A DNA stretch of 64,000 bases from Acidimicrobiales bacterium mtb01 (GTDB lineage: Bacteria > Actinomycetota > Acidimicrobiia > Acidimicrobiales > Ilumatobacteraceae). The stretch covers positions 1-64,000 of the forward strand of contig NBNI01000002.1 in assembly GCA_004379135.1 (NCBI GenBank). Direction: 5' to 3'. Under the pieces are notes generated by a model, which made no database searches, was not told the origin of the DNA, and worked only from the letters and a program-made list of their open reading frames with translations. This document shows positions 1 through 64,000 of the stretch, one piece after another. Within the stretch, counting starts at the first letter, position 1. Every line of letters begins with the position of its first letter. A program made the translations under genes and the position numbers.

Positions 1-2
1 AC

Positions 3-8
3 GACACC
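3..8 (+). promoter_or_regulatory. Half of an ECF-type promoter (-10 GACACC), cut by window edge
   Basis: GACACCT at 3-9 lies 54 bp before the ATG at 57. The same GACACC block is found 55 bp before the start at 2152 and 48 bp before the sigma gene start at 9219, where it follows GGAAC by exactly 16 bp. The matching GGAAC would fall just left of base 1, so it cannot be seen here. Confidence 0.45.
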
Positions 9-19
9 TCAAAGCGAGA

Positions 20-38
20 GGGCAAGGACTTCTTGCCC
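20..38 (+). promoter_or_regulatory. Leader hairpin before first secreted-protein gene
   Basis: GGGCAAG (20-26) and CTTGCCC (32-38) form a perfect 7-bp stem with a 5-base loop, 8 bases upstream of the GGAGGAAG ribosome binding site. It would sit in the 5' leader of the transcript. No U-tract follows, so a terminator is unlikely. Confidence 0.45.
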
Positions 39-56
39 ATCTGGACGGAGGAAGTC

Positions 57-464
57 ATGAGACGTCAAATTGCCCTGGTTTGTGCGGTCTTCTTGGGTTC
101 GGTGCCGGCCGTTGCTCTGGTGACGTCTACTGCGTCAGCGACTGGAAACCAGTCGTGTGTGAACCTCGTCGACTAGTGCGTCGGTGAACAGAATTCGACG
201 AGTCCTACGAACTACCGGGGGTTCGGTGGTTACACGGCCGTGAACAGCTACGCGCCGTACGCGTATCAGAACGGCACTGCGATCGAGGATCGCATTAACA
301 GCGTGCGTGTTCGGACGGAGTCGACGACGTACACCGGGGTGTGCTGGTACCGCGACGCCAACCAGAGCATGCCTCGGACTTACAGAAGCGAGTCGGCTGG
401 TTGGTACGACAACTCGTCGGTCGATCTGTCGTCGTCGCAGTGGGTGACGTCGGCCTGCGTCTGA
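57..464 (+). pseudogene. Secreted small Cys protein, interrupted by amber codon 40
   Basis: An ATG at 57 follows a strong ribosome binding site (GGAGGAAG, 47-54) and starts a Sec signal peptide: basic MRRQ, hydrophobic core, cleavage expected after STASA near residue 28. Codon 40 (174-176) is TAG, yet the same frame stays open to 464 and still reads as protein: Cys residues on both sides of the stop, a VCWYRDAN stretch and the EDRINSVRVR motif, reminiscent of beta/gamma-crystallin or peptidase-inhibitor-I36-like secreted proteins. Undamaged length would be 135 residues. The lipoprotein gene starts 6 bp downstream, as in the cassettes at 2152 and 18166. Either the gene is dead while its partner survives, or the amber codon is read through, or it is a base-call error; the sequence alone does not decide. 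Confidence 0.7.
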
Positions 465-470
465 TCATCG

Positions 471-1502
471 ATGAGACATCACCTGGATGCGTGGATGCTG
501 AGGTGGCGCCGAGCGTCGGCACGGGTGTGCCGGCGCTCGGCCGCGTCGGCGATGGTTCTTCTCGTAGTGGCATCGGCCTGCTCCCCCGACGGGCGAGGGG
601 ATGGCCGATCCGCGGACGTGCAACCGCCCGTCGGGTCCGCCACGCCACCCGCCGAGACGTCTGCCGACGGCTCGGTGACGGTATCGACGCCGGGTCCCGA
701 CCCGGAGGGCACTGCCGGGTCGACCTCGCCTGGCGGCGACGCGTGGCGGGCGTTGATCCCCGTGAAGTCGCCTCTGGATGAGTTGCGCTTATCGGATGAC
801 GACGAGCGTCGTCTGTACGAGACGTGGCAGGCGGCGATGGCAACGTGCATGAGGGAGAAGGGCTTCGAGATGGAGGTCGTTTCGTACGATGCGACGGCCG
901 GGACTCGTTCTGTGATCCGCACACCGATCGAGCCGTCGGCGGTGGAGCAGTACGGATACCACCTACCGCCGGAGGCGGCACAGCCGGATCCGATGGGAGC
1001 GAACGAGCGACGCGCGCAGCACGATCCAGCGTTCATGGAAGCGCTGTTCGGCACGGACGGCTCGTCTCGAGACGGCTGCAGGGGCGAGCAGTTCGATCGC
1101 GTGTACAACGAAGGCGGCGACTTCTGGCAACTCGATCAACAGATCGGCAACGCGCAGGTGGAGCTCTCGATTGCACTCGACGCGTCGACCAGAGTCCAAC
1201 AACTCGATACTGCCTGGTCGGCGTGCATGTCGGAACGGGGCTTCGACTACGAGGCACCCGATCGGCCCGCCAGCTTGTTCGCGGGGAAACCGTCCGTCAC
1301 GCCGACCGAGATCGCGACGAGGCAAGCCGACATCGCCTGTCAGCTCGAGACCCGGTACGTCGAAACCACCTCGGGGTGGCTGGCGGGTGACGTCCAGGCA
1401 TGGCTTGATGCGAACGCGCAAACGGTCAATGATTACCTGTCGCTGAAGGATGACTACCTGCGAAATCTGGCCGAGATCCGCTCGTCGCTGGCTCTCTCCT
1501 GA
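471..1502 (+). CDS. Lipoprotein with four spaced Cys (cassette 1 partner)
   Basis: 343 residues with a type II signal peptide: Arg-rich start, hydrophobic stretch and lipobox ASAC with Cys37 as lipidation site, so an outer-face membrane lipoprotein. After a Pro/Ser/Asp-rich linker come two copies of a motif, TCMREKGF (Cys126) and SACMSERGF (Cys252), plus Cys203 and Cys290. The lipoproteins at 2532 and 18655 have the same four cysteines at similar spacing, suggesting two disulfides in a shared fold. Function unknown; pairing with a secreted protein gene suggests a partner or protective role (inference). ATG471 is used; Met9 at 495 is an alternative. No clear ribosome binding site, so it is probably translationally coupled to the upstream gene. 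Confidence 0.75.
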   Translation: MRHHLDAWMLRWRRASARVCRRSAASAMVLLVVASACSPDGRGDGRSADVQPPVGSATPPAETSADGSVTVSTPGPDPEGTAGSTSPGGDAWRALIPVKSPLDELRLSDDDERRLYETWQAAMATCMREKGFEMEVVSYDATAGTRSVIRTPIEPSAVEQYGYHLPPEAAQPDPMGANERRAQHDPAFMEALFGTDGSSRDGCRGEQFDRVYNEGGDFWQLDQQIGNAQVELSIALDASTRVQQLDTAWSACMSERGFDYEAPDRPASLFAGKPSVTPTEIATRQADIACQLETRYVETTSGWLAGDVQAWLDANAQTVNDYLSLKDDYLRNLAEIRSSLALS

Positions 1503-1546
1503 CCAGGCACCCGGGCGCGCACAGCGCGAGCGCCGCTCCCGACTCC

Positions 1547-1620
1547 GTCATCCGCGGACGGTGATTCGTCATGGTTGGGGTGTGGGCAGCTTGGATGGCC
1601 AGTGCGATGCTGCGATGTGA
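1547..1620 (-). pseudogene. Remnant of MacB/FtsX permease 3' end
   Basis: Bases 1547-1620 align with the 3' end of the permease gene at 3584-3655: both carry GTCATCCGCGGA, then a GGTGTGGGC block and a GATGGC block in the same order. Read on the minus strand it gives ALAIQAAHTPTM, like PAIKAAHTPPAD in the intact gene, but small indels break the frame before the stop. It suggests a second exporter copy once lay between the two cassettes. Confidence 0.6.
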
Positions 1621-1677
1621 TGAAACGATGTGAGCTGATCCATCGATGTGATCGTGATGGTCAGCGTGATCACATCG
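1613..1677. repeat. Cluster of CGATGTGA repeats (3 direct, 1 inverted)
   Basis: CGATGTGA occurs at 1613-1620, 1626-1633 and 1644-1651, with the inverted TCACATCG at 1670-1677. The outer copies extend to GCGATGTGAT and ATCACATCGC. Clustered 8-mers with one inverted copy are typical of a protein-binding array, but no gene starts immediately beside it. Confidence 0.5.
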
Positions 1678-2068
1678 CCAGCGTCGGCATGACGGGGCGG
1701 ACACGAAGCGACCTCGCCAGTCGGGAGGCGTTGCGGGCGAGAGCGCGCGAGGCGTACGAGAGCCTCCAACCAACCCAGGGCGATTCACTTGCAACATGAC
1801 ACGACATCGACCCCGTGCGCGATCGCGACGACGAGGACGACTGCTGTTGTCCGTCGCTGCGTTGGGCGCAACGCTCACGCCGTTCGCCTGGCCGGGTCGA
1901 CACCGGCGTCGGCTCACTGCTTGAACAAACAGACGAACGTGCCGGCGAGCTCATCGAGATAGCAGCCGAAATTGACGGCCTTCAGCACAGAGCCACGGTT
2001 GCGCTCGACAACCCGTAGTGATGATCGCCGACTTCGAGTCAATCCCGATCTCACTGCGAACACCCACG
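1678..2068 (+). other. Intercassette region with a possible frameshifted secreted-protein remnant
   Basis: No intact gene. ATG1796 opens a 42-codon frame with an Arg-rich start and a hydrophobic core (LLLSVAALGATLTPFAW) that looks like a signal peptide and ends at 1924. The next frame (about 1888-2018) then reads TDERAGELIEIAAEIDGLQHRA, with the heptad look of a coiled coil, ending at 2018. This could be a frameshifted remnant of a secreted protein with a coiled coil; evidence is weak. Confidence 0.25.
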
Positions 2069-2110
2069 AGGTGTCGGAACACTTGACGGTGCAGAGGACA
2101 CCTTATGAAT
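2069..2110 (+). promoter_or_regulatory. ECF-type promoter and dyad of cassette 2
   Basis: GGAAC (2076-2080), 16 bp, GACACCTT (2097-2104), the same bases and spacing as upstream of the sigma gene. An inverted repeat AGGTGTC (2069-2075) / GACACCT (2097-2103) brackets the promoter and could bind a regulator. A housekeeping reading (TTGACG 2083-2088, ATGAAT 2105-2110, 16-bp spacer) is also possible in the same DNA. Confidence 0.6.
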
Positions 2111-2151
2111 GCCGGTCGCTCTTCATTGCGACCTTCACGTGGAGGTAACCG

Positions 2152-2535
2152 ATGAGCGAAGCAGCAACAACGGAGCAAGGCGGCATGACGGGTCTGCGAC
2201 GGCGTCGCCATGTGGCGGCGCGCATCATGGTCGCAGCCGCGTCGATGATGGGATTCAGTGTCGGTGCTGCGCCAGGTGTCGCCTCTGCGTACACACCGCA
2301 GAACTGCGGGACTCAGCTCGTCGAGACGCTCAGTCGAAGCACCCGGCTCACGGTGTACACCGCTCCGGGCACCTGTCGGATGGCTGCATCGGTGAAGTGT
2401 CAGTGGAACGGCACCTTCTTCGAGTCCGTGTGGCGTCATTCGGGGTCCATCAACTCTGGCACCGTGTCGTCGACCTGTCCGTCGGACGCGACTGCGGCGT
2501 ACGCGTGGGGTCATCAGGAAGGCATCAACTGGTGA
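2152..2535 (+). CDS. Small secreted Cys protein (cassette 2)
   Basis: 127 residues. ATG2152 follows GGAGGT (2141-2146). A long Arg-rich n-region and hydrophobic core end at GVASA near residue 46, so Sec export and cleavage are expected. The mature chain of about 80 residues has four cysteines (NCGT, GTCR, VKCQW, STCPS) and is rich in Ser, Thr and aromatic residues, fitting a disulfide-stabilised extracellular protein. No family is recognised with confidence. The stop codon overlaps the GTG of the downstream lipoprotein gene (GTGA, 2532-2535), so the two are translationally coupled. Its promoter matches that of the sigma operon, suggesting co-regulation with the exporter. Confidence 0.75.
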   Translation: MSEAATTEQGGMTGLRRRRHVAARIMVAAASMMGFSVGAAPGVASAYTPQNCGTQLVETLSRSTRLTVYTAPGTCRMAASVKCQWNGTFFESVWRHSGSINSGTVSSTCPSDATAAYAWGHQEGINW

Positions 2536-3332
2536 GACCGTTGGGCTGGCTCCGTCCGGTCCTCGTGGCGCTCGTGGCGAGTTCGTGCTCGTCCTCGGCG
2601 GAGACCCCCACCCCGGTCGACATCACGCAGGATTACCTGTTGGTGGTGATGGGCATCGCTGATGGCCAGGTGATCAACGATCTCCAGGCGGCTCGAGCAA
2701 GCGCTACGGAGCGAGCGAAGGCTGAGTGCATGGTCGATCGCGGGTTCGGCTACACCGCGATACCCGATGACGTGCTGAGTCCGAAGGGCATTCCGGAGCT
2801 TCGCTTCACCGATGTCGAGTACGCACGGCAGTTCGGGTTCGGGATGGGAACACTCGAGGTTCAGTCACCGGGGGTGAACCCGAATGAACGGACGGTGGCA
2901 TCGCTGTCCCCCTCGGAGCAGGCGGCGTGGGTTGATGCAGAGTCGTCGTGCCTGGCCGAAGCGGAAGAACAGGTCATCGATACGTACGACCTCGATTCGA
3001 TGGCGCAGATAGCGAGCGAGGTCGCCGCTCGGGTGAGCGAGGATTCGCGATTCATCGCGGAGCAGCAGGCATGGAAGGCATGTGTCGAGGCGCGAGGTTT
3101 CGAGGTGGACGGCGATGCGTTCGCCGATCTGGTCGCGCAGTACGGCCAGCGGTACGCAAGCGTTGTCTCGGCCGATCCGGAAGCCATCGGGGCGTTCTTG
3201 GACGAGCAGCGGCGGGTTGCCACGGCTGCTGCCGAATGCGGTGAGCGCATGTTCGAGGTGCAGCGCGAGCTCTCCAAGGATTCACTCGCCCGACTGGACG
3301 CGTCGCTCTACCAGCAACTCTTCGGCACCTGA
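2532..3332 (+). CDS. Lipoprotein with four spaced Cys (cassette 2 partner)
   Basis: 266 residues from GTG2532, which overlaps the previous stop by 4 bases; this start gives a short, clean lipoprotein signal (VRPLGWLRPVLVALVASSC, lipid Cys19), whereas longer upstream starts in the frame would destroy it. The mature part contains ECMVDRGFGY (Cys66), SSCLAEAEEQ (Cys140), KACVEARGFEV (Cys184) and AECGERMF (Cys236), the same C..(R)GF repeat and four-Cys pattern as the proteins at 471 and 18655. Mostly helical by composition. Function unknown; coupling to a secreted protein suggests that the two act together at the cell surface. Confidence 0.75.
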   Translation: MRPLGWLRPVLVALVASSCSSSAETPTPVDITQDYLLVVMGIADGQVINDLQAARASATERAKAECMVDRGFGYTAIPDDVLSPKGIPELRFTDVEYARQFGFGMGTLEVQSPGVNPNERTVASLSPSEQAAWVDAESSCLAEAEEQVIDTYDLDSMAQIASEVAARVSEDSRFIAEQQAWKACVEARGFEVDGDAFADLVAQYGQRYASVVSADPEAIGAFLDEQRRVATAAAECGERMFEVQRELSKDSLARLDASLYQQLFGT

Positions 3333-3491
3333 GCGCGGTGGTGCTCACGGCGCAGCGGTGACGCCCACAAGTACCCGTCGCTGATGATCACGGACTGAGG
3401 AATCGGGCCCTGGGCGAGTTCATTGATGCCAATGCGGAGATCCGCTGTCGACACCCCGCCAGCGGCTGAGCAGCAGGACCGAACTTCTGCT

Positions 3492-3514
3492 GGCCGCTCC
3501 GGAGGCCTGCGGCC
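3492..3514. terminator. Stem-loop between convergent genes
   Basis: GGCCGC (3492-3497) and GCGGCC (3509-3514) form a GC stem with an 11-base loop between the ends of the lipoprotein gene (3332) and the permease gene (3584). There is no T-run. The remaining intergenic bases show nothing else. Confidence 0.35.
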
Positions 3515-3583
3515 GGTCCGTTCGACGCAGCGACGCGGCTGCTGCCGCCGAGACCCGAATCAGGGGCCAATCGGCGTGACCGG

Positions 3584-4813
3584 TCATCCGCGGAGGGTGT
3601 CGGCGGGTGGGGTGTGGGCGGCTTTGATGGCTGGTGTGATGCCGGCGAGGGCACCGGTGATGGTGCCGATGGCGGGTGCGGCGAGGAGGACGGCGGGGTC
3701 GATGGTGGGGGTCCAGGTTCGTGTGATGGCGACGGCGACGACGGCGATGAGTCCGATGATGGCGCCGACGGTGCCGGCGATGGTGCCGGTGAGGGATGCT
3801 TCGAGTGCGATTTGTCGTGTGATGTGGTGGCGGGTGGCGCCGAGGGCTCGGCGGAGTCCGATTTCGGGTCGTCGTTCGATGACGTTGAGGAGGGTGGCGT
3901 TGGTGATGGCGATGGCGCCGACGAGTAGGGCGAGGCCGGCGAGGGCGTAGAACAGGGTTTGGACGTCGTTCTCGACTTGGTTGCGGAGCGTGTTGGGGTC
4001 GGGCGGGACGAGGGCTTGGAGTCGGTCGGGTTGTTGTGGTCGTAGTGCGAGTGGTGCTTGGCTGCCGATGAGTTGGGCGGCTCCGGGGGCGGTGTCGATG
4101 AGGACTTGGCGTTCCGCGTCGGTGGCGGCGAACTGGGTGTCGGCGGTGGTGGTGGGGATGGTGATGGCGAGGAGGAGGTCGGGGTTGCGGGCGACGTCGT
4201 CGATGATGCCGGCGATGACGTAGGGGGTGTCGTCGAGGAATACGACGGGTTGGCGGTCGATGCTGGTGATGCCGAGCTGGTCGGCGGCGACGCGTCCGAT
4301 GACGGCGACGTGTTCGGCTCGTTGTTGGTGCCAGTCGTCGTAGAGGCGGCCGGTCGCAAGGGTGGGGAGCGCGGCGCGCAGGGCGCCGGGGCTGGCGGCG
4401 ATGACGGGGATCGGGGTGGTGGTGCGTAGCGGTCGGGTGGCGAGGGTGCGGGGTTGGATGGTGCCGGGATCGGCGACGGTGTAGGAGATGCCGGCGTGGT
4501 TGACGCCGTTGAGTGCTTGGAGGCGTTGGTCGGTGTCTGCGGGGAACGGGTTGGTGCCGTCGGGGGCTGCGTCTTGGACGCGGACTTCGGTGGCGCGTAA
4601 CGCGTCGAAGCGGGAGGACACCTGGGCGCTGGCGGTTTCGGCGAGTCCGGTGGTGGTGACGAACGCGCCGACACCGAGGATGGTGCCGAGCGCGGTGAGG
4701 AGGGTTCGCACGGGACGCTGCGCAATGACCGCGAACGCTTCTGCGAGCGCATCTCGGCGTCGGAACACCGATGGAGCCGTGATGGTGGGGTCAGGGCGTC
4801 GTCGCATGCTCAC
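3584..4813 (-). CDS. ABC transporter permease, MacB/FtsX type
   Basis: 409 residues: one membrane segment near the N-terminus (about 33-58, VRTLLTALGTILGVGAFVTT), a large extracytoplasmic domain of about 200 residues, then three C-terminal membrane segments containing the FtsX-like IGLRRALGATRHHI loop, ending GITPAIKAAHTPPADTLRG. This is the MacB-type permease layout, which acts by mechanotransmission on substrates already outside the membrane rather than by forming a pore. It overlaps the ATPase gene by 23 bp and is the last gene of the sigma-headed operon. ATG4813 or ATG4807 may be the start. The operon partners suggest it serves the secreted proteins of this locus. Confidence 0.88.
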   Translation of the reverse strand: MSMRRRPDPTITAPSVFRRRDALAEAFAVIAQRPVRTLLTALGTILGVGAFVTTTGLAETASAQVSSRFDALRATEVRVQDAAPDGTNPFPADTDQRLQALNGVNHAGISYTVADPGTIQPRTLATRPLRTTTPIPVIAASPGALRAALPTLATGRLYDDWHQQRAEHVAVIGRVAADQLGITSIDRQPVVFLDDTPYVIAGIIDDVARNPDLLLAITIPTTTADTQFAATDAERQVLIDTAPGAAQLIGSQAPLALRPQQPDRLQALVPPDPNTLRNQVENDVQTLFYALAGLALLVGAIAITNATLLNVIERRPEIGLRRALGATRHHITRQIALEASLTGTIAGTVGAIIGLIAVVAVAITRTWTPTIDPAVLLAAPAIGTITGALAGITPAIKAAHTPPADTLRG

Positions 4814-5561
4814 GGCGGATTTCGGTGAGGTGGCCGTCGGTGATGGTGAGGTGGCGTTGGGCGGCTGCGGCGATGGTGGGGTCGTGGGTGATGACGACGA
4901 TGGTGAGGCCCGTGTGGTGGAGCTGGTCGAGCAGGTTCAGGATCTGGCGGGTCGTGGCTGTGTCGAGGTTGCCGGTCGGTTCGTCGCACAGCACGAGCGA
5001 CGGGTTCCGTACGAGGGTGCGGGCGATCGCGACGCGTTGTTTCTCGCCGCCGGACAGGGTGGAGCAGCGGGCGTGGCGTCGGTGGCCGAGGCCGACTTGG
5101 TCGGCGGCTGCTCGGGCGCGGACGCGTCGTTCTCGTGTGGGGGTGCCTTGGTAGAGCAGTCCGAGGGCGATGTTGTCGATCACGGTCCGGTAGCCGACGA
5201 GGTGGAACGCTTGGAACACGAACCCGATACGCCGGGCCCGCAACGCCGAGCGGGTCGTGTCGTCGAGGTCGGCGACGTCGACGCCGTCGAGCAGATAGCT
5301 GCCGCCGGTGGGTGTGTCGAGCAGCCCGAGCAGCGACAGCAGGGTGGTCTTGCCGGAACCGGATGCGCCGGTGATCGCGACGTACTCCCCGGCACGGATC
5401 GTGAACCGGCACGGGTGGAGCGCGGTCACCGATGGGGGTCCGGGGAAGGTCTTGGTGAGCCCGTCGACGACGACCACGTCGCGTACAGCACCCTCGACTC
5501 CGATCGCCGCCCCTGCCGAGTGGGGGTCGGTTGCGGGGGTTGGCTCGAGGTTGGCGGTCAT
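4791..5561 (-). CDS. ABC transporter ATPase, LolD/MacB type
   Basis: 256 residues with Walker A GASGSGKTT, signature LSGGEKQRVAIAR, Walker B LVLCDEPTGNLD and a switch His (VITHD). The FQAFHL and DEPTGNLDT features are typical of the LolD/FtsE/MacB ATPase group that pairs with FtsX-like permeases. Start ATG5561 overlaps the stop of the adaptor gene by 4 bases (ATGA), and the permease follows with a 23-bp overlap, so the three form one transport complex. A 30-residue N-terminal extension precedes the ABC domain. Confidence 0.92.
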   Translation of the reverse strand: MTANLEPTPATDPHSAGAAIGVEGAVRDVVVVDGLTKTFPGPPSVTALHPCRFTIRAGEYVAITGASGSGKTTLLSLLGLLDTPTGGSYLLDGVDVADLDDTTRSALRARRIGFVFQAFHLVGYRTVIDNIALGLLYQGTPTRERRVRARAAADQVGLGHRRHARCSTLSGGEKQRVAIARTLVRNPSLVLCDEPTGNLDTATTRQILNLLDQLHHTGLTIVVITHDPTIAAAAQRHLTITDGHLTEIRREHATTP

Positions 5562-7351
5562 CGCCCGACGACGACCTTGTCGCCGTCGTGCAGATCGGCG
5601 GGGTCGGCGGGTTCGATCGCGACGAAGCCGTCAGCGCTGATTCCGGTGGTGACCTGAACCGGGATCGGGTCGCGTGAACCGGGGGGCAGCACGGCGATGG
5701 TGGTGGTGCCGTCGGCTGCTGAGGAGATCGCCGTGATCGGCACGACCAGGATCTCGGTGTCGCTGGAGGCGGCGGCGATGGTGACGCGCAGGTTGGTGCC
5801 GGTCAGCTCCGATGGGAGGGATGTGTCGGGGGTGATGGTGGCTTGGTAGCCGCTTGTTCCGTCCGGTCCGGTGGTGGCGTTGTCGGCGATGTTGGTAATC
5901 GTGGCCGGGTAGGTGGTGCTGGTTTGTTCGTCGAGCAGCTCGACGGGCATGCCGGCCCGGGCGAGCGCGACCTCGTCTGCCCGGAGCGTCATCGAGACCA
6001 CGAGCGCTCCGCCGCTCAGCTCGACGATCCCACCGCCAGTCCCACCACCGGTCGAGCCGTTGGCGGTGTCGAGTGATCCGAGTGAGGTGACGGTGGTGCG
6101 GACACGTGCGGGTAGCGCGGGCATGAACACGATCTCGCCCTGCGCGACGGTCGGCCCTGTGGTGGCCTGCAGTGCCTCGAGTGCGGCCGTTGCTGTGTTG
6201 CGGGTGGCGAGTGCTTGGCCGAGCGCGATGTACTCGGCGGTGGTGTCGGGGTTCGTCGCCTCGGCAAGGCTCGCCTCGGCAAGCTTCACCGCGTCGGCGG
6301 CGTTCGCGACCGCACTGGCGCCTGAGCGTCGGGCGGTGTCGACTGCGCTCTGCTGTTGGCCGACCTTGAGCTCCGCCGCGGATTTTTCAGCCGGGGTTGC
6401 TGTCGGGTCGGCACGCACCCGGTCCAGTTCCGTCTGCGCGGCGGCGAGTTCGGCTTCTGCTTGCGTGACGCTGTCGGCAGCGGCGACAACTGCATCGTTG
6501 TAGCTGCGGCGGGCCGATTCGAGGGCGAGCTGCAGCGCCAACAACGCCGAGCCGTCCACTCCTTCGGCAGCCCGGCGCCAGGCTGCGTCGGCGGCGTCGA
6601 CTGCGGCCTGCGCGTCGCTGACCGCGTTGCTGGCGGCGGCGAGATCCGCGGATTCGGTCTCCGACGAGGGCAACGCTTCGTAGCCGGCATCTGCGTAGAA
6701 CGTGCCGACACAGGCCTTGGTGTCGGGCCCGTACACCCCTGACGGGTCGGTGATCGGACATCCCAATCGTGACAGCGCCGCTTGCAGTTGCGCGACATCG
6801 GAACCGGTCATCCCGGGCCGCAACGAGCGATACACCGGGACATCGCCGACCAGCACGAACACCGGCCGACCCGACACCTCGATGACCCGTTGTCCCTCGA
6901 TCACCTCGTCTCCCGCCGCCACGGCGAGGTTGGTGATGACCGGATCGCCGACCACCGAGACCGGTACTCGCAGCGACGCCGACACCTCCGGAGTCACATC
7001 ACCACGGGTGATCAACGTCTGTGTCAACACGCGCCGCTCGACGACTGCAGTCACCCACGACGCCTCCGGTGGCGCAGCGTTCGACGCAGCCTGCTCTGGT
7101 GACTGCACCCGGGTTGCCACCACCCACGTCACCGCAGTCGCGGCGACCACCGCAGCCAACGCGAGCAGCCACCACCATCGGCGACGACGCCCGAGGCGTT
7201 CCTCGGCGTCGGCGTCGACGTCCGGATCGACCGGACGCCGCTCGAGCGGACCGACGAGCGCGACAGCACGACCACCCGCGACGCCGGCGTCGACCGTCTC
7301 CTCGGGGTCGGACCCGCTGATCAACGCAGCCGGTTCACGTGATGTAGACAC
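5558..7351 (-). CDS. Membrane-anchored adaptor with peptidoglycan-binding domain (HlyD/MacA-like)
   Basis: About 597 residues from GTG7351. An acidic cytoplasmic tail is followed by an RRRRWWW-flanked single membrane segment (about 62-82), a lipoyl/barrel-sandwich part, an inserted PG_binding_1-like domain (RPGMTGSDVAQLQAALSRLG to GVYGPDTKA), a long Ala/Glu-rich coiled coil, and a beta-barrel C-terminus (PVQVTTGISADGFVAIEP). This is the actinobacterial MacA-like adaptor, where the peptidoglycan module replaces contact with an outer-membrane channel. GTG7351 overlaps the secreted-protein stop by 17 bp; the frame is open further upstream but those codons overlap that gene and lack protein character. 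Confidence 0.82.
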   Translation of the reverse strand: MSTSREPAALISGSDPEETVDAGVAGGRAVALVGPLERRPVDPDVDADAEERLGRRRRWWWLLALAAVVAATAVTWVVATRVQSPEQAASNAAPPEASWVTAVVERRVLTQTLITRGDVTPEVSASLRVPVSVVGDPVITNLAVAAGDEVIEGQRVIEVSGRPVFVLVGDVPVYRSLRPGMTGSDVAQLQAALSRLGCPITDPSGVYGPDTKACVGTFYADAGYEALPSSETESADLAAASNAVSDAQAAVDAADAAWRRAAEGVDGSALLALQLALESARRSYNDAVVAAADSVTQAEAELAAAQTELDRVRADPTATPAEKSAAELKVGQQQSAVDTARRSGASAVANAADAVKLAEASLAEATNPDTTAEYIALGQALATRNTATAALEALQATTGPTVAQGEIVFMPALPARVRTTVTSLGSLDTANGSTGGGTGGGIVELSGGALVVSMTLRADEVALARAGMPVELLDEQTSTTYPATITNIADNATTGPDGTSGYQATITPDTSLPSELTGTNLRVTIAAASSDTEILVVPITAISSAADGTTTIAVLPPGSRDPIPVQVTTGISADGFVAIEPADPADLHDGDKVVVGR

Positions 7352-7874
7352 TGCTGATCCGGTTGTCCCAACCCGACACCATTGACGACGCCGACGCACC
7401 GGCGCCCGTTGAACCGGGGTACAGGCTGCCGCTTCCGTTGACGCCGTCATAGAAGTAGGCCGCGCACGCACCGACGCGGTAACTGCTCGTGTCATTGTCG
7501 AACCCGTACGCAGACAGGTTGATGTACGTGTTCTGTGTCGTGAGGCTCAACACGCCACCGGCAAACCCGGTCGACCGGTACAGGCGCAGCGACGACGAAC
7601 ACGATGCCAACGGCACTGGACCGCGCAGCGATGCGTTCAACGTCTGATCCATCTCGGCTTCGGTGCGGAAGCAGACAGTGGACGCACCATCGCTCGAGCA
7701 CGCGGTCGCCTCGCCCCACCCCTTCGTCAGATCGATCCAGCCGCCGTCGAACGCAGCGATCACCGCGTCCGGTGCGCGTCCATCCGAGACGTCAGCGTTG
7801 GTGGCGTGCGCGGCCGGCACGACCCCGACGACAGCGGCGGCTGTCACGGCGAGCAGGCGAGCGGTGCGGAACAT
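7335..7874 (-). CDS. Secreted beta/gamma-crystallin / I36-like protein
   Basis: 179 residues from ATG7874, which has GGAGG 7 bp upstream; the 38 extra upstream codons overlap the anti-sigma gene and are not used. The signal peptide ends near HATNA (residue 24). The mature chain carries four Cys and a duplicated crystallin-like pattern: LRLYRSTGFAGGVLSL, INLSAYGFDNDTSSYRVG, then AYFYDGVNGSG and SGWDNRISSVYI. Such folds occur in extracellular stress proteins and peptidase inhibitors of family I36 (family resemblance judged by eye). Being between the anti-sigma and exporter genes, it is the likely main cargo or effector of the operon. Confidence 0.75.
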   Translation of the reverse strand: MFRTARLLAVTAAAVVGVVPAAHATNADVSDGRAPDAVIAAFDGGWIDLTKGWGEATACSSDGASTVCFRTEAEMDQTLNASLRGPVPLASCSSSLRLYRSTGFAGGVLSLTTQNTYINLSAYGFDNDTSSYRVGACAAYFYDGVNGSGSLYPGSTGAGASASSMVSGWDNRISSVYIT

Positions 7875-7888
7875 GGCATACCTCCGGG

Positions 7889-8650
7889 TTACGGGAACTT
7901 GATGACCTCGATGACCTTCCGGTCGGCCACGACCGCAGCCTTCGCGCACGACGCGGCAGCGGAGTCCGTGCGAATCGCCACCCGCCACCCGCTGAGACCT
8001 GAATCGTCGAGGACCCTTTCAGCGATCGCAGCAGCATCCGTGGCGCTCAGGCACGGCATCGATGAGTTCACCTCGGCAACGATCCGGTCGTTGAGCTCGA
8101 CCACTGACCGGTTGTCGTCATCGAGCGCAGGGTCGGCGGCGGCGAGGCCGAGTTCTTCACACGTGCCGAACTCGAGCGGATGAACCTGCAACGCCCCACC
8201 CGAACCGATGCACGCGACGAACGTGGGCGGTTCCGTCGGCTGATCGCGGTCCTCGTTGAACCGCCCGGCCCGCCAGGCCGCATCGCAACCACCGATCGGA
8301 TCGTCGGTCGGGTCGATCGCCACCACGACCGCGTCATCGCCGATCCCGTCCTGGCACGCGATTCCCGCAATCGGCTGTGACGGCTGACCCCGCAGCAATG
8401 CGGCGGCGCCGACTGCGCCACCGACAACCAGCATGCCGGTGACAGCACCGACAGCGATGACCTTGCGCCGCCGCTGCGCACCGTACCGCCGCTGTTGTGC
8501 TTGGGCGCGACCGATCACCCGGTCGACGAGGGCATCGATTCGATCGTCGTCGAGCGGCGCCACCGCGTCATCCCACACCTCCGGATGCTGGAAGATCCAC
8601 GACGAGATCGGATCCACGTCGTTGCCGTTCACGTCATCGACGTCACTCAC
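7889..8650 (-). CDS. Membrane protein, probable anti-sigma factor
   Basis: 253 residues with an acidic N-terminal cytoplasmic part (about 1-65, containing DDDRIDALVDRVIGRA), one membrane segment (about 68-88, VIAVGAVTGMLVVGGAVGAAALL) and a Cys-containing extracytoplasmic domain of about 160 residues. Position directly after an ECF sigma gene with a 4-base ATGA overlap (8647-8650) and the single-span layout are the standard signs of an anti-sigma factor; no zinc-binding HxxxCxxC motif is present, so it is not a ZAS-domain anti-sigma. The outer Cys-rich domain could sense an envelope signal (inference). Confidence 0.68.
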   Translation of the reverse strand: MSDVDDVNGNDVDPISSWIFQHPEVWDDAVAPLDDDRIDALVDRVIGRAQAQQRRYGAQRRRKVIAVGAVTGMLVVGGAVGAAALLRGQPSQPIAGIACQDGIGDDAVVVAIDPTDDPIGGCDAAWRAGRFNEDRDQPTEPPTFVACIGSGGALQVHPLEFGTCEELGLAAADPALDDDNRSVVELNDRIVAEVNSSMPCLSATDAAAIAERVLDDSGLSGWRVAIRTDSAAASCAKAAVVADRKVIEVIKFP

Positions 8651-9219
8651 AACACCCTCCCCTCGTGGGATTCGCTGGTCGTCTCGGTGCCGTCGGCGGC
8701 GTTCAGCTGCGCGTAGGCGGCCATGAACGCAGCTCTGGCCACCATCAACCGCTTACGCGCTGTTCCGGCCGTGATGCCCAACAACCGACCGATCGACGGC
8801 CCGTCATGCCCGATTGCTCGCAGCACCAGCACCTGACGTTGCGCAGCATTCAGTTTCGACAACGCCATTCCCACCGCTTCCTCACCATGCGACACAACTG
8901 CGTCCTCCGCCGACACCACCTCGTCAACAACCGGCAGCGCTCGCAGCCGATCCGCCGTCCGACGACGAGTCGCCGCACGCCTCCCATGATTCGCCACGAG
9001 GAAGCCGGCCGTGCGCGCCAACCACACCCGCTGCTGCACGACATCGAGCTCGGACAGCTCATCGAAGCGTTCGTAGGCCAACACGAACACGTCAGCGCAC
9101 ATCTCTTCGACATCCCACGAGTTGCCCTCAGAGCGCGACAACACAGCACGCACCATCCGCTCGTGCGCGCCAACGAATCGCCGGAACCCATCGCGGTCGT
9201 CACGCTGCTCGTCGGTCAC
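8647..9219 (-). CDS. ECF-family RNA polymerase sigma factor
   Basis: 190 residues. Region 2 is visible as a DVEEMCADVFVLAYERFDEL helix, and region 4 as LSKLNAAQRQVLVLRAIG followed by the helix-turn-helix GPSIGRLLGITAGTARKRL. No SnoaL-like extension. GTG9219 is chosen because GAGG lies just upstream and the leader length then matches the other cassettes; GTG9246, 9 codons upstream, is possible. It is the first gene of the operon sigma, anti-sigma, secreted protein, adaptor, ATPase, permease. Its own promoter contains GGGAAC-N16-GACACC, also found before the cassette at 2152, so autoregulation and control of that cassette are likely. Confidence 0.87.
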   Translation of the reverse strand: MTDEQRDDRDGFRRFVGAHERMVRAVLSRSEGNSWDVEEMCADVFVLAYERFDELSELDVVQQRVWLARTAGFLVANHGRRAATRRRTADRLRALPVVDEVVSAEDAVVSHGEEAVGMALSKLNAAQRQVLVLRAIGHDGPSIGRLLGITAGTARKRLMVARAAFMAAYAQLNAADGTETTSESHEGRVL

Positions 9220-9250
9220 ATCACCTCGTACTCCCGCACCACTCACCGCA

Positions 9251-9289
9251 TCTGATCAGAAGGTGTCGTCCCAAGGTCAGAGTGTTCCC
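9251..9289 (-). promoter_or_regulatory. Autoregulated ECF promoter of the sigma operon, with palindrome
   Basis: On the minus strand GGGAAC (9289-9284), 16 bp, GACACCTT (9267-9260). GGAACACT and GACACCTT are identical to the promoter at 2076-2104, and the gap is the same length. A perfect palindrome TCTGATCAGA (9251-9260) lies downstream and may bind a repressor. Confidence 0.62.
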
Positions 9290-9329
9290 TCCCAACAGAC
9301 AGGGGACCAACAGCTCCGTGAAGCGGTTC

Positions 9330-9542
9330 TTACTCGCCCGGGTCGAGTGGCGCCACGACGACACTCATTCCGCCCACGGCCACCTCGGCGATCTCGAGCG
9401 CGTACCGGTCCGCGAACACCGAGGCATCCACCGGCCCGACGAACGGGCCGAACACACTCACCAAGCCAGAGGCGCGCTCGAACACCACCGCGACATGTTC
9501 GAGGTCGAGCCGGCGTCGCTCGTCGCCTGACCAGGAAGCCAT
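9330..9542 (-). CDS. Small protein with GPF...FAD motif (mobile-element type)
   Basis: 70 residues from ATG9542. The core reads VVFERASGLVSVFGPFVGPVDASVFADRY and ends VVVAPLDPGE; short proteins with a V.GPF....A..FA pattern are common on actinobacterial phages, plasmids and integrative elements (recalled family pattern, not searched). An inverted repeat ACTGAC-TC-GTCAGT (9544-9557) touches the start codon and may be its operator. The frame stays open upstream to 10019, but that part has low protein character. It lies next to a decayed integrase, consistent with a mobile-element remnant. Confidence 0.5.
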   Translation of the reverse strand: MASWSGDERRRLDLEHVAVVFERASGLVSVFGPFVGPVDASVFADRYALEIAEVAVGGMSVVVAPLDPGE

Positions 9543-9557
9543 CACTGACTCGTCAGT

Positions 9558-9857
9558 CACGGCAGCGCCGAACACCGGGCAAACATCCGCCGCAGGAACC
9601 GACGCGAACGTCGCGACACCCGTGGCCGCCGCTCTTTTTCGGGGGGGGGACCACTTCCTCACCAGCTGACCTACCTCCTCAACGGTGAAGGTGTCGCTCG
9701 CCACCTCAGGTGTTCCACCAACGAACCCTGAGCGATCATGAGGATTCGGGCAGGCACCCCCGTGTACCGGTAGCAGGCGGACGACGGAAATGGGGAACGT
9801 TGCGCTCCTTGCTGGTTGCGCTTGCGCGAACGATTGGACGGGTCTCGGCGGGCGGGT
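9558..9857. other. Non-coding or decayed stretch with a G9 run
   Basis: No intact gene. A G-run at about 9641-9649 (plus strand) is preceded by a T-run. On the minus strand a segment reads FTVEEVGQLVRKW, resembling the start of an excisionase or MerR helix-turn-helix, just before the homopolymer; a frame slip there may have broken a small gene. Evidence is weak. Confidence 0.3.
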
Positions 9858-10264
9858 GCTGAGGCCGACGATTGCGACCAGGTCGGTGATCTCCGCGACA
9901 GGCGAGCGCTGCGCGGGTACGCGGCTGCGGCGCCGCGCTTGTTCCCATCGAGCATCGTCGTGCTGGATGCGGCTGATTGAATGTCGGCATCGACCGATGG
10001 GAACGACGCGGAGGCCCACTGTCGGGTCACGCCCTCAACGAGATCGTCTCGCGGCTCGCCACCGCCGCCGACCTCGAACCGTTGACGTGTCACGGGCCGC
10101 GGCGTTATGCCGTGTCGAGCATGTTGCGCGCCGCGGACGTCGGACTCGCCCAACGCATGGCAGGGCATGCTGACGTCTCCACCACGCTGCGCAGCTACGA
10201 CGCTCGCGGCCTCGAGGAACTTGACCGTGCGGTGCGCCTGAGGAGCCGCCCGGGACCGTCATGA
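9858..10264 (+). pseudogene. Decayed tyrosine recombinase (C-terminal half)
   Basis: The 9977-10264 frame (TTG start) keeps the C-terminal catalytic half of a phage-type integrase: LTCHGPRRYAVSSML (the H-x-x-R box), AQRMAGHADVSTTLRSYD (the second His and the Tyr nucleophile). The preceding frame (9858-9980) reads RDRRALRGYAAAAPRLFPSSIVVLDAAD, matching the usual RDRALLGLYAAAGLRRSEIVALDVAD pattern but with the first catalytic Arg region altered, and ends at a TGA one base out of phase. The N-terminal domain is missing. So an integrative element once sat here; its att sites were not identified. Confidence 0.72.
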
Positions 10265-10391
10265 CGGGGCACGTCCCCGACACGCCGCTCTGGACGCGCG
10301 TCACATGCTGGGGCCACGTCGGGCGGACGTCGACCCACCGCGGCGCGGCCGTCGTGAGAAATCGAGGATCCTGACCGCCATGCAAACCCAC

Positions 10392-10427
10392 TAAACCACC
10401 CAAGACGGTCTTGTATTGGTAGGTTTA
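10392..10427. promoter_or_regulatory. Nested inverted repeat upstream of the Fic gene
   Basis: A perfect inner palindrome CAAGAC-G-GTCTTG (10401-10413) is flanked by outer arms TAAACC (10392-10397) and GGTTTA (10422-10427). It ends 10 bp before ATG10438. This is the layout of an operator for autoregulation. The rest of 10265-10391 shows nothing recognisable. Confidence 0.55.
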
Positions 10428-10437
10428 TGTGGTTCCT

Positions 10438-11484
10438 ATGCGTAGTTTCCAACGTGCCGACACCCTCGACCCGGTCCCGGGCAGCATCGTTGCCGCCCTC
10501 CGCAGGATCGACCTCGCCGCCGGAGGAGAGGCGCGCCACGTCGACCAACTCCCCCAGCTCCTCGATGCCCTTCGCGAACAGGCCAGGATCGAGTCGATCA
10601 CCGCGTCCTCCGCGATCGAAGGGGTGATTGTCGCCGAAGGTCGCGCGCCTGCCCTCGCCACCGCTGCACCACCAAGGTTCCGCAACCGAAGCGAAGCCGA
10701 GTTCGCCGGATACAGCGCCGCGCTCGACTACCTCAACAACGGCACCGACCACGGCCCGTTGAGCGTGGGGCTGCTCATGCACCTGCACCGCCTCCTGTTC
10801 AGCTTCACCGATGATGACGGCGGACGGTTCAAACTCGAAGACAACCTCGTCATCGACCGGCACGCCGACGGAACGACGACGGTCCGGTTCCAGCCGGTCG
10901 CGGTTCGCGACACCGAGTTCTACATGGCTGAGCTGGTCGAGCGGACCAACGCCGCGCTCACCGCCGGCGTCCATCACCCGTTGCTCGTCATCGCCGCCTG
11001 CTCCCTCGACCTGCTCTGCATCCATCCGTTCGGTGACGGCAACGGTCGCGTCGCCCGGCTGCTCACCACGTTCCTCCTGCAACGCTGCGGATATGGCGTG
11101 GGACGGTACGTCAGCCTCGAACAGCTGATCTACGAAACCAAGGACGGCTACTACGAGGCGCTTCGGCAGTCGACCGACGGCTGGTTCGACGACGCCCAGC
11201 ATTCGCTGTGGCCGTGGGCCGGCTACTTCCTCGAACGCCTCGCTGGTGCCTACGACCGGTTCTCGGCCCGGATCGCGGCGAGCACGAACTCGGGAACGAA
11301 GCAGGACCGGATCCGTGACTTCATCCTGCTGCACGCGCCACCCATATTCTCGATCTCCGACATCCGACGCGCCGTCCCAGGCGTAAGCGACCAGACGATC
11401 CGGCTCGTCCTCGCCGAACTGAAAGAGAGCGGCCATGTCACCAACGACGGCGTCGGCCGCAGCGCCACCTGGTCACGCCCCTAG
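10438..11484 (+). CDS. Fic-domain protein (AMPylase-type) with N-terminal inhibitory motif
   Basis: 348 residues. The Fic core motif HPFGDGNGR is intact at 196-204, with catalytic His196. The autoinhibitory motif SSAIEG lies at 57-62 (Ser57, Glu61, Gly62), making it a class II Fic protein whose glutamate blocks ATP until released. An N-terminal Fic_N-like helical part precedes, and the C-terminus (about 285-348) is a winged helix (FSISDIRRAVPGVSDQTIRLVL), which could bind the palindrome at 10392-10427. Such proteins modify target proteins with AMP; the target here is unknown. ATG10438 is preferred to GTG10429. It neighbours an integrase remnant and HEPN genes in an island. Confidence 0.88.
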   Translation: MRSFQRADTLDPVPGSIVAALRRIDLAAGGEARHVDQLPQLLDALREQARIESITASSAIEGVIVAEGRAPALATAAPPRFRNRSEAEFAGYSAALDYLNNGTDHGPLSVGLLMHLHRLLFSFTDDDGGRFKLEDNLVIDRHADGTTTVRFQPVAVRDTEFYMAELVERTNAALTAGVHHPLLVIAACSLDLLCIHPFGDGNGRVARLLTTFLLQRCGYGVGRYVSLEQLIYETKDGYYEALRQSTDGWFDDAQHSLWPWAGYFLERLAGAYDRFSARIAASTNSGTKQDRIRDFILLHAPPIFSISDIRRAVPGVSDQTIRLVLAELKESGHVTNDGVGRSATWSRP

Positions 11485-11774
11485 CAGCGCCCTGCAGTCG
11501 GCGGTGCGTTGTTCCGAGCCGCCTAGGAGCCTGCTAGACCGCGCTCAATCAGTGTTCGTATGGCGTCCCCGTATGGCGTGTGGGCGCAGTTGAGGAACAT
11601 AGAGAGCAACTCCTGGGCGTTGGATGGTGACGGGTCCGTCCGGGCGAATGCGTAGAGGACCGGCATCGCTCGATGCGAAGGCAAGCTCGAACTCGAGGTG
11701 TCCGTGGAACCTTCGTGCTGCGCTGCGCCAATATTGGGCAGAACGTCTACGTCGACTGACAGAGGGGTGGTTGA
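11485..11774. other. Intergenic, possible minus-strand coding remnant
   Basis: No gene supported. On the minus strand 11523 to about 11670 reads PVLYAFARTDPSPSNAQELL...TLIERGLAGS, which has protein-like composition, but no start or family is recognisable and the frame runs on antisense to the next gene. Confidence 0.25.
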
Positions 11775-12509
11775 TTGAACGGGGTCAACAACGAATGGGC
11801 GATCGCGCAGCTTGACGACTTCGTCCGAGCTACGGAACTCACCTACATCCCATCGCCGCCGGGTTCGGTTGGATTCCACGCTTACCGGACTGCAGAGCCG
11901 GAGGAGGATGTGGTTCGGCGCGCTCACGTGGTGGAACTGATTCTCGACCGGTCGGTTCCGCGCTGGCGGAACCTTGAAGTCGACAACAACCGGAAGAAAT
12001 GGGCCTTGCATCGGGAGGCATCCATCCGAGCCCGTGAGGCTCTCGTGCGCGCGGACGAGATCCGTCGGAATCTCGGCGATGACGCACCAGAGATCTCGGC
12101 TGCGAGCCTTCATCCATGGGTCTGGGATGGGGCCAGCTCCTTGTGGCGGTCGGGCCACTTCCGATCTGCGGTTGAGGACGCAGCCAAGAAGGTCAACGCC
12201 GAGACGCAGAACAAACTTGGGCGCCGAGACGTGAGTGAAACCAAACTCTTCCAGGAGGGGTTCAGCCTTGATCCGCCGCAACCCGGGCGACCCCGCTTAC
12301 GTCGTATGCAGGCCGACGGGAGCGATACATACAAATCTGTACAGCGCGGCGCGATGGCCTTGGCCGAGGGCATCTTCGCCGGAGTTCGAAATCCGTTCAA
12401 CCATCAGGATCCAACTGACATCGACGAGCACGTGGCCCTCGAGTACCTCGCTGTACTGAGTGTCATCGCTCGATGGGTCGACGATGCCGCTGTGGAGCAG
12501 GCGACCTAG
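11775..12509 (+). CDS. TIGR02391/Ymh-like HEPN-type protein
   Basis: 244 residues from TTG11775, the only start after the in-frame stop, with GAGGGG just upstream. The C-terminal half has the TIGR02391 hallmark SLHPWVWDGASSLWRSGHF, then VEDAAKKVNA and GAMALAEGIFAGVRNPFNH. RNPFNH (205-210) fits the R-x4-H motif of HEPN ribonucleases. Relatives occur in phage-defence and mobile loci (family knowledge); direct activity here is inferred. The gene converges on the second HEPN-like gene (12593-13174) with an 83-bp gap that has no other content. Confidence 0.78.
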   Translation: MNGVNNEWAIAQLDDFVRATELTYIPSPPGSVGFHAYRTAEPEEDVVRRAHVVELILDRSVPRWRNLEVDNNRKKWALHREASIRAREALVRADEIRRNLGDDAPEISAASLHPWVWDGASSLWRSGHFRSAVEDAAKKVNAETQNKLGRRDVSETKLFQEGFSLDPPQPGRPRLRRMQADGSDTYKSVQRGAMALAEGIFAGVRNPFNHQDPTDIDEHVALEYLAVLSVIARWVDDAAVEQAT

Positions 12510-12592
12510 CCAACGCGGGTCTCGTCCCGCATGGAATAGGCACTTCCCAGAAGCGCCGGTGGCGGACGGGGCACACGTTGCGTGTCCCGGAA

Positions 12593-13174
12593 CTAGTTCC
12601 CGGACGCCGTGTCCGTCGCCGCGCCAATGGCCTGCGACCGAAGCAGGCTCCATTCGTTGGTCAACTCACGAAGGACCTCGATGACCAGCGCCAATAGCCA
12701 GTAGAAGGCGCGCACCGCCTCCTCGATCTCAGCATCTGCAACCTGAAGGTCTTCCAGAGACTTGGGGTGTACAACACGATGTCGGACCACCACAGACCGC
12801 TGCAGGCAGTTCCACCCAGGGTGGGTGAAGTCAACTGAGTAACCGGGTCGTTGTCGTTCGACCAGGCGAACAACGAGTCTGATGGCAGCGGGGAGCGGGG
12901 TCCGACGTGCCGATGTCCGCACTTTGCCGTTGTCGGACAGGACGTATGTCTCCTCCGCGAGAAGGGCACGTTCACCCGCCAGGAGCGCGTGTCGTTGATC
13001 ATCCAACGCGAGCAGGTCCACCTTCAGTTGCCAGTGGAGTCCTTCCATCGCTGCTGAAATGGTTCGGACGACATCCCGACGAAGCGACGCCTGCGATGGC
13101 ATGGCCTCGTAGCGGGCGACCGCAGCCGATACGTCGGCGACAAGCACATGGGTCAGGCTGCTCGGCTCATCCAC
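12593..13174 (-). CDS. HEPN-like protein
   Basis: 193 residues from GTG13174; ATG13294 would add 40 residues of low similarity to the rest. All-helical composition, with NCLQRSVVVRHRVVHPKS in the C-terminal half: RHRVVH (131-136) is the HEPN R-x4-H catalytic motif followed by the usual HP, and the following DLQVADAEIEEAVRAFYWL helix matches the HEPN fold. Such domains act as RNases in toxin-antitoxin and abortive-infection systems, often with an antitoxin; none is seen beside it unless the HEPN-type neighbour is its partner. Substrate unknown. Confidence 0.62.
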   Translation of the reverse strand: MDEPSSLTHVLVADVSAAVARYEAMPSQASLRRDVVRTISAAMEGLHWQLKVDLLALDDQRHALLAGERALLAEETYVLSDNGKVRTSARRTPLPAAIRLVVRLVERQRPGYSVDFTHPGWNCLQRSVVVRHRVVHPKSLEDLQVADAEIEEAVRAFYWLLALVIEVLRELTNEWSLLRSQAIGAATDTASGN

Positions 13175-13391
13175 GCCCCAAACAGTAGGAGACGACGGCG
13201 ACAGGTCGCGCTGGCTCAGGTCCGGTGTGCGACCAGCCGAGGCATCTGAACGGAACCACGCCCGCACGTCCCCCCTGAACCTCGCCGTGCGCATGGTGTC
13301 GATGGCTGGCGACCGAGTGATCGTCCGCTGACATGAGCCGATGCACTTTGGCGGTCCCAACTGCGCCCAGCTAGCTCACCCATGCTGGTGC

Positions 13392-13772
13392 ATGACCGAC
13401 ATGACCGACTTCCGAGCAGCTGAGGAGCACATCATCAAGGCGTGTGAGGTGTTACTCGCGGATGGATTCACCGACGAAGCGACCTTCATCTGCCTGGTGC
13501 AGATCTACCTGGCACCCTGGTTCGAGGACATGGAAGCCGTTGCTCGGCGCCTCGCCCTGGGCGACGAGGGCCTATGCAACCGCCGTACAGACGCACGACT
13601 CAGCCGGATGCGTGACAGGGCACACGGTCAACTGCGCGCCGCAATCACTGCACTGGACCCCCGAGCGGTGGCCAAGGCCGCTACGTTCGTCTGCGGCATC
13701 CAGTTGGCGGCCGACGGTTGCGGGAACGTCACCACGGGCAGCGAGGTGACGCCACCGGCCAACGAGTCATGA
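13392..13772 (+). CDS. Hypothetical protein
   Basis: 126 residues from ATG13392 (a second Met is 3 codons later). Acidic, helical N-terminal part (FRAAEEHIIKACEVLLADGFTDEATFICLVQIYLAPWFEDMEAVARRL), a basic middle with RRTDARLSRMRDRAH and a Ser/Thr/Pro tail. Four Cys scattered, no signal peptide. No family recognised. It ends overlapping the 3' end of the four-gene operon by 6 bp (convergent). It lies head to head with the HEPN-like gene, 217 bp apart. Confidence 0.5.
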   Translation: MTDMTDFRAAEEHIIKACEVLLADGFTDEATFICLVQIYLAPWFEDMEAVARRLALGDEGLCNRRTDARLSRMRDRAHGQLRAAITALDPRAVAKAATFVCGIQLAADGCGNVTTGSEVTPPANES

Positions 13773-15437
13773 ACCCCGAGCCGGGCGCAAGCCGCTGAGA
13801 TCATGGCGGTACACCGAGACACCCGCTCGTCCCTCTGCCCATGGCATGAGGTCGTTGGCGCCTCGATGGATCACGTGGATCTGTTCTCGAGCGGCGGCGA
13901 GGCAGCCGTAGAGGACCCGCTGTGCGGTCTCGTCGCCCGCTCCTCGCGGCCCTGAACCGGTGAATCCCTGCAATGCCGGCCGCACGATGAGCACCACCTC
14001 CGCGGTGGCTTCACCAACTTGGTTCGCTGCCGCGACCACGATGCGCGGTTGGCACTCGACGTACTCGACCCGACGACACGGCAACCAGCCGTCGCGACAG
14101 AGCACGTTGAGCGCCTCGTCGAGCGTGGCTGCACTGCGTGCTCGCTCCACGGTCGGTGTGAAGCGTCGGGCGCCGTTCGCAGTGCGTCTCGACTGACCGT
14201 ACGCCTCGAGGCCCACCAGCCCGGCGAGGGCCGTGATCAGCTGCATCGGCGTGCCATCTGTTGCGGCCGCTACAGCGGCGAGGCTCTGGGCGAACGGCTT
14301 CAGCCCACGGTTCGGGCGTAACCCGTCAGCGACGGCGACCAACCACCCCTGCAGCGTCGCCCCACCCACTCGCGACGTCACGTCCTCGAGTGACGGAAGC
14401 AGATGAGAAGCGACCGCATGCACCCTGTCATGTAGTGCCGCTGCGAAGGGCTGGTAGTCGTCCGTCAGCACCGCCGTGAGCAGAGTCCGGCACCTCTCAG
14501 CTGTGACGTCGTCGTCGCCAGCACGTAGACGGACCACGCCCTCGCCGAGATGGCGTTCGAGGTCACGGACCATCGCACTCACCTGATCGACCCTCGGCAC
14601 CACGACCAACACGCCCTGACGGTCGAGCGAGGCCGACAGGCTGACCGGGGCCCGATCTCGGGCGCGCCCCGCGACACCGGCCGAGACCAAGGCGCTCGCT
14701 GTGATCCAACCGAGATCGTCACTGTCGCAGCCGTCCACTCGATGCAGTGATACCACCCCCTCCGCGGTGCAGTCACCAGGGGGTGGGCCGTCGCTGCGGA
14801 CCGGCGAGGCAGCCAACACTTCGCGAATCGACGCCGCGATGGAGAGGCGACCAGGGTGCGGGTGCCGGTCGAGGTTGACGATTGTTCGTTCCACGTTCTC
14901 CAGTCCAGGGTCGACGGCGTAGACGATCTTCACGCCGTCGTTGACGCATTGGCGCCAGAAGGTCGCTTCGGCATGGACGTGTTCGGGTTCGAACAGCACC
15001 AACCGGGTGACTCCGGCAACGAGCAGACGCTGACCCAACCGCGGTAGGGAGTCGCCCCCACAAGAACGCTCGACCTTGCCGATCAACTCGTTCGTGATCG
15101 CTGCACGGAGGCGCAGTCGTCCACGGCGGAGAGCCTCGAGGGCCGCTCGAGGATTGTCGCTGTGGACACCATGCTCGGAAAGGGTTCGCGCCATCGACTT
15201 GGCGACCGAATCCAGGGTTGGATCATCGGCTGCATCCCACGCAGGGGTGTGCGAGACCTGAGCGACCAACCCGCGGCCGTAGACGACGCGGTCCAAGCTC
15301 GTGGCGAAGCGACGCCGCATCGTCTCAGTGACGGCGACACCGACTGAATGCGCGTCCTCGATGAGGTCATCGAGCGCTGCACCGGGCCAGTAGGTGACGG
15401 CGCAGATGGGATGGGAGCAGGTGGGGTACTGGGTCAT
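13767..15437 (-). CDS. SF1-helicase-derived protein without Walker A (gene 4 of operon)
   Basis: 556 residues. The C-terminal half follows the UvrD/RecB 2A-2B layout: GVLVVVPRVDQVSAMVRDLERHLG resembles the segment before motif V, and ETAQRVLYGCLAAAREQIHVIHRG matches motif VI (usual RLLYVALTRAREEL), but the motif VI Thr-Arg is replaced by Ala-Ala. No GxGKT Walker A or DExx box is present, so ATP hydrolysis is unlikely. The N-terminus (about 1-230) is unassigned. ATG15437 overlaps the stop of the previous gene by 4 bases. It is the last of four overlapping genes and may supply a DNA-binding or scaffold role to the recombinase (inference). Confidence 0.55.
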   Translation of the reverse strand: MTQYPTCSHPICAVTYWPGAALDDLIEDAHSVGVAVTETMRRRFATSLDRVVYGRGLVAQVSHTPAWDAADDPTLDSVAKSMARTLSEHGVHSDNPRAALEALRRGRLRLRAAITNELIGKVERSCGGDSLPRLGQRLLVAGVTRLVLFEPEHVHAEATFWRQCVNDGVKIVYAVDPGLENVERTIVNLDRHPHPGRLSIAASIREVLAASPVRSDGPPPGDCTAEGVVSLHRVDGCDSDDLGWITASALVSAGVAGRARDRAPVSLSASLDRQGVLVVVPRVDQVSAMVRDLERHLGEGVVRLRAGDDDVTAERCRTLLTAVLTDDYQPFAAALHDRVHAVASHLLPSLEDVTSRVGGATLQGWLVAVADGLRPNRGLKPFAQSLAAVAAATDGTPMQLITALAGLVGLEAYGQSRRTANGARRFTPTVERARSAATLDEALNVLCRDGWLPCRRVEYVECQPRIVVAAANQVGEATAEVVLIVRPALQGFTGSGPRGAGDETAQRVLYGCLAAAREQIHVIHRGANDLMPWAEGRAGVSVYRHDLSGLRPARGS

Positions 15438-16030
15438 GGCTCGACCCTGGGGTGGAGGAACTCGGCTGTCGCCTCATCGATGAGGCGATGGACGCGATCG
15501 GTGGAATGCGGCTCGATCCGATCGGCTGGGACACCCACCCTCGACGTCAGTTCCCACAGCAGATGCTCATCGCCGTCTGCGAGCGCCACGAGGCGCTCAC
15601 GGGCGATGGCGTTCAACAACTCGACCCCTACGCACACGTGCCGTCGGTAGGCGGCGGGCTTCAACCGTCGTCGCACTGCAGTGCTGACAGGCCCGCGGAG
15701 CCAGTCGCTGAGCCCGCGAGACGCCGAGTCCGTCCCGTAGTCGATCAGTGCTCGACGCTGGTCCTGCCACTCCTCGATGATTGCCACGTCATCGGACGCG
15801 ACCACCCATGTGCGGGCACCGTGCCGGTAGATCGTGGCATCACCCTCGTGGTCGAGTCGGCCGGCCATCGCTGCGACACCATCGACGCCGCACTCGCCAC
15901 ACAGGATCCACAGTCCAAGAGCGCGGTGCTGCCGCAGCACTGCGGTGATCGCTTGGCGAACCGGAGGAGGAGCAACGTCGAGACTCGTTGCGCCACGCTT
16001 GGTGCTCTTGATGATTACCCTGCCGGTCAC
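15434..16030 (-). CDS. Unknown protein with CGEC motif (gene 3 of operon)
   Basis: 198 residues from GTG16030, preceded by GGGAGGAA and overlapping the recombinase stop (GTGA). The basic start VIIKSTKRG leads to PPPVRQAITAVLRQHRALGLWILCGECG, a mixed middle with YRHGARTWVVASDDVAIIEEW, and a C-terminal helical part ending FLHPRVEP. Two Cys in CGEC could be part of a metal site, but no partner pair is seen. I recognise no family. The tight overlaps on both sides indicate a single transcript with the recombinase-like and helicase-like proteins. Confidence 0.6.
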   Translation of the reverse strand: MTGRVIIKSTKRGATSLDVAPPPVRQAITAVLRQHRALGLWILCGECGVDGVAAMAGRLDHEGDATIYRHGARTWVVASDDVAIIEEWQDQRRALIDYGTDSASRGLSDWLRGPVSTAVRRRLKPAAYRRHVCVGVELLNAIARERLVALADGDEHLLWELTSRVGVPADRIEPHSTDRVHRLIDEATAEFLHPRVEP

Positions 16031-17526
16031 GGTCGTTCCTCCCGTTGAGCGTCCCGGACGTCGAGAAGCCTCGGGAGCGTGGGCTGTGCGTACGGCTGGT
16101 TCGTCTCCGCTGAGGCGTGCGACAGCCAGCGAGTGAGTACGGCGGTGTCGACACGCTGCGCCATCCACAGCGCAAGGATCTTGCGGGTCATGTAGGCGAG
16201 CCGATCGGGGATGTCCGGTAGGTCGGCTCCGGATGCCTGCAGTTGCTGCCAGTGCCGCCGCACCCGTCGGCACGCGTTCTCGGCAACCAGTGTCGGGACA
16301 TGCCCCGCACGCGCCGACAGGGCCCGCGTGAACGATGGGCATGCATCGGGGGACCAGCCCGACACCACTGCGAGTGGTGTCGACACGTAGTCCACGATCA
16401 TGCCCGTCTTCGAGAAATCACGCGGAACCATCACCCGCCACTGGGTCTCGCCGAACGGGATCAGCTCGTCCGGCTGAGGCAGGCACGCCTGTGGTCGGCA
16501 TCCTCTCGACCACAGGTTCTGCCATGCCCAGATCTCGACCGGATCCTCGAGCACCTCGAGCCCGAGCTGGATCAACCGGAGAATGTTCTCGGTGGAGAAC
16601 AGGTCGCTGGCCGGACGTAGACGGGCCAGTTCCGGACGCGGTTCGGTGGGCAATACGAGGAGGTCACCAACCTCCGCGCCGAGCCGAGCAAGCCGTCGCA
16701 ACGACGCATTCACCCACGTGAGTGGCTGCACGTGGCGTCGCCAGCCCTCATGCGCCTCGGCCACGGGACCACTAGCGAGACCGTCCATCAACCGGTAGGC
16801 ATCGACTTCGCACCCGCTGAGCGCAGTCGTGTCGATGTACAGGCCCTGCCAGATGCTCGGAGTGGCCGTCCACGCGTCGGCTTGCATGAGGTACCAGCGG
16901 AAGCATGTGTCGAACATTCGGACGGTCAGTTCGAACCGCCGGCGGTCAGGAACCCCGACCCACGTGTGCAGGGTCGCCGCCACGGCCAGGGGGTGAGTCT
17001 GCGTCAGAAGCGTGTCGAGCAGCTTTCCGTACGCCTCGTCGGCCGCCAGAAGCATCGGTGATGGGACAACGGCGGTGGGCTGCACCACCTGGCCGGCCAA
17101 CAACGCCGCTGCGGACCGGACGAGCGGCCACAAGGCCTCCTCCATCTCTGACGCCGGTTCGAGCTGGGCCACCACTAACGCGCGCTCGACGGGGTCATCG
17201 GGGCACGGCACCAACTCGTGGAGAAGGCGGACCGCTTGCTCCACCACAGCGACGGGCGGTTGGTCGGGATGCTGTGAGGCCACCCGATACGAGTCCGGCT
17301 GCAGCAGGCTGTGGTTGCCAGGCACCCGACCGAACCCGTCGGCCATGTCGAGGGCGTTGCGGACCGAGGAGAACCGCGTGCGTTCAGCGGCCGTCAGCCC
17401 CGACGGTGGTCGAGCGCCACGGCGTGCGAACCGGTCCATGTACACCATGGTCCGGAGGTCTGGGTGGAGGCCGGCCGCGAGCACGCGGGCGTTGCGGCGG
17501 TGCACTTGGATCTGGGCGCGCGTCAT
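16027..17526 (-). CDS. Divergent tyrosine recombinase-like protein (gene 2 of operon)
   Basis: 499 residues from ATG17526 (ATGA overlap with gene 1). The last 150 residues carry spaced counterparts of the integrase catalytic set: WSRGCRPQACL (first Arg), FSKTGMIVDYVSTPLA (beta-hairpin Lys), AYMTRKILALWMAQ (box II with Tyr in place of His, then Arg), VLTRWLSHASAETNQPYAQP (His and nucleophile Tyr). The 350-residue N-terminal region is longer than in phage integrases and unassigned, with a CFRWYLMQADAW stretch. The catalytic set looks complete, so it may be active on DNA. Its companions are not those of ordinary integrative elements, which makes the module unusual. Confidence 0.6.
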   Translation of the reverse strand: MTRAQIQVHRRNARVLAAGLHPDLRTMVYMDRFARRGARPPSGLTAAERTRFSSVRNALDMADGFGRVPGNHSLLQPDSYRVASQHPDQPPVAVVEQAVRLLHELVPCPDDPVERALVVAQLEPASEMEEALWPLVRSAAALLAGQVVQPTAVVPSPMLLAADEAYGKLLDTLLTQTHPLAVAATLHTWVGVPDRRRFELTVRMFDTCFRWYLMQADAWTATPSIWQGLYIDTTALSGCEVDAYRLMDGLASGPVAEAHEGWRRHVQPLTWVNASLRRLARLGAEVGDLLVLPTEPRPELARLRPASDLFSTENILRLIQLGLEVLEDPVEIWAWQNLWSRGCRPQACLPQPDELIPFGETQWRVMVPRDFSKTGMIVDYVSTPLAVVSGWSPDACPSFTRALSARAGHVPTLVAENACRRVRRHWQQLQASGADLPDIPDRLAYMTRKILALWMAQRVDTAVLTRWLSHASAETNQPYAQPTLPRLLDVRDAQREERP

Positions 17527-17879
17527 CGGGCTGCCTTCACGATGATCTGGCTGGCCTCGACGCTGGCAGTGACCCGGACATGCACCGGGTACACCAGTCC
17601 TGCGCGCCGAAGCAGAGGCTTCATCACTCGTCGGGTGAAGCGAAGCTCGGGAGAGCGCCCCGGCTTTCGGACGACCGGGACTCGGACCCAGCCGGGTGGT
17701 GGTGTCGGGTCGTCGCTGAAACGAACCACGAGGCGGGACGGTGTTGCGAAGGCGTACGCATGGTCGAAGCATGTGCCGAGCCGCCGCTCAGCGCGTCCGA
17801 TAGCGAGTCGTCCCCCCTTGTCGATTGCGGAGAAGAGTTCGGTCCGGTACTTGTCGAGGTGGGGTGAGGAGCGTGTCAT
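17523..17879 (-). CDS. Small basic unknown protein (gene 1 of operon)
   Basis: 118 residues, pI clearly basic, with IDKGGRLAIGRAERRLG, DDPTPPPGWVRVPVVRKPG and a C-terminal PVHVRVTASVEASQIIVKAA strand region. No Cys pattern beyond one Cys, no signal peptide, no family recognised. It heads the four-gene operon and overlaps the recombinase-like gene by 4 bases. A small basic protein before a recombinase could act like an excisionase or architectural DNA-binding protein, but this is only suggested by position. No ribosome binding site is obvious before ATG17879. Confidence 0.6.
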   Translation of the reverse strand: MTRSSPHLDKYRTELFSAIDKGGRLAIGRAERRLGTCFDHAYAFATPSRLVVRFSDDPTPPPGWVRVPVVRKPGRSPELRFTRRVMKPLLRRAGLVYPVHVRVTASVEASQIIVKAAR

Positions 17880-17936
17880 GCCCCAGGAATCGGCTGACCG
17901 TGGCCGATCTGGTGCTCACTCACTGCGTGTCTCGCA

Positions 17937-17953
17937 GAACCGGACACCGGTTC
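17937..17953. repeat. Inverted repeat upstream of four-gene operon
   Basis: GAACCGG-ACA-CCGGTTC is a perfect 7-bp dyad with a 3-base centre, 57 bp upstream of ATG17879. It may be an operator or a recombinase-binding site. Confidence 0.5.
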
Positions 17954-17982
17954 CACGCAGAACGCACCCTCAGAAGCCCCTG

Positions 17983-18017
17983 CGGAGACGGGGTTTCGCC
18001 CCGAAACCCCGTCTCCG
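17983..18017. repeat. Perfect 16-bp inverted repeat with 3-base loop
   Basis: Bases 17983-17998 (CGGAGACGGGGTTTCG) are exactly complementary to 18002-18017, with CCC between. It lies between the divergent four-gene operon and the third cassette. No T-run on either side, so it may be a rho-independent-like barrier, a recombination site or a transcript hairpin. The rest of 17880-18165 holds the dyad at 17937 and a promoter at 18088. Confidence 0.7.
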
Positions 18018-18087
18018 GTAGCGGTGCCGCGGATCGCCTCGTCGCGCAGGTTCGGGGAGGGATCACCACCTCACTTCAACAGAACCC

Positions 18088-18112
18088 GGAACAACCTCGA
18101 GTAGCCGGACAC
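18088..18112 (+). promoter_or_regulatory. ECF-type promoter candidate of cassette 3
   Basis: CGGAAC (GGAAC 18088-18092), 15 bp, GACAC (18108-18112), 58 bp before GTG18166. The spacer is one base shorter than at 2076 and 9289, so the match is weaker, but the leader length is similar to that of the other cassettes. Confidence 0.42.
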
Positions 18113-18165
18113 TGCTATTGCGGGGCCGTCACAGATGGCTGGCCACCAGCAGATTGGAGACAGTC

Positions 18166-18651
18166 GTGACAATTCCTCAAGCCTCCACGGTGTTGACCAA
18201 AGGGCGACCGCTCACCGGACGGGAACGCCGACTTCGCGCAAGGCAGATGGCGATGCTCCTCGCCTTCGTTGCGCTCACCGTCGGCTTCGTAGCAGTTGGC
18301 CCCGGTAGCCAGCAACCAGCCTCCGCCGCGTGTAGCGACGTGAACACCGGGTACACGATCAACCACAACGGCGGCACCGAGACCTGGAACTCAGGAACGT
18401 GCGACAACATGAACGACTACAAGGGAAACCTGCTTGACCAGCCGGGCGGTGGGTGCATCTGGACCGCATTCAACGTCAGCATTGGGTATCCCCCGCTCGC
18501 AGCTGGCAACTTCGGCACCAGCCCAAGCCAGTGCAGCACATCCTCGTGGAAGCTCTACTCGTACTTCGACGCTGACAACATCGGGTGGATCCGCATGTGC
18601 CGCGAGGGAGTGGGTTGCTCAGCGACCTACTGGCAGAACAAGAACTACTGA
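18166..18651 (+). CDS. Small secreted Cys protein (cassette 3)
   Basis: 161 residues from GTG18166. A long n-region (RERRLRARQ) and hydrophobic core (MAMLLAFVALTVGFVAVG) end at QPASA, so cleavage is expected near residue 50. The mature part of about 110 residues has six cysteines (ACSD, GTCDN, GGCIW, SQCST, RMCRE, VGCSA) and many Asn, Gly and Trp, fitting a disulfide-rich extracellular protein. No family recognised. The partner lipoprotein gene starts 3 bp after its stop, the same order as at 57-1502 and 2152-3332. It is about 9 kb away from the sigma/exporter operon that probably controls this type. Confidence 0.72.
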   Translation: MTIPQASTVLTKGRPLTGRERRLRARQMAMLLAFVALTVGFVAVGPGSQQPASAACSDVNTGYTINHNGGTETWNSGTCDNMNDYKGNLLDQPGGGCIWTAFNVSIGYPPLAAGNFGTSPSQCSTSSWKLYSYFDADNIGWIRMCREGVGCSATYWQNKNY

Positions 18652-18654
18652 GCC

Positions 18655-19584
18655 ATGGAGGAGCAGCACCGCGGTCGAAACACCCCACTGAGCGGAATGC
18701 ATCTCGGCCTCGCGATCGTGTTTGGCATTCTCCTGTGTGGAGGGTGCCAGGCAAGTTCGACGAGTAAGTCATCGACCGCGTCGCGTCCGACGGCAGAGGT
18801 ACAGCAGAACAACCCGACATCAAGCACCGTCGACCCAAAGGTCAGCTTGACTCCAATGGACCTTGCCTTCGAGCGGGGCCTCGGTGTCTCGCGGCAAGAG
18901 CTTACCAGCGCGGTCATCGACGCTCGATTCGACTACGTCGTAACCTGCGTTGAAAGGCTGGGTTACGAAGCCAGTCGTGCTGACTTCCCTGATTCGACTG
19001 ACCCGCCCCCTCCGCCGCCTTTTGGCGGCGTCGCCGAGACCGCACTAACGATTCTCGACTCCATCGCGGGCGGACCGTCCGCACCAGCAGCGGTCCCCGG
19101 GCGAGACGAAGCCATCAATCAGTGCTACCTTGAGGCGGCGGACGCACTGCCGGATCCGACGACCTCATTCTTCGATTGGCTCTCGCAAACCGCCGGCGAC
19201 TTGGCTGCTCGCACGATGGCGGACCCTCGTGTGGTGGCCGCGGAGACTTCCGAGGCCAATTGCCTCAGGGAATTGGGAATCGACCAGTCACCCAACGCGT
19301 TGTCCGACGCTTACGTCGAACGGGCCGACGACATCTTGAGCGCGTATCGGAATGGTGGACTCCCGCTGGAATCTGCTCGCGCTCAGCTCAACGAGCTGGC
19401 TGCCGATGAGGCTGCGGTAGCTCCGGGAATCTCCGACTGCATTCGGCAGCGGGTGCTAGTACAGGACGCCGTCTACAACGAGTACGAGCAGGAGTTCGTT
19501 GAGCAGCACGCTCAAATCGTCGCTGAACAGGTGGCGATCGCGCGCGAGGGCCTCTCGCCGTACTGGGACTATCTGCCGGACTGA
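18655..19584 (+). CDS. Lipoprotein with four spaced Cys (cassette 3 partner)
   Basis: 309 residues, with a lipoprotein signal (AIVFGILLCGGC, lipid Cys31) followed by a long Ser/Thr linker. The four conserved cysteines are Cys98 (VTCVERLGYEA), Cys157 (NQCYLEAADAL), Cys203 (ANCLRELGID) and Cys262 (SDCIRQRVLVQ); spacing 59/46/59 compares with 74/44/52 in the protein at 2532 and 77/49/38 in that at 471. A Pro-rich insert (DPPPPPPFGG) follows the first motif. The C-terminal region is Glu-rich and helical. Same family as the other two lipoproteins on motif order; function unknown. Confidence 0.74.
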   Translation: MEEQHRGRNTPLSGMHLGLAIVFGILLCGGCQASSTSKSSTASRPTAEVQQNNPTSSTVDPKVSLTPMDLAFERGLGVSRQELTSAVIDARFDYVVTCVERLGYEASRADFPDSTDPPPPPPFGGVAETALTILDSIAGGPSAPAAVPGRDEAINQCYLEAADALPDPTTSFFDWLSQTAGDLAARTMADPRVVAAETSEANCLRELGIDQSPNALSDAYVERADDILSAYRNGGLPLESARAQLNELAADEAAVAPGISDCIRQRVLVQDAVYNEYEQEFVEQHAQIVAEQVAIAREGLSPYWDYLPD

Positions 19585-19894
19585 TCGAGTGGTCCGCCCG
19601 AAGCCGCGAGCCGCCACATCGCGTTGCACTTGCGCGGCGCCTTGTCTGGCCACGGCGGTGAAACAGCCTCCTCCGAGCGGATCGCGGACAATCAACCGTT
19701 GATCGAAGATCACCGGTCCAGCTCCAGGTCCACGCAACGAGCGCCAACCAGAAACAAGGCTCGATACGCGGCGACGGGGCTGTCGTGGAACTGCTTAGCG
19801 TGAGGCGTCGCTGGCTTCGGGACTTCATCCGTTCCATCGTCAACGACCGGGACGGGTGGCATCGTCGACGGGGCACGCGGGAGACGGTCCCCGC
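19585..19894. other. Intergenic region, nothing recognised
   Basis: No supported gene. One short palindrome ATCAAC-C-GTTGAT lies at 19691-19703. It separates cassette 3 from the toxin gene, which converges on it. Confidence 0.6.
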
Positions 19895-20356
19895 CTACGT
19901 GTCGCGGAGCCTCCGGATTCGCGCGATCTTCCGCTGTGTATCGGATCGGCGAATTGGGTCCGTGATACGTCCGAGGCGTACTCCTGTGATCAGGTATGCC
20001 AGGTCCTGCGTGCGTTCCTCGACAGTGACGACTTCGAGGACCTCCACCCCGTTGCCAACGTCGCGCACAACGATGCGGTACTCGGGATGACCCTCGGTCT
20101 CAACGACGATCTTGCCGCAGTCACTGAGGTCGCCGGTCTTGCCGTAGTCGTTGAGAGGTACCGGACGGAGCGTTCCCGCGTCGAGTCGCTTGAGAGCCCT
20201 GAACACCTCGGTGAGCACTGCGGGTGCACGCTGTTCGATGCCTTTGAGATCGGCGATTGCTTCGTCGGTCAGTTGAACCTTGGCGAACTGCGCGGGTCCT
20301 CTCGACGCGGCGTCGCCCGACGCAGCTACTGCCTTCTTCGCCGGTTTGTCGGTCAC
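19895..20356 (-). CDS. RelE/ParE-type toxin
   Basis: 153 residues from GTG20356, which overlaps the antitoxin stop (GTGA). After a 30-residue Lys/Ala-rich head, the RelE/ParE-like fold is readable: FAKVQLTDEAIADLKGIE, VFRALKRLDAG, LRPVPLNDYGKTGDLSDCGKIVVE, PEYRIVVRDVGNGVEVLEVVTVEERTQDLAY. The YRIVVR strand and C-terminal helix are typical of these mRNA-cleaving or gyrase-inhibiting toxins. It is longer than the usual 90-100 residues because of both ends. Antitoxin-first order and overlap support a type II module. Confidence 0.78.
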   Translation of the reverse strand: MTDKPAKKAVAASGDAASRGPAQFAKVQLTDEAIADLKGIEQRAPAVLTEVFRALKRLDAGTLRPVPLNDYGKTGDLSDCGKIVVETEGHPEYRIVVRDVGNGVEVLEVVTVEERTQDLAYLITGVRLGRITDPIRRSDTQRKIARIRRLRDT

Positions 20357-20649
20357 AGACCGTCGAGGTCGATGCCGAAGTCGGCTGCGACCTCACCAAG
20401 TGATGTCCTGCGGCCGTTGTCGTTGGCTGCGCGCTCACGAATGCGCTCACCGATCACGATGTCCTCGGCGACGTCCAAGAGGAGCACGAACGTTTCGTAC
20501 GGCAACAGCACTGCATCGCGCTGGCGCCGATCACCGAATACCACCGGAGCCGCATCGATTCCCTCGGCACGAAACCGCGCCACATAACCCGTCAAGTGCT
20601 TCCGCGTGTCGCTGACTGTTTCCGCAGCCTCAGATGTGTACAGGTTCAT
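20353..20649 (-). CDS. Phd/YefM-like antitoxin
   Basis: 98 residues from ATG20649 (an ATG at 20655 would add two residues). It begins MNLYTSEAAETVSDTRKHLTGYVARF, the usual beta-strand and helix of Phd/YefM-type DNA-binding antitoxins, with a C-terminal tail (SLGEVAADFGIDLDGL) that would wrap the toxin. A consensus-like promoter lies so close that transcription should begin at or next to the start codon, i.e. leaderless. A 10-bp palindrome CATGTACATG covers the start and is the likely autorepression site. Confidence 0.75.
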   Translation of the reverse strand: MNLYTSEAAETVSDTRKHLTGYVARFRAEGIDAAPVVFGDRRQRDAVLLPYETFVLLLDVAEDIVIGERIRERAANDNGRRTSLGEVAADFGIDLDGL

Positions 20650-20684
20650 GTACATGATGATACGCCGAGATGGGTCTGTGTCAA
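20647..20684 (-). promoter_or_regulatory. Promoter and palindromic operator of the toxin-antitoxin operon
   Basis: On the minus strand: TTGACA (20684-20679), 16-bp spacer, TATCAT (20662-20657), then 7 bases to ATG20649. The perfect palindrome CATGTACATG (20647-20656) overlaps the presumed transcription start, so bound antitoxin would block the polymerase. Confidence 0.78.
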
Positions 20685-21206
20685 CCCTTCCCGGTTCAGT
20701 TCCCTTCGGAGCTGGCCCGACGCTGCCCGCGCAGCTCGGGGCCGCCTGTTCCTGCCGGCGGCTCCTTCCGATCTGCCGGGGGCGACGTCGGGCAGGCCGA
20801 CCAACAGCGCGCACATGCGCGTAGTATCCGTTCCAAGCAGGGGATCCTCGAGACTCGGCGAATTCAGACATCGCTGAGAATCGCAGAGGGCAGAGCCCCT
20901 GTGCCGCGCCCGGGACCCTTGCATCAGATCACCCCACCCTCAAACGCGAAACGCCCGTAATGTGCTCTTCAAGGCGGTTGACCAGATTGCGCCGAGCGGC
21001 AGTTCTGGAGCGTCCCCTATCGAATCCTCTCTGTGTCAAGTGGGTCGTCGCGGTCGTGTGGGGGCGCGTCGGGTCGACCCGCTGGCGTGCGGGGCGTAGC
21101 GTTGTGTTGGGGTCCGGGAGTGACTTCGCCGAAGAGCTGGCCGTTGGGATGTAGGGCTGGCCGCGCAGGCTTCGAGTCGCTCCCGCTTGTCCTCCCGGGC
21201 CCTTGT
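20685..21206. other. Non-coding region between TA operon and IS110 gene
   Basis: No supported gene or RNA. It must contain the 3' flank of the IS110 element, which has no long terminal inverted repeats, so its end cannot be placed from one copy. Confidence 0.5.
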
Positions 21207-22238
21207 TCAGCCGGCTTGGCGGCGGGCGTCGGCCGCGAGGTGCCGGTAGACGGCGTTGCTGATCTGACGCTTCAACGCGCGAATCGCTTCTCGCTTGGTC
21301 TTGCCCTCGGCGACCTTGCGGTCGAAGAACGCACGGCCCTCGCAGTGGGGTTGGCGGAGCTGGCTGATCGCTGCCATATGGATCGCGTGGTTGAGTTGCC
21401 GGTTGCCGCGCTGTGAGAGCCGGTGCACGGTGCGGCCGCCGGAAGAGAACTCGACGGGTGCGGTGCCGTTGTAGGCGGCGAAGTGGTCGCGGTTCGCGAA
21501 CCGTCCGATGTCGCCGGTGTGTCCGATCAGCATCGCGGCGATGATCGGGCCGACCCCGAACAGCTCGGTCACGGTCGTGCCCGACGCTGCGACGGCTTCG
21601 CGGATCCGCTTGTGCGATGCCTTCAGCTGGGTGTCGAGCATCCGGATCTCGGCAAGGAGCTCGACCACGAGATCACGACGAACCCGTTCGACGGGGTCTG
21701 TCGGTGACAGTCCGGCAAGGAAGGTGTCGATGTCGGAAGCGTTGATTTCCTTGGCGATCCCGCCGGGTGCGAGCCCGACGAGCAGGGCGTGGATCCGGCA
21801 CACCACCTGTGTTCGGCGGTTGCCGATGTCGGTGTTGTGCTTGGCCAACAATCGCAGCACTTCGCTGTGGCCGACCGGGCGGACCTCTCGTAGATCGTCA
21901 TGACGCAGCGCGGTGAGCGCGACTGATCGGGCGTCGTTCGGGTCGGTCTTGTTCGACTTCGTGCTGCCCAACACCCGGGTGCGTGCAGCGAGGGTCGCAG
22001 GGACGTTCACCACGCGCTCACCCGCGGCGACGAGCTGCTGGGAGAGCAGGTAGCCGAGACCATCGGCTCCTTCGACCGCCCAGGTGCGCTGTTCGAACGG
22101 GGCTGCCCACGACAGCAACCGCTCGACCTGGGTTCGTGTCGCGCGGACGGACAACTGTGCGAGTTCGACCTCGCGTTCATCGACCGCGAAGGCGTGATGC
22201 GACGCCTTGTGCGGGTCGATGCCGATGACTACTGACAT
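21207..22238 (-). CDS. IS110-family transposase
   Basis: 343 residues from ATG22238 with GAGGAGG upstream; the longer frame to 22376 runs into the non-coding end. RuvC-like DEDD residues are visible: GIDPHKASHH (Asp), AVEGADGLG (Glu), NKTDPNDARSVA (Asp pair). The C-terminal Tnp domain has LFGVGPIIAAMLIGHTGDI, HFAAYNGTAPVEFSSGG and RTVHRLSQRGNRQL with the nucleophilic serine region. No frameshift, so it looks active. IS110 enzymes are guided by a structured bridge RNA from the element's non-coding end; the long flank is on the 5' side here, as in the IS110 (not IS1111) group. Confidence 0.93.
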   Translation of the reverse strand: MSVVIGIDPHKASHHAFAVDEREVELAQLSVRATRTQVERLLSWAAPFEQRTWAVEGADGLGYLLSQQLVAAGERVVNVPATLAARTRVLGSTKSNKTDPNDARSVALTALRHDDLREVRPVGHSEVLRLLAKHNTDIGNRRTQVVCRIHALLVGLAPGGIAKEINASDIDTFLAGLSPTDPVERVRRDLVVELLAEIRMLDTQLKASHKRIREAVAASGTTVTELFGVGPIIAAMLIGHTGDIGRFANRDHFAAYNGTAPVEFSSGGRTVHRLSQRGNRQLNHAIHMAAISQLRQPHCEGRAFFDRKVAEGKTKREAIRALKRQISNAVYRHLAADARRQAG

Positions 22239-22450
22239 GAGCTCCTCCTCGGGATCCGACGTGCTGGGGGAACCGTGGTGGGCACTCCTACTTTCGGACT
22301 TGGTGCTCGTACCTCTCTCGAGCCACACCACGGCGAGGCCGTCGCCGGAGCACTTCGATAGGAAGCCAGACCTCAACAGCCGGCAGGCACTTCGTGAGTC
22401 ACCGGCGACGACCTCAACGACGCTACGAACCCGTCGCGTCAGCGAACAGT
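22239..22450 (-). ncRNA. Candidate IS110 bridge-RNA region
   Basis: The roughly 200 bases upstream of the transposase are non-coding and structured. On the transposase strand a stem GCTCG/CGAGC (22305-22309 with 22319-22323) closes a 9-base loop and extends through GGTG/CACC pairs to 22302-22329; a second hairpin GGCGA/TCGCC lies at about 22334-22350. Position and content match the bridge RNA of IS110-group elements, but exact RNA ends and guide loops cannot be set from one copy. Confidence 0.5.
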
Positions 22451-22795
22451 CTCAAGTAGGCACTTCGAGGACGCTTGCACTGGCCAGAAGTCCTCGACCC
22501 AGCTATCGAGCGTTTCGTCCTCGCCAGCGTGCTGTTGGCACCGCCGCCGGAGGCGAACCGGTATCGGATCGCAGCTGTAGACGCCGATCAGGCCGACTGG
22601 CGGGACATCCCGAGAGCAGCCGCGATCTGTTGCCAGAAGGCGCCAACAGCTCGAGTAGAAGCGACCCTGTGAGCGTCAGATGCGCTCGAGTTGGTGTTCG
22701 CTCTCGTTCAGCACGCGAAGTGCAGCCAGCAGGGCCCTGGGAAGGTCCAACAGTGGCTGACGGCAGCGGGTTGAGGCCGTCGTATCGTTGCGGCG
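22451..22795. other. Flank of IS110 and promoter of large nuclease gene
   Basis: No gene is firmly supported. A short plus-strand frame (22475-22672, TTG start) reads DPAIERFVLASVLLAPPPEANRYRIAAVDADQADW and looks protein-like, but lacks a ribosome binding site and a recognised family; it may be a fragment disrupted by the insertion. TATCGT (22783-22788) stands 7 bp before ATG22796. Confidence 0.4.
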
Positions 22796-25700
22796 ATGTC
22801 GGCACCCCTCTCGTACCGAGAACTTGCGAAGGAGCTGGCCGACTCGCGCGACGACGTGTTGCTTACAGCTGCTGCCCTTCAACTGACGCCCGAGAATCAG
22901 ATCAAGTGGGCTCGATTCGTTCGCATGGTCGAACTGGCTCACGTCATCGGGCCGAGCGACGGCGACACCAAGCTGTCCACGAGTCGTCTCCGCCGCATCC
23001 TCACTCACGGTCCGATTGCAGACCCGAGCCAGACCTCTGCTGAAGATCCGTCTGAGGAGACCTTCGTGTCCTGCATCCAGTTCTTCGGAGGGAACTATCG
23101 AGTTCTCAGCGGCGGGGCGACGGGAGCTCACGTAGGCTGCCAGCTTGTCCTCGAAGCCACCCGCTACATGGGCGAGCTCGGTCACGAGAACTTCGAGACG
23201 ACCGTGTTCTTGGAGGCCCAGGCCCTGCTCACTCTGTCCGAGGAGGCGTGCCGCCGGGCAGGCCTAGCGCGGTGGGCAGCGCCAGCAGACACGCCGAGGT
23301 CCGCCCTGTTCGTTCCCGAGGGCAAGGCTCTCGATCAACTCCGAGCGGCGGTGGTGTTCACGCCCGAGGAGTGCCGAGAGCTCATTGGCGCCGACCTCGC
23401 AGCCGTGATCGAAAGTATGACGCTCGACTCACGGGTCGCGCCGCCGGACGATGACCGAGAATCCCCCGTCGACGACCGGCTCTATGGGCTCCCGCTCGGC
23501 CGGACCCGGGATGGCAACGTCGTCCTAGCGTTGCCTGGCGGCGTGACGATGTCCATCGTTCATCGAACTGCCGTGCGCGCATTGGATAAGGGGATTGTGG
23601 GCGATTTCGTCGACTGCCTCCGTCGGGCACAGATCGATGCCCTACATCGAGCCTTCACGTCCATGCGATGGGAACGTGTCGGCACCCCGGACGACCTCGA
23701 AGCACCAACAGGATTTGCCGAGCGCTTCTATCGATTCGATGTCGACAAGCTCGCCCACGTATGCAGCGTCGTCGACACCCTGGACGGATACGAGGCTGGC
23801 AGCCCGTTCGACTTCGCTCCGATGACGGACGTCGTGGAGGAACTGCGGACTCGGCTGCCAGCGGTCAGGGCCGCTTTTCGCGTCTCCCCCGATCGGGGCT
23901 CGGTCTTGCATCTGGTGGCGCTAGCTCCGCTCGGGCGCTCCCACGCGCTGAGGTTCCTTGGCAACGAGATTGACGGCGAATCGGAACTGGTGCTCGCGAA
24001 CCTGGGTGACTTCGTCGTGATCGCCGGCGAAGTCGATGCCGACCCGCTGGGGCTCTGGGCGTTCGCGCGAGCCCAACGACGACTGCACGAGCGAGCTCAC
24101 GTCGTGTCGTTCTCCGTACTCGACGAGTACGCGATCTACAAGGGCCACAGCGACGGCTTCTATCTCGGCGATGACCAGCACCCGACGATGGTGTCGGTGC
24201 AATCCGATACTGGGGCACCACTACGGATCGAGTCTGCCCAGCGCCGCGACGTGCACGCGGTAGTGCTGCCGGACTCCGATCGCGTCGGGCTCGTTGAGCG
24301 GTGGCGCGCGTCGACTGAACAGCCGATCTACCGTCCGCTCAGCGGGAAGCACAACGCCTGTCACCTCGTCGAAGGCAGTGCCCCAGTATGGATCGTGCCG
24401 GTCGAGACCAATGGGCCCGAGCGGCAGCACGCTGAGGACCTGGTGGAGACCGTCGCCTTCTGGATTTGGAGGTGTTCGGACTTCCTGTCAGACCCTCTGC
24501 GCTCGCTGTCCGAGCACGGTGTCCGACCCGTGATCGAGGTACACGCCGCAGTGCCGGATCCGACCGCATCGTCGGATCTCGAACCGCTCAGCGGATGGCT
24601 GGAGGTCGAATCCACGGCGTCAGGAAGGATCGTATGCCGATTCGGTGAGGGCGCTGGAAGCCGCTTTAGTGGCCCAGGAAATGCCGCCGAGCGGATCGTC
24701 GCACGCACAATCGTTGCGGCGCTCTACCGACTTGCGGGACTCATCGAGCCGCCCGCGGACGCGTGGCCGGAGGTCCTTCGCTTCGACTCGCTGGTGAAGA
24801 TGCTGCATGTACTCGGCCCCGACGCGGATCCGATGCTCACGCTCGCTCTCGGCGCTCAACCGCGACTCGTCCGGTCGTCGGCAGTTGAAATGGTGCTCGA
24901 CGACCTGGGCGAGCAGTTGTCCGAAGGAGGCATTGCTGTCGGCGCGGTTGACGCCTCATCGCGCACCAATGTGTTGAATCAGGCTGTCGCGTGGGCGTTC
25001 GGCGAAATGTGGTCATTGCTACAGGCCCAGCATCCTGCCGGTCTGCTCGAGGTGCTGGCCCTCGAAACCGAGTCGATCATCTATGCCGAAGCGCGAGCGA
25101 AACTGCAGGTCCCGTCGCAAGCCGCGTGCTTCGGCGCTGAGTCGGCTGCCGTCGCCCGCAGCAAGACCTACATCACCGGAATGGCGTCAACAGCCATCGC
25201 AAACCGCTTCATCGTCGAGATGGTGACGGCGTCGCCACCAAATGGACGCGAGCGGTTCTCGCTCGAGAACTGCGACCGCCTGATTGCCCTGGCGAACCAG
25301 ATTGTCGAGTTCGGCTTCCTCAGCGACGCGATCCAGTACGGACTATCAGACGTACGCATGGCATTTCTGCCGTCCGGCCGCCTCGGGCTTGACCGAGCCA
25401 ATGCGTTTCAGACCGCACTCTCCAGCTTCGGCGAGATTGCCAAATCGAGCGCAATGGCAAGCGCCTTCTCGGCATACGCAACTCACTGGAGGTCGAACTC
25501 GTCAGGCGGTCGTGACGCGAGAGGCATCGACGCCGCGTACGAAGCCGAGTTCGGCATCTCGGCCACCAGTCTCACCACGTTGATCGGCGATCTGGTGCAA
25601 CAAGCACGCGACGCAGACCACGGCGTCGCGGCCAGAGATCTCGCAGAACTTGAAGCCGCACTGGCGGAAAGCACCGGGCTTACCGATAACGCCGTCGCAG

Positions 25701-26527
25701 CTGGGCTCGGTCTCCTCAGCCTCGAACCCATCGCGGGGTTCGATCCAAATCGGGTCCCCAGAGACTCGTATCCTTGGAAGTTCTCGCGCAACCGGTCGAT
25801 GCTCCGGCGGCCCCTGCTGGTGCACCCAACTACGTCGGGCCGTGAGGTTGTCTGGGGCGCCCGAGCGACCTGGCGCGCCGGGCGCTACCTGCTGCAGCAG
25901 CTGGTTTCCGCCAGATACCCGGCGACTTCAAACCAAATGCGCACGTTCGTCAGCACACTCACCCAGCAAGCCGGGGAGGAGTTCAACGCGAGTGTCGCAA
26001 ACGCGCTTCGAGAGCTCGGCTTCGATGACGTCCGGGAGCGAGTGAAGAAGATCGGCAAACTTCGGCTGCTCCGTACCAACGGACAGGACATGGGCGACGT
26101 CGATGTCCTGGTGATCGACCGGTCACGCCGAGTGCTCGTCGTGGTTGAGGCGAAGGACTTCGAGTTCGCCCGGACCCCACAGGAGCTGGGCAACGAAGTC
26201 GAGAAGTTGATCGGCGAACGCGGTTCAGCGTCGACCCACCACCTGGAACGGGTCGGATTCTTGCGTGACCAACTGCCACGCGTGCTCAAGGAATTGGGCA
26301 TTTCGGACGACCCCGTCGGTTGGGACGTTCAGGGCATGGTCGTCACAAGCTCCGATCTCCTCGGCACGCACTACCTTCGAGCCAGCGGACTGGCTCGCGA
26401 ATTGCGGCTCATCTCGCTTGAGGCATTGCGTGAACGACGTCCAAGCCAACTGGTAACGCCCCTGCATCGCAAGAACCCAGCCAAGGCCGAGAAGCGCCAG
26501 CGAAGGAAGCGGCGCAAACGCCGCTGA
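22796..26527 (+). CDS. Giant protein with C-terminal PD-(D/E)XK nuclease, probable defence effector
   Basis: 1243 residues. The C-terminal 200 residues hold a restriction-endonuclease fold: NASVANALRELGFDDVRERVKKIG helix, GDVDVLVIDRSRRVLVVVEAKDF with Asp1101/Asp1103 and Glu1118-x-Lys1120, then a Lys/Arg tail (KAEKRQRRKRRKRR) likely to bind DNA or RNA. The first 1000 residues are mixed alpha/beta and unassigned; I see no Walker A, helicase motifs or methylase motifs. TATCGT 7 bp before ATG suggests a leaderless transcript. It stands alone on its strand, 122 bp ahead of a TIR gene. Large single-gene nucleases beside TIR proteins are typical of defence islands; activity is inferred. Confidence 0.65.
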   Translation: MSAPLSYRELAKELADSRDDVLLTAAALQLTPENQIKWARFVRMVELAHVIGPSDGDTKLSTSRLRRILTHGPIADPSQTSAEDPSEETFVSCIQFFGGNYRVLSGGATGAHVGCQLVLEATRYMGELGHENFETTVFLEAQALLTLSEEACRRAGLARWAAPADTPRSALFVPEGKALDQLRAAVVFTPEECRELIGADLAAVIESMTLDSRVAPPDDDRESPVDDRLYGLPLGRTRDGNVVLALPGGVTMSIVHRTAVRALDKGIVGDFVDCLRRAQIDALHRAFTSMRWERVGTPDDLEAPTGFAERFYRFDVDKLAHVCSVVDTLDGYEAGSPFDFAPMTDVVEELRTRLPAVRAAFRVSPDRGSVLHLVALAPLGRSHALRFLGNEIDGESELVLANLGDFVVIAGEVDADPLGLWAFARAQRRLHERAHVVSFSVLDEYAIYKGHSDGFYLGDDQHPTMVSVQSDTGAPLRIESAQRRDVHAVVLPDSDRVGLVERWRASTEQPIYRPLSGKHNACHLVEGSAPVWIVPVETNGPERQHAEDLVETVAFWIWRCSDFLSDPLRSLSEHGVRPVIEVHAAVPDPTASSDLEPLSGWLEVESTASGRIVCRFGEGAGSRFSGPGNAAERIVARTIVAALYRLAGLIEPPADAWPEVLRFDSLVKMLHVLGPDADPMLTLALGAQPRLVRSSAVEMVLDDLGEQLSEGGIAVGAVDASSRTNVLNQAVAWAFGEMWSLLQAQHPAGLLEVLALETESIIYAEARAKLQVPSQAACFGAESAAVARSKTYITGMASTAIANRFIVEMVTASPPNGRERFSLENCDRLIALANQIVEFGFLSDAIQYGLSDVRMAFLPSGRLGLDRANAFQTALSSFGEIAKSSAMASAFSAYATHWRSNSSGGRDARGIDAAYEAEFGISATSLTTLIGDLVQQARDADHGVAARDLAELEAALAESTGLTDNAVAAGLGLLSLEPIAGFDPNRVPRDSYPWKFSRNRSMLRRPLLVHPTTSGREVVWGARATWRAGRYLLQQLVSARYPATSNQMRTFVSTLTQQAGEEFNASVANALRELGFDDVRERVKKIGKLRLLRTNGQDMGDVDVLVIDRSRRVLVVVEAKDFEFARTPQELGNEVEKLIGERGSASTHHLERVGFLRDQLPRVLKELGISDDPVGWDVQGMVVTSSDLLGTHYLRASGLARELRLISLEALRERRPSQLVTPLHRKNPAKAEKRQRRKRRKRR

Positions 26528-26649
26528 CACCGGCGGGCCGTCGGTCCGGTCTGATGAGCAGGTCGACGGCAGTGAGGTTCATCGATTCGGGACGCCTTAT
26601 GCGGGCCCGATCCCCTTTGGATGTCCGGTGTCGCGACTACCGTTCCCGT

Positions 26650-27348
26650 ATGGCTGGCTGCACTGCACCTCGCGAGGGCCACCGCACAGCAAGCGGCCGG
26701 GCAAACTGCCCAGTCTGCGGCGGCCGGGGCACCCGGTCGTCCTACTCGTCGTACTCGTCGCGTCCGACCTATGGCAGCAGCGCCCGAGGCTCCAGCTACA
26801 GCGGCTCGTCTAGCACCGGTGGCTCACGGAGAACTCGGACCGGTGCGACGGTTTCCTACACTCCCGCCGAGTGGCGCACCGTTGAGCCATGGACCCGGAA
26901 GGCCAGTGAGCAAGCTGCGGCGCACCCGGAACGTCGTGACCTCTTCCTCTGCCATGCCTGGGCCGACCGGGAGGGCAGCGCCAAGGACCTATGTGGACGT
27001 CTGAAGGCGTACGGCGCGTCCGTGTGGTTCAGCGAAGAAGACCTGCCCCTCGGCGCGCTCATGATTCGGGAAATCGACAAGGGGCTCCGCAACTCCCGCG
27101 TCGGGATCGTGCTGGTAACCCCCGCGCTGCTGGCCAGCATCGAGGCTGAAGGCGTGGCGGAGAAGGAACTTGCAGTACTGCTGTCTAGCCGTCGCGTGAT
27201 TCCTGTTCTGCACGGCGTTACGTTCGAAGAACTCAACGACGTCAGCCCCATGCTGGCGTCGCACGCTGGATTGAGCACCAAAGATTCGACGCTCGACGGT
27301 GTCGCAGCCAAGGTTGCCGCTGCCGCAGCCGCGCTTCCCGCCGCATAG
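26650..27348 (+). CDS. TIR-domain protein with Cys-rich head
   Basis: 232 residues from ATG26650; ATG26554 would add 32 residues. The head reads MAGCTAPREGHRTASGRANCPVCGGRG with a CPVC knuckle, then a Ser/Tyr/Gly low-complexity linker. The TIR domain follows: DLFLCHAWADREGSAKDLC, GASVWFSEEDLPLGALMIREIDKGLRNSR, VGIVLVTPALL, and VAEKELAVLL carrying the Glu expected for NADase activity. Bacterial TIR proteins deplete NAD or make signalling nucleotides during phage infection (family knowledge). No SLOG or Thoeris partner is adjacent; the large nuclease gene is 122 bp upstream in the same orientation and may be its partner. Confidence 0.8.
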   Translation: MAGCTAPREGHRTASGRANCPVCGGRGTRSSYSSYSSRPTYGSSARGSSYSGSSSTGGSRRTRTGATVSYTPAEWRTVEPWTRKASEQAAAHPERRDLFLCHAWADREGSAKDLCGRLKAYGASVWFSEEDLPLGALMIREIDKGLRNSRVGIVLVTPALLASIEAEGVAEKELAVLLSSRRVIPVLHGVTFEELNDVSPMLASHAGLSTKDSTLDGVAAKVAAAAAALPAA

Positions 27349-27613
27349 CCACAGGCTCGCTCGAGGCGGGCCGCCGCCGCGTACCGATCGATTTGTCTGC
27401 ACTGCCCCCTACCGCCGGGTCGGCGCCGGTCCGACGAAACTGTGGAAGCCGAGCGACTCGCTCTGCGTAGTCGATCTTCAGACTTCGCGCGAGCGTGGAC
27501 CCATCTTCGGCAGTCGCTTGAACGTCGACGACACAAGGGCGCTACGAAGTCGCGCCATCAAAGGATGTGAAGCCCACTGGGTCTGGTGGAGACTCGGTGG
27601 TTGTGTTTCCTGG

Positions 27614-27826
27614 TCAGTTGCTGCTGACGAGTTGAGCGTAGTGGGTGGCCTCGAACTCGGCGGGTGGGACGTCGCCGAGCGCGCTGTGGAGCCGCCGGTT
27701 GTTGAACTAGTCGACCCAGCCGAGTGTCGCGAGTTCGACGTCTTCGACGCTCCGCCAGGGTGCCTGCGGGCGGATCAGTTCGGTCTTGAACATGCCGTTC
27801 ACCGTCTCCGCGAGCGCGTTGATCAC
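27614..27826 (-). pseudogene. IS3-family transposase C-terminal fragment with internal stop
   Basis: Minus-strand reading NALAETVNGMFKTELIRPQ, PWRSVEDVELATLGWVD, then TAG, then FNNRRLHSALGDVPPAEFEATHYAQ matches the integrase-core end of IS3-type OrfB. The usual WVDWFNNRRLH has its second Trp codon changed to TAG. The fragment begins abruptly at 27826, so N-terminal parts are lost. The 265 bases before it (27349-27613) contain no gene; an IS end is likely near 27580. Confidence 0.85.
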
Positions 27827-27869
27827 CTATATCCTCAAGTCATGACCACTTCGTCCCCTCGGGGGCGTC

Positions 27870-27885
27870 GTGGGACAGGTCCCAC
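27870..27885. repeat. 16-bp palindrome GTGGGACAGGTCCCAC
   Basis: Perfect 7-bp arms around AG, between the IS3 fragment and the start of the direct repeat at 27899. Its proximity to a rearrangement boundary suggests an element end or regulator site. Confidence 0.45.
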
Positions 27886-27898
27886 AGACAGGGCAGCA

Positions 27899-28021
27899 AG
27901 TCCCCCCTCGCCCACTGAGTTTCTGGTGACCAGAAGTCACCGGATAGGTGACGAAGTCCCACCAGATTCTCGGGACGTCAGAGGCCGAGCCGAGCGAATT
28001 GATCGTCGGGAGTCTCGATCT
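27899..28021. repeat. 123-bp direct repeat, copy A
   Basis: Matches 30410-30532 with two mismatches (27975 and 28013). It includes two consecutive hairpins (27921-27935, arms TTCTGGT/ACCAGAA; 27936-27952, arms GTCACC/GGTGAC) and the last codons of a sulfatase-like frame. See copy B and the junction at 28056. Confidence 0.9.
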
Positions 28022-28084
28022 CGCGCATCACCGAGCGGAGAACCTCCTCCATCTGCCCCGAGACAGAAGTGGGGGCCGCCCGCC
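27978..28084 (-). pseudogene. Sulfatase C-terminal remnant fused to a P450 heme-motif fragment
   Basis: On the minus strand 28055-27978 encodes QMEEVLRSVMREIETPDDQFARLGL, close to the end of the intact sulfatase (RMEEILRTVLRQIEAPDDQFARLGL). It is joined at 28056-28084 to a 29-bp exact inverted copy of 30163-30191, the P450 heme-loop coding sequence (GGPHFCLG). The bases CCCCGAGA at the joint occur in both parents, so the joint looks like a microhomology-mediated recombination product. Confidence 0.8.
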
Positions 28085-28102
28085 GTTCGAGCCGGCTCAC
28101 CG

Positions 28103-29014
28103 TCACGGCAGTCGGCGACCGGAGCTGAGAGTTGCGGGTGGGATGGAGTCGGGTGTGTGCGATCGGTGGCGGCCGCGGAAGGCGGCGGGGGTGCAGCCGT
28201 ACCTCTCTCGAAAGCGCGCCACGAGATGTCGTTCGTCCGTGAAGCCGAGGTCGGCGGCGATGGTGCGCACGCTCGCGCTGGTTTGGAGCAGTCGGTCGGC
28301 TGCTGCGGCCAGACGTTGGTCGAGTCGATAGCGCGCGGGTGACACACCGGTCTCGCGGCGGAACGCTCGGCGCCAGGTCTCGTAGGGCATGCCCACGGCG
28401 GTCGCCGCGTCGGTCGGAGCGAACGCGGTGCCGAGCTGCGAGCCGAGGAGATCCGTCGACCGCTGCAACCACCCGGTGTGCTGTTCGCCGGGGCGGCCGG
28501 GCGTAACGGGTTGGCCGGATTGGTCGGGTCGCTCGCCGAAGATCTCGGCGAGGAGTGCCAGCACCATCGATGCCTCGGCATCGCGAGCGGCACCGGTCGT
28601 GGGTGCGGGCCGGGTGATGAAGTGGTCGAACCGGGCTGCCCAGACGGCGATGTCGTCGAGATGGCGGACGGGGTGGGCGACGTCCAGCAGACCCTGCTCG
28701 GCGGCGGTGCGGAACAGGGGACCCGTCGCCACCACGAACCGTTCGTCCCAACCGGTCTCGTCTGCGCCGTACCAGTGCCGATGGCCGGGTACGACGAGCA
28801 CGGCACTGCCGGGCCCGAGGGGCACGTCGTGGTGGTCGTCGATGTAGCGACCGGTCCCGGCGGTGATGAAAGTGCAGCCGAACAGCGTGAAGCGCACGTC
28901 GACACCCCGCCGCGGGCCGTGGCTGGCCGTCGCTCGACCAGCGAGAACGAGCCGCCCCAACCGACCCCGTGGGCCGCGGCGCTCGACGATGAGAGCGGAT
29001 GGGCCCACGACCAT
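28103..29014 (-). CDS. AraC-family transcriptional regulator
   Basis: 303 residues. The C-terminal 100 residues contain the two helix-turn-helix motifs of AraC/XylS regulators (LAAAADRLLQTSASVRTIAADLGFTDERHLVARFRERYGCTPAAFRG). The N-terminal domain is cupin-like (RFTLFGCTFITAGTGRYIDD, GPGSAVLVVPGHRHWYG), the usual ligand-binding fold. It is divergent from the P450 gene with 63 bp between starts, which suggests it controls that gene. The C-terminal tail runs close to the rearrangement junction at 28084 but the domain itself is intact. Confidence 0.88.
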   Translation of the reverse strand: MVVGPSALIVERRGPRGRLGRLVLAGRATASHGPRRGVDVRFTLFGCTFITAGTGRYIDDHHDVPLGPGSAVLVVPGHRHWYGADETGWDERFVVATGPLFRTAAEQGLLDVAHPVRHLDDIAVWAARFDHFITRPAPTTGAARDAEASMVLALLAEIFGERPDQSGQPVTPGRPGEQHTGWLQRSTDLLGSQLGTAFAPTDAATAVGMPYETWRRAFRRETGVSPARYRLDQRLAAAADRLLQTSASVRTIAADLGFTDERHLVARFRERYGCTPAAFRGRHRSHTPDSIPPATLSSGRRLP

Positions 29015-29077
29015 TTTCTACCACTCAAACCAAGATCTACCTTGTCCGCTCCGTTGCGCTCGGCTGTAGTTCGCCCG

Positions 29078-30337
29078 ATGGCTCCCGAATCGCACGAACC
29101 GATCGACCTCGATGCCGAGCATCTCGCCGACTCGGCGTTCTGGTCGGCGTCTGCAGAGCACCGTGAGCTCGTGTTCGCAGAGCTGCGTCGCCACGACCCT
29201 GTGCGCTGGTATCCGCCTCGCCAGAGCGGGTTCAGCCGGGCATGCACCGAGTTCTGGGCGCTCACCCGCTATGACGACATCTGGCACGCCAGCCGCAACC
29301 CTGCCGGGTTCTGCTCGAGTGTGACGATCGACATCGAGGTGATGCCCGACGAGTTGGGCGAGTTCTATCCGTCGATGATCAACCTCGATGCGCCCGAGCA
29401 CTCCCGTCTGCGCCGGCTGGTCGCGAGCGGGTTCACGCCGAAGGAGATCGCCGCCCAGGACCCCCATCTGCGCCAGATCGCGGCGGAGATCATCGACGAT
29501 GTGCTCGATCGTTTCGGGGACGGGAGTGAGTTCGACCTCGTGTCCGAGGTCGCGGCTCGGCTACCGCTGCGGGCAATCTGCGGCATGCTCGGTGTTCCCG
29601 AGTCGGACCACGGGCTGATGCTCGAATGGACGAACCTGGCGGTGTCGCCCGACGACGCGACGGTGGGTGTGGAGGGAGCGGCCCGCGGGTTGCGCCAGAT
29701 CGCCGACTACGCGCTCGATCTGGGGCGGCAACGACTGGCGCGGCCGGCCGACGATGTGACCACGGTGCTGATGCACGCCGAGGTCGACGGTGAGCGGTTG
29801 ACGACGAAGGACTACGCCAACTTCTTCATCCTGCTGATCTCTGCGGGGAACGAGACGACCCGCAATGCGATCACGCACGGCCTGCGGCTGCTGACGACTC
29901 ATCCCGATCAACGACAGATCTGGTTTGACGACTTCGAGCGTCACGCCGCGACTGCGGTGGAGGAGATCGTGCGGTGCGAGCCGCTGATCTCGAACATGTG
30001 CCGGGTGCTCACCCAGGATGTGGAACTGCACGGGGTGACCCTGCACGCAGGCGAGAAGGTCGCCCTGTGGTATCCGTCGGCGAACCGTGACGAGACCGTG
30101 TTCAGCGATCCTGGGCGCTTCGATGTCCGTCGGCCTGTGCATCCCCAGCAGGTCGGCTATGGGGCGGGCGGCCCCCACTTCTGTCTCGGGGCCAACCTCG
30201 CGCGGCGGGAGATGGTCGTGATGTTCGACGAGATCCGACGCCGCACCCCGAACCTCGCGATCACAGGCGAACCCGATCGGGTGCTGTCCATGGCCCTCAA
30301 CTCAGTCCGCCGTGTGAGTGCCAGCGTCGCACCATGA
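29078..30337 (+). CDS. Cytochrome P450
   Basis: 419 residues from ATG29078; the longer frame upstream overlaps the divergent regulator. Class I bacterial P450: I-helix LISAGNETTRNA, ExxR in EEIVRCEP, and heme loop GYGAGGPHFCLGANLARRE with Cys369 as heme ligand. SMINLDAPEHSRLRRLVASGFTP is typical of the CYP107/125/142/124 side of actinobacterial P450s, many of which oxidise steroids or terpenoids; the substrate here is unknown. It would need ferredoxin and reductase partners, not seen nearby. A 29-bp copy of its heme-loop code lies inverted at 28056. Confidence 0.93.
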   Translation: MAPESHEPIDLDAEHLADSAFWSASAEHRELVFAELRRHDPVRWYPPRQSGFSRACTEFWALTRYDDIWHASRNPAGFCSSVTIDIEVMPDELGEFYPSMINLDAPEHSRLRRLVASGFTPKEIAAQDPHLRQIAAEIIDDVLDRFGDGSEFDLVSEVAARLPLRAICGMLGVPESDHGLMLEWTNLAVSPDDATVGVEGAARGLRQIADYALDLGRQRLARPADDVTTVLMHAEVDGERLTTKDYANFFILLISAGNETTRNAITHGLRLLTTHPDQRQIWFDDFERHAATAVEEIVRCEPLISNMCRVLTQDVELHGVTLHAGEKVALWYPSANRDETVFSDPGRFDVRRPVHPQQVGYGAGGPHFCLGANLARREMVVMFDEIRRRTPNLAITGEPDRVLSMALNSVRRVSASVAP

Positions 30338-30409
30338 GGTCGGTGCGAGGCGCGGGACTGCGCGGCATGGTGCCGCCCATGACCACTGAACCCCATCGCG
30401 AGTCCTCAC

Positions 30410-30532
30410 AGTCCCCCCTCGCCCACTGAGTTTCTGGTGACCAGAAGTCACCGGATAGGTGACGAAGTCCCACCAGATTCTCGGGCCGTCAGAGGCCGAG
30501 CCGAGCGAATTGATCGTCGGGAGCCTCGATCT
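30410..30532. repeat. 123-bp direct repeat, copy B, with two hairpins
   Basis: Partner of 27899-28021. It spans the P450-sulfatase convergent gap and the last 44 bases of the sulfatase gene. Hairpins TTCTGGT-G-ACCAGAA (30432-30446) and GTCACC-GGATA-GGTGAC (30447-30463) lie back to back and probably act as a bidirectional terminator for the two convergent genes. Confidence 0.9.
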
Positions 30533-32012
30533 GTCTGAGCACGGTGCGAAGGATCTCCTCCATCCGCCCCGAGAGGTCGGTGTTCGACAGATCGCGATCT
30601 TCGCCGGGATCGTCGACCACGTCGAAGAGAAGGTCGCGCGCGACTCCCGTATTGGTCTGCGCCCAGAAGGGCACGGCGTCCCCGGGTCCGAAGGGCTGGC
30701 GGATCACCGGAACCGACGACCCGGGCATGTAGTCGAGAGTCGCGCGTTGATCGGGCTTCGGAAGTCGGATGTCGGGCCTCGCGTGAATCGGCATGGTCGA
30801 CCAGCGGTTCGACCACATCGAGAGCGGCCGATTGTCGTTGCGGGGCGCCCGTACGTACTTGAACTCGTCGTGGACGATCTGCACCGTGCGTCCCCACACA
30901 CCGGTCAGGACGTGCTCGCGAATCGATGCCGCCGTTCCGCCGATCAGAGGAACCAGCGAGTGCCCGTGGGTGCGATGCTCCACCGTCACGTCGAAGATGT
31001 CGCAGAGGGTGGCGAAGACGTCGACCGTGGTGGTGAGCGCCGAGTTCGTACCGGCGGCGACGCCGGGCCAGGCCACCATCAACGGGATGTGGCCGAGCGG
31101 TTCGTACACCGGGACCCCCGGTTTCCCGAACACGTCCTTCTCGCCGAGGTAGTGGCCGTGGTCGGTGCACACGATCACGGCGGTGTCGTCCCGCAGGCCG
31201 CGGCGGTCGATCGCGTCGAGCAGTCGACCGAATTGGTGATCGATGAACGACAACTTGGCCCCGTAGTTGGCGCGAATGTGACGAGCCGTGCGTTCGTCGA
31301 GCCTTCCTGATGCCACCGCATCGGCCAAATACGGAGGCCAGATCACTTTCGGCCCCTCCCATTCGGGGTCGTACATCGACATCCACGGTTCGGGTACGTC
31401 GAACGGCTCGTGCGGATCGAACTCGTCGACGAACAACATGAACCGATGATCGGACGGGGCTTGATGTTCGATCCAGTGGGCCGCCTGTGTCATCGTGCGC
31501 GCACCCGGGAAATCGTCGTCGCTCTTGAACCACGTGCGCGACGTGTCGTAGTGACGAGCCACCCAGGATTCGTTCGCCGGAACCGCCGGTGCTCCGATCC
31601 AGGAAGGATCGGGTGCGGTGCGCCATGGATCGTCCTCGTGCCCGCGCACGTACTCCCACGCGGTGAAATCGGTGTGGTAGTTCTCGCCGCCGGTCTCGAA
31701 CAGATGCGGATGATCCGACACCAGCATCGTGGTGACGCCCGCTCGCTGGAGATGCCGTGTGATCGGGTCCTCCCACAACTCGATCGAACCCCAGGGCCGC
31801 CAGAGGAAGTCCCACGATCCGCACAGGATGTCGTGACGGGCCGGCATGCACGGCAGCGAGCCGGTGTAGTGCCGATCGAACTTCATCGATCGTCGCGCGA
31901 AGCGGTCGAGATTCGGCGTGTCGAACTCGGTGCCCCCGTAGGCGCCGATCATGTGCCGATTCAGACTGTCGAGGAGAACGACGACGACGTTTCGAGGCAC
32001 GGCATGCCTCAT
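30489..32012 (-). CDS. Type I sulfatase
   Basis: 507 residues. N-terminal VVVVLLDSLNRHMIGAYGG gives the metal-binding Asp of the alkaline-phosphatase superfamily; LPCMPARHDIL contains the C-x-P-x-R formylglycine motif with Cys55; DEFDPHEPF and VIVCTDHGHYLGEKDVFGKPG supply further metal and substrate residues. So a formylglycine-dependent arylsulfatase-type hydrolase. No signal peptide is seen, suggesting a cytoplasmic location. A -10-like CATAAT lies about 25 bp before ATG32012. The formylglycine-generating enzyme is not in the window. A remnant of a second sulfatase gene end lies at 27978. Confidence 0.92.
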   Translation of the reverse strand: MRHAVPRNVVVVLLDSLNRHMIGAYGGTEFDTPNLDRFARRSMKFDRHYTGSLPCMPARHDILCGSWDFLWRPWGSIELWEDPITRHLQRAGVTTMLVSDHPHLFETGGENYHTDFTAWEYVRGHEDDPWRTAPDPSWIGAPAVPANESWVARHYDTSRTWFKSDDDFPGARTMTQAAHWIEHQAPSDHRFMLFVDEFDPHEPFDVPEPWMSMYDPEWEGPKVIWPPYLADAVASGRLDERTARHIRANYGAKLSFIDHQFGRLLDAIDRRGLRDDTAVIVCTDHGHYLGEKDVFGKPGVPVYEPLGHIPLMVAWPGVAAGTNSALTTTVDVFATLCDIFDVTVEHRTHGHSLVPLIGGTAASIREHVLTGVWGRTVQIVHDEFKYVRAPRNDNRPLSMWSNRWSTMPIHARPDIRLPKPDQRATLDYMPGSSVPVIRQPFGPGDAVPFWAQTNTGVARDLLFDVVDDPGEDRDLSNTDLSGRMEEILRTVLRQIEAPDDQFARLGL

Positions 32013-32067
32013 GCGCCACCAATCACCTCGTCATTATGACCCGGTCAGGCTTCAGGAATCGCGCTTG

Positions 32068-33639
32068 TCACGGCAGATACACAGTGTTGAGGGCGCGGTC
32101 GATGACCTCGAGTTGGGACTGATCATTTACTTGGACCAGTACGACGACCATGGCTTCGTAGAAGGAGTCGTAGAACGCTCCGACCACGTAGAAGACATTA
32201 GAGATGCCCCCACAATTCGTGTAGACGTCGTAGACACCGACTAGGTCGTTGGCTTCAAAGGTATCGGAGGTCTGATAATCGCATTGGGACGGAGCGAAGA
32301 ACTCCAGCGTCGATGAGAAGTTGTTCTGGTTGAGCCCGGGCGCAGCGATCACCTGGATTCCGGGAACGTCCCAACTGTTGAAGAATCCATTCAAGTCGGA
32401 CGAGGCAGAAACAGATGGGAGTTCGAGTCCGAGGAACTCGATGATTCCCCCATCGGTGTCGTTCCACTCTGCCGGCACTTCTACCTCGACGGATCCGCTG
32501 TCGTCTCCGATCCGCACGTATTCAAATCCCGCCGATTCGTTCGTCCCTGTGATTTGGTTCGCGACGGAGGCCTGGAGCTCGAGCGGTCGCTCGGGGTTAT
32601 TGAGCTCACCAGCCAGTACTTCTCCAGTGTCGAGTCGTAGAACGGAGATGGAGATCGCGCGGTCAGTCCCTTGTGTGCGAAGAACGTCGCAATAGCCAGC
32701 TTTGGTGGCGCCGACGTCGGTGATGTCGGAACCCGTTACGACAGGTCGACCACCGAGTTCGAGGATGATGTCCCCAGCCATGATTCCGAGATCACTGGCG
32801 GGGCTTCCAGCCCTTACGCCACTGACCCAGAGACCAGCGATGTCTTCGTACGCGACAGCGAACCCGTTCACTCCGATCGAATCCTGATCCTGTCCCGAAG
32901 AGAGAGTCTCGACGACATCAATGGCCAATTCGGCCGGAATCGCGAAGAATTGCGACGTACCGGTTCCGGCGTCGAAGTTCGCGTAGTTGACGCCGATGAC
33001 ACGCCCGTCATCGCTGACGAGCGGCCCGCCAGAGTTACCGGGCTGGATGTTGGCGTCATGTTCGAGGGTGTAATCAATGGACGCCCAGTTCGTGTCGCCA
33101 CTCGCTTCGGCCTTCACCACGCTTCCGCGAGTCAGGGAGTACTCCGGATCGCCGAGGGGGAATCCGGCGGCCCAGGCATCGAGCCCCGGTTCGGGTTCGT
33201 CCGAGTACCAGTCGAGGAACGGGTAGCCGTCACCCTCCAGGTCGATCACGGCGAGGTCGTTGCATTCCGACACTCCCAGGATCTTCGCGTTCTTCGGTCG
33301 ATCTTCGCCCTCGAGGTAGACCTGGAGGCTTCCGGCTCCGTCGACGACGTGTTGGTTGGTGACCACCAGACCGTCGGACGAGATGATGAACCCGGTGCCT
33401 GAGCCCGAGAACGACTGCTGACCGAAGTCAGGGTCGCGGAAACTGCCCTCGGCCACGATCCGAACAACCGCCCGGGAGACATCTTGTTTGTCCGTGATGG
33501 CTCCGGATTCAGATTCACCAGAGTCAGATGATGGCGGGGGCCCGTCGGTAGTAGGACCGTTGGAGGAACCTCCTCCGCCTCCTCCACACCCAACGAGGAG
33601 GCCAGCTGCCAGGCTGAGCACTACGAGTTTCCTTCTCAC
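32068..33639 (-). CDS. HtrA/DegP-like serine protease lipoprotein with extra C-terminal domain
   Basis: 523 residues from GTG33639. Lipoprotein signal LSLAAGLLVGC (Cys18) with a Gly/Ser/Pro linker. Trypsin-like triad: His97 (TNQHVV), Asp128 (CNDLAVIDL), Ser203 (QPGNSGGPL). A PDZ-like domain follows (GLWVSGVRAGSPASDLGIMAGDIILELGG, about 270-345). The last 160 residues are a separate domain with two Cys (SQCDYQ, TNCGGI) containing WNDTDGGIIEFLG, not part of normal HtrA. The protein would act at the outer face of the membrane in envelope quality control or signalling. Single-gene unit. Confidence 0.88.
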   Translation of the reverse strand: MRRKLVVLSLAAGLLVGCGGGGGGSSNGPTTDGPPPSSDSGESESGAITDKQDVSRAVVRIVAEGSFRDPDFGQQSFSGSGTGFIISSDGLVVTNQHVVDGAGSLQVYLEGEDRPKNAKILGVSECNDLAVIDLEGDGYPFLDWYSDEPEPGLDAWAAGFPLGDPEYSLTRGSVVKAEASGDTNWASIDYTLEHDANIQPGNSGGPLVSDDGRVIGVNYANFDAGTGTSQFFAIPAELAIDVVETLSSGQDQDSIGVNGFAVAYEDIAGLWVSGVRAGSPASDLGIMAGDIILELGGRPVVTGSDITDVGATKAGYCDVLRTQGTDRAISISVLRLDTGEVLAGELNNPERPLELQASVANQITGTNESAGFEYVRIGDDSGSVEVEVPAEWNDTDGGIIEFLGLELPSVSASSDLNGFFNSWDVPGIQVIAAPGLNQNNFSSTLEFFAPSQCDYQTSDTFEANDLVGVYDVYTNCGGISNVFYVVGAFYDSFYEAMVVVLVQVNDQSQLEVIDRALNTVYLP

Positions 33640-33737
33640 GATGAACCCCCGATCTTTGGGAGGAACCCTATTTCATTATGTGAGAGGAAGTAAACACTTC
33701 TTCAGGCCTTCTCCGGCTGCAACAGGCCCGACTTTCA

Positions 33738-34523
33738 TCAGAAGATCGTGTACCCGCCGTCGACCGTGACTTCCTGGCCGGTGTGATACGTCAGAGCCGG
33801 ATCGGCCAGGAACGCTCCGACCTCGCGGAACTCGGCGGACTCGGCCCAGCGACGGACCGGAGTGCGGCGAACCGTCACGTCGCGGAACTTGTCGTTGGCG
33901 TAGGCGGGTCCGGCCATCTCGGTGATCGTCCAGCCCGGGATGAGCGAGTTCACCCGTATTCCGTGCCGCGCGAGACCGACGGCCAGTGCGCGCATGAGTC
34001 CGTTGAGCGCGGTCTTCGACGTTCCGTACGCCTCGTTGCCGGCGGCGCCGTGGATCGCCGATGTCGACGACACCAGAACGAGCGATCCGCCGGTGCCTTG
34101 TTGCACGAGATGCCGTGCGGCTTCGCGAACAGTGATGAACACTCCGTCGAGATTGGTGGCCATGACTTCGCGCCATTGCGCGAGGGTCAGATCGAGGAAC
34201 GGAACGCCGTGGCCCGATCGACCCGCGTTCGCGAAGCATCCGTCGAGACGCCCGAAGTCGGCCACGGTGCGGTTCATCGACTCGATCACCTGTTGTTCGT
34301 CCGACACGTCGCATTCGTATCCACGAGCCGACACGCCGTGACCGCGAAGAACGTCGACGGCTTCGGCGTTGCGATCGGCTCGTCTGCCCCACACCGCGAC
34401 CGAGCCGCCGACCGCGGCGATGCCCTCGGCCATGCCGAGGCCGATTCCCGAGTTGCCGCCGGTCACCACGAACACCTTGCCGGTGAGATCGGTGCGTCCG
34501 CGCGGATTCGAATGGCTTGTCAT
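33738..34523 (-). CDS. Short-chain dehydrogenase/reductase
   Basis: 261 residues from ATG34523. Classical SDR: TGGNSGIGLGMA cofactor loop, NAGRSG, catalytic Ser-Tyr-Lys (VLVSSTSAIHG, YGTSK) and the C-terminal TGQEVTVDGGYTIF. The RRADRN after strand 2 favours NADP. TACGGT lies exactly 6 bp before the ATG (34530-34535), so the mRNA is leaderless; upstream in-frame Mets are therefore rejected. It is divergent from the next SDR gene. Substrate unknown. Confidence 0.9.
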   Translation of the reverse strand: MTSHSNPRGRTDLTGKVFVVTGGNSGIGLGMAEGIAAVGGSVAVWGRRADRNAEAVDVLRGHGVSARGYECDVSDEQQVIESMNRTVADFGRLDGCFANAGRSGHGVPFLDLTLAQWREVMATNLDGVFITVREAARHLVQQGTGGSLVLVSSTSAIHGAAGNEAYGTSKTALNGLMRALAVGLARHGIRVNSLIPGWTITEMAGPAYANDKFRDVTVRRTPVRRWAESAEFREVGAFLADPALTYHTGQEVTVDGGYTIF

Positions 34524-34529
34524 GGGCTC

Positions 34530-34535
34530 ACCGTA
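34530..34535 (-). promoter_or_regulatory. Leaderless -10 element (TACGGT)
   Basis: TACGGT followed by 6 bases and ATG34523 on the minus strand. It belongs to the TANNNT-N6-start series seen throughout the right half. Confidence 0.7.
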
Positions 34536-34606
34536 GAGCATCCACTTGGTCGTGTTCCGAGCCGGATCACTAACCTCGCTTCGTCGCACGATGTGGGGAG
34601 GAACAC

Positions 34607-35407
34607 ATGAAGATCGCCGATTTGTTCTCGGTCCAGGGCAAGGTTGCGCTGGTGACCGGAGGATCACGCGGTATCGGCGAGATGATCGCCGGAGGGTTCC
34701 TCGCCAACGGAGCCAAGGTGTACATCTCGTCGCGCAAGGCCGACGCGTGCAACGAAACAGCCAAGCGGCTGTCCGATACCTTCGGCGGCGAGTGCATCTC
34801 GTTGCCGGCCAATCTCGCCGACCTGTCGGGGATCGAGAGTCTCGTGAAGGGGTTGAGCGAACGCGAGAAGCATCTCGACATCCTCATCAACAATGCCGGC
34901 GTGTCGTGGGGAGCGCCACTCGACGAGTTCCCCGAGGTGGGCTGGGACAAGGTCTTCGACACCAACGTGAAGGGGGTCTTCTTCCTGACGCAGAAGTTGC
35001 TGCCGCTGCTCGAGGCGCGTGCCACCAACGACGATCCGTCCCGCGTCGTGAACATCGGCTCCATCGACGGCATTCGCACGCCGATCTTCGACACCCACTC
35101 GTACGGACCGTCGAAGGCCGCACTGCATTCGTTGACTCGTCAGATGGGTTCGAAGTTGGTGAAGCGCAACATCATCATGAACGCCATCGCACCCGGTCCG
35201 TTCCCCACCTGGATGCTCAGCACCGGTGTGGGTACCGGTGGCGACGTCGACAACACCGATTGGAGCGTGGTCGCACGCGGCAACCCACGCAAGCGAGTCG
35301 GTACCCCCGAGGACATCGCCGGTCTGGCCATCTTCCTGTGCTCGCGCGCGGGCGCCTACACCGTGGGCGAAGTGATCTCCTGCGACGGCGGCACGGTCGT
35401 CAGCTGA
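34607..35407 (+). CDS. Short-chain dehydrogenase/reductase, RhlG-like
   Basis: 266 residues with TGGSRGIGEMIA cofactor loop, NNAGVSWGAP, Ser (NIGSIDGI), YGPSKAALH active-site Tyr-Lys, and AIFLCSRAGAYTVGEVISCDGGTVVS. SSRK after strand 2 indicates NADPH. The overall pattern resembles RhlG/FabG-type 3-ketoacyl reductases. It has a good ribosome binding site (GGGGAGG, 34594-34600) and TAACCT (34571-34576) as -10, so it is one of the leadered genes. It converges on the aldo/keto reductase with no gap. Confidence 0.88.
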   Translation: MKIADLFSVQGKVALVTGGSRGIGEMIAGGFLANGAKVYISSRKADACNETAKRLSDTFGGECISLPANLADLSGIESLVKGLSEREKHLDILINNAGVSWGAPLDEFPEVGWDKVFDTNVKGVFFLTQKLLPLLEARATNDDPSRVVNIGSIDGIRTPIFDTHSYGPSKAALHSLTRQMGSKLVKRNIIMNAIAPGPFPTWMLSTGVGTGGDVDNTDWSVVARGNPRKRVGTPEDIAGLAIFLCSRAGAYTVGEVISCDGGTVVS

Positions 35408-36286
35408 TCAGATCCGCTCGAGGGCGGCGCCGTCGAACAGCGGCGTGAGTCCCTCGTTGGAGATCAGATCGTCGATCTCCGATTTCGTCGGAGCGGCGAT
35501 CGCTCCCCGGGCCGCTTCGAGAACGAACGGAAGGAGCGTCGCGTCGCTCGACGTGTTGAGGAAGAGGTCGTCGTTCGACAGCACGAAGCGCACGGCGATG
35601 GCGATCGACGCCGGATCGGTGATCGGCTCGTACCAACTGCGGTGACCGGCTGGACCGTCGTCCCACCGACGACGGGCGATCGACTTGATGGTCTGCATGG
35701 CGACGCCACGTTCGCGGCAGACGTCGCGAAGCCGCCGCACGTCGCTCTCGTAATCGGGAATCCGGAGCAGGCTCGGATTGAAGGGAAACAGAACCGAGTC
35801 GAAGTCGAATCGTTGGAGGCTGCGCAGGTGCATCGACGGAATGCGCAGTCCGTGTCCGGTCACGCCGATGTGTCGGACCAGTCCTTCGTCGCGGGCCCGG
35901 ATCAGCGCCTCGAGTGCTCCACCCTTCGACACGGCGACGGTCCACTCGTCGTCTTCCACCAAGTTGTGCATCTGGATCAGATCGACCGAGTTGATTCTCA
36001 TGCGCTCGAGCGAGGCCTCGAGCTGGCGACGCGCTCCATCAGCCGTGCGCTTCTCGGTCTTGGTGGCGAGGAAGACCGAGGATCGGTGCTCGCGAAGCCA
36101 CGGGGCGAGTCGGTCCTCCGACGCTCCGTACGATGCGGCGGTGTCGATGTGGTTGACGCCGGCAGCGAGCGCGAGATCGAGAGTCGTGATCGCTCGGGTC
36201 TCGCTCATGCCACCGAGGGCGGCCGCGCCGAAGACGATTCGCGACGACATGTGTCCGGTTCGCCCGAACGGTGCGGTGATCAGCAT
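35408..36286 (-). CDS. Aldo/keto reductase
   Basis: 292 residues, (beta/alpha)8 pattern of the AKR family: VNHIDTAASYGASED (Asp and Tyr of the active site), VFLATKTEKRT (Lys), IQMHNLVED (His). NADPH-dependent reduction of carbonyls is expected. The start is fixed by TACGGT exactly 6 bp before ATG36286 (leaderless). It diverges from the monooxygenase gene; the intergenic 47 bp carry both -10 elements. Confidence 0.88.
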   Translation of the reverse strand: MLITAPFGRTGHMSSRIVFGAAALGGMSETRAITTLDLALAAGVNHIDTAASYGASEDRLAPWLREHRSSVFLATKTEKRTADGARRQLEASLERMRINSVDLIQMHNLVEDDEWTVAVSKGGALEALIRARDEGLVRHIGVTGHGLRIPSMHLRSLQRFDFDSVLFPFNPSLLRIPDYESDVRRLRDVCRERGVAMQTIKSIARRRWDDGPAGHRSWYEPITDPASIAIAVRFVLSNDDLFLNTSSDATLLPFVLEAARGAIAAPTKSEIDDLISNEGLTPLFDGAALERI

Positions 36287-36333
36287 GAGGCGACCGTAGT
36301 TCCTCGCAAGTAAGGTCGGTCGTGGAAGGACGG
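36287..36333. promoter_or_regulatory. Divergent leaderless promoters
   Basis: Minus: TACGGT (36293-36298), 6 bp to ATG36286. Plus: TAAGGT (36311-36316), 5 bp to GTG36322; a ribosome binding site GGAAGG (36324-36329) then precedes ATG36334. The two genes may be co-regulated through this 47-bp space. Confidence 0.65.
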
Positions 36334-37833
36334 ATGATGACCACCAACCATTTCGATGTCCTGATCGTGGGAGCCGGAATCTCCGGAATCGGCTCGGCGT
36401 ATCACCTCAAGACTCTGTGCCCCGACCGATCCTTCGCGATTCTCGAAGGCCGTCCCGACATCGGCGGCACCTGGGACCTGTTCCGCTATCCGGGTGTTCG
36501 CTCCGACAGCGACATGCACACGCTCGGTTACAGCTTCAAGCCGTGGACCGACGCGAAGGCGATCGCCGACGGCCCCTCGATCATGAAGTATCTGCGCGCA
36601 ACCGTGCAGGAATTCGGCATCGCACCGCACATCAAGTTCAACCATCTCGTGTCGCGCGCCGAATGGAGCACCGAATCGGCCACATGGACCCTCACGGCCA
36701 AGCGGGCCGACACCGGCGAGACGGTCATGTACACCTGCAACTTCCTGCACATGTGCTCGGGCTACTACTCGTACAAAGAGGGGTACACACCCGAGTTTCC
36801 GGGGCGCGAGCGCTTTCGAGGCACGATCATCCATCCGCAGAAGTGGCCCGAGAACTTCGACTACTCGGGCAAGCGTGTCGTCGTGGTCGGATCGGGTGCC
36901 ACGGCCATGACCGTGGTCCCGGCGATGGCCGACAAGGCCGCGCACGTGACGATGCTCCAGCGCTCACCCACCTACGTGGTCGCCCGGCCCGATGTCGATC
37001 GCGTCGCCGAGGGCCTGCGCAAGATCTTCCCGGAGAAGGTGGCCTACGCCATCACCCGCAAGAAGAACACCGTGCTGCAGGGATTCTTCTACGGTCGCAC
37101 CCGCACACAACCTGAGAAGGTGAAGGCCACGCTCCTGGCCGGAGTTCGCCAGGCGCTCGGCCCCAATTTCGACGTCGACAAGCACTTCACGCCGTCCTAC
37201 AACCCGTGGGATCAGCGCATGTGCCTGCTCACCAACGGCGACCTCTTCAAGTCGATCAACGCCGGCCGTGCCTCGGTCGTCACCGATCACATCGAGACCT
37301 TCACCGAGAACGGCATCCGACTGAAGTCGGGCGACGAACTCGAAGCCGACGTGATCGTCACCGCCACCGGGCTCAATCTGGTCACGTTGGGCGAGATGAC
37401 GTTCGAAGTCGACGGAGAGGTCGTCGACTTCGCCAAGACCTGGACCTATCGCGGCGTCGCGTACTCCGATGTTCCGAACCTGGTCTCGACGTTTGGATAC
37501 ATCAACGCGTCGTGGACGCTGCGCGCCGATCTGGTGAGCACGTTCGTGTGCCGCTTGCTCAATCACATGCGCGACAACGGCACGGTTCAGGTCACCCCGC
37601 GACTTCGACCGAGTGATCGCGACATGACTCCTCGCCCCTGGATCGAGCAGTTCTCAGCCGGCTACATGCAGCGGACGATGGACCAGATGCCGAAGCAGGG
37701 CGACCGCGAACCGTGGGTCAACCCGCAGTCGTTCAAGATCGAACGCAAGACCATCGGTCGAGGGCGCCTCGACGACGGCGTGCTTCAGTTCACGCGGCAG
37801 CCGGTTCGCGAGTCGGTGTCGGCTGGCGAGTAG
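36334..37833 (+). CDS. Flavin-containing Baeyer-Villiger-type monooxygenase
   Basis: 499 residues. FAD Rossmann motif VLIVGAGISGIG at the start, the BVMO-like GGTWDLFRYPGVRSDSDM segment, the fingerprint region FRGTIIHPQKWPENFDYSGKRVVVVGSGATA with the NADPH Rossmann fold, and IVTATG near the C-terminus. The RYPGVRSDS wording is close to EthA-like monooxygenases of actinobacteria, which oxidise ketones and sulfur compounds. ATG36334 has GGAAGG upstream; GTG36322 would add four residues and match a leaderless transcript. Its 3' end overlaps the convergent hydroxylase by 44 bp. Confidence 0.92.
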   Translation: MMTTNHFDVLIVGAGISGIGSAYHLKTLCPDRSFAILEGRPDIGGTWDLFRYPGVRSDSDMHTLGYSFKPWTDAKAIADGPSIMKYLRATVQEFGIAPHIKFNHLVSRAEWSTESATWTLTAKRADTGETVMYTCNFLHMCSGYYSYKEGYTPEFPGRERFRGTIIHPQKWPENFDYSGKRVVVVGSGATAMTVVPAMADKAAHVTMLQRSPTYVVARPDVDRVAEGLRKIFPEKVAYAITRKKNTVLQGFFYGRTRTQPEKVKATLLAGVRQALGPNFDVDKHFTPSYNPWDQRMCLLTNGDLFKSINAGRASVVTDHIETFTENGIRLKSGDELEADVIVTATGLNLVTLGEMTFEVDGEVVDFAKTWTYRGVAYSDVPNLVSTFGYINASWTLRADLVSTFVCRLLNHMRDNGTVQVTPRLRPSDRDMTPRPWIEQFSAGYMQRTMDQMPKQGDREPWVNPQSFKIERKTIGRGRLDDGVLQFTRQPVRESVSAGE

Positions 37834-38740
37834 CCGGCTGCCAACCGGGTCGCCCGAACACGAACCTGGCTCGATCCGACCAGTTGTCGCTCGACGCCAC
37901 GTCGCGGCCGATGTCCACCATCTCGTGGTACGCGACCTTCACGGGATTGTGGAAGTCGATGTTCTTCGTGAGCCCGTAGCGCACGCGCCGAACCTCTGGT
38001 TCGAACGTCCGGAAGATCTTGTCCCAGACGATGAGGATTCCGCCGTAGTTCCGGTCGATGTATTGCCGGTTGGCTCCGTGGTGGACGCGGTGGTGGGACG
38101 GGGTATTGAACACCTTCTCGATCGGTTCGGGTAGGCGATCGATCGCCTCCGTATGGATCCAGTACTGGTAGAGCAAGTTGAGCTGTGAGGCCTTGGCGGT
38201 GGTCTTGGTCGAGAAGCCGAGGAGCGGCATCGGCCAGTACACCCACGACATCAACCAGAACGACCACGGTTGACGCAGCGCGGTGGAGAGGTTGTAGCGA
38301 CGTCCGGAGTGGTGAGCGATGTGGTTGCCCCAGAACAGGCGAACCTCGTGCATCCAACGGTGGTTCCAGTAGTAGAGGAAGTCCCACAGGATCATGGCTT
38401 TGAGCAATGGGAATCGCCGACCGCCGATGTTCGAGATGCGGCGGGCGAACAAACGGCGATTGATCCGGCCGAGCACTCCCTGCAGCAGAAAACCGATCAC
38501 GATGTTTCCGACGAGCAACCCGAGACTCGATGCGGTGTCCTTCTTCTCGTAACCGAGAGGAACGAGCGGATCGGGCGTGGGCGAACCGTCGTCGACGGGA
38601 ATGGGTGCGTCGATCGCCTCGAGGGGACGGTTCGGCTTCTTCTTCAGCGAGCGATGCTCGGCGATCATGGTGACGGCGAAGATCGGCAGGGTGAGAAGGT
38701 CGATCAGATCGAGTCCGGCGAGCGGCGACTTCTTGGCCAC
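37790..38740 (-). CDS. Sterol desaturase/fatty acid hydroxylase family protein
   Basis: 316 residues from GTG38740. The di-iron His clusters are complete: YYWNHRWMHE, GNHIAHHSG and SHHRVHHGAN, plus hydrophobic helices around 80-105 and 150-185 typical of this membrane superfamily. It would use O2 to hydroxylate or desaturate lipids or sterol-like compounds. TAATCT is 6 bp upstream (38747-38752), overlapping the ABC-F stop codon, so it has its own leaderless promoter despite following that gene closely. Confidence 0.9.
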   Translation of the reverse strand: MAKKSPLAGLDLIDLLTLPIFAVTMIAEHRSLKKKPNRPLEAIDAPIPVDDGSPTPDPLVPLGYEKKDTASSLGLLVGNIVIGFLLQGVLGRINRRLFARRISNIGGRRFPLLKAMILWDFLYYWNHRWMHEVRLFWGNHIAHHSGRRYNLSTALRQPWSFWLMSWVYWPMPLLGFSTKTTAKASQLNLLYQYWIHTEAIDRLPEPIEKVFNTPSHHRVHHGANRQYIDRNYGGILIVWDKIFRTFEPEVRRVRYGLTKNIDFHNPVKVAYHEMVDIGRDVASSDNWSDRARFVFGRPGWQPATRQPTPTREPAAA

Positions 38741-38746
38741 GAGTAG

Positions 38747-38752
38747 AGATTA
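38747..38752 (-). promoter_or_regulatory. Leaderless -10 element (TAATCT)
   Basis: TAATCT, 6 bases, GTG38740 on the minus strand; the element includes the TAA stop of the upstream ABC-F gene. Confidence 0.65.
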
Positions 38753-40375
38753 GGTGAGCGGCTTGGCCAATTTGATCGACGCGGTCGTGTCGGGAGCCGC
38801 CAGCGCCTTCATGGCCACGTCGAAGTCGGGGAGGGCGAACACCTCGCCGGCGTCGGTGATCATGATGAAGCGGTCGAGAGTCTCGAGGAACGTTCGATCG
38901 TGGCTGACGGCCACGACGGTTCCCTCGAAACCGTCGAGGGCGTGTTCGAGCGCTTCGGACGATTCGATGTCGAGGTTGTCGGTCGGTTCGTCGAGCAACA
39001 GGACGTTGTGGCCGTCGAGTTCGAGACACAGGATCTCGAGTCGGGCCTTCTGCCCGCCGGACAGGGTCGGGAACTCCTGCCGCGCGTTGGCGTGCAAGCC
39101 GTAACGGGCGAGCGCGCGCATCGACTTCTCCTCGTCGACGAGACGATCGCGAACGATGTCGAGTGCCGTGCGATCGGCGAATTCAGGGCGATTGTTGACT
39201 TGGGTGAACATTCCGACCGACGTGCGCGGACCGAATCCGACCGTTCCCTCACTGGGCCGATCCTTGCCGGCGAGCACGTCGAGCAAGTGGGTCTTGCCGG
39301 TGCCGTTCGGGCCGATGAGTCCCACGCGTTCACCGTGGTGGATCTCCTCGGAGAACGGGAGGAACAAACCGTCGATGGCCACGTCGTCGAGTTTCGCCAC
39401 GCGTCGAGCCGCGTCGGCACCGCGAAGCCGAACGTGGATCTTCTGATCGGGAACCGGTGGCGGCGGCGGGCCGGCCGCGACGAACTTCTCCCAACGCGTT
39501 TCGGCGGCGTTGGCCTTGGTGGCGTTCTTGAAGTTCTGGGCCGCGCGCTGCTTCATGATCTTCATGTGGTGGAACAACCGGCGCTCCTCGTCGTTCCACC
39601 GCTTGAGTTCGTCGCCCAGTTGCTCCTGGCGCTTGGCGCGAGCCTCGGGGAACGTCGTGTACGAGCCTCCGTGGACCCACGCGCCCGAACCTTCGATCAC
39701 GACGATCTTGTTCGCGACGCGTTCGAGGAGCCGCCGGTCGTGGCTCACCATCAGAATGGTGGACTTGGTTTCGAGGATGCGATCCTCCAGCCAACCGCGC
39801 GTGGGGATGTCGAGGTAGTTGTCGGGCTCGTCGAGGAGCAGAACATCCGAACCCGACGTGAGGAGAAGATCGAGCACCAGCCGCTTGCGTTCACCACCCG
39901 AGAGTTCGGAAACCAATCGGCGGGAGAAGTCGTCGATCTTGGTCTTCACACTGCGGTCGGCCGCGGCGTGCCACTTGGTCTCGAGTTCGTAGCCGCCGAG
40001 GTCGCCCCAGTCGGCCAGCGCTTCGGCGTACTCCATGCCGTCGTCGTTGCCCAGGTTGCGTTCGGCGGCGGCCAAACGCCGACCAGCGTGGCGCAGCTGC
40101 AGCGGGGCGACTTCGATGAGCATGTCGCGCAGCGAATCGGTGGGTCGCGACATTCCGACGTCCTGGGTCATCGACAGCATGTTGCCGAGGACGTTGAACT
40201 CGCCTTCGTCGGCCTCGATCACTCCGGAGAGGATGCGCAGGATGGTGCTCTTGCCGACGCCGTTGGCGCCCACCAGCGCGGCATGTTCGCCCGGAGCCAC
40301 GCCGAACGAGACGTCGAAGAACAGCTGGTCGCCGCCGGGTGGTGCGTACGCGAGTTCGGAGACCGTGATGCTCAC
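38750..40375 (-). CDS. ABC-F family ATPase
   Basis: 541 residues with two soluble ABC domains and no membrane part: Walker A GANGVGKST and GPNGTGKTH, signatures LSGGERKRL and LSGGQKARL, Walker B LLLDEPDNYL and LLLDEPTDNL. A linker of about 80 residues rich in Arg/Lys (FHHMKIMKQRAAQNF) fits the ABC-F P-site tRNA-interaction motif. Members bind the ribosome and rescue stalled or drug-bound complexes. GTG40375 has GAGAAT exactly 6 bp before it. Confidence 0.92.
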   Translation of the reverse strand: MSITVSELAYAPPGGDQLFFDVSFGVAPGEHAALVGANGVGKSTILRILSGVIEADEGEFNVLGNMLSMTQDVGMSRPTDSLRDMLIEVAPLQLRHAGRRLAAAERNLGNDDGMEYAEALADWGDLGGYELETKWHAAADRSVKTKIDDFSRRLVSELSGGERKRLVLDLLLTSGSDVLLLDEPDNYLDIPTRGWLEDRILETKSTILMVSHDRRLLERVANKIVVIEGSGAWVHGGSYTTFPEARAKRQEQLGDELKRWNDEERRLFHHMKIMKQRAAQNFKNATKANAAETRWEKFVAAGPPPPPVPDQKIHVRLRGADAARRVAKLDDVAIDGLFLPFSEEIHHGERVGLIGPNGTGKTHLLDVLAGKDRPSEGTVGFGPRTSVGMFTQVNNRPEFADRTALDIVRDRLVDEEKSMRALARYGLHANARQEFPTLSGGQKARLEILCLELDGHNVLLLDEPTDNLDIESSEALEHALDGFEGTVVAVSHDRTFLETLDRFIMITDAGEVFALPDFDVAMKALAAPDTTASIKLAKPLT

Positions 40376-40381
40376 GCGATC

Positions 40382-40387
40382 ATTCTC
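40382..40387 (-). promoter_or_regulatory. Leaderless -10 element (GAGAAT)
   Basis: GAGAAT, 6 bases, GTG40375 on the minus strand. Confidence 0.5.
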
Positions 40388-40408
40388 GCGTCCCGCCGGC
40401 CGAACCGG

Positions 40409-41827
40409 TCACGACACGTAGAGCCGAACCTGATCGCTTTCGAATCCGCTGGCGAGGATTTCCACACGGCCGTCGTCATTGAGATCGACCACCGACATCG
40501 AGCCGGCCTGTGCGTAGCCGGTCTGAAGAACACGGGTCGTGAAAGCCGAGGGCGCGGTCTGCTCGAGGATGAACAACCGGTCGTCGCCATCACCCGACAC
40601 CGCGAGGTCGACGTCGCCGTCACCGTCGATGTCACCCCAACCGAACACACCCGGTGCGGCCTGGAACGCGGTCCCCTTGCTCGGACGCGAGACGATTCCG
40701 GTGCTCAGGAGCTGAACCGACCACTCGGCGCGCGGATCGGCACCGGGTGTCAAGCGATAGACACCCGACTCGACCTGACCGGGCTTGGTGGTGTTCGTGT
40801 GGTTGGACGCGATCCAACCGAACGTGCCGGGGCCGTCGAGATCGGGAACCAACGAGACCTGGATCACCTTGCCGATGGACGAGGTGATCACGTGCTTCTG
40901 CCACGTGGGCAGACCGTCGGCTCCGGCGTCGAGCTGTTCGAACCAGATCGCACTCTCGGGAGTGAGGAAGTACTGGCCCGACACGACGTCCATGTCGCCA
41001 TCGCCGTCGACATCCGCGGCCACCGGTAGCGAGCCGCCACCTTGTCCGATCGGATGTGCCGTCGTCTCGAAGCCGTCGGCGGTGCCGCGGAACCACACCG
41101 CGTTGGCATCGGTTGACGTTTCTCCGATGGCGACGATGTCGAGCACACCATCGGCGTCGATGTCGGCGACGGCGGGCCGATGGTAAAACTCGGTCGCACC
41201 CTTGGCAACGAGGTCGGTCACCTCGAAAGTGGCGAGTCCGCCCTCGACACCAACGTTCTCCCAGACGACCAGCGCACCGCACGGACCAACCGTGCCGATG
41301 GCGGCGCACACGAAGAACCCGATTCCGCCGATGATGTCGGTATCGCCGTCTCCGTCGAGATCCCCGACCCACGGCTGGTTGAAGAAGTAGTAGCCGTCAT
41401 CCGGTATGACCACGTCGTCACGCACGAAATCGGTGGGTCGACCGGTCTGATACAGGATCGACAGGATGCTCGTTCCGACCGTGACGTTCTGCATGTCGAT
41501 GTCGCCGAAACCATTCACGACGATTTCGAGGATGCCGTCACCATTGAAGTCGGCGGTGGTGGCTCCGGCGGCACCGCCGAATCCGTCGACGAGCGTGTGG
41601 TAACTGAACGCGGCGTCATCGGCGGGTGTACCGACTTCGATCGCACCCGTGCCGAAGGCGGGGAGCGTGGTGGTGGGTGCCTCGGTGGCCGGTGCATCCG
41701 TCGCGGGTGGCGCCGAGGTCGCGGGCGTCGATTCGCCCGAGCCCGACTCGGAGTCACCGCCCCCACAGGCGGCCACCACCAGCAACGAAACGAGCGATGA
41801 CACGACACCGAGTCGCCTGAACGACAT
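40409..41827 (-). CDS. FG-GAP/VCBS-repeat lipoprotein
   Basis: 472 residues from ATG41827 (GGAGGGG upstream). Lipoprotein signal VVSSLVSLLVVAAC followed by Gly and a Ser/Thr/Ala linker. The body has repeated calcium-binding blades: DFNGDGILEIVVNG, DLDGDGDTDIIGG, DIDADGVLDIVAIG, DVDGDGDMDVVSG, DIDGDGDVDLAVSG, DLNDDGRVEILASG. This predicts a seven-bladed beta-propeller at the cell surface, as in integrin-like FG-GAP proteins; ligand unknown. A promoter TAGGGT lies at 41858-41863. Confidence 0.88.
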   Translation of the reverse strand: MSFRRLGVVSSLVSLLVVAACGGGDSESGSGESTPATSAPPATDAPATEAPTTTLPAFGTGAIEVGTPADDAAFSYHTLVDGFGGAAGATTADFNGDGILEIVVNGFGDIDMQNVTVGTSILSILYQTGRPTDFVRDDVVIPDDGYYFFNQPWVGDLDGDGDTDIIGGIGFFVCAAIGTVGPCGALVVWENVGVEGGLATFEVTDLVAKGATEFYHRPAVADIDADGVLDIVAIGETSTDANAVWFRGTADGFETTAHPIGQGGGSLPVAADVDGDGDMDVVSGQYFLTPESAIWFEQLDAGADGLPTWQKHVITSSIGKVIQVSLVPDLDGPGTFGWIASNHTNTTKPGQVESGVYRLTPGADPRAEWSVQLLSTGIVSRPSKGTAFQAAPGVFGWGDIDGDGDVDLAVSGDGDDRLFILEQTAPSAFTTRVLQTGYAQAGSMSVVDLNDDGRVEILASGFESDQVRLYVS

Positions 41828-41857
41828 GTTCCCCTCCAACAGCCGGACTAATCGCAA

Positions 41858-41863
41858 ACCCTA
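41858..41863 (-). promoter_or_regulatory. -10 element (TAGGGT) of VCBS lipoprotein gene
   Basis: TAGGGT on the minus strand about 30 bp before ATG41827, giving a short leader with the GGAGGGG ribosome binding site. Confidence 0.5.
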
Positions 41864-41894
41864 GTCGGTGCTGGAACGCGTCGGTTCCCGTCGT

Positions 41895-42911
41895 TCAGCG
41901 GGCGACTTTCACCAGCAACTTTCCGCGGTGTCCGCCGCTCATCAGGATGTCGAGGGCACGCGGAAAGGATTCGATTCCGTTCTCCACGTGTTCGGGCATC
42001 ACGAGATCGCCATGGTCGAGCCACTGGGTCAACCGAGCCTCGGCCGCGGCGTAGGCGTGTTCGAAGTGGAACACCGCGAAACCCTCCATGACCGCTTGAC
42101 GTTCGGCGAGTTTGAGGTAGTTGCGCGGACCGCGGACGTTCTTCATGTCGTCGTATTGGGAGATCGCACCGCAAATCACGATGCGCGAACCGCGATGGAT
42201 GTTCATGAGCACCGCATCGAGGACGTCTCCTCCCACGTTGTCGAAGAAGACGTCGACTCCATCGGGAAGAAGTTCGCGCAGCCGCGCCTCCACGTCATCG
42301 TTGCGGTAGTCGATGGCCGCGTCGTAGCCGAGCTCGTCGACGAGGAACCGGCACTTGTCGGGACCACCGGCGATTCCGACGACCGGGGTCGCGCCGAGCA
42401 GACGAGCGATCTGTCCGGCGACCGATCCGACGGCACCGGCGGCGGCCGACACGACCACCGACTGCCCCGCGCTCACGTGACCCACTTCGGTCAGGCCGAC
42501 GTACGCGGTGAGGCCGGTGGTGAGTCCGAGGGCACCGAGCCATGCCCGCGGCGGCACGACCGACGTGTCGAGGCGACGCATCATGAAGCCGGGCATGGTG
42601 GCGAGTGTTTGCGAACACAGCGGTCCGAACACCCAGTCGCCGGCACTCAATCCGTCGAAACGCGACTCGACCACTTGGCCGACCCCGAGGGCCGGAATCA
42701 CTCCGCCGATCCGGGCCCCTTGATGGAAGCTCTCCTCTTCGAGCGTCGTCCGAATGAACGCATCGATTCCGAGGTGATCGACGGCCACCAGAACCTGTCC
42801 ATCTTCGGGCGCCGGAGCGTCGTCGTCGAGAAAGGCGAAGTCGGATGGTTGCGGTCGCCCGTCGGGTCGACGAGCCAGGACGATGCGGGGATTCGATCGT
42901 GCGGTTGCCAC
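41895..42911 (-). CDS. NADP-dependent oxidoreductase, CurA/PTGR-type MDR
   Basis: 338 residues, zinc-free medium-chain reductase: GxxG cofactor region SAAAGAVGSVAGQIARLLG, VVGIAGGPDKCRFLVDELGYDAAIDYR, FFDNVGGDVLDAVL and ICGAISQYDD are the prostaglandin-reductase/CurA signatures. It reduces activated double bonds of enones or enals with NADPH. GTG42911 lies 4 bp after the SDR stop, so the two genes form an operon. Confidence 0.9.
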   Translation of the reverse strand: MATARSNPRIVLARRPDGRPQPSDFAFLDDDAPAPEDGQVLVAVDHLGIDAFIRTTLEEESFHQGARIGGVIPALGVGQVVESRFDGLSAGDWVFGPLCSQTLATMPGFMMRRLDTSVVPPRAWLGALGLTTGLTAYVGLTEVGHVSAGQSVVVSAAAGAVGSVAGQIARLLGATPVVGIAGGPDKCRFLVDELGYDAAIDYRNDDVEARLRELLPDGVDVFFDNVGGDVLDAVLMNIHRGSRIVICGAISQYDDMKNVRGPRNYLKLAERQAVMEGFAVFHFEHAYAAAEARLTQWLDHGDLVMPEHVENGIESFPRALDILMSGGHRGKLLVKVAR

Positions 42912-42915
42912 GACG

Positions 42916-43683
42916 TCAGAGACCTCCGTCGATTCCGATGATCTGGCCGGTCACCCAACTCGATGCGGGCGACACGAGGTACAGCGCGGCCAGCCCGAGA
43001 TCCTCGGGAGTCCCGAGACGCCGCATCGGCAGACGAAGGATCTTCTCGAGTCGCGGAAGATCGCCCTCCTCGAGGCGCATCGCCTTCATCATGATCTCGG
43101 TGGGTACCGCACCGGGCATGATGCAGTTCACCCGAATGCGCGGTCCGAGTTCCTTGGCGTAGGTCATGGTGAGCGAATTCACCGCCGCCTTGGCCGCTGC
43201 GTAGTGGCCGCTGCCCATCACGGTCGACACGGCGGCCTTCGACGAGATGTTCACGATCCGTCCGCCGTCGCGCATCATCGTCGCCGCGGTGTTCGTGCAC
43301 ACCCAGATCGAGGTGAGGTTGAGACGCATGGTGGCGTCCCACTCTTCGCGTGGCAGATCGACGAGTGGTGTCTGGATCGGCGAACCGCCGGCGTTGTTGA
43401 TGAGGATGTCGAGCGAACCGAACTCGTCGATGGCTCGCTGGCAGAGCGCACGCACGGCATCGTCGTCGGTGACGTCGGTGGGCACGGCGATCGCCCGTCC
43501 TCCGTTGGCGCGGATGTCACCGGCCACACGTTCCACTTCGTCGGCTCGACGGGCCGCGCACACGACGGCGGCCCCGGCACCGGCGAGTGCGTGGGCGATT
43601 CCCTCGCCGATCCCGCGGCCGGCCCCGGTCACGATCGCCACGTCGTCACCGAGATCGAACATGCGTCGCACGTTTTCGTTCAC
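42916..43683 (-). CDS. Short-chain dehydrogenase/reductase
   Basis: 255 residues from GTG43683 with TGAGRGIGEGIA, NNAGGSPI, NISSKAAVS and YAAAKAAVN (active-site Ser, Tyr, Lys), and TGQIIGIDGGL at the end. CAARRADE after strand 2 suggests NADP. First gene of a two-gene operon with the double-bond reductase, fitting stepwise modification of an alcohol/enone substrate. It diverges from a TetR gene 118 bp away, a plausible regulator. Confidence 0.88.
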   Translation of the reverse strand: MNENVRRMFDLGDDVAIVTGAGRGIGEGIAHALAGAGAAVVCAARRADEVERVAGDIRANGGRAIAVPTDVTDDDAVRALCQRAIDEFGSLDILINNAGGSPIQTPLVDLPREEWDATMRLNLTSIWVCTNTAATMMRDGGRIVNISSKAAVSTVMGSGHYAAAKAAVNSLTMTYAKELGPRIRVNCIMPGAVPTEIMMKAMRLEEGDLPRLEKILRLPMRRLGTPEDLGLAALYLVSPASSWVTGQIIGIDGGL

Positions 43684-43789
43684 GATTTCCGCCTTGCGCC
43701 CGCGGCGGACGGCCGCGACACGAGCGATCGGGAAGTTACCACGGGTAAGAAAGAGACTGAACCGGTTCCGGGGAGGTGGAACGGTCGGC

Positions 43790-43795
43790 CAGAAT
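43790..43795 (+). promoter_or_regulatory. Leaderless -10 element (CAGAAT)
   Basis: CAGAAT, 6 bases, GTG43802. Confidence 0.5.
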
Positions 43796-43801
43796 GTCGA
43801 C

Positions 43802-44419
43802 GTGACCCGTCCGCTGACCCGCCGCCCCGGCCGCCCGCCGGGCGGTCAACTGGACGTGAGCCGCGATGCCGTGCTCGATGCGGCCGAGCGGGTGATCGCC
43901 CGTGACGGAGCCAATGCCTCGATCGATGCGATCGCGGCCGAGGCCGGGGTCACCAAGCCGATTGTGTACGACCGAGTGGGGTCGCGGGCCGATGTGGCCA
44001 CCGCGCTGGCCGAACGGCTGTCCGAGCGCATGGCCGTGGCCGCCCGGGCCGCCCTCGACGGTCGCGGATTCACCCGGTCGAGCCTGGCCTCGTTCATCGA
44101 AGCCAACCTGCGGACGGTGGTCGATCACCGCGACCTGTTCCTCTACGTCACGGGCGGAACCACCGATCAGACCTCGCTCGGCCGTCTGGTCCTGGCCGAA
44201 CAGTCGACCGCACCGTTGTCATTGGCCCTGGTGAGCTGGCGCAAGCGGGTCGGCCTCGACCCGTCGGTGGCCGACTCATGGGCCTACGGGATGGTGGGCA
44301 TGTTGCAGATGGCGTCCCTGTGGGTGATCGGCTCGACTTCGGCCGATCCCCGGGTCGTGGCCGATCAGTTGGCCGAACTGCTGTGGTTCGGTCTGGTCGG
44401 AGAACGCCGACCCGACTGA
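43802..44419 (+). CDS. TetR-family transcriptional regulator
   Basis: 205 residues from GTG43802. N-terminal helix-turn-helix: SRDAVLDAAERVIARDGANASIDAIAAEAGVTKPIVYDRVGSR matches TetR_N (VTKPIVYDRVGSR as recognition helix with a Val-Gly in place of the usual HF). The basic start RRPGRPPGG is an N-arm. The C-terminal ligand domain is unassigned. CAGAAT exactly 6 bp upstream fixes the start. Divergent to the SDR/MDR operon, which it may repress. Confidence 0.88.
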   Translation: MTRPLTRRPGRPPGGQLDVSRDAVLDAAERVIARDGANASIDAIAAEAGVTKPIVYDRVGSRADVATALAERLSERMAVAARAALDGRGFTRSSLASFIEANLRTVVDHRDLFLYVTGGTTDQTSLGRLVLAEQSTAPLSLALVSWRKRVGLDPSVADSWAYGMVGMLQMASLWVIGSTSADPRVVADQLAELLWFGLVGERRPD

Positions 44420-44464
44420 ATGTTGATTAATTACGGGCCGTAGATAGGGCGGTGTGTCGGGTGT

Positions 44465-44470
44465 TACAGT
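44465..44470 (+). promoter_or_regulatory. -10 element (TACAGT) of PNPOx-like gene
   Basis: TACAGT, then 6 bases, then a short leader with GAGGGGGGAG before ATG44490. Confidence 0.55.
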
Positions 44471-44489
44471 CCCGACGAGGGGGGAGAAC

Positions 44490-44987
44490 ATGGGTTCTCA
44501 GGACAGTTACGAAGACCTGACCGAGTGCGCGCTGACGCCCGAACTCGAGAAGAAGCTCGTCGACTCGCATGGCGAGTGCGTGTTCATGTGGGTCAACAGC
44601 CAAGGCGAGCCCTTCGGCGTCGTCATGTCGTACATGCCCAAGGACGGCAAGTTGTGGCTCACGGCGGCCGCGACGCGCAAGCGCATCCCGGCGCTTCGTC
44701 GCAATCCGCGCTCGGCGATCTGCATCAACAGCACCGGCGGGAAGATGGGTGGGGGCAAGACCGTCACCTACAAGGGCAACACGTTCATCCACGACGATCG
44801 CGCCACCAAGGACTGGTTCTACCCCGAGTTCTCGCGTCGCCTGCGCCCCGACAGCGAAGCGGCCGCGCTCGCGTTCCAGAAGTTCCTCGATTCTCCGCAC
44901 CGCGTGATCATGGAGTTCGTCCCCGATTACACGCTGAGTTTCGATGCCGCCCTCATGTGGGCACGTTCACCCGAAGTCGTCCAGTAA
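44490..44987 (+). CDS. Pyridoxamine 5'-phosphate oxidase-like (flavin/F420-binding) protein
   Basis: 165 residues from ATG44490 with a strong ribosome binding site. The split-barrel pattern is visible: CVFMWVNSQGEPFGVVMSYMPKDGKLWLTAA, RKRIPALRRNPRSAICI and VTYKGNTFIHDD. This fits the PNPOx-like superfamily that binds FMN or F420 and reduces or oxidises small molecules; the exact subgroup is unclear. The carotenoid oxygenase gene follows after 20 bp in the same direction, so they are likely co-transcribed. Confidence 0.78.
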   Translation: MGSQDSYEDLTECALTPELEKKLVDSHGECVFMWVNSQGEPFGVVMSYMPKDGKLWLTAAATRKRIPALRRNPRSAICINSTGGKMGGGKTVTYKGNTFIHDDRATKDWFYPEFSRRLRPDSEAAALAFQKFLDSPHRVIMEFVPDYTLSFDAALMWARSPEVVQ

Positions 44988-45007
44988 CCGAATCCGAGGA
45001 GATCCTC

Positions 45008-46348
45008 ATGTCGATGACCGAAGAAGTTCCCGCCCACCTGCAAGGCAACGGGCGTCCCGTATTCGAGGAGCGCACGCTCACCGACTTGAAGGTGGTCGGT
45101 TCCATTCCCGCCGAACTCGACGGCCGCTATCTCCGCAATGGCGCCAACCCCATCACCGGCATGAGCGATCACCCGTTCTTCGGCGACGGCATGATCCACG
45201 GCGTGCGCCTGCGCGACGGCAAGGCGCAGTGGTACCGCAACCGCTACGTGCAGACGCCGTTCATCAAGGATCCGTCCATCGACATCCTCGACCCGAATGT
45301 CACGCTCGACATGAAGTGCTCGAAGGCCAACACACACGTCGTCGGTCACGCCGGCAAGATCCTCGCGCTCGAAGAGGGCCACTTCCCCTATGTGCTCGAC
45401 GGCGATCTCAACACCGTCGGTGCCACCGACTACAAGGGAGTCCTGAAGGGTCCGTTCACCGCGCATCCGAAGATCTGCCCCACCACCGGCGAGATGCTCG
45501 CTTTCGGTTACGCGCCGCTGCCGCCCTACCTCACCTACTTGCGCGTGTCGGCCGCCGGCGAACTCGTGCAGGTCGAGCCCATCACGGTCACCGGACCCAC
45601 GATGATGCACGACTTCAACATCACCGAGAACTACGTGATCTTCATGGATCTCCCGGCGGTGTTCAATCTCGATCTCGCCCTCGAGGGCAAGATGCCGATC
45701 GAGTGGAGCGACACGTATCCGGCGCGCCTTGGTGTGATGCCGCGCAACGGCAACGACTCGCAGGTGAAGTGGTACGACGTCAACCCGTGCTACGTGTTCC
45801 ACCCGATGAACAGCTACGAGGACGGCGACAAGATCGTTCTCGACGTCGCTCGTTTCGAGCACATCTGGAAGGCCGACGCGATGGACTTCCCGCCGCCGCT
45901 CTTGTGGCGCTGGGTCATCGACACGCGCACCGGCAAGGTGTCCGAGGAGCAGATCGACGATCGCTCGGGTGAGTTCCCGCGCGTCAACGACGCGGTGATC
46001 GGCAAGAAGCACCGCTTCGGCTACGAAATGTCGATGGGCAACGCCGGCTTCGGAGAAGTCGATGCCGGCGCCATCTTGAAGTACGACCGCCAGACCGGCT
46101 CGCGTACTTCCATCGAACTGGGCAAGGGACGGGTCTCGGGGGAGGCCGTGTTCGTTGCGTCGGCAGCAGCCAAGTCGGAGGACGACGGTTACTTGATGAC
46201 CTACGTCTACGACGCCGCGGCCGACACCAGTGAGTTCGTGATCTTCGATGCGCTCACCATGGCCGCCGATCCGATCGCGACCGTCCAACTTCCGCGGGTG
46301 CCATTCGGCTTCCACGGCAGTTGGGTCCCGGCCTCCGTGGCCAACTGA
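45008..46348 (+). CDS. Carotenoid cleavage oxygenase family protein
   Basis: 446 residues from ATG45008 (GAGGAG upstream). The four iron-ligating His of the seven-bladed propeller are present: His153 (TAHPK), His201 (MHDFN), His265 (FHPMN) and His436 (FHGSW). GRYLRNGANP and GDGMIHGVR are typical of the family's first blade. It cleaves double bonds of carotenoids, stilbenes or related conjugated compounds with O2. Second gene of a run PNPOx, oxygenase, substrate-binding protein, permease, which suggests uptake and cleavage of a specific compound. Confidence 0.93.
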   Translation: MSMTEEVPAHLQGNGRPVFEERTLTDLKVVGSIPAELDGRYLRNGANPITGMSDHPFFGDGMIHGVRLRDGKAQWYRNRYVQTPFIKDPSIDILDPNVTLDMKCSKANTHVVGHAGKILALEEGHFPYVLDGDLNTVGATDYKGVLKGPFTAHPKICPTTGEMLAFGYAPLPPYLTYLRVSAAGELVQVEPITVTGPTMMHDFNITENYVIFMDLPAVFNLDLALEGKMPIEWSDTYPARLGVMPRNGNDSQVKWYDVNPCYVFHPMNSYEDGDKIVLDVARFEHIWKADAMDFPPPLLWRWVIDTRTGKVSEEQIDDRSGEFPRVNDAVIGKKHRFGYEMSMGNAGFGEVDAGAILKYDRQTGSRTSIELGKGRVSGEAVFVASAAAKSEDDGYLMTYVYDAAADTSEFVIFDALTMAADPIATVQLPRVPFGFHGSWVPASVAN

Positions 46349-46386
46349 ATCCGGCCGCGCACGCGGCTCACAACCGAGGGGGAAAC

Positions 46387-47712
46387 ATGAAGAGATCCAC
46401 GACAGTGGGCTCGCGGGGGTCGCGACTGGTTGCCGCGCTCATGGCGGGCAGTTTGATCGTCGCCGCGTGCGGCGGCGACGATGGTGGCGGTTCCGAACCA
46501 GCCGCCACCGAAGCACCGGCCGATTCGGCCGCGCCCGCCGATTCCTCGGCTCCGGCTGATTCGTCGGCTCCGGCCGACGAGGCCGGTCCGCCGACCGGTC
46601 CGGAGATGGTGATCGGAATGGTCAACACCGAGGGCACGCCGGGTCTCGACTTCCCGGACATTCGCCGGTTCGCCGAAGCGTCATTCGACTACATGAACAC
46701 GTCGGGCGGATTCGGCAACCGCCCCGTGAAGTTGGAGACATGTATCGCCAAGGGTTCACCCGAGACCTCACAGGCCTGTGCTCAGGAACTCGTCGGCAAG
46801 GGTGTCGAGCTCGTCATCCTCGGTCTCGACCTGTTCCCCGATTACAAGACCTACGAAGCGGCCGGTGTCCCGGTGATCGGCGTTCTCCCGATCCTGGCGG
46901 GGGACTACACCGCCAACGCGCTCTTCCTGACGGGCGGGAATTCCACCTCCATGGCTGCCGCTGCGGCCTATGCAAAGGAGTTCTTGAACGCCAAGTCGGT
47001 CGGCATTGTGAGTGCCGACAACCCGGGTGCCAATGGAACCGCGGCGTCGTTGGAGGCAGCTCTCGACAAGGCCGGGATCGCCCACACGATCGTCAAGGGT
47101 GGCGACAACGAAACCGACGCCGGTTACCAGGGTTTGATGCGTGAGGCCGCAAAGGACAACCCCGATGTGTTGATCTCGCTCTACTCGGATGCGGGTTGCA
47201 TCGGAACCATGCGGGGCCGGGCCACGCTGGGCATCACCATTCCGGTGATCACCACCAACATCTGCGCCGACAAGGACGTGATCGACCAGGTGGGCGATGA
47301 CGCTTCGGGTTGGATCTTCATCGGTGTCCCCGAGGATCGGGAGACCCCCGAGCGCGCTTTGATCCGCAAGATCGTCGCGCCCATCATGGGTATCCCGGAG
47401 GACGAGATCGACGCCGCGAGCCTCGGTCTGGGCGGACTCGGATTGATCCTGACCCTGTCGTTGCGGGACTACACGATCAAGATGGTCGAAGCCGGCACCG
47501 AGGTGACGGGCCAGTCGCTGTACGACTTCTTGAAGACGACGAAGTCGGGCCTGTTCCTCTACGGAGGCGAGACACCGATCGAGTGCGGTGGTTCGGCGTC
47601 CTATCCCGCCGTCTGCTCGTTCGTCTTCCCGATGGCCGAGTACAAGGGTGACGGCAAGGTCGGTCCGATCGATGGCGTCGGACTTGTCGACAGCAAGCCC
47701 TACCTGCCCTGA
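46387..47712 (+). CDS. Branched-chain-amino-acid-type ABC substrate-binding lipoprotein
   Basis: 441 residues from ATG46387 (GAGGGGG upstream). Lipoprotein signal LVAALMAGSLIVAAC with a long Ala/Pro/Asp linker (about 30-75). The LivJ/periplasmic type I fold follows: MVIGMVNTEGTPGLDFPDI, ETSQACAQELVGKGVELVILG, AKSVGIVSADNPGANGT, GWIFIGVPEDRETPE. Family members bind amino acids, amides, urea or aromatic acids; the ligand here cannot be read. The permease gene follows after 45 bp. Confidence 0.9.
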   Translation: MKRSTTVGSRGSRLVAALMAGSLIVAACGGDDGGGSEPAATEAPADSAAPADSSAPADSSAPADEAGPPTGPEMVIGMVNTEGTPGLDFPDIRRFAEASFDYMNTSGGFGNRPVKLETCIAKGSPETSQACAQELVGKGVELVILGLDLFPDYKTYEAAGVPVIGVLPILAGDYTANALFLTGGNSTSMAAAAAYAKEFLNAKSVGIVSADNPGANGTAASLEAALDKAGIAHTIVKGGDNETDAGYQGLMREAAKDNPDVLISLYSDAGCIGTMRGRATLGITIPVITTNICADKDVIDQVGDDASGWIFIGVPEDRETPERALIRKIVAPIMGIPEDEIDAASLGLGGLGLILTLSLRDYTIKMVEAGTEVTGQSLYDFLKTTKSGLFLYGGETPIECGGSASYPAVCSFVFPMAEYKGDGKVGPIDGVGLVDSKPYLP

Positions 47713-47757
47713 TCGGCAACGGCCGCTGTCGGGCAACGGTGAAGTGAGAGTCAGAAC

Positions 47758-49734
47758 ATGACCGACTATCTCTTCTATCTGTTGCTCGGCAGCGGCGCCG
47801 GGGCGATCATCGCGTGTTTCGCCCTTGGTCTCGTCGTCACGTACCAGGGCTCCGGAGTCGTGAACTTCGCCCACGGGGCCATGGCCATGTGGGTGTCGTA
47901 TGTGTACGCCGATCTGCGACAAGGCTCGTATGTGTTCCCGATCCCGGGTCTCCCTGATCGGTACCACTTCGGCGAGGACGTCGGATTTCGTTGGGCGTTG
48001 ATCCTGTCGTTGCTCACGGCTGCGCTACTCGGCATCCTCGTCTACGCGCTTGTTTTCCGCCCGCTGCGAAGCGCTCCGGCACTCGCCAAGGTGGTCGCCA
48101 GTGTCGGCCTGGTGATCGTCTTCATCTCTCTGGTCGATCGCCGGTTCCCCGACACGTCGGCGATTCGCGTCAAGCCGATCCTTCCGCGGGAGCCGGTCAC
48201 GTTCTCGGAGGGGCTCACGATTCCCCGTGACGGCCTGTGGTTGGCAGCGATTGCGATCGCCCTCGCCGCGGCGTTCTGGGCGGCCGGCAAGTATCTGCGT
48301 CTGGGTCTGGCCACCAAGGCGGCCGCCGAGAATGAAAAGGGTGCGGTACTTCTCGGATATTCGCCCGACTTCCTCGCTGGTCTGGGCTGGGTACTCGCGT
48401 CGTTGAGCGGTGGACTCATCGGGATCCTGGCGTCTCCTCTCATCCAGTTGAACTCGGGTATCTACACCTTCGCTTTCCTGATCCCGGCGCTCGGTGCCGC
48501 GCTCATCGGAAAGTTCCAGAGGTTCTGGCCGACGCTCATCGCGGGACTGGCGATCGGCATGATCCAGTCGACATTCACCAAGATGCAGAACGACTTCTCT
48601 TGGTTTCCGAAATATGGAGCGCGCGAGGGCCTTCCCTTCCTCGTGATCATCATCACCATGGTCGTCGCGGGTGAGCGTCTGCCCGAACGCGGCTCCGTCG
48701 GCGGCTGGAAACTCCCCTTCGTCCCGCCAGCCAAGGTGACGGCGTCATCGATCGCCGTCCCGTTCACCGCGGCCATACTCGGTCTGCTTTTCCTCGGCCC
48801 ACTCTGGCGGGCAGCCATCATGACGACGACCATCGCGGCAGTTCTCGCGTTGTCGCTCGTCGTGATCATCGGCTTCGGAGGACAGACGTCGCTGGCGCAG
48901 ATGGCCTTCGCAGGAATCGCGGGCTTCGCATTGTCCAAGTTGGCGATGCAGTACGACGTTCCCTTTCCGATCGCTCCCCTCCTCGCCTCTGTTGGCGCGG
49001 CCATCTTCGGTCTCATCGTCGGTCTGCCCGCTTTGCGAGTTCGCGGAACCAATCTGGCCATCATCACGTTGGCTGGTGGAGTGACCATCGCCGAGTTCGT
49101 CTTCAAGAATCCCGATGTGATCGGCGACATCGACAGTGGAGGATCGAAGGTCCCCAACCCGGCCCTTGGAGACTGGGATTTCGGTCTCGTGTTCGGAACC
49201 AAGACCTCGCGGCCGATCTTCGGGATCTTTCTCGTCGTCGTACTCCTTCTGATCGCCTTGGCGGTCGCCAACATCCGGCGTGGAAGCAGTGGGCGCATCA
49301 TGCTCGCGGTCCGCGGCAACGAAAGGGCGGCGGCCGCGATCGGAATCAACATCACCCGCGTCAAGATGCAGATGTTCGCCTTTTCGTCGTTCATCGCCGG
49401 GGTGGGCGGAACCCTCATCGCGTATCGCTTCGGAGCGGTGTCCGACTTGTCGTACGGCACCATGGCTTCTTTGACGGTCCTCTCGTTCGCCTATCTCGGT
49501 GGAATCACCAGTGTGAGCGGAGCGATCACGGCCGGAATCACGGCATCGGCGGGTGTGGCGTTCTACGCCATGAATCAGGTGATCGGTGGAATGGGGAGAT
49601 GGGAAGCCTTCATCGGCGGTGTTCTGCTGATCTTCACCGCCATCGCCAACCCCGAGGGAATCGCCGGTGCGATCCGTCAGCAGACCGCGATGGCCAAGGC
49701 GAAGAAGCAACGCGAGAAGGCCGCCGCCGGCTGA
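47758..49734 (+). CDS. Fused LivH-LivM ABC permease
   Basis: 658 residues. Residues about 1-320 are LivH-like (GAIIACFALGLVVTYQGSGVVNFAHGAMAMW), residues about 340-640 LivM-like (AAVLALSLVVIIGFGGQTSLAQMAFAGIAGF, LPALRVRGTNLAIITLAGG, GRIMLAVRGNERAAAAIGIN with the EAA-like loop). Normally these are two genes; a fusion gives the heterodimeric channel in one chain. LivG and LivF ATPases are not downstream, where an unrelated convergent gene lies, so ATPases must be encoded elsewhere. Confidence 0.92.
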   Translation: MTDYLFYLLLGSGAGAIIACFALGLVVTYQGSGVVNFAHGAMAMWVSYVYADLRQGSYVFPIPGLPDRYHFGEDVGFRWALILSLLTAALLGILVYALVFRPLRSAPALAKVVASVGLVIVFISLVDRRFPDTSAIRVKPILPREPVTFSEGLTIPRDGLWLAAIAIALAAAFWAAGKYLRLGLATKAAAENEKGAVLLGYSPDFLAGLGWVLASLSGGLIGILASPLIQLNSGIYTFAFLIPALGAALIGKFQRFWPTLIAGLAIGMIQSTFTKMQNDFSWFPKYGAREGLPFLVIIITMVVAGERLPERGSVGGWKLPFVPPAKVTASSIAVPFTAAILGLLFLGPLWRAAIMTTTIAAVLALSLVVIIGFGGQTSLAQMAFAGIAGFALSKLAMQYDVPFPIAPLLASVGAAIFGLIVGLPALRVRGTNLAIITLAGGVTIAEFVFKNPDVIGDIDSGGSKVPNPALGDWDFGLVFGTKTSRPIFGIFLVVVLLLIALAVANIRRGSSGRIMLAVRGNERAAAAIGINITRVKMQMFAFSSFIAGVGGTLIAYRFGAVSDLSYGTMASLTVLSFAYLGGITSVSGAITAGITASAGVAFYAMNQVIGGMGRWEAFIGGVLLIFTAIANPEGIAGAIRQQTAMAKAKKQREKAAAG

Positions 49735-49744
49735 CCGGTGGGCG

Positions 49745-50167
49745 TCAACGACGCGAACGCCAGATCTCGTCCGACCACAGACCCCGTAATTCACCGGCGA
49801 TGAAGTCGCTCGTCCAACGCACCATGTCGGCCCAGGGAAATTCGGCACTGGCCATCTCGGTGAACGCCATGCCCGCGAGGATCAATTCGGCGTCCTCGAT
49901 GTGCACCACGAAATCGCGAGCTGGCTGATCGCGATCACTGGCCGACAGCGGGTCGGCCTCGGTCATCCCGAAGTTCTCGTCGGGCCACAGTTCTTCGATC
50001 CGACCCTCGAGAGCCATGATCTCGTCGAGTCGCCACGAACGGACGCCCCATCCCGTGTCCTCGCCTCCGAACATCACCAACTGATCGCTCATGATGCCGA
50101 GGATCTGGCGGATCGCCGATGCGGCGTCGCGCTCGAGTTGCATCACCCGGGGTTCGGTGAGGGCCAT
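49745..50167 (-). CDS. Hypothetical protein
   Basis: 140 residues from ATG50167 (GAAACT 5 bp upstream, leaderless-like); TTG50221 would add 18 residues. Acidic, with WGVRSWRLDEIMALEGRIEELWPDE, DFVVHIEDAELILAGMAFTEMASAEFPWADMVRW and GLWSDEIWRSRR. Many Met and Trp, no signal peptide, no Cys. No family recognised. Converges on the LivHM gene (10-bp gap) and diverges from the secreted pair at 50285. Confidence 0.65.
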   Translation of the reverse strand: MALTEPRVMQLERDAASAIRQILGIMSDQLVMFGGEDTGWGVRSWRLDEIMALEGRIEELWPDENFGMTEADPLSASDRDQPARDFVVHIEDAELILAGMAFTEMASAEFPWADMVRWTSDFIAGELRGLWSDEIWRSRR

Positions 50168-50284
50168 GGCCGAGTTTCCCAGAGATCGACCGGCTGGGAC
50201 GAACGGCCCATTCAACGTCAAGACGACGTGACGACATTCTCGTCCCGGCGAGCCGATTCCCGCGGGCTCGATGTCGGAGGGTCG

Positions 50285-50893
50285 ATGAACACGATGAGGA
50301 TGATGGCGGCGACGGCGTCGCTGCTCGCATTGGTGAATTGCGGAGGTTCGTCACCCGAACCAACCGGGGAACTCGACCCATCGGGTATCGACTCGACTCG
50401 CATTTCCGAGTTCGTGGTCGACGGATCGACCGAGGCGGTTGCATCTTCGGAGCCACCGGTCGGGGAGGCGATCACCGTCGAGTGGGGATTCGTCGAGTTG
50501 ATGGCTACTCGCGCGGATTGCGGTCGCGACCCCTGGAGTTGCGACGTCGACGATCTCGCGGTGGAGGGTTCGCCGGCGCATCGCGATCTCTCCGCGTACG
50601 TCGATCGTCACCGACGGTACGGCATCACGGCGTCGACCAAGGGGGCGATGCTTTACGACGTCGAGGGTGTCGACGAGATCTCGCCCGATCTGGCCCATCT
50701 CTCGGTATGCATCACCGACGACGTCGTGCTCGTCATGAAGGTCCCGGGTGGTGGACCGCCGGCGATCTACGACGAATCGATGTCCAGTTACCGAATGGTC
50801 TTCGTCATGGAGCGAACGACCGCCGGTTGGCGTTGGGTCGAATTCACGAAAACCGATCGAGCAATGGGAGCGGACCTGTGCGCCACTGCATGA
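50285..50893 (+). CDS. Putative lipoprotein, first of a secreted pair
   Basis: 202 residues from ATG50285 with GGAGG upstream. Signal MMAATASLLALVNC with Cys19 followed by GGS, a lipobox-like site. The mature chain has Cys in pairs (DCGRDPWSCDVDD, VCITDD, DLCATA) and VVLVMKVPGGGPP, GWRWVEFTK strands. Function unknown. Stop overlaps the next start by 4 bases (ATGA). This pair is also 'lipoprotein plus secreted protein', but in the reverse order and without the ECF promoter. Confidence 0.65.
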   Translation: MNTMRMMAATASLLALVNCGGSSPEPTGELDPSGIDSTRISEFVVDGSTEAVASSEPPVGEAITVEWGFVELMATRADCGRDPWSCDVDDLAVEGSPAHRDLSAYVDRHRRYGITASTKGAMLYDVEGVDEISPDLAHLSVCITDDVVLVMKVPGGGPPAIYDESMSSYRMVFVMERTTAGWRWVEFTKTDRAMGADLCATA

Positions 50894-51720
50894 CGAGTCG
50901 AGCAATCGCCGCGATCATCGGGTCGCTCTCGATGCTCATTCACATCGCGCTGCCCGCCTCGGCGGGCAGCGAGCAGTGGGCGGGTTCAGGCGACGGATCG
51001 ATCTGGGCCGGTGTGCAGACCGGTACACCCGACTCGGCCGGCACGTGGAACGGAGTCGCGTGCTCGTGGACGGTGGAGACGGCCTACGACTCGGGTATCG
51101 GCAGCGGGTCGAACGCACCGATCTCGATGGAGATCGACGGCATCGAGTACGTGCTCTACACGCGCACGTGCGGGACGTCGTGGTCGTCGGTGTGGGTTCC
51201 GCAGATCTCCGAGGCACAACTGGGACAACAGGCGTCGGCGTTGGTGCGTGCGAGCATCCCGGCACCGCGACTGCAGATGGCACCGAATGCGAACTCGGCC
51301 GTGGTCCTGGTGTCCACGTGGTTCTGGGCCGACTCCACGTGGTGGCGACCCGTGTCGGCGACGGCGTGGATACCGACGCCAGATGGCGTGATCTGGGCGA
51401 CGGCCGTCGCGACGCCGTCCACCATCACGTTCGCCACCGAGGACTCGGTGGTGGACTCGGCCATCACCGAATCGGTGACGTGCATCGGGCCCGGTCCCGA
51501 TTGGAACCTCGGCTGGGGCGACGATCTCGACTCGCCGTGTTCGTACGAATACGAACACGCATCGACGGCTCACCCGAGTGGTCGCTTCGACGCCCGGGTA
51601 TCGGTGGCATGGACGATCGAATGGACATCCAGCAGCGGTGCGGGCGGCTCGCTACCGGGCTGGACCTCGTCGTCCTCGCTGCTCGTCAGGGTGCAGGAAC
51701 TGCACGCGCTGGTTCGTTGA
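50890..51720 (+). CDS. Secreted protein of unknown function
   Basis: 276 residues. The signal peptide (IIGSLSMLIHIALPASAG) is expected to be cut near residue 26. The mature chain is beta-rich, full of Trp, Ser, Thr and Ala: WAGSGDGSIWAGVQTGTPDS, SWTVETAYDSGIGSGS, WFWADSTWWRPVSATAW, WTIEWTSSSGAGG. Four Cys. No family recognised; the composition is like surface or cell-wall proteins of actinobacteria. Coupled to the upstream lipoprotein gene; its last 35 bp overlap the convergent transporter gene. Confidence 0.65.
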   Translation: MTSRAIAAIIGSLSMLIHIALPASAGSEQWAGSGDGSIWAGVQTGTPDSAGTWNGVACSWTVETAYDSGIGSGSNAPISMEIDGIEYVLYTRTCGTSWSSVWVPQISEAQLGQQASALVRASIPAPRLQMAPNANSAVVLVSTWFWADSTWWRPVSATAWIPTPDGVIWATAVATPSTITFATEDSVVDSAITESVTCIGPGPDWNLGWGDDLDSPCSYEYEHASTAHPSGRFDARVSVAWTIEWTSSSGAGGSLPGWTSSSSLLVRVQELHALVR

Positions 51721-52627
51721 CCTTCGGCACGCGCTGCGACCAGATCACTCCGACGATCACCAGGACCGCACCGACGATCTGGATGGGAACGAGCGACTCG
51801 TCGAGGATGAGCACGACCCAGATCAACGTGAGCACCGGCTCGGTGGAGGCGACCAGGGCCGCCGGGGCCGGACCGAGGTGCTTCACACCGAGGAAGAAAG
51901 CGGTTCCGGAGATCACGGTGCTGACGACGCCGAGCGCGATCATCGACCACACGTACTTCGGACCCGACGGTGCTTCGACGCCTCCAGAGGCGAGGGCGAG
52001 GATCGCGGCGAAGAGGAACGCGCCGGTGAGTCCCCAGGCGGCGGCGACGAATCCGTCGCCGCTGTTGTGGTGCGAGCCGTCTTCCGTCGGCTCGGACGCG
52101 ACGATTCGCTCGCTGAAGAGGATGTAACACGCGTAGAGGAACGCGTTGCCGAGGGTGATGATCATGCCGATCACCGCGGAGTCCCCGGCGCCGTCGACCA
52201 CCTCGGGAACGGTGAACGCGATTCCGAGAAGCGTGATGAGCACCGCCCACCACATGTGTCGCGTCGTGGGTTTGCCGAGGATTCGCGCACCGATCGCGAC
52301 CATGGCGGGGTACGTGTAGCAGATGACGATGTAGAGGGCTCCGGGAAGGCGATCGAGGGATGCGAAGGCCAAGTAAGCGAGCAGACCGAACATCACCCCG
52401 GCCGCGAATCGCGGGCGCCAGTCGACCGCCAGGGGTGAAGGTCCGTAACCGTTGGCGCGACGAACGGCCACCACGGTCCATGCGACCGGTGCAGCGATCG
52501 CGAAGCGCCAGAACAGGACGTCGGTGGTTCCGAGTTGTTCGAGAACGTTCTTGCCGAAGACGGTGAACAAGGAATAGGCGAGCGCGCTCACCAGCATCCA
52601 CGCGATTCCCCGCTGTTTGGCCGACAC
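51686..52627 (-). CDS. EamA/DMT-family transporter
   Basis: 313 residues from GTG52627 with ten hydrophobic segments in two EamA repeats (GIAWMLVSALAYSLFTVFGKN; GMIITLGNAFLYACYILFSE). The repeat ends ALYIVICYTYPAMVAIGARIL and LGPAPAALVASTEPVLTLIW are typical of drug/metabolite exporters of the RhaT/YdcZ type. Substrate unknown. TAGCGT lies 9 bp before the start, so the leader is at most a few bases. Confidence 0.9.
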   Translation of the reverse strand: MSAKQRGIAWMLVSALAYSLFTVFGKNVLEQLGTTDVLFWRFAIAAPVAWTVVAVRRANGYGPSPLAVDWRPRFAAGVMFGLLAYLAFASLDRLPGALYIVICYTYPAMVAIGARILGKPTTRHMWWAVLITLLGIAFTVPEVVDGAGDSAVIGMIITLGNAFLYACYILFSERIVASEPTEDGSHHNSGDGFVAAAWGLTGAFLFAAILALASGGVEAPSGPKYVWSMIALGVVSTVISGTAFFLGVKHLGPAPAALVASTEPVLTLIWVVLILDESLVPIQIVGAVLVIVGVIWSQRVPKVNEPARAVPAP

Positions 52628-52639
52628 GAAGGGAAGACG

Positions 52640-54124
52640 CTACGCCATCTGGCGGTCGAACGAGTGGCTCGGTGTTCCCGTGAGGAGAAGGCGTTCGAAT
52701 TCGAGCGCGGTCGCTTCGTGATGGAAGAGGCGACCTTGCTGGCGCACGCATCCGAGTGCGAGCAACTCCCGACTCTGTTCGGGCCGTTCGACGCAAACAG
52801 CCGAGAGGATGGCGCCGAATTGGTCCGACACACGGCGCGCCGCGTCGAGGTGGAGACGATCGGAGGGTCGGTCGGAACCGACGACTCGACCGTCGATCCG
52901 AACCTCGTCGATCGCGATGGAGTCGAGGACCCGCAGATCGGCGTTCGGAACATCGGCCAGACTCACACGCGCACCTCGCGAACGCAGATCAGCCAAGGAC
53001 TCGGCGGCGGCGCGGAGATCGTCCGTGACCGCCGTCGTGCACAAGTCGATCGTCAACCAGTCGAGCGATGCCGGGCCGAACAACGCGACGATTCGATCGT
53101 CACGCCAGGCTCGCGGGGCGCAGTGCTGGGGAAGGTTGACCCGAAAACGGAATCCGTCGGCGAACGGCGACGACAGGACCACGTCGATCAGGGGAGTGGC
53201 TCCACGCACCGCCGACTCGGTGAGTCGTTCGTACGAGTGGGCGTCGACAACCGACTCGAGGTACTCACCCGCTCCGATGAGCGAACCATCGTCAGCGGTC
53301 CATCGGGCCAGAACCTCGGCTCCGATCAATCGCCGATTCGCGACGTCGAACTCGGGCTGGAAGTACGGAATGGTGCGCGAGTCGGCGATCGCGCGGCGCA
53401 GAAGGGTTTCGCGTCGCACGACGCGATCGTGCTCGAGTTGTTCGCCGGCCGACGTCTTCTCGATACGATCACCGCCGAGCCGCTTCGCTTCGCGCAATGC
53501 CGAATCGGCGAGGGCGAGCACCTCTGCGGGTGATGTCGATGGAGATGCCGACGACGACGTCCAGGGTCCGACGGCGATGCCGACGCTGATCGAGACGCGA
53601 ATCGTCCGTTCTCCCACCGGACACGGCGAGCGCATCGAACCGACGATCGCCCGCGACACGATGTCGGCGCGATCGGCATCGAGCACGACCACGAATTCAT
53701 CGCCGCCGAGTCGCGCCACCGCCATCGTTCCGTCGGTCAGGTTCTCCAGGCGACGCGCGATCTCTCCGATCAGGAGGTCGCCGGCGTCATGTCCGAAGCC
53801 GTCGTTCACGGCCTTGAAGCGATCGACATCGCAGAACAGCACGGCGAGACGAGGGTTCGTGACGAGTCGATGTTCGATGCAGGCGAGGAGGGCGGCGCGA
53901 TTCAGGAGTCCGGTGAGCGGGTCGTGGGTCGCCTGATGTTCCCAGTGCCGCAGGTCGTCGCGCAGCTGCTGCTGGTGATTGAGGGCCGACGACAGCCGGT
54001 GCCGGTGCGCGACGAGGCCCACGGCGAGTCCCGAGGCCGCGGCAACCGATAGCCAGAGCACGGCTGGGTATCGGCCGGCTCCTGGGGAGACTTGAGGAAT
54101 TGTCGGTCCCGGGGGCTCTACCAT
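52640..54124 (-). CDS. Membrane GGDEF protein with degenerate EAL domain
   Basis: 494 residues from ATG54124; GTG54061 is an alternative that leaves more room for the divergent gene. One membrane segment (about 20-42), then HDPLTGLLNRAALLACIEHR and ARLGGDEFVVVLD: an intact GGDEF site, so cyclic-di-GMP synthesis is plausible. The C-terminal half has the EAL layout but with AEVLAR in place of EALVR, and VSLADVPNADLRVL in place of the catalytic DDFGTG loop, so phosphodiesterase activity is unlikely and it may serve as a sensor. No I-site RxxD is evident next to the GGDEF. Confidence 0.88.
   Translation of the reverse strand: MVEPPGPTIPQVSPGAGRYPAVLWLSVAAASGLAVGLVAHRHRLSSALNHQQQLRDDLRHWEHQATHDPLTGLLNRAALLACIEHRLVTNPRLAVLFCDVDRFKAVNDGFGHDAGDLLIGEIARRLENLTDGTMAVARLGGDEFVVVLDADRADIVSRAIVGSMRSPCPVGERTIRVSISVGIAVGPWTSSSASPSTSPAEVLALADSALREAKRLGGDRIEKTSAGEQLEHDRVVRRETLLRRAIADSRTIPYFQPEFDVANRRLIGAEVLARWTADDGSLIGAGEYLESVVDAHSYERLTESAVRGATPLIDVVLSSPFADGFRFRVNLPQHCAPRAWRDDRIVALFGPASLDWLTIDLCTTAVTDDLRAAAESLADLRSRGARVSLADVPNADLRVLDSIAIDEVRIDGRVVGSDRPSDRLHLDAARRVSDQFGAILSAVCVERPEQSRELLALGCVRQQGRLFHHEATALEFERLLLTGTPSHSFDRQMA
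54119..54124 (+). promoter_or_regulatory. Leaderless -10 element (TACCAT)
   Basis: TACCAT, 6 bases, ATG54131. It overlaps the ATG of the divergent GGDEF gene if that starts at 54124. Confidence 0.6.
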
Positions 54125-54130
54125 TCGCTC

Positions 54131-55123
54131 ATGACGAGGCGACTTCGGTCGATCCCGGCTCTCGTGCTGGGGGCGGTTCTGCTCACCGTGCTCGTGCCGG
54201 TGTGGCTCCCGAGTGCCCTGTTGGCCGATCTCCTGCGGGGCCGCCGTCGGCTCCCCACGGTCCGGTTGCTGTCCTTCGCCGTGGCCTGGGCCTGGATCGA
54301 AACCGCCGGTGTCGTCGTGGCCGGGGTTCTGTGGCTCATGGGGCGCGGACGGCACCTTCGTTCTCATTACGGCCTGCAGCGTTGGTGGGCGGCCCGACTG
54401 ATCGGAGCCCTGCGGGTCACCTGCGGAGTGCGCGTGGTCGTGGAGAACCCCGAGGCCCTCCAGCCCGGGCCGACGTTGCTCTTCGCCCGTCACGCCAGCC
54501 TGGCCGATTCGCTGGTGTCGGCCTACGCGATCTCCACCAAGAGCCGGATCAACCCGCGCTACGTGCTCAAGAAGGAACTGCTGGTCGACCCGTGTCTCGA
54601 CATCGTGGGGAATCGGCTGCCCAACCACTTCCTCGACCGCGAGGCCACCGACGCGGCTCCCGAGTTGGCCGCGCTCGAACACCTGGTCGCCGACCTCGGT
54701 TCGGATGGCGTCGGGGTGATCTTCCCCGAGGGCACCCGAGCCAACCCGAAGAAGCGGGCGTCGGCACTGGAGAAGATCGCTTCGATCGATCCCGAACGCG
54801 CCGCACGACTACGGGGCTTGCAGCACCTCCTTCCGCCGCGACCGGCGGGCGCGGCCGCGCTGCTGCGGGGCAACGCCGAGGCCGATGTGGTGCTGGCCTG
54901 GCACGTGGGCTTCGAAGGGTTCGACACCTTCGGCGGGATCCTGCGAGGTGTGGGCGACCCGCCGGCACCGGTCCGATTCGTGATGAAACGGGTCGCACGA
55001 TCCGAGGTTCCGGCGGCGACCGAGGCGAACATGAAGGTGTTCACCGAATGGCTCGATTGGCAATGGCTCGCCCTCGACGCCGAGGTCGGCCGAGCATTGG
55101 ACGAGAGGAGTCACCGTGGGTGA
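54131..55123 (+). CDS. PlsC-like 1-acylglycerol-3-phosphate acyltransferase
   Basis: 330 residues. Two N-terminal membrane segments (about 7-28, 48-68), then the acyltransferase motifs HASLAD (H-x4-D) with RHASLADS and FPEGTR. It should esterify lysophospholipid with an acyl group at the membrane. TACCAT 6 bp before ATG54131 fixes the start. Overlaps the DUF1295 gene by 8 bp, so the two are co-transcribed. Confidence 0.88.
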   Translation: MTRRLRSIPALVLGAVLLTVLVPVWLPSALLADLLRGRRRLPTVRLLSFAVAWAWIETAGVVVAGVLWLMGRGRHLRSHYGLQRWWAARLIGALRVTCGVRVVVENPEALQPGPTLLFARHASLADSLVSAYAISTKSRINPRYVLKKELLVDPCLDIVGNRLPNHFLDREATDAAPELAALEHLVADLGSDGVGVIFPEGTRANPKKRASALEKIASIDPERAARLRGLQHLLPPRPAGAAALLRGNAEADVVLAWHVGFEGFDTFGGILRGVGDPPAPVRFVMKRVARSEVPAATEANMKVFTEWLDWQWLALDAEVGRALDERSHRG

Positions 55124-55895
55124 CGTGATGTTGTGGTCCGCCGTGGCGATCGCGGTGCTGATGGTGTCCACCTGGATCGTGAGCGTGGTCATCCGCAACG
55201 CGTCGATCGTCGACATCGTGTGGGGTTTCGGCTTCGTGGTGGTGGCCTGGGTGTCGCGCATCGTCGGCGACGGCGACGATGCCCGGCAGTGGTTGCTCAC
55301 GATCCTCACCACCATCTGGGGCTTGCGATTGGCCGTGTATCTCGGGTGGCGCAACACCGGACACGGTGAGGACTACCGCTATCGCGCGATGCGCAAGCGA
55401 TGGGGGCCACGTTTTCCGATCATCAGTCTCGCCACGGTGTTCGCCCTGCAGGGCACGCTGATGTGGATCGTGTCGCTCGGCGTCCAGTTGGGTCAGGCCG
55501 ATGCGTCTCCTTCGGTCGGTCCTCTCGCGGTGATCGGAATCGTCGTGTGGTCGATCGGTTTCGTGTTCGAGGTCGTGGGCGACGCGCAACTCACGCGGTT
55601 CAAGGCCGATCCCGCGTCGGCCGGCCAGGTGATGGATCGCGGTCTTTGGCGGTACACGCGGCACCCCAACTACTTCGGCGACGCGTGCGTGTGGTGGGGT
55701 CTGGCCATCATCGCCGCCGAATCGGGTGGCGGAGCGTGGGGACTTCTCGGTGCACTCACCATGACGATTCTTCTGCGTCGCGTGTCGGGCGTGACTCTGC
55801 TCGAGCGTTCGCTCAAGAAGCGGCGTGAGGGCTACGTCGAATACATCGCTCGTACGAGCCCGTTCTTCCCGCGGCCCCCGAAGAAAGTCGGCTGA
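55116..55895 (+). CDS. DUF1295/steroid 5-alpha-reductase-like membrane protein
   Basis: 259 residues from GTG55116 with about six membrane segments. The C-terminal signature DRGLWRYTRHPNYFGDACVWWG is the DUF1295/ICMT-like NADPH-binding region, and LLERSLKKRREGYVEYIARTSPFFP the family tail. Members reduce isoprenoid or steroid double bonds or methylate lipids; the exact reaction is open. Overlaps the acyltransferase stop by 8 bp. Confidence 0.85.
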   Translation: MGDVMLWSAVAIAVLMVSTWIVSVVIRNASIVDIVWGFGFVVVAWVSRIVGDGDDARQWLLTILTTIWGLRLAVYLGWRNTGHGEDYRYRAMRKRWGPRFPIISLATVFALQGTLMWIVSLGVQLGQADASPSVGPLAVIGIVVWSIGFVFEVVGDAQLTRFKADPASAGQVMDRGLWRYTRHPNYFGDACVWWGLAIIAAESGGGAWGLLGALTMTILLRRVSGVTLLERSLKKRREGYVEYIARTSPFFPRPPKKVG

Positions 55896-55926
55896 CGAGA
55901 ATCGGTCCGGTCGAGACCGGGCCATC

Positions 55927-55932
55927 TATGGT
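55927..55932 (+). promoter_or_regulatory. Leaderless -10 element (TATGGT)
   Basis: TATGGT, 6 bases, GTG55939. Confidence 0.7.
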
Positions 55933-55938
55933 GAGTCG

Positions 55939-56586
55939 GTGACTTCGACGACCGCATCTCGCGAGCCGCGGTCGTTCACTTTCCGGTTCGTGTGCCTGCT
56001 CGCCAGCATCGGAGTGGTCGGTGTCGGAATCGCCCTGATGGTGTCGGCCGAACTCGGTGTCGCACCAGCCGATGTGTTGAGTACGGGTGGTGCCGAACGT
56101 CTCGACATCGGCGTCGGCACCATGGGCTGGATCAGCGGTGGCGTGTACACGCTGCTCGCCATCGCGCTGCGTCGTCCGCCGCAATGGGGAACCCTTCTCG
56201 GTGCGGTCCTGGTCGGTGTGGCCGTCAACTTGTCGTTGGAGGCGATTCCCGAACCGGACGAACTCGCCTGGCGCGTTCCGATGATGCTGGTCGGTCTGGC
56301 ACTTCTCTACACCGCGATTTCGGTGGGTGTTTCCACCATGCTCGGCACCGGTCCGATCGAATTGATCATGCTCGGCCTGGCCGATCGCGGCATGAACATG
56401 CAGGCCGCTCGCTGGCTCATCGAAGCGGTGGTGTTCGTGGGCGGAGTGCTCCTCGGCGGTCAGATCGGAATCGGCACCTTGCTGTTCGTGGTGCTCACCG
56501 GCCCGGTGCTCGCGCGTACTTTGCCACCGGTGGCGCGTTTCATGGGAACCACCGTGCTCGACGCTCCGCACGGTCTCGACGCCTGA
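55939..56586 (+). CDS. YczE/YitT-type membrane protein
   Basis: 215 residues from GTG55939, fixed by TATGGT 6 bp upstream; the longer frame starting at 55825 overlaps the previous gene. Five or six hydrophobic segments, with SAELGVAPADVLSTGGAERL and GTGPIELIMLGLADRGMNMQAARWLIE, the repeated half-motif of the YczE family of integral membrane proteins. Family function is not established. Convergent with the CoA-transferase gene. Confidence 0.8.
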   Translation: MTSTTASREPRSFTFRFVCLLASIGVVGVGIALMVSAELGVAPADVLSTGGAERLDIGVGTMGWISGGVYTLLAIALRRPPQWGTLLGAVLVGVAVNLSLEAIPEPDELAWRVPMMLVGLALLYTAISVGVSTMLGTGPIELIMLGLADRGMNMQAARWLIEAVVFVGGVLLGGQIGIGTLLFVVLTGPVLARTLPPVARFMGTTVLDAPHGLDA

Positions 56587-56601
56587 AGCGTCGACCGTTC
56601 G

Positions 56602-57828
56602 TCACTTGGTGCGGGGCAGTCGACTCGAGATGATCGATCGGGATTCGAGATCGTCGAGCCGAGCGGCGTCGAGTCCGAGAACCTCACCGAGCACCGTTCG
56701 GTTGTCTTCGCCGCGATAGCGCGGTTCGCCGCGCACTCCCGTCGTCGCACCGCGAAAGTGCCACGGGGAGTTGGGTACTCGCAACGTTCCCCCGAGCCGA
56801 TCGTCGATGCCGACGACGGCTCCGCGCGCCTCGGCCCATTCGGACTCGGCGAGTTCGCGAACACTGCGCAGAACGCCGACCGCGAGTCCGCTCTTCGAGC
56901 ATTTCTCCTCGAACACCGCCGCGTCGGCCCACGTGGACGCCCACGCCTGCATCTCGGCCAGCAGTTCGGCGAAGTGGGCGCGGCGCGACGGCACGTCGGC
57001 GAAACGCTTATCGGATCCGAGGTCGGATCGGTCCATGGCGGCCGCGATGAGATCGAACGTCCCCCGCTCGGCGGGGTGCCCCGCGATGAGAACCCTCGTT
57101 CCGTCGGCCACCGTCAGGATGGGATAGTCGCCGGGTTGATACGAGCGAATCCAACTCGGATCGATCTCGCCATCGAACAATTGGTCGTGCGCGTGTTCGT
57201 TCACGTACAGCATCGTCTCGGCCATCGACACGTCGATGCGCTCGCCGCGTCCGGTGCGTTCGCGTTGGAACAATGCGGCCAGGATCGCCGACGCGGTTTC
57301 GAGTGCGGTGTACGTGTCGGCGTGCGACCACGGATCGTTCGCGTACTGACCTCCGCGGGCGTCACCCTGCATCTTGGTGAGTCCGCTCTCCACGCCGATC
57401 ACCGGTGCGTAGGCGCGACGATGCACCCAGGGACCATCGGCGCCGTAACCGCTGATCGAGGCGTACACGAGCCGTGGGTTGCGCGCACTGAGGGCGTCGT
57501 ATCCGAGACCCAGACGATCCATGACACCGGCCCGGTAGTTCTCGAGCAACACGTCGCTCCTGTCGACCAGCTGGCGCAGCAAGTCGGCACCCTCGGGCGT
57601 CGCCAGATCGATGCTGATGCAACGCTTCCCGGCGTTCTGCTGGGCGAAGTAGGTGGAGATCGAGCCCACGCGGGGACTGGCGAAACGAGTGAGATCTCCG
57701 TCGGGTGGTTCGACCTTGATGACGTCGGCACCCATGTCGACCAGCATGCGGCCGCAGTGCGGTCCGGCCAGCACGCGCGTGAGGTCGAGGACGCGAATGC
57801 CGTGGAGGGGTCCGGGGGACGAAGTCAC
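56602..57828 (-). CDS. CaiB/BaiF family CoA-transferase
   Basis: 408 residues from GTG57828 (CATCAT 6 bp upstream); the 24 codons before it overlap the divergent promoter region. Class III CoA-transferase features: GIRVLDLTRVLAGPHCGRMLVDMGADVIKVEPP, NAGKRCISIDLATPEGADLL, YRAGVMDRLGLGYDAL, ISGYGADGPW, and the catalytic Asp region in GGQYANDPWSHADTYTALE. It moves CoA between carboxylic acids or acts as a racemase. The divergent neighbour is a cyclase-type hydrolase. Confidence 0.92.
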   Translation of the reverse strand: MTSSPGPLHGIRVLDLTRVLAGPHCGRMLVDMGADVIKVEPPDGDLTRFASPRVGSISTYFAQQNAGKRCISIDLATPEGADLLRQLVDRSDVLLENYRAGVMDRLGLGYDALSARNPRLVYASISGYGADGPWVHRRAYAPVIGVESGLTKMQGDARGGQYANDPWSHADTYTALETASAILAALFQRERTGRGERIDVSMAETMLYVNEHAHDQLFDGEIDPSWIRSYQPGDYPILTVADGTRVLIAGHPAERGTFDLIAAAMDRSDLGSDKRFADVPSRRAHFAELLAEMQAWASTWADAAVFEEKCSKSGLAVGVLRSVRELAESEWAEARGAVVGIDDRLGGTLRVPNSPWHFRGATTGVRGEPRYRGEDNRTVLGEVLGLDAARLDDLESRSIISSRLPRTK

Positions 57829-57887
57829 GACGCCATGATGGTCGGCGTCGGGCGCCGGTTCATCATCGTCGGCACTACGGTCGGGCC
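57829..57887. promoter_or_regulatory. Divergent leaderless promoters
   Basis: Minus: CATCAT (57835-57840), 6 bp to GTG57828. Plus: TACGGT (57876-57881), 6 bp to ATG57888. All 59 intergenic bases are shared by the two genes. Confidence 0.7.
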
Positions 57888-58907
57888 ATGAGCACCTCAC
57901 GATCCGGTCTTCCCGACTACGACGATCTGCCGCGACGTGCAGGGTTGCCGGCGAGTTGGGACGCGTGGGACCGCGCCGACGGTCCGCTGTTCGGCTGCCT
58001 CAATCTCCTGACACCCGAACGCATCGTCGAGGCCGCCCGTCTCGTGCGGGAGGGTCGCGTGTTCGCCCTCAATTGGAGCATGGGCCTTCCCGATCCGCCG
58101 CTGTTCGGTCGGCAGCCGTTCCGCCACGAGGTCACGGGTGGTTCCACCGGCACCAGTCACGACGACGTGCTCCACGGCTGGAACACGCAGTCGAGCAGTC
58201 AATGGGACGGATTCCGACACATCCGAAATCACGCGGCGCTCTCCGACGAATCGCTGCCCGGCACCGGCCACTTCGGCGGTGTCGATGACGACGACCACGG
58301 CATCGACCACTGGGCGAAGCGTGGAATCGCCGGACGCGCGGTACTGGCCGACCTCGGTCGTTGGCGAACGTCCATCGGCCAACCGATCGATTGCTCCGAT
58401 GCCGATCCGATCGAACCGTCGGAGATCCTCGAGTGTCTGGCCGCGCAGGGAACCGAACTCCGTGAAGGCGACGTCCTTCTGCTGCGCTTCCGATGGATCG
58501 AATGGTACGAACGACAGCCGAGCGACGTGAGAGCGCGAATCGCCGAGACGTCGTCGTTGCGCACTCCCGGTCTTCGATCGGGCGAGGAGTTGGCGCGAAC
58601 CCTCTGGAATCTGCACATCGCCGCGGTGGGTTGCGACAATCCGGCCGTCGAGGTGTGGCCACCGGGTTCGGCCACGACACCCGAACACGAAGCCGAGGTT
58701 CGGGCCGATCGCACTCGACTGCACGAGATCTTCACGCACACCCTGTTGTTGCCGATGCTCGGCATTCCGTTGGGCGAGATGTGGAACCTCGACGGTCTCG
58801 CCGAACACTGTGCGCGGGTCGGGCGGTACGAGTGCTTCTTCGTGTCGGCGCCGTTGAATCTTCCGCAGGGAGTGGCCAGCCCACCCAACGCGTTGGCGAT
58901 CGTCTGA
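57888..58907 (+). CDS. Cyclase-family metal hydrolase (KynB-like)
   Basis: 339 residues; PF04199-type cyclase. SSQWDGFRHIRNH carries the conserved DG..H metal site, and GIAGRAVLADLGRW and EGDVLLLRFRWIEW are the usual strands before the second metal site. Such enzymes hydrolyse N-formylkynurenine or related amides/lactones. Start fixed by TACGGT 6 bp upstream. Six bp separate its stop from the convergent M20 gene. Confidence 0.85.
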   Translation: MSTSRSGLPDYDDLPRRAGLPASWDAWDRADGPLFGCLNLLTPERIVEAARLVREGRVFALNWSMGLPDPPLFGRQPFRHEVTGGSTGTSHDDVLHGWNTQSSSQWDGFRHIRNHAALSDESLPGTGHFGGVDDDDHGIDHWAKRGIAGRAVLADLGRWRTSIGQPIDCSDADPIEPSEILECLAAQGTELREGDVLLLRFRWIEWYERQPSDVRARIAETSSLRTPGLRSGEELARTLWNLHIAAVGCDNPAVEVWPPGSATTPEHEAEVRADRTRLHEIFTHTLLLPMLGIPLGEMWNLDGLAEHCARVGRYECFFVSAPLNLPQGVASPPNALAIV

Positions 58908-58913
58908 CTCGGC

Positions 58914-60140
58914 CTACTTGGCGAGGTGATCGATGGCGGCCGCGCTGTAGAGCGCGATACCGGTCGACATCGCATCCTCGTCGTAGAACACGCGATTGGA
59001 GTGGTTGGGTGCGGCGGTCGCCGGATTGCGATCGGAGGGTGTCGCTCCGAGGAACACCATCGCACCCGGAATGCGGTTGAGCACCACACCGAAATCCTCG
59101 GCACCCATGACCGGCGTGGGAAGTTCGATGAAGCGATCGGCACCGGCCACCGTCTTCACCAGGCGCGCGGCGTGCTGCGCATGATCGTTGTCGTTGACCG
59201 TGACGTCATAGCCGATGTTGATGTCGACCTCCACGCTCAGGTCGTGGGCGGAGGCGATTCCTTCGGCCACGCGGCGAATGCCGTCGTGGACCAACTTGCG
59301 GGTGGTCTCGCTGATGGCGCGGATCGTCCCGCCGATCTCGGCATGCTCGGGGATCACGTTGAAGGCAGTTCCGGCTCGCAGACGAGTGACGGTCAGCACC
59401 GACGGGTTGAACACGTTGATGCGGCGCGTGACCATGGCCTGGAGGGCCTGGACGATCTCACAAGCGGCCGGAACAGGGTCGAGTGTGCGGAACGGCTCGC
59501 TGCCGTGGCCGCCCTTGCCGACCACGCGAATCGTGAACGAGTCGCTGGAGGCCATGAGCGGGCCGGCCTTCGTGCTCACGAAGCCGGTGGGCAACGACGA
59601 CGTCGTGTGGATCGCGAAGGCGCGGGTGATGGGTGACTCGCTGCCGTTCGAGCGCGGACCGATCTCGAGCAGCCCTTCGTCGATCATGTGCTGAGCACCG
59701 TGGTGGCCTTCCTCACCCGGCTGGAACATGAAGAGAACTCGCCCGTGCAGGTCGTCGCGCCGTTGCGAGAGCAGCTTGGCCGCACCCACCAACATGGCCA
59801 CGTGCGTGTCGTGGCCACAGGCGTGCATCGCTCCGTCGACGCGCGAGCCGAAGTCGAGACCGGTGTCCTCCGGCATCGGAAGAGCGTCCATGTCACCGCG
59901 CAACAACACCGTTGGCCCGTCATGGGCACCTTCGAGAGTGGCGGCGATTCCTGACGTCGTCTCGTGGAGGGTGAGGCCGAGCGGGAGTCCGTCGAGCGCT
60001 TCGAGAACCTTCTCGCGCGTGATGGGCAGATGGTTTCCGATTTCGGGCCATTGATGAAGGTCGCGTCGTAATGCCACGGCATCACTCTGTTGATCGCGCG
60101 CCTCGTCGGCGAGCGTTGCCAGGATCCCCTCTGCTGCCAT
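58914..60140 (-). CDS. M20-family amidohydrolase
   Basis: 408 residues. Di-metal peptidase/amidohydrolase motifs: LLRGDMDALPM, MHACGHDTHVAMLVG, MFQPGEEGHHGAQHMI with the catalytic Glu pair, then GKGGHGSEPFRTLDPV and GAEDFGVVL. This is the hippurate/indole-acetyl amino acid hydrolase group, which cleaves N-acyl amino acids. TAAGGT exactly 6 bp upstream fixes ATG60140. Divergent from the NUDIX gene. Confidence 0.92.
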   Translation of the reverse strand: MAAEGILATLADEARDQQSDAVALRRDLHQWPEIGNHLPITREKVLEALDGLPLGLTLHETTSGIAATLEGAHDGPTVLLRGDMDALPMPEDTGLDFGSRVDGAMHACGHDTHVAMLVGAAKLLSQRRDDLHGRVLFMFQPGEEGHHGAQHMIDEGLLEIGPRSNGSESPITRAFAIHTTSSLPTGFVSTKAGPLMASSDSFTIRVVGKGGHGSEPFRTLDPVPAACEIVQALQAMVTRRINVFNPSVLTVTRLRAGTAFNVIPEHAEIGGTIRAISETTRKLVHDGIRRVAEGIASAHDLSVEVDINIGYDVTVNDNDHAQHAARLVKTVAGADRFIELPTPVMGAEDFGVVLNRIPGAMVFLGATPSDRNPATAAPNHSNRVFYDEDAMSTGIALYSAAAIDHLAK

Positions 60141-60183
60141 GGACCCACCTTAGACACAACCGAACGACTCCTAGAGTGGCCCG
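60141..60183. promoter_or_regulatory. Divergent leaderless promoters
   Basis: Minus: TAAGGT (60147-60152), 6 bp to ATG60140. Plus: TAGAGT (60172-60177), 6 bp to GTG60184. Only 43 bp lie between the two start codons. Confidence 0.72.
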
Positions 60184-60678
60184 GTGGAGCAGGTGGCCTG
60201 GGTCGACGACGACGATCGGGTCATCGAGATCGTGTCGCGCAAACGCATGCGCTCCGAGCGTCTTCGCCATCGCGCGGTGTTCATCGCCGTCACCGACGGT
60301 ACGGGGCGGTTGTTGGTCCATCGCCGCTCGCCGTCCAAGGATGTCTGGCCGGGTTGGTGCGATGTCGCGGTGGGCGGAGTCGTGGGGGCGCACGAGTCGT
60401 ACGACGAGGCCGCCGTTCGCGAAGTGGCCGAGGAGATCGGTGTTCGCGACGCGGCGGTTGCATCTCTCGACGACGGAATCGCGCGTGCCTTCGACGACGA
60501 CACGGTGTCGTTGTTCGGCCGGTGCTACCAGATCACGAGCCAGGGCCCGTTCACGTTCACCGATGGCGAGATCACCGAGGCGTGGTGGGTGGCTCGGAAT
60601 GATCTGGCCGCGGCCATCGCCCGGGATCGGTTCCTGCCCGACAGCCTTGCGCTGCTGCTGCCGCTGATTCGTTGGTGA
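60184..60678 (+). CDS. NUDIX hydrolase
   Basis: 164 residues from GTG60184. The NUDIX box GGVVGAHESYDEAAVREVAEEIGV is complete (G-x5-E-x7-REVxEExGV). The N-terminal MEQVAWVDDDDRVIEIVSRKRMRSERLRHRAVFIAV is close to the YfcD/isopentenyl-diphosphate-isomerase-like subgroup. Hydrolyses a nucleoside diphosphate linked to X; substrate not readable. TAGAGT is 6 bp upstream. Confidence 0.9.
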   Translation: MEQVAWVDDDDRVIEIVSRKRMRSERLRHRAVFIAVTDGTGRLLVHRRSPSKDVWPGWCDVAVGGVVGAHESYDEAAVREVAEEIGVRDAAVASLDDGIARAFDDDTVSLFGRCYQITSQGPFTFTDGEITEAWWVARNDLAAAIARDRFLPDSLALLLPLIRW

Positions 60679-60798
60679 CCGTCGCCGTTGTCGGGCCGCC
60701 CACGTCCTTCACTCCGAGCCTCTCGAACGAGTGGCCATCAAACCCGCGTCGACCGCGCGAATGATCGTGCGGAAGACACCCGAAAAAGGAGTACATCC

Positions 60799-61077
60799 GT
60801 GACCATCGGTTCTCTCATCGGTGCCGACCCCGACCAACTCGAATCCCTGGGCACCACGCTGTGCCGTCAACGCGAGAGCGTCGATTCGATCGTCAGCCTC
60901 GTGACCAGCACCTTGGCCGGCACCGCCTGGGTCGGTCCGGCCCGCCAGGCCTTCGAGTCCGACTGGGAAAGTTCCTTCCGCTCCGCTCTGTCGCGACTGT
61001 CGGACGCCTTCGACATGGCCGGCCGCGACTGCTCGGCCCGCGCGATCGAACTCCGCCGTGTGATGGGCCGCATGTAG
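60799..61077 (+). CDS. WXG100-superfamily protein
   Basis: 92 residues from GTG60799 (AAGGAG upstream). Helix-turn-helix hairpin with the WxG motif in TAWVGPARQAFESDWE at the centre, the pattern of ESAT-6/WXG100 proteins, secreted by type VII systems as dimers. The C-terminal YxxxD/E export tail is not obvious. No EccC or partner WXG100 gene is seen in the window, so it could be an orphan or substrate of a distant system. Confidence 0.78.
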   Translation: MTIGSLIGADPDQLESLGTTLCRQRESVDSIVSLVTSTLAGTAWVGPARQAFESDWESSFRSALSRLSDAFDMAGRDCSARAIELRRVMGRM

Positions 61078-61082
61078 CCACC

Positions 61083-61088
61083 TACTCT
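61083..61088 (+). promoter_or_regulatory. Leaderless -10 element (TACTCT)
   Basis: TACTCT, 6 bases, ATG61095. Confidence 0.7.
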
Positions 61089-61094
61089 TGGGGC

Positions 61095-61331
61095 ATGCTG
61101 CGCGTCGAGTTCACCGTCGAGCCGTTCGTCGAGGGCAACCCCGGTCGTCACGTGATGGCGGCGGTCGACGCGGTTCGCCACCTCGGCCCGGAAATCGAGT
61201 TCGGTCCATTCGGCTCCGAATTCACGTCGTCCGACGATGTCGTCGCGGCGGCGGTCGCCGCCCTCATCGGTGCGGCCTATTCCAATGGGGCGACGCACGT
61301 GAACGTGCACATCGAGCGAGTCGATCGATGA
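61095..61331 (+). CDS. Thiamine-binding-like (MTH1187/YkoF-type) small protein
   Basis: 78 residues. The repeating beta-alpha-beta pattern RVEFTVEPFVEGNPGRHVMAAVDAV and EIEFGPFGSEFTSS...ATHVNVHIER resembles MTH1187/YkoF proteins that bind thiamine. No transport genes are adjacent. TACTCT exactly 6 bp before ATG61095; its stop overlaps the HTH gene start (ATGA, 61328). Confidence 0.6.
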   Translation: MLRVEFTVEPFVEGNPGRHVMAAVDAVRHLGPEIEFGPFGSEFTSSDDVVAAAVAALIGAAYSNGATHVNVHIERVDR

Positions 61332-61690
61332 CCGCCGATCCCCGGAGCATCGTCACGATGCTCCAACCTCTCCTCGACGTCCTCGGTTGTCGCATCGTTT
61401 CGGAGGCCGATCGCGAAGGTTCCGACATTCCGTTGAGCATCGACGGACAAGTGGTTGCGATCGTGCGACCGCCGGCTCTTCACGGTGCGCTCGATCGTTT
61501 GATCGATTCGGTCGAACGCGAGATCGGCACGTCGGTGACCGACATGAACCGCGAGCAGAAGCAGTTGGCCATTCGGCTCCTCGACGACCGCGGAGCCTTC
61601 ATCCTGCGTCGGGCGGTCGAGGACGTGGCCGATGCGATGGGCGTGTCGCGCATCACCGTGTACAACTACCTCAACGCGATTCATCGCTGA
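61328..61690 (+). CDS. YheO/DauR-like HTH regulator
   Basis: 120 residues. The C-terminal helix-turn-helix MNREQKQLAIRLLDDRGAFILRRAVEDVADAMGVSRITVYNYL is the HTH_22 of YheO/DauR-like regulators. The N-terminal PAS-like part is short here (about 60 residues) compared with the usual 130, so the protein may be a truncated or minimal form. Overlaps the preceding gene by 4 bases, which suggests that the small thiamine-binding-like protein is its ligand carrier or product. Confidence 0.75.
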   Translation: MTADPRSIVTMLQPLLDVLGCRIVSEADREGSDIPLSIDGQVVAIVRPPALHGALDRLIDSVEREIGTSVTDMNREQKQLAIRLLDDRGAFILRRAVEDVADAMGVSRITVYNYLNAIHR

Positions 61691-61697
61691 GGCGCCC

Positions 61698-62402
61698 ATG
61701 AAGCCCGTCGATGTCGTCGCGTTCGATGCCGATGACACGTTGTGGCACAGCGAGGACACGTTCCACGCCGCCGAGGCGCGTTTCGTCGAGTTGCTCACTC
61801 CGTACGCGAGTCCGGGAGTCGACGTGATGGCCGGACTCACCGCGATGGAACGCGCCAACCTGCCGATCTACGGCTACGGCGTCAAGGCGTTCGGTCTCTC
61901 GATGGTCGAGGCCGCGGTGACCATCGGACAGGACCGTGTTCCGACCAAGGTCTTCGCGCAGATCATCGACGTCGCTCGCGATCTTCTGCTCGCGCCGGTG
62001 CGTTTGCTACCGCACGTGTCGGAGGTACTGGCTGCGGTCGGCGACCACTACCGGGTGATCCTGGTGACCAAGGGTGATCTCATCCATCAGTCGCGCAAAG
62101 TGGGTACGAGCGGACTCGATCATCACTTCGACCACGTGGAGATCGTGCTCGAGAAGGACGTCGAGACGTACGCCCGGATCATCGCGGAGCAAGGTGTCGA
62201 GGCGCAGCGGTTCTGCATGATCGGCAATTCGGTTCGCAGCGACGTTCTCCCGGTCCTCGATCTGGGCGGCTGGGCCGTGCACGTGCCGTATCCGTATCTC
62301 TGGGAACTCGAACGGGTGGAAACCCTGCCCTCCGGACCGCGATTCGCCGAACTCCAGTCGATCGCGCAGATCCCGTCGTGGCTCGGAATCCGGGCAGACT
62401 AG
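61698..62402 (+). CDS. HAD-superfamily hydrolase
   Basis: 234 residues from ATG61698. Motif I FDADDTLWHSED (nucleophile Asp), motif II VTKGD, motif III Lys and motif IV IGNSVRSD are in order, typical of HAD phosphatases. C1-type cap region between motifs I and II. Substrate unknown. It ends 8 bp before the MscS gene, suggesting co-transcription. Confidence 0.88.
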   Translation: MKPVDVVAFDADDTLWHSEDTFHAAEARFVELLTPYASPGVDVMAGLTAMERANLPIYGYGVKAFGLSMVEAAVTIGQDRVPTKVFAQIIDVARDLLLAPVRLLPHVSEVLAAVGDHYRVILVTKGDLIHQSRKVGTSGLDHHFDHVEIVLEKDVETYARIIAEQGVEAQRFCMIGNSVRSDVLPVLDLGGWAVHVPYPYLWELERVETLPSGPRFAELQSIAQIPSWLGIRAD

Positions 62403-62409
62403 GGACGTC

Positions 62410-63303
62410 ATGACGTTCTTGTGGTTGCGCACCCTCACTCCCAGTCCGGCCGAAACCTCGCCGGGGGACGCCTTCTCCAAGCCTCTCCTGGTGGCGATCA
62501 TCGTGGTGGGTGCCGCGATTCTCACCCGAGTCACCCATCTCGTCGTTCGCCGGGTGGTGAGACGCCTGTCGATTCGCGCCGCCGCTCGCCCCTCGCGGTG
62601 GTGGCGGACACGAGCCCGCTACAGCGATTTCGAAGTGGGCGAGGTGGGCGAGAACCGCCGGCAGCAGCGGGCCGATGCCGCGGCCCGCATGATCCACCAT
62701 CTCTTCGCGGTCGTCGTGTGGATCGGCGTGCTCATCGCGGTGTTCCACATCCTCGACGTGGACGCGGCGTTCTTCTTGTCGAGCGCGGGTTTCCTCGGTG
62801 CTGGTCTGGCCATCGGCGGCCAACACAAGGTGAACGACTACCTCACCGGATTGTCGGTCCTCCTCGAGGATCGCTACGGCATAGGCGACGAGATCGAGGT
62901 CGACACCGGATTGCCCTCGGGTGTTCGCGGAATCGTCGAGCACATCGGTCTGGTGTCGACACGAGTGCGCGATGGCATCAGCACGGTCCACCTGCCGCAC
63001 GGTGCACTGGCGCGCGTACGAAATTTGAGTCAGGAGCCGGTGGAGACGCGTCTGTCCATCCACCTCCCAGCCGATGCCGAACCGGGTGAAGCCGCCTCCC
63101 GAGCCGCCGACACCATTCGCGAACTGGCCGGAACCCCTCATCTCACCGAGATGGTCCTCGTCGACGACATCGCTTTGGCCACTCCGGCCGAGGGTGTCGA
63201 TCAATTGGAGATCAAGGTGAAGACGGCCAAGCCGTTGTCGCCGGCCGAACGCGAAACTCTCGTGCGACGCACCGAAGAACGTCTGAGCGCCCAGGATTCG
63301 TGA
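62410..63303 (+). CDS. MscS-type mechanosensitive ion channel
   Basis: 297 residues. Two N-terminal membrane segments, with the MscS core helix FFLSSAGFLGAGLAIGGQHKVNDYLTGLSVLLEDRYGIGDEIEVD and the vestibule beta domain. The pore helix region FLGAGLAIGG matches TM3 packing. It releases osmolytes on sudden hypo-osmotic shock. Directly downstream of the HAD gene. Confidence 0.9.
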   Translation: MTFLWLRTLTPSPAETSPGDAFSKPLLVAIIVVGAAILTRVTHLVVRRVVRRLSIRAAARPSRWWRTRARYSDFEVGEVGENRRQQRADAAARMIHHLFAVVVWIGVLIAVFHILDVDAAFFLSSAGFLGAGLAIGGQHKVNDYLTGLSVLLEDRYGIGDEIEVDTGLPSGVRGIVEHIGLVSTRVRDGISTVHLPHGALARVRNLSQEPVETRLSIHLPADAEPGEAASRAADTIRELAGTPHLTEMVLVDDIALATPAEGVDQLEIKVKTAKPLSPAERETLVRRTEERLSAQDS

Positions 63304-63317
63304 CGTGTCCGGCCGAC

Positions 63318-63323
63318 TAGGGT
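63318..63323 (+). promoter_or_regulatory. -10 element (TAGGGT) of fucosidase gene
   Basis: TAGGGT, then a leader of about 15 bases with GAGAAGGGGG before ATG63345. Confidence 0.5.
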
Positions 63324-63344
63324 CGGCGGGAGAAGGGGGCAGTC

Positions 63345-64000
63345 ATGTTCGAACCGACTTTCGAGTCGTTGCGTACTCACTCCGTACCGCGGTGGTACGA
63401 CGATGCCAAGTTCGGATTGTTCGCGCACTGGACCGTCGGTTCGGTGCCGTCGTACGCACCCATGGGGCGCGATCCGTTCACACTCGCTCGCGAAGAGGGC
63501 GAGGAAGTGGCGTTCAGCCACACGCCTTACGCCGAGTGGTACTGGAACTCGATCAGCATCCCGGGCTCGCCGGCCGAAAAGTATCACCGCGAGGTTCTCG
63601 GCAACCCCGACTACTCGACCTTCGTCGAGACGTTCCTGAATCGTGCTCAGGATTGGGACTCGTCGCATTGGCGCGACGTGTTCAAGCGATCCGGGGCCAA
63701 GTACTGCGTCTTCGTCACCAAACATCATGACGGCGTTCTGCTGTGGCCGTCCGACGTCCCGAACCCGGTGCACGGGGACAAGTGGCAGTCGAAGCGCGAC
63801 CTGGTGGGTGAGTGCGCACAGGCGGCCCGAGACGCCGGAATGCGCTTCGGCGTGTACTACTCGGGAGGAATCGACTGGACGTTCCAGGGCCTCGGTATCA
63901 AGAGTTGGGCCACACTCTTCGCCGCCATTCCTCAGGACGACGCCTATCTCGAGTACGCCGATGCCCACTGGCGCGAACTGATCGCGAAGTATCAGCCCGA
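63345..64000 (+). CDS. GH29 alpha-L-fucosidase, truncated by window end
   Basis: At least 218 residues, open at base 64000. WYDDAKFGLFAHWTVGSVPSYAP is the GH29 N-terminal signature, and YCVFVTKHHDGVLLWPSD with GMRFGVYYSGGIDW contains the conserved His pair and the strand before the catalytic Asp. It should cleave terminal alpha-L-fucose. Start ATG63345 with GAGAAGGGG upstream; no signal peptide in this part, so the enzyme is probably cytoplasmic. Confidence 0.9.
   Translation, partial: MFEPTFESLRTHSVPRWYDDAKFGLFAHWTVGSVPSYAPMGRDPFTLAREEGEEVAFSHTPYAEWYWNSISIPGSPAEKYHREVLGNPDYSTFVETFLNRAQDWDSSHWRDVFKRSGAKYCVFVTKHHDGVLLWPSDVPNPVHGDKWQSKRDLVGECAQAARDAGMRFGVYYSGGIDWTFQGLGIKSWATLFAAIPQDDAYLEYADAHWRELIAKYQP

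What the first reader, a model, noticed from the sequence alone, without database searches (positions are those of the whole stretch)
34523..61095. Strict leaderless start signal TANNNT-N6-(A/G)TG across the right half
Exactly 6 bp separate the hexamer from the start at 34523, 36286, 38740, 54131, 55939, 57888, 60140, 60184 and 61095, and with weaker hexamers at 40375, 43802 and 57828. Three divergent gene pairs have such promoters facing each other within 43-59 bp. The rule corrects several start codons and hardly appears at 1-19 kb, marking island versus core.
Basis: seen in the sequence. Interest (0 to 1): 0.6.

Follow-up and report, generated by a model that had tools for sequence, protein, structure and literature searches.

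The report
Leaderless gene starts in freshwater actinobacteria
Many genes of this uncultivated actinobacterium appear to start their messenger RNA at or within a base or two of the start codon, driven by a six-base promoter that evolution has almost erased from the inside of genes; the mechanism is known in general, but here it sometimes seems to serve two back-to-back genes at once.

Summary
In detail: nine TANNNT-N6-(A/G)TG sites and three weaker ones lie where stated. The peak is not special to the right half: in 19 other 20-kb stretches of this genome distances 6 and 7 have 57 and 31 hits against a mean of 5.3. This is the known TANNNT leaderless promoter of Actinomycetota, in an uncultivated Acidimicrobiia lineage. 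Supporting signs: C at -1 in 55 of 62, no clear -35, exclusion of Shine-Dalgarno, exact N6 in 13 of 13 and 7 of 7 orthologue loci read for two window genes. The island-versus-core reading is not supported.

Two further results. TANNNT is purged from coding DNA: 623 against 5,809 expected by synonymous shuffling, and still five-fold low in the two genomes tested when dinucleotides are kept; that is why the rule looks strict. And some divergent genes appear to share one TA (ANNNTANNNT), with 22-25 bp between start codons (6 of 53 facing pairs; full core kept in 10 of 10 and 9 of 13 genus loci read at two junctions). None lies in the window. No RNA evidence was available.

The parts
34530..34535 (-). 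-10 hexamer TACGGT, 6 bp before ATG at 34523 (short-chain dehydrogenase, 33738-34523)
   Evidence: Pfam; TANNNT-N6-ATG in 7 of 7 loci read (one is the window's own)
36293..36298 (-). -10 hexamer TACGGT, 6 bp before ATG at 36286 (aldo/keto reductase, 35408-36286)
38747..38752 (-). -10 hexamer TAATCT, 6 bp before GTG at 38740 (fatty acid hydroxylase family, 37790-38740)
   Evidence: orthologue loci were withheld
40382..40387 (-). weak hexamer GAGAAT, 6 bp before GTG at 40375 (ABC transporter ATPase, 38750-40375)
   Evidence: lacks T at -12
43790..43795 (+). weak hexamer CAGAAT, 6 bp before GTG at 43802 (TetR-type regulator)
   Evidence: lacks T at -12
54119..54124 (+). -10 hexamer TACCAT, 6 bp before ATG at 54131 (acyltransferase, 54131-55123)
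55927..55932 (+). -10 hexamer TATGGT, 6 bp before GTG at 55939 (no Pfam match, 55939-56586)
57835..57840 (-). weak hexamer CATCAT, 6 bp before GTG at 57828 (CoA-transferase family III)
   Evidence: CATCAT-N6-start also in L027, L021 and L030; not seen in the 45 bases shown for the 5 other loci
57876..57881 (+). -10 hexamer TACGGT, 6 bp before ATG at 57888 (cyclase family)
   Evidence: in L027 (N6) and L025 (N7, start two codons in), the only two loci with a homologue
60147..60152 (-). -10 hexamer TAAGGT, 6 bp before ATG at 60140 (M20 peptidase, 58914-60140)
   Evidence: TANNNT-N6-ATG in 13 of 13 genus loci aligned (one is the window's own); among the more distant loci, N6 in 5 of 8 besides L027, N5 in 1, none seen in 2
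60172..60177 (+). -10 hexamer TAGAGT, 6 bp before GTG at 60184 (NUDIX hydrolase); faces the 60140 hexamer across 19 bp
   Evidence: of 4 loci read kept in L027 only, and also in L226
61083..61088 (+). -10 hexamer TACTCT, 6 bp before ATG at 61095 (78-aa protein, no Pfam match)
   Evidence: of 8 orthologue loci 3 have N6 and 1 has N7 at the aligned start, 4 have none
36311..36316 (+). TAAGGT 5 bp before GTG at 36322, facing the 36293-36298 hexamer; an ATG with an AAGGA a few bases downstream is an alternative start

Best explanation
The motif is the -10 element of the housekeeping sigma factor, placed so that the first base of the start codon is the transcription start. RNA polymerase recognises T(-12), A(-11) and T(-7) with little help from a -35 element, starts on the A or G of ATG/GTG, and the ribosome begins on the bare 5' end without a leader or Shine-Dalgarno sequence. 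Shown by computation: the distance peak, the C before the start purine, the lack of a clear -35, exclusion of SD, conservation of the exact spacing at two genes, and a strong purge of TANNNT from coding DNA on both strands. Inferred: the identity of the sigma factor, the transcription start position and the mode of translation.
For: Distance peak at 6-7 bp in window and genome sample and in G112, G031 and G090 of the same family. 94 of 397 called genes carry it at 6 or 7, 53 of 142 where the upstream neighbour is divergent. -1 is C in 55 of 62 N6 sites against 50 of 83 SD-led starts, p 1e-4. SD and TA exclude each other. Exact N6 in 13 of 13 loci aligned at 60140 and 7 of 7 read at 34523; in three of the latter the start codon has moved nine codons inwards together with a hexamer. 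TANNNT in pooled coding DNA 623 against 5,809 expected, with TANNT and TANNNNT at 0.85 and 0.78, and extended TGNTANNNT at 6 against 384. With boundary dinucleotides preserved TANNNT is 0.22 (G000) and 0.19 (G112), with TANNNA, TANNT, TANNNNT and ATNNNT at 0.99-1.07. Known biology agrees: Zheng 2011, Cortes 2013, Shell 2015 (passages).
Against: No RNA or protein data. Genes were called by my own composition-based caller. The whole-genome count with ATG is only 201 against 109 for the reversed pattern, a control that is not distance-matched. At 61095 4 of 8 orthologue loci, and at 60184 3 of 4, lack the motif at the aligned start. A weak -35 cannot be excluded: 17 of 62 N6 sites match TTGACA at 4 or more of 6 bases against 11.5 in shuffled sequence, without a preferred spacing. 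Distances 7 and 8 are also raised, so some transcripts may carry a leader of one or two bases. In short samples of more distant genomes the peak is weak or missing (G016 0 and 2, G077 1 and 0, G063 0 and 0, G084 0 and 1 at distances 6 and 7).
Confidence: 0.93

Rival explanations
1. The motif is an ordinary -10 box, but a short leader exists and translation uses another signal; the 6-bp distance is only the lower limit of leader length.
For: Distances 7 and 8 also exceed background (31 and 12); in G031 distance 7 is the highest (66 against 47 at 6) and distance 8 has 39, in G112 distance 9 has 23. At one junction the orthologous plus gene has a leader with an SD-like sequence in 6 of 13 loci, so leader length can change.
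Against: Distances 0-5 are at or below background and 6 rises at once. SD is rare beside the motif.
Confidence: 0.05
2. The strict rule marks a horizontally acquired island with its own promoter code, distinct from the core at 1-19 kb.
For: No N6 site at 1-19 kb. The left part has weak codon scores, an IS110 transposase at 21.2-22.4 kb, and 14 of the 20 ORFs given to searches have no Pfam match (some of these overlap each other and may not be genes).
Against: The same peak occurs in the pooled sample of the chromosome and in related genomes. The shortage on the left is not significant and lies in the range of other stretches. If either part is foreign it is more likely the left one, without the signal.
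Confidence: 0.02
3. The palindromic or facing copies are operators of a transcription factor, not promoters.
For: ACGGTACCGT in the FolB junction is a perfect palindrome, identical in 9 of 10 loci.
Against: It stands exactly 6 bp from the ATG in 10 of 10 loci and 7 or 8 bp from the opposite GTG; the core of the second junction (AGGGTAGTGT or AGAGTAGTGT) is not a palindrome. Most TANNNT sites at starts are single.
Confidence: 0.15

Closest known systems
TA-led leaderless genes of Actinobacteria and Deinococcus-Thermus (Zheng 2011, PMC3160421; Cortes 2013, PMC3898074; Shell 2015, PMC4633059; PMC12340547)
   Same: TANNNT, first T about 12 bp before the start codon, no -35 consensus, ATG or GTG starts; 18.9% of genes in S. 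coelicolor and nearly a third in D. radiodurans in the passages seen, 94 of 397 called genes here
   Different: Here in an uncultivated Acidimicrobiia lineage, by sequence only. The middle triplet is G+C rich, which mostly follows the background of TANNNT in the genome.
Depletion of TANNNT in Mycobacterium tuberculosis codon pairs (PMC10653884) and selection against spurious -10 motifs across bacteria (PMC1939733)
   Same: The -10 hexamer is under-represented in coding DNA, in all frames
   Different: Fold size measured here: 0.07-0.15 of the synonymous expectation in four genomes, about 0.2 with dinucleotides kept in two, both strands; 0.80 in 40 kb of E. coli CDS by the free shuffle. The passages read gave no comparable fold.
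Bidirectional promoters (Warman 2021, not held; PMC12825309 and PMC10268837, passages)
   Same: Two divergent starts from one symmetric -10; the overlap seen here would give 23 bp between transcription starts, one of the three common spacings named for E. coli (10, 18, 23)
   Different: Here both predicted starts are at or within two bases of the start codons of two protein genes; the overlap for 18 bp, the commonest in E. coli, is absent among the 53 facing pairs.

Membership tests
TA-led leaderless genes | TANNNT core peaking about 12 bp (first T) before the start codon, above background | tested here: met
TA-led leaderless genes | No Shine-Dalgarno sequence at the same start | tested here: met
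   4 of 94 TA genes also have an SD-like sequence, against 83 of 303 genes without TA
TA-led leaderless genes | Start codon ATG or GTG | tested here: inconclusive
   The search admitted only ATG and GTG for TA sites, so the split (41 ATG, 21 GTG at N6) does not test TTG exclusion
TA-led leaderless genes | mRNA 5' end at the start codon | not testable with these tools
   needs RNA; the C at -1 (55 of 62) is only consistent with it
Bidirectional promoters sharing a -10 | -10 elements of both directions overlap with a fixed spacing | tested here: met
   Not for any pair inside the window. In the family sample 6 of 53 facing pairs share the TA; full core in 10 of 10 (FolB) and 9 of 13 (phosphatase) loci read
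Bidirectional promoters sharing a -10 | Transcription in both directions | not testable with these tools
   needs RNA or reporters

The most novel reading that the evidence does not exclude
In this family some divergent protein genes are both leaderless (or nearly so) and both driven by a single shared -10 (ANNNTANNNT). The whole promoter, both transcription starts and both translation starts then lie within about 30 bp, so that polymerase binding for one gene must exclude the other. Facing pairs lie at hexamer gaps of -7 to 5 or of 16 and more; none of 53 lies at 6-15. When one gene gains a leader with an SD, its half of the shared element can decay while the other half is kept.
Probability: 0.55. 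Interest if true: 0.62.

Novelty: new member of a known kind. Interest (0 to 1): 0.45.

Why it matters
In a lineage known mostly from metagenomes, TANNNT alone goes far towards mapping promoters: of 398 copies in 464 kb of this genome, 111 sit 6-7 bp before an open start. That helps start-codon calls from sequence alone. The size of the purge suggests that in this family the hexamer is close to sufficient for transcription. The shared-element junctions offer a very small natural system for studying polymerase competition.

Tried and rejected
Island marker: rejected. A clear -35 element: not found, though a slight excess over shuffled sequence remains (17 of 62 against 11.5). G+C-rich middle triplet as a special code: mostly background; signal hexamers have more G at position 3 and more C and less T at position 5. 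Helical phasing of facing promoters: the first 32 pairs suggested clusters of gaps at 30-31 and 44-45; with 53 pairs the range 16-50 is filled fairly evenly, so dropped. A first dinucleotide-preserving shuffle mixed too little and gave 0.56; it was replaced by a better mixed one, 0.22 (one shuffle per genome, genes joined in tens). E. coli gene calling failed (no CDS) and was redone from annotated coordinates.

Rows dropped: G144 (codon model gave no sites); G016 (no CDS); L125, L126, L131 and L132 (short contigs, fetched but not used). Not read: L238 (a weak hit), L252 (partial, at a contig end), L260-L266 (35-38% identical, taken as paralogues). One strong hit (G156) came without a locus. 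Groups other than G000 and G112 have small expected counts (2 to 301); one of them, G077, showed no depletion (3 against 2), and G120 and G063 had 0 copies against 4 and 11.

The shared-TA class gets two bases for free, so I tested it conditionally: 5 of 11 distinct junctions with the right geometry have the needed A, against 18 of 282 TA sites without an opposite gene (p 6e-4), or p 0.03 against a 17% composition rate. Only 2 of the 6 shared-TA pairs have N6 on both sides; the others have 7 or 8 on at least one side. Orthologues within a clade are not independent events. An earlier count said 13 of 13 for the phosphatase core; one search corrects this to 9 of 13 for the full core and 13 of 13 for the minus half.
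Full report
What is there. Counting TANNNT-Nk-(A/G)TG on both strands for k 0-30, the window has 12 hits at k=6, 5 at k=7 and a mean of 1.75 outside 5-7; at 34-64 kb k=6 has 10 against 0.82. Of facing pairs, two lie within 43-59 bp; three more combinations with N5, two of them with an imperfect hexamer, lie at 28-35 bp.

Where it comes from. The window is the first 64 kb of contig 4 (228 kb) of a 2.56-Mb, 7-contig assembly. The named contigs that best match the 60140 gene are largely Acidimicrobiales and other actinomycetote MAGs; the closest, 95% identical, is labelled only Actinomycetota bacterium K_Offshore_40m, and one at 63% is labelled Ilumatobacteraceae. I take the source to be an uncultivated Acidimicrobiia, probably Ilumatobacteraceae, probably of fresh water; this placement is inference. 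G112 has the length I recall for Ilumatobacter coccineus YM16-304; that name is recall, from no call.

Genome-wide test. With an open frame of at least 60 codons, k=6 has 57, k=7 has 31, k=8 has 12, against a mean of 5.3 outside k 4-8 (L020 left out). Using my own gene caller on window and 20 stretches, 397 genes show 62 hits at k=6 and 32 at k=7, with other distances 0 to 9. The signal concentrates where a promoter is expected: 53 of 142 genes with a divergent neighbour, 11 of 125 genes less than 20 bp behind a co-directional one. In the whole genome the ATG form occurs 201 times against 109 for the reversed pattern. Across 149 genomes of the phylum this ratio varies widely and is near or below 1 in many; in the family it exceeds 1 in 6 of 7 genomes including this one, G144 being the exception. 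Related genomes repeat the peak, G031 with its maximum at k=7. In short samples of G016, G063, G077 and G084 it is weak or missing.

Signs of function. At the N6 sites the base before the start codon is C in 55 of 62 against 50 of 83 at SD-led starts, fitting a pyrimidine-purine initiator. No clear -35 element stands out: 17 of 62 sites match TTGACA at 4 or more bases, against 11.5 in shuffled sequence, with no preferred spacing. SD and TA exclude each other (4 both, 90 TA only, 83 SD only, 220 neither). At the 60140 gene 13 of the 14 loci returned from 16 genomes were aligned (the fourteenth is a weak hit); all 13, one of them the window's own, have TANNNT and exactly six bases, though the hexamer itself varies. 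At the 34523 gene all 7 loci read have it (one is the window's own); in three of these the start codon lies nine codons further in, by ungapped extrapolation, and a hexamer lies six bases before it. Seven more loci of that search were 35-38% identical, taken as paralogues, and not read. Against this, at 61095 only 4 of 8 orthologue loci and at 60184 only 1 of 4 keep the motif at the aligned start, though L226 also keeps the 60184 hexamer. The weak hexamer at 57828 is kept in L027, L021 and L030.

Why the rule looks so strict. TANNNT is nearly absent from coding DNA. In 1.68 Mb of coding sequence from four genomes of the family, counting both strands, 623 copies remain against 5,809 after shuffling synonymous codons within genes. 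Changing one of the three fixed bases gives 0.52 to 1.14; changing the spacing gives 0.78-0.85; the extended form TGNTANNNT has 6 against 384. A at the third or fifth position is purged hardest (0.03, 0.04), as expected if stronger -10 elements do more harm. When codon-boundary dinucleotides are kept as well, TANNNT stands at 0.22 (139 against 646, G000) and 0.19 (109 against 584, G112), while TANNNA, TANNT, TANNNNT and ATNNNT stand at 0.99-1.07, TNANNT at 0.90-0.96, and TANNNC and TANNNG at 1.03-1.14. The free shuffle gives 0.80 in 40 kb of annotated E. coli coding DNA. On small counts it gives 0.54 in pooled proteobacterial loci, 0.08-0.37 in three other actinomycetote groups, 0.11-0.24 in five samples of the same class, and no depletion in G077 (3 against 2). 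Depletion of TANNNT is known in M. tuberculosis (PMC10653884, passages), and selection against spurious -10 motifs across bacteria (PMC1939733, section 5 and passages); the fold size here is my measurement.

Island or core. The right half is not special: the same peak runs through the sampled chromosome. The left 19 kb has no N6 site and one N7 site where 4.4 are expected (p 0.07); the 19 sampled stretches range from 0 to 9. The left part is the odd one in other ways: weak codon scores, an IS110-family transposase, a sigma-70-like protein and a Fic protein, and 14 of 20 ORFs tested without Pfam match.

Facing promoters. In 2.3 Mb of the family I found 53 facing pairs of TANNNT-N6..8 sites with coding sequence on both sides. 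Six have hexamers that overlap by exactly two bases, so that one TA serves both (ANNNTANNNT), with 22-25 bp between the start codons; five more lie at gaps -7 to 5; none lies at 6-15; the other 42 start at 16, the window's own 60140/60184 pair being 19. Such an overlap puts transcription starts 23 bp apart if each lies 7 bp after its hexamer; 23 bp is one of the three common spacings of E. coli bidirectional promoters (PMC12825309, passage). Two of these junctions of this genome were followed in its genus. Between a FolB-HPPK fusion and an M20-type peptidase, 10 loci were read: the core ACGGTACCGT is identical in 9 and differs at one middle base in the tenth, while the spacers on both sides vary, and it stays 6 bp from the ATG in all 10. 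Between an inositol monophosphatase-family gene and a gene without Pfam match, 13 of 14 loci were read: the minus hexamer is kept in 13 and the plus hexamer in 9; the 4 that lost it are among the 6 in which the plus gene has a leader with an SD-like sequence. Each set includes the query's own locus, and related loci are not independent events. The attempt to extend this to the family returned no letters.

Known or new. The leaderless signal itself is known: Zheng 2011 describes TANNNT about 12 bp before the start in bacteria including Actinobacteria (passages); Cortes 2013 the same element and no -35 in M. tuberculosis, and also closely juxtaposed divergent promoters with a divergent pair both leaderless (passages); Shell 2015 that ATG or GTG at the 5' end is necessary and sufficient in mycobacteria (passages); PMC12340547 a -10 motif about 6-7 bp upstream in Deinococcus (passages). 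For 'leaderless' with 'Acidimicrobiia' one paper was listed, which I did not open. For bidirectional promoters of two leaderless genes, the listings (20 of 59 shown; 15 of 21; 3 of 3; 5 of 5) showed nothing that states it, judged by titles and starts of abstracts; Warman 2021 is not held.

Noticed in passing
window 1-20000: Long overlapping ORFs with weak codon scores and few Pfam matches beside an ABC/FtsX transporter, a sigma-70-like protein and a Fic protein, with an IS110 transposase at 21207-22376; the contig end may be a mobile or fast-changing region.
   Followed up: partly
window 22796-26527: A 1,243-aa ORF with no Pfam match, preceded by a TANNNT-N7 start; function not examined.
   Followed up: no
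L244, L247, L248, L250, L251 (junction of the phosphatase gene): The plus gene has a TATCCT hexamer 24-25 bases before its ATG with AAAGGA between: an apparent switch from leaderless to leadered expression within one genus.
   Followed up: partly
pooled coding DNA of G000, G112, G031, G090: TANNNA is also halved under the free synonymous shuffle (0.52), but is normal (1.02-1.07) when dinucleotides are kept, in the two genomes tested; so it reflects general avoidance of TA.
   Followed up: yes
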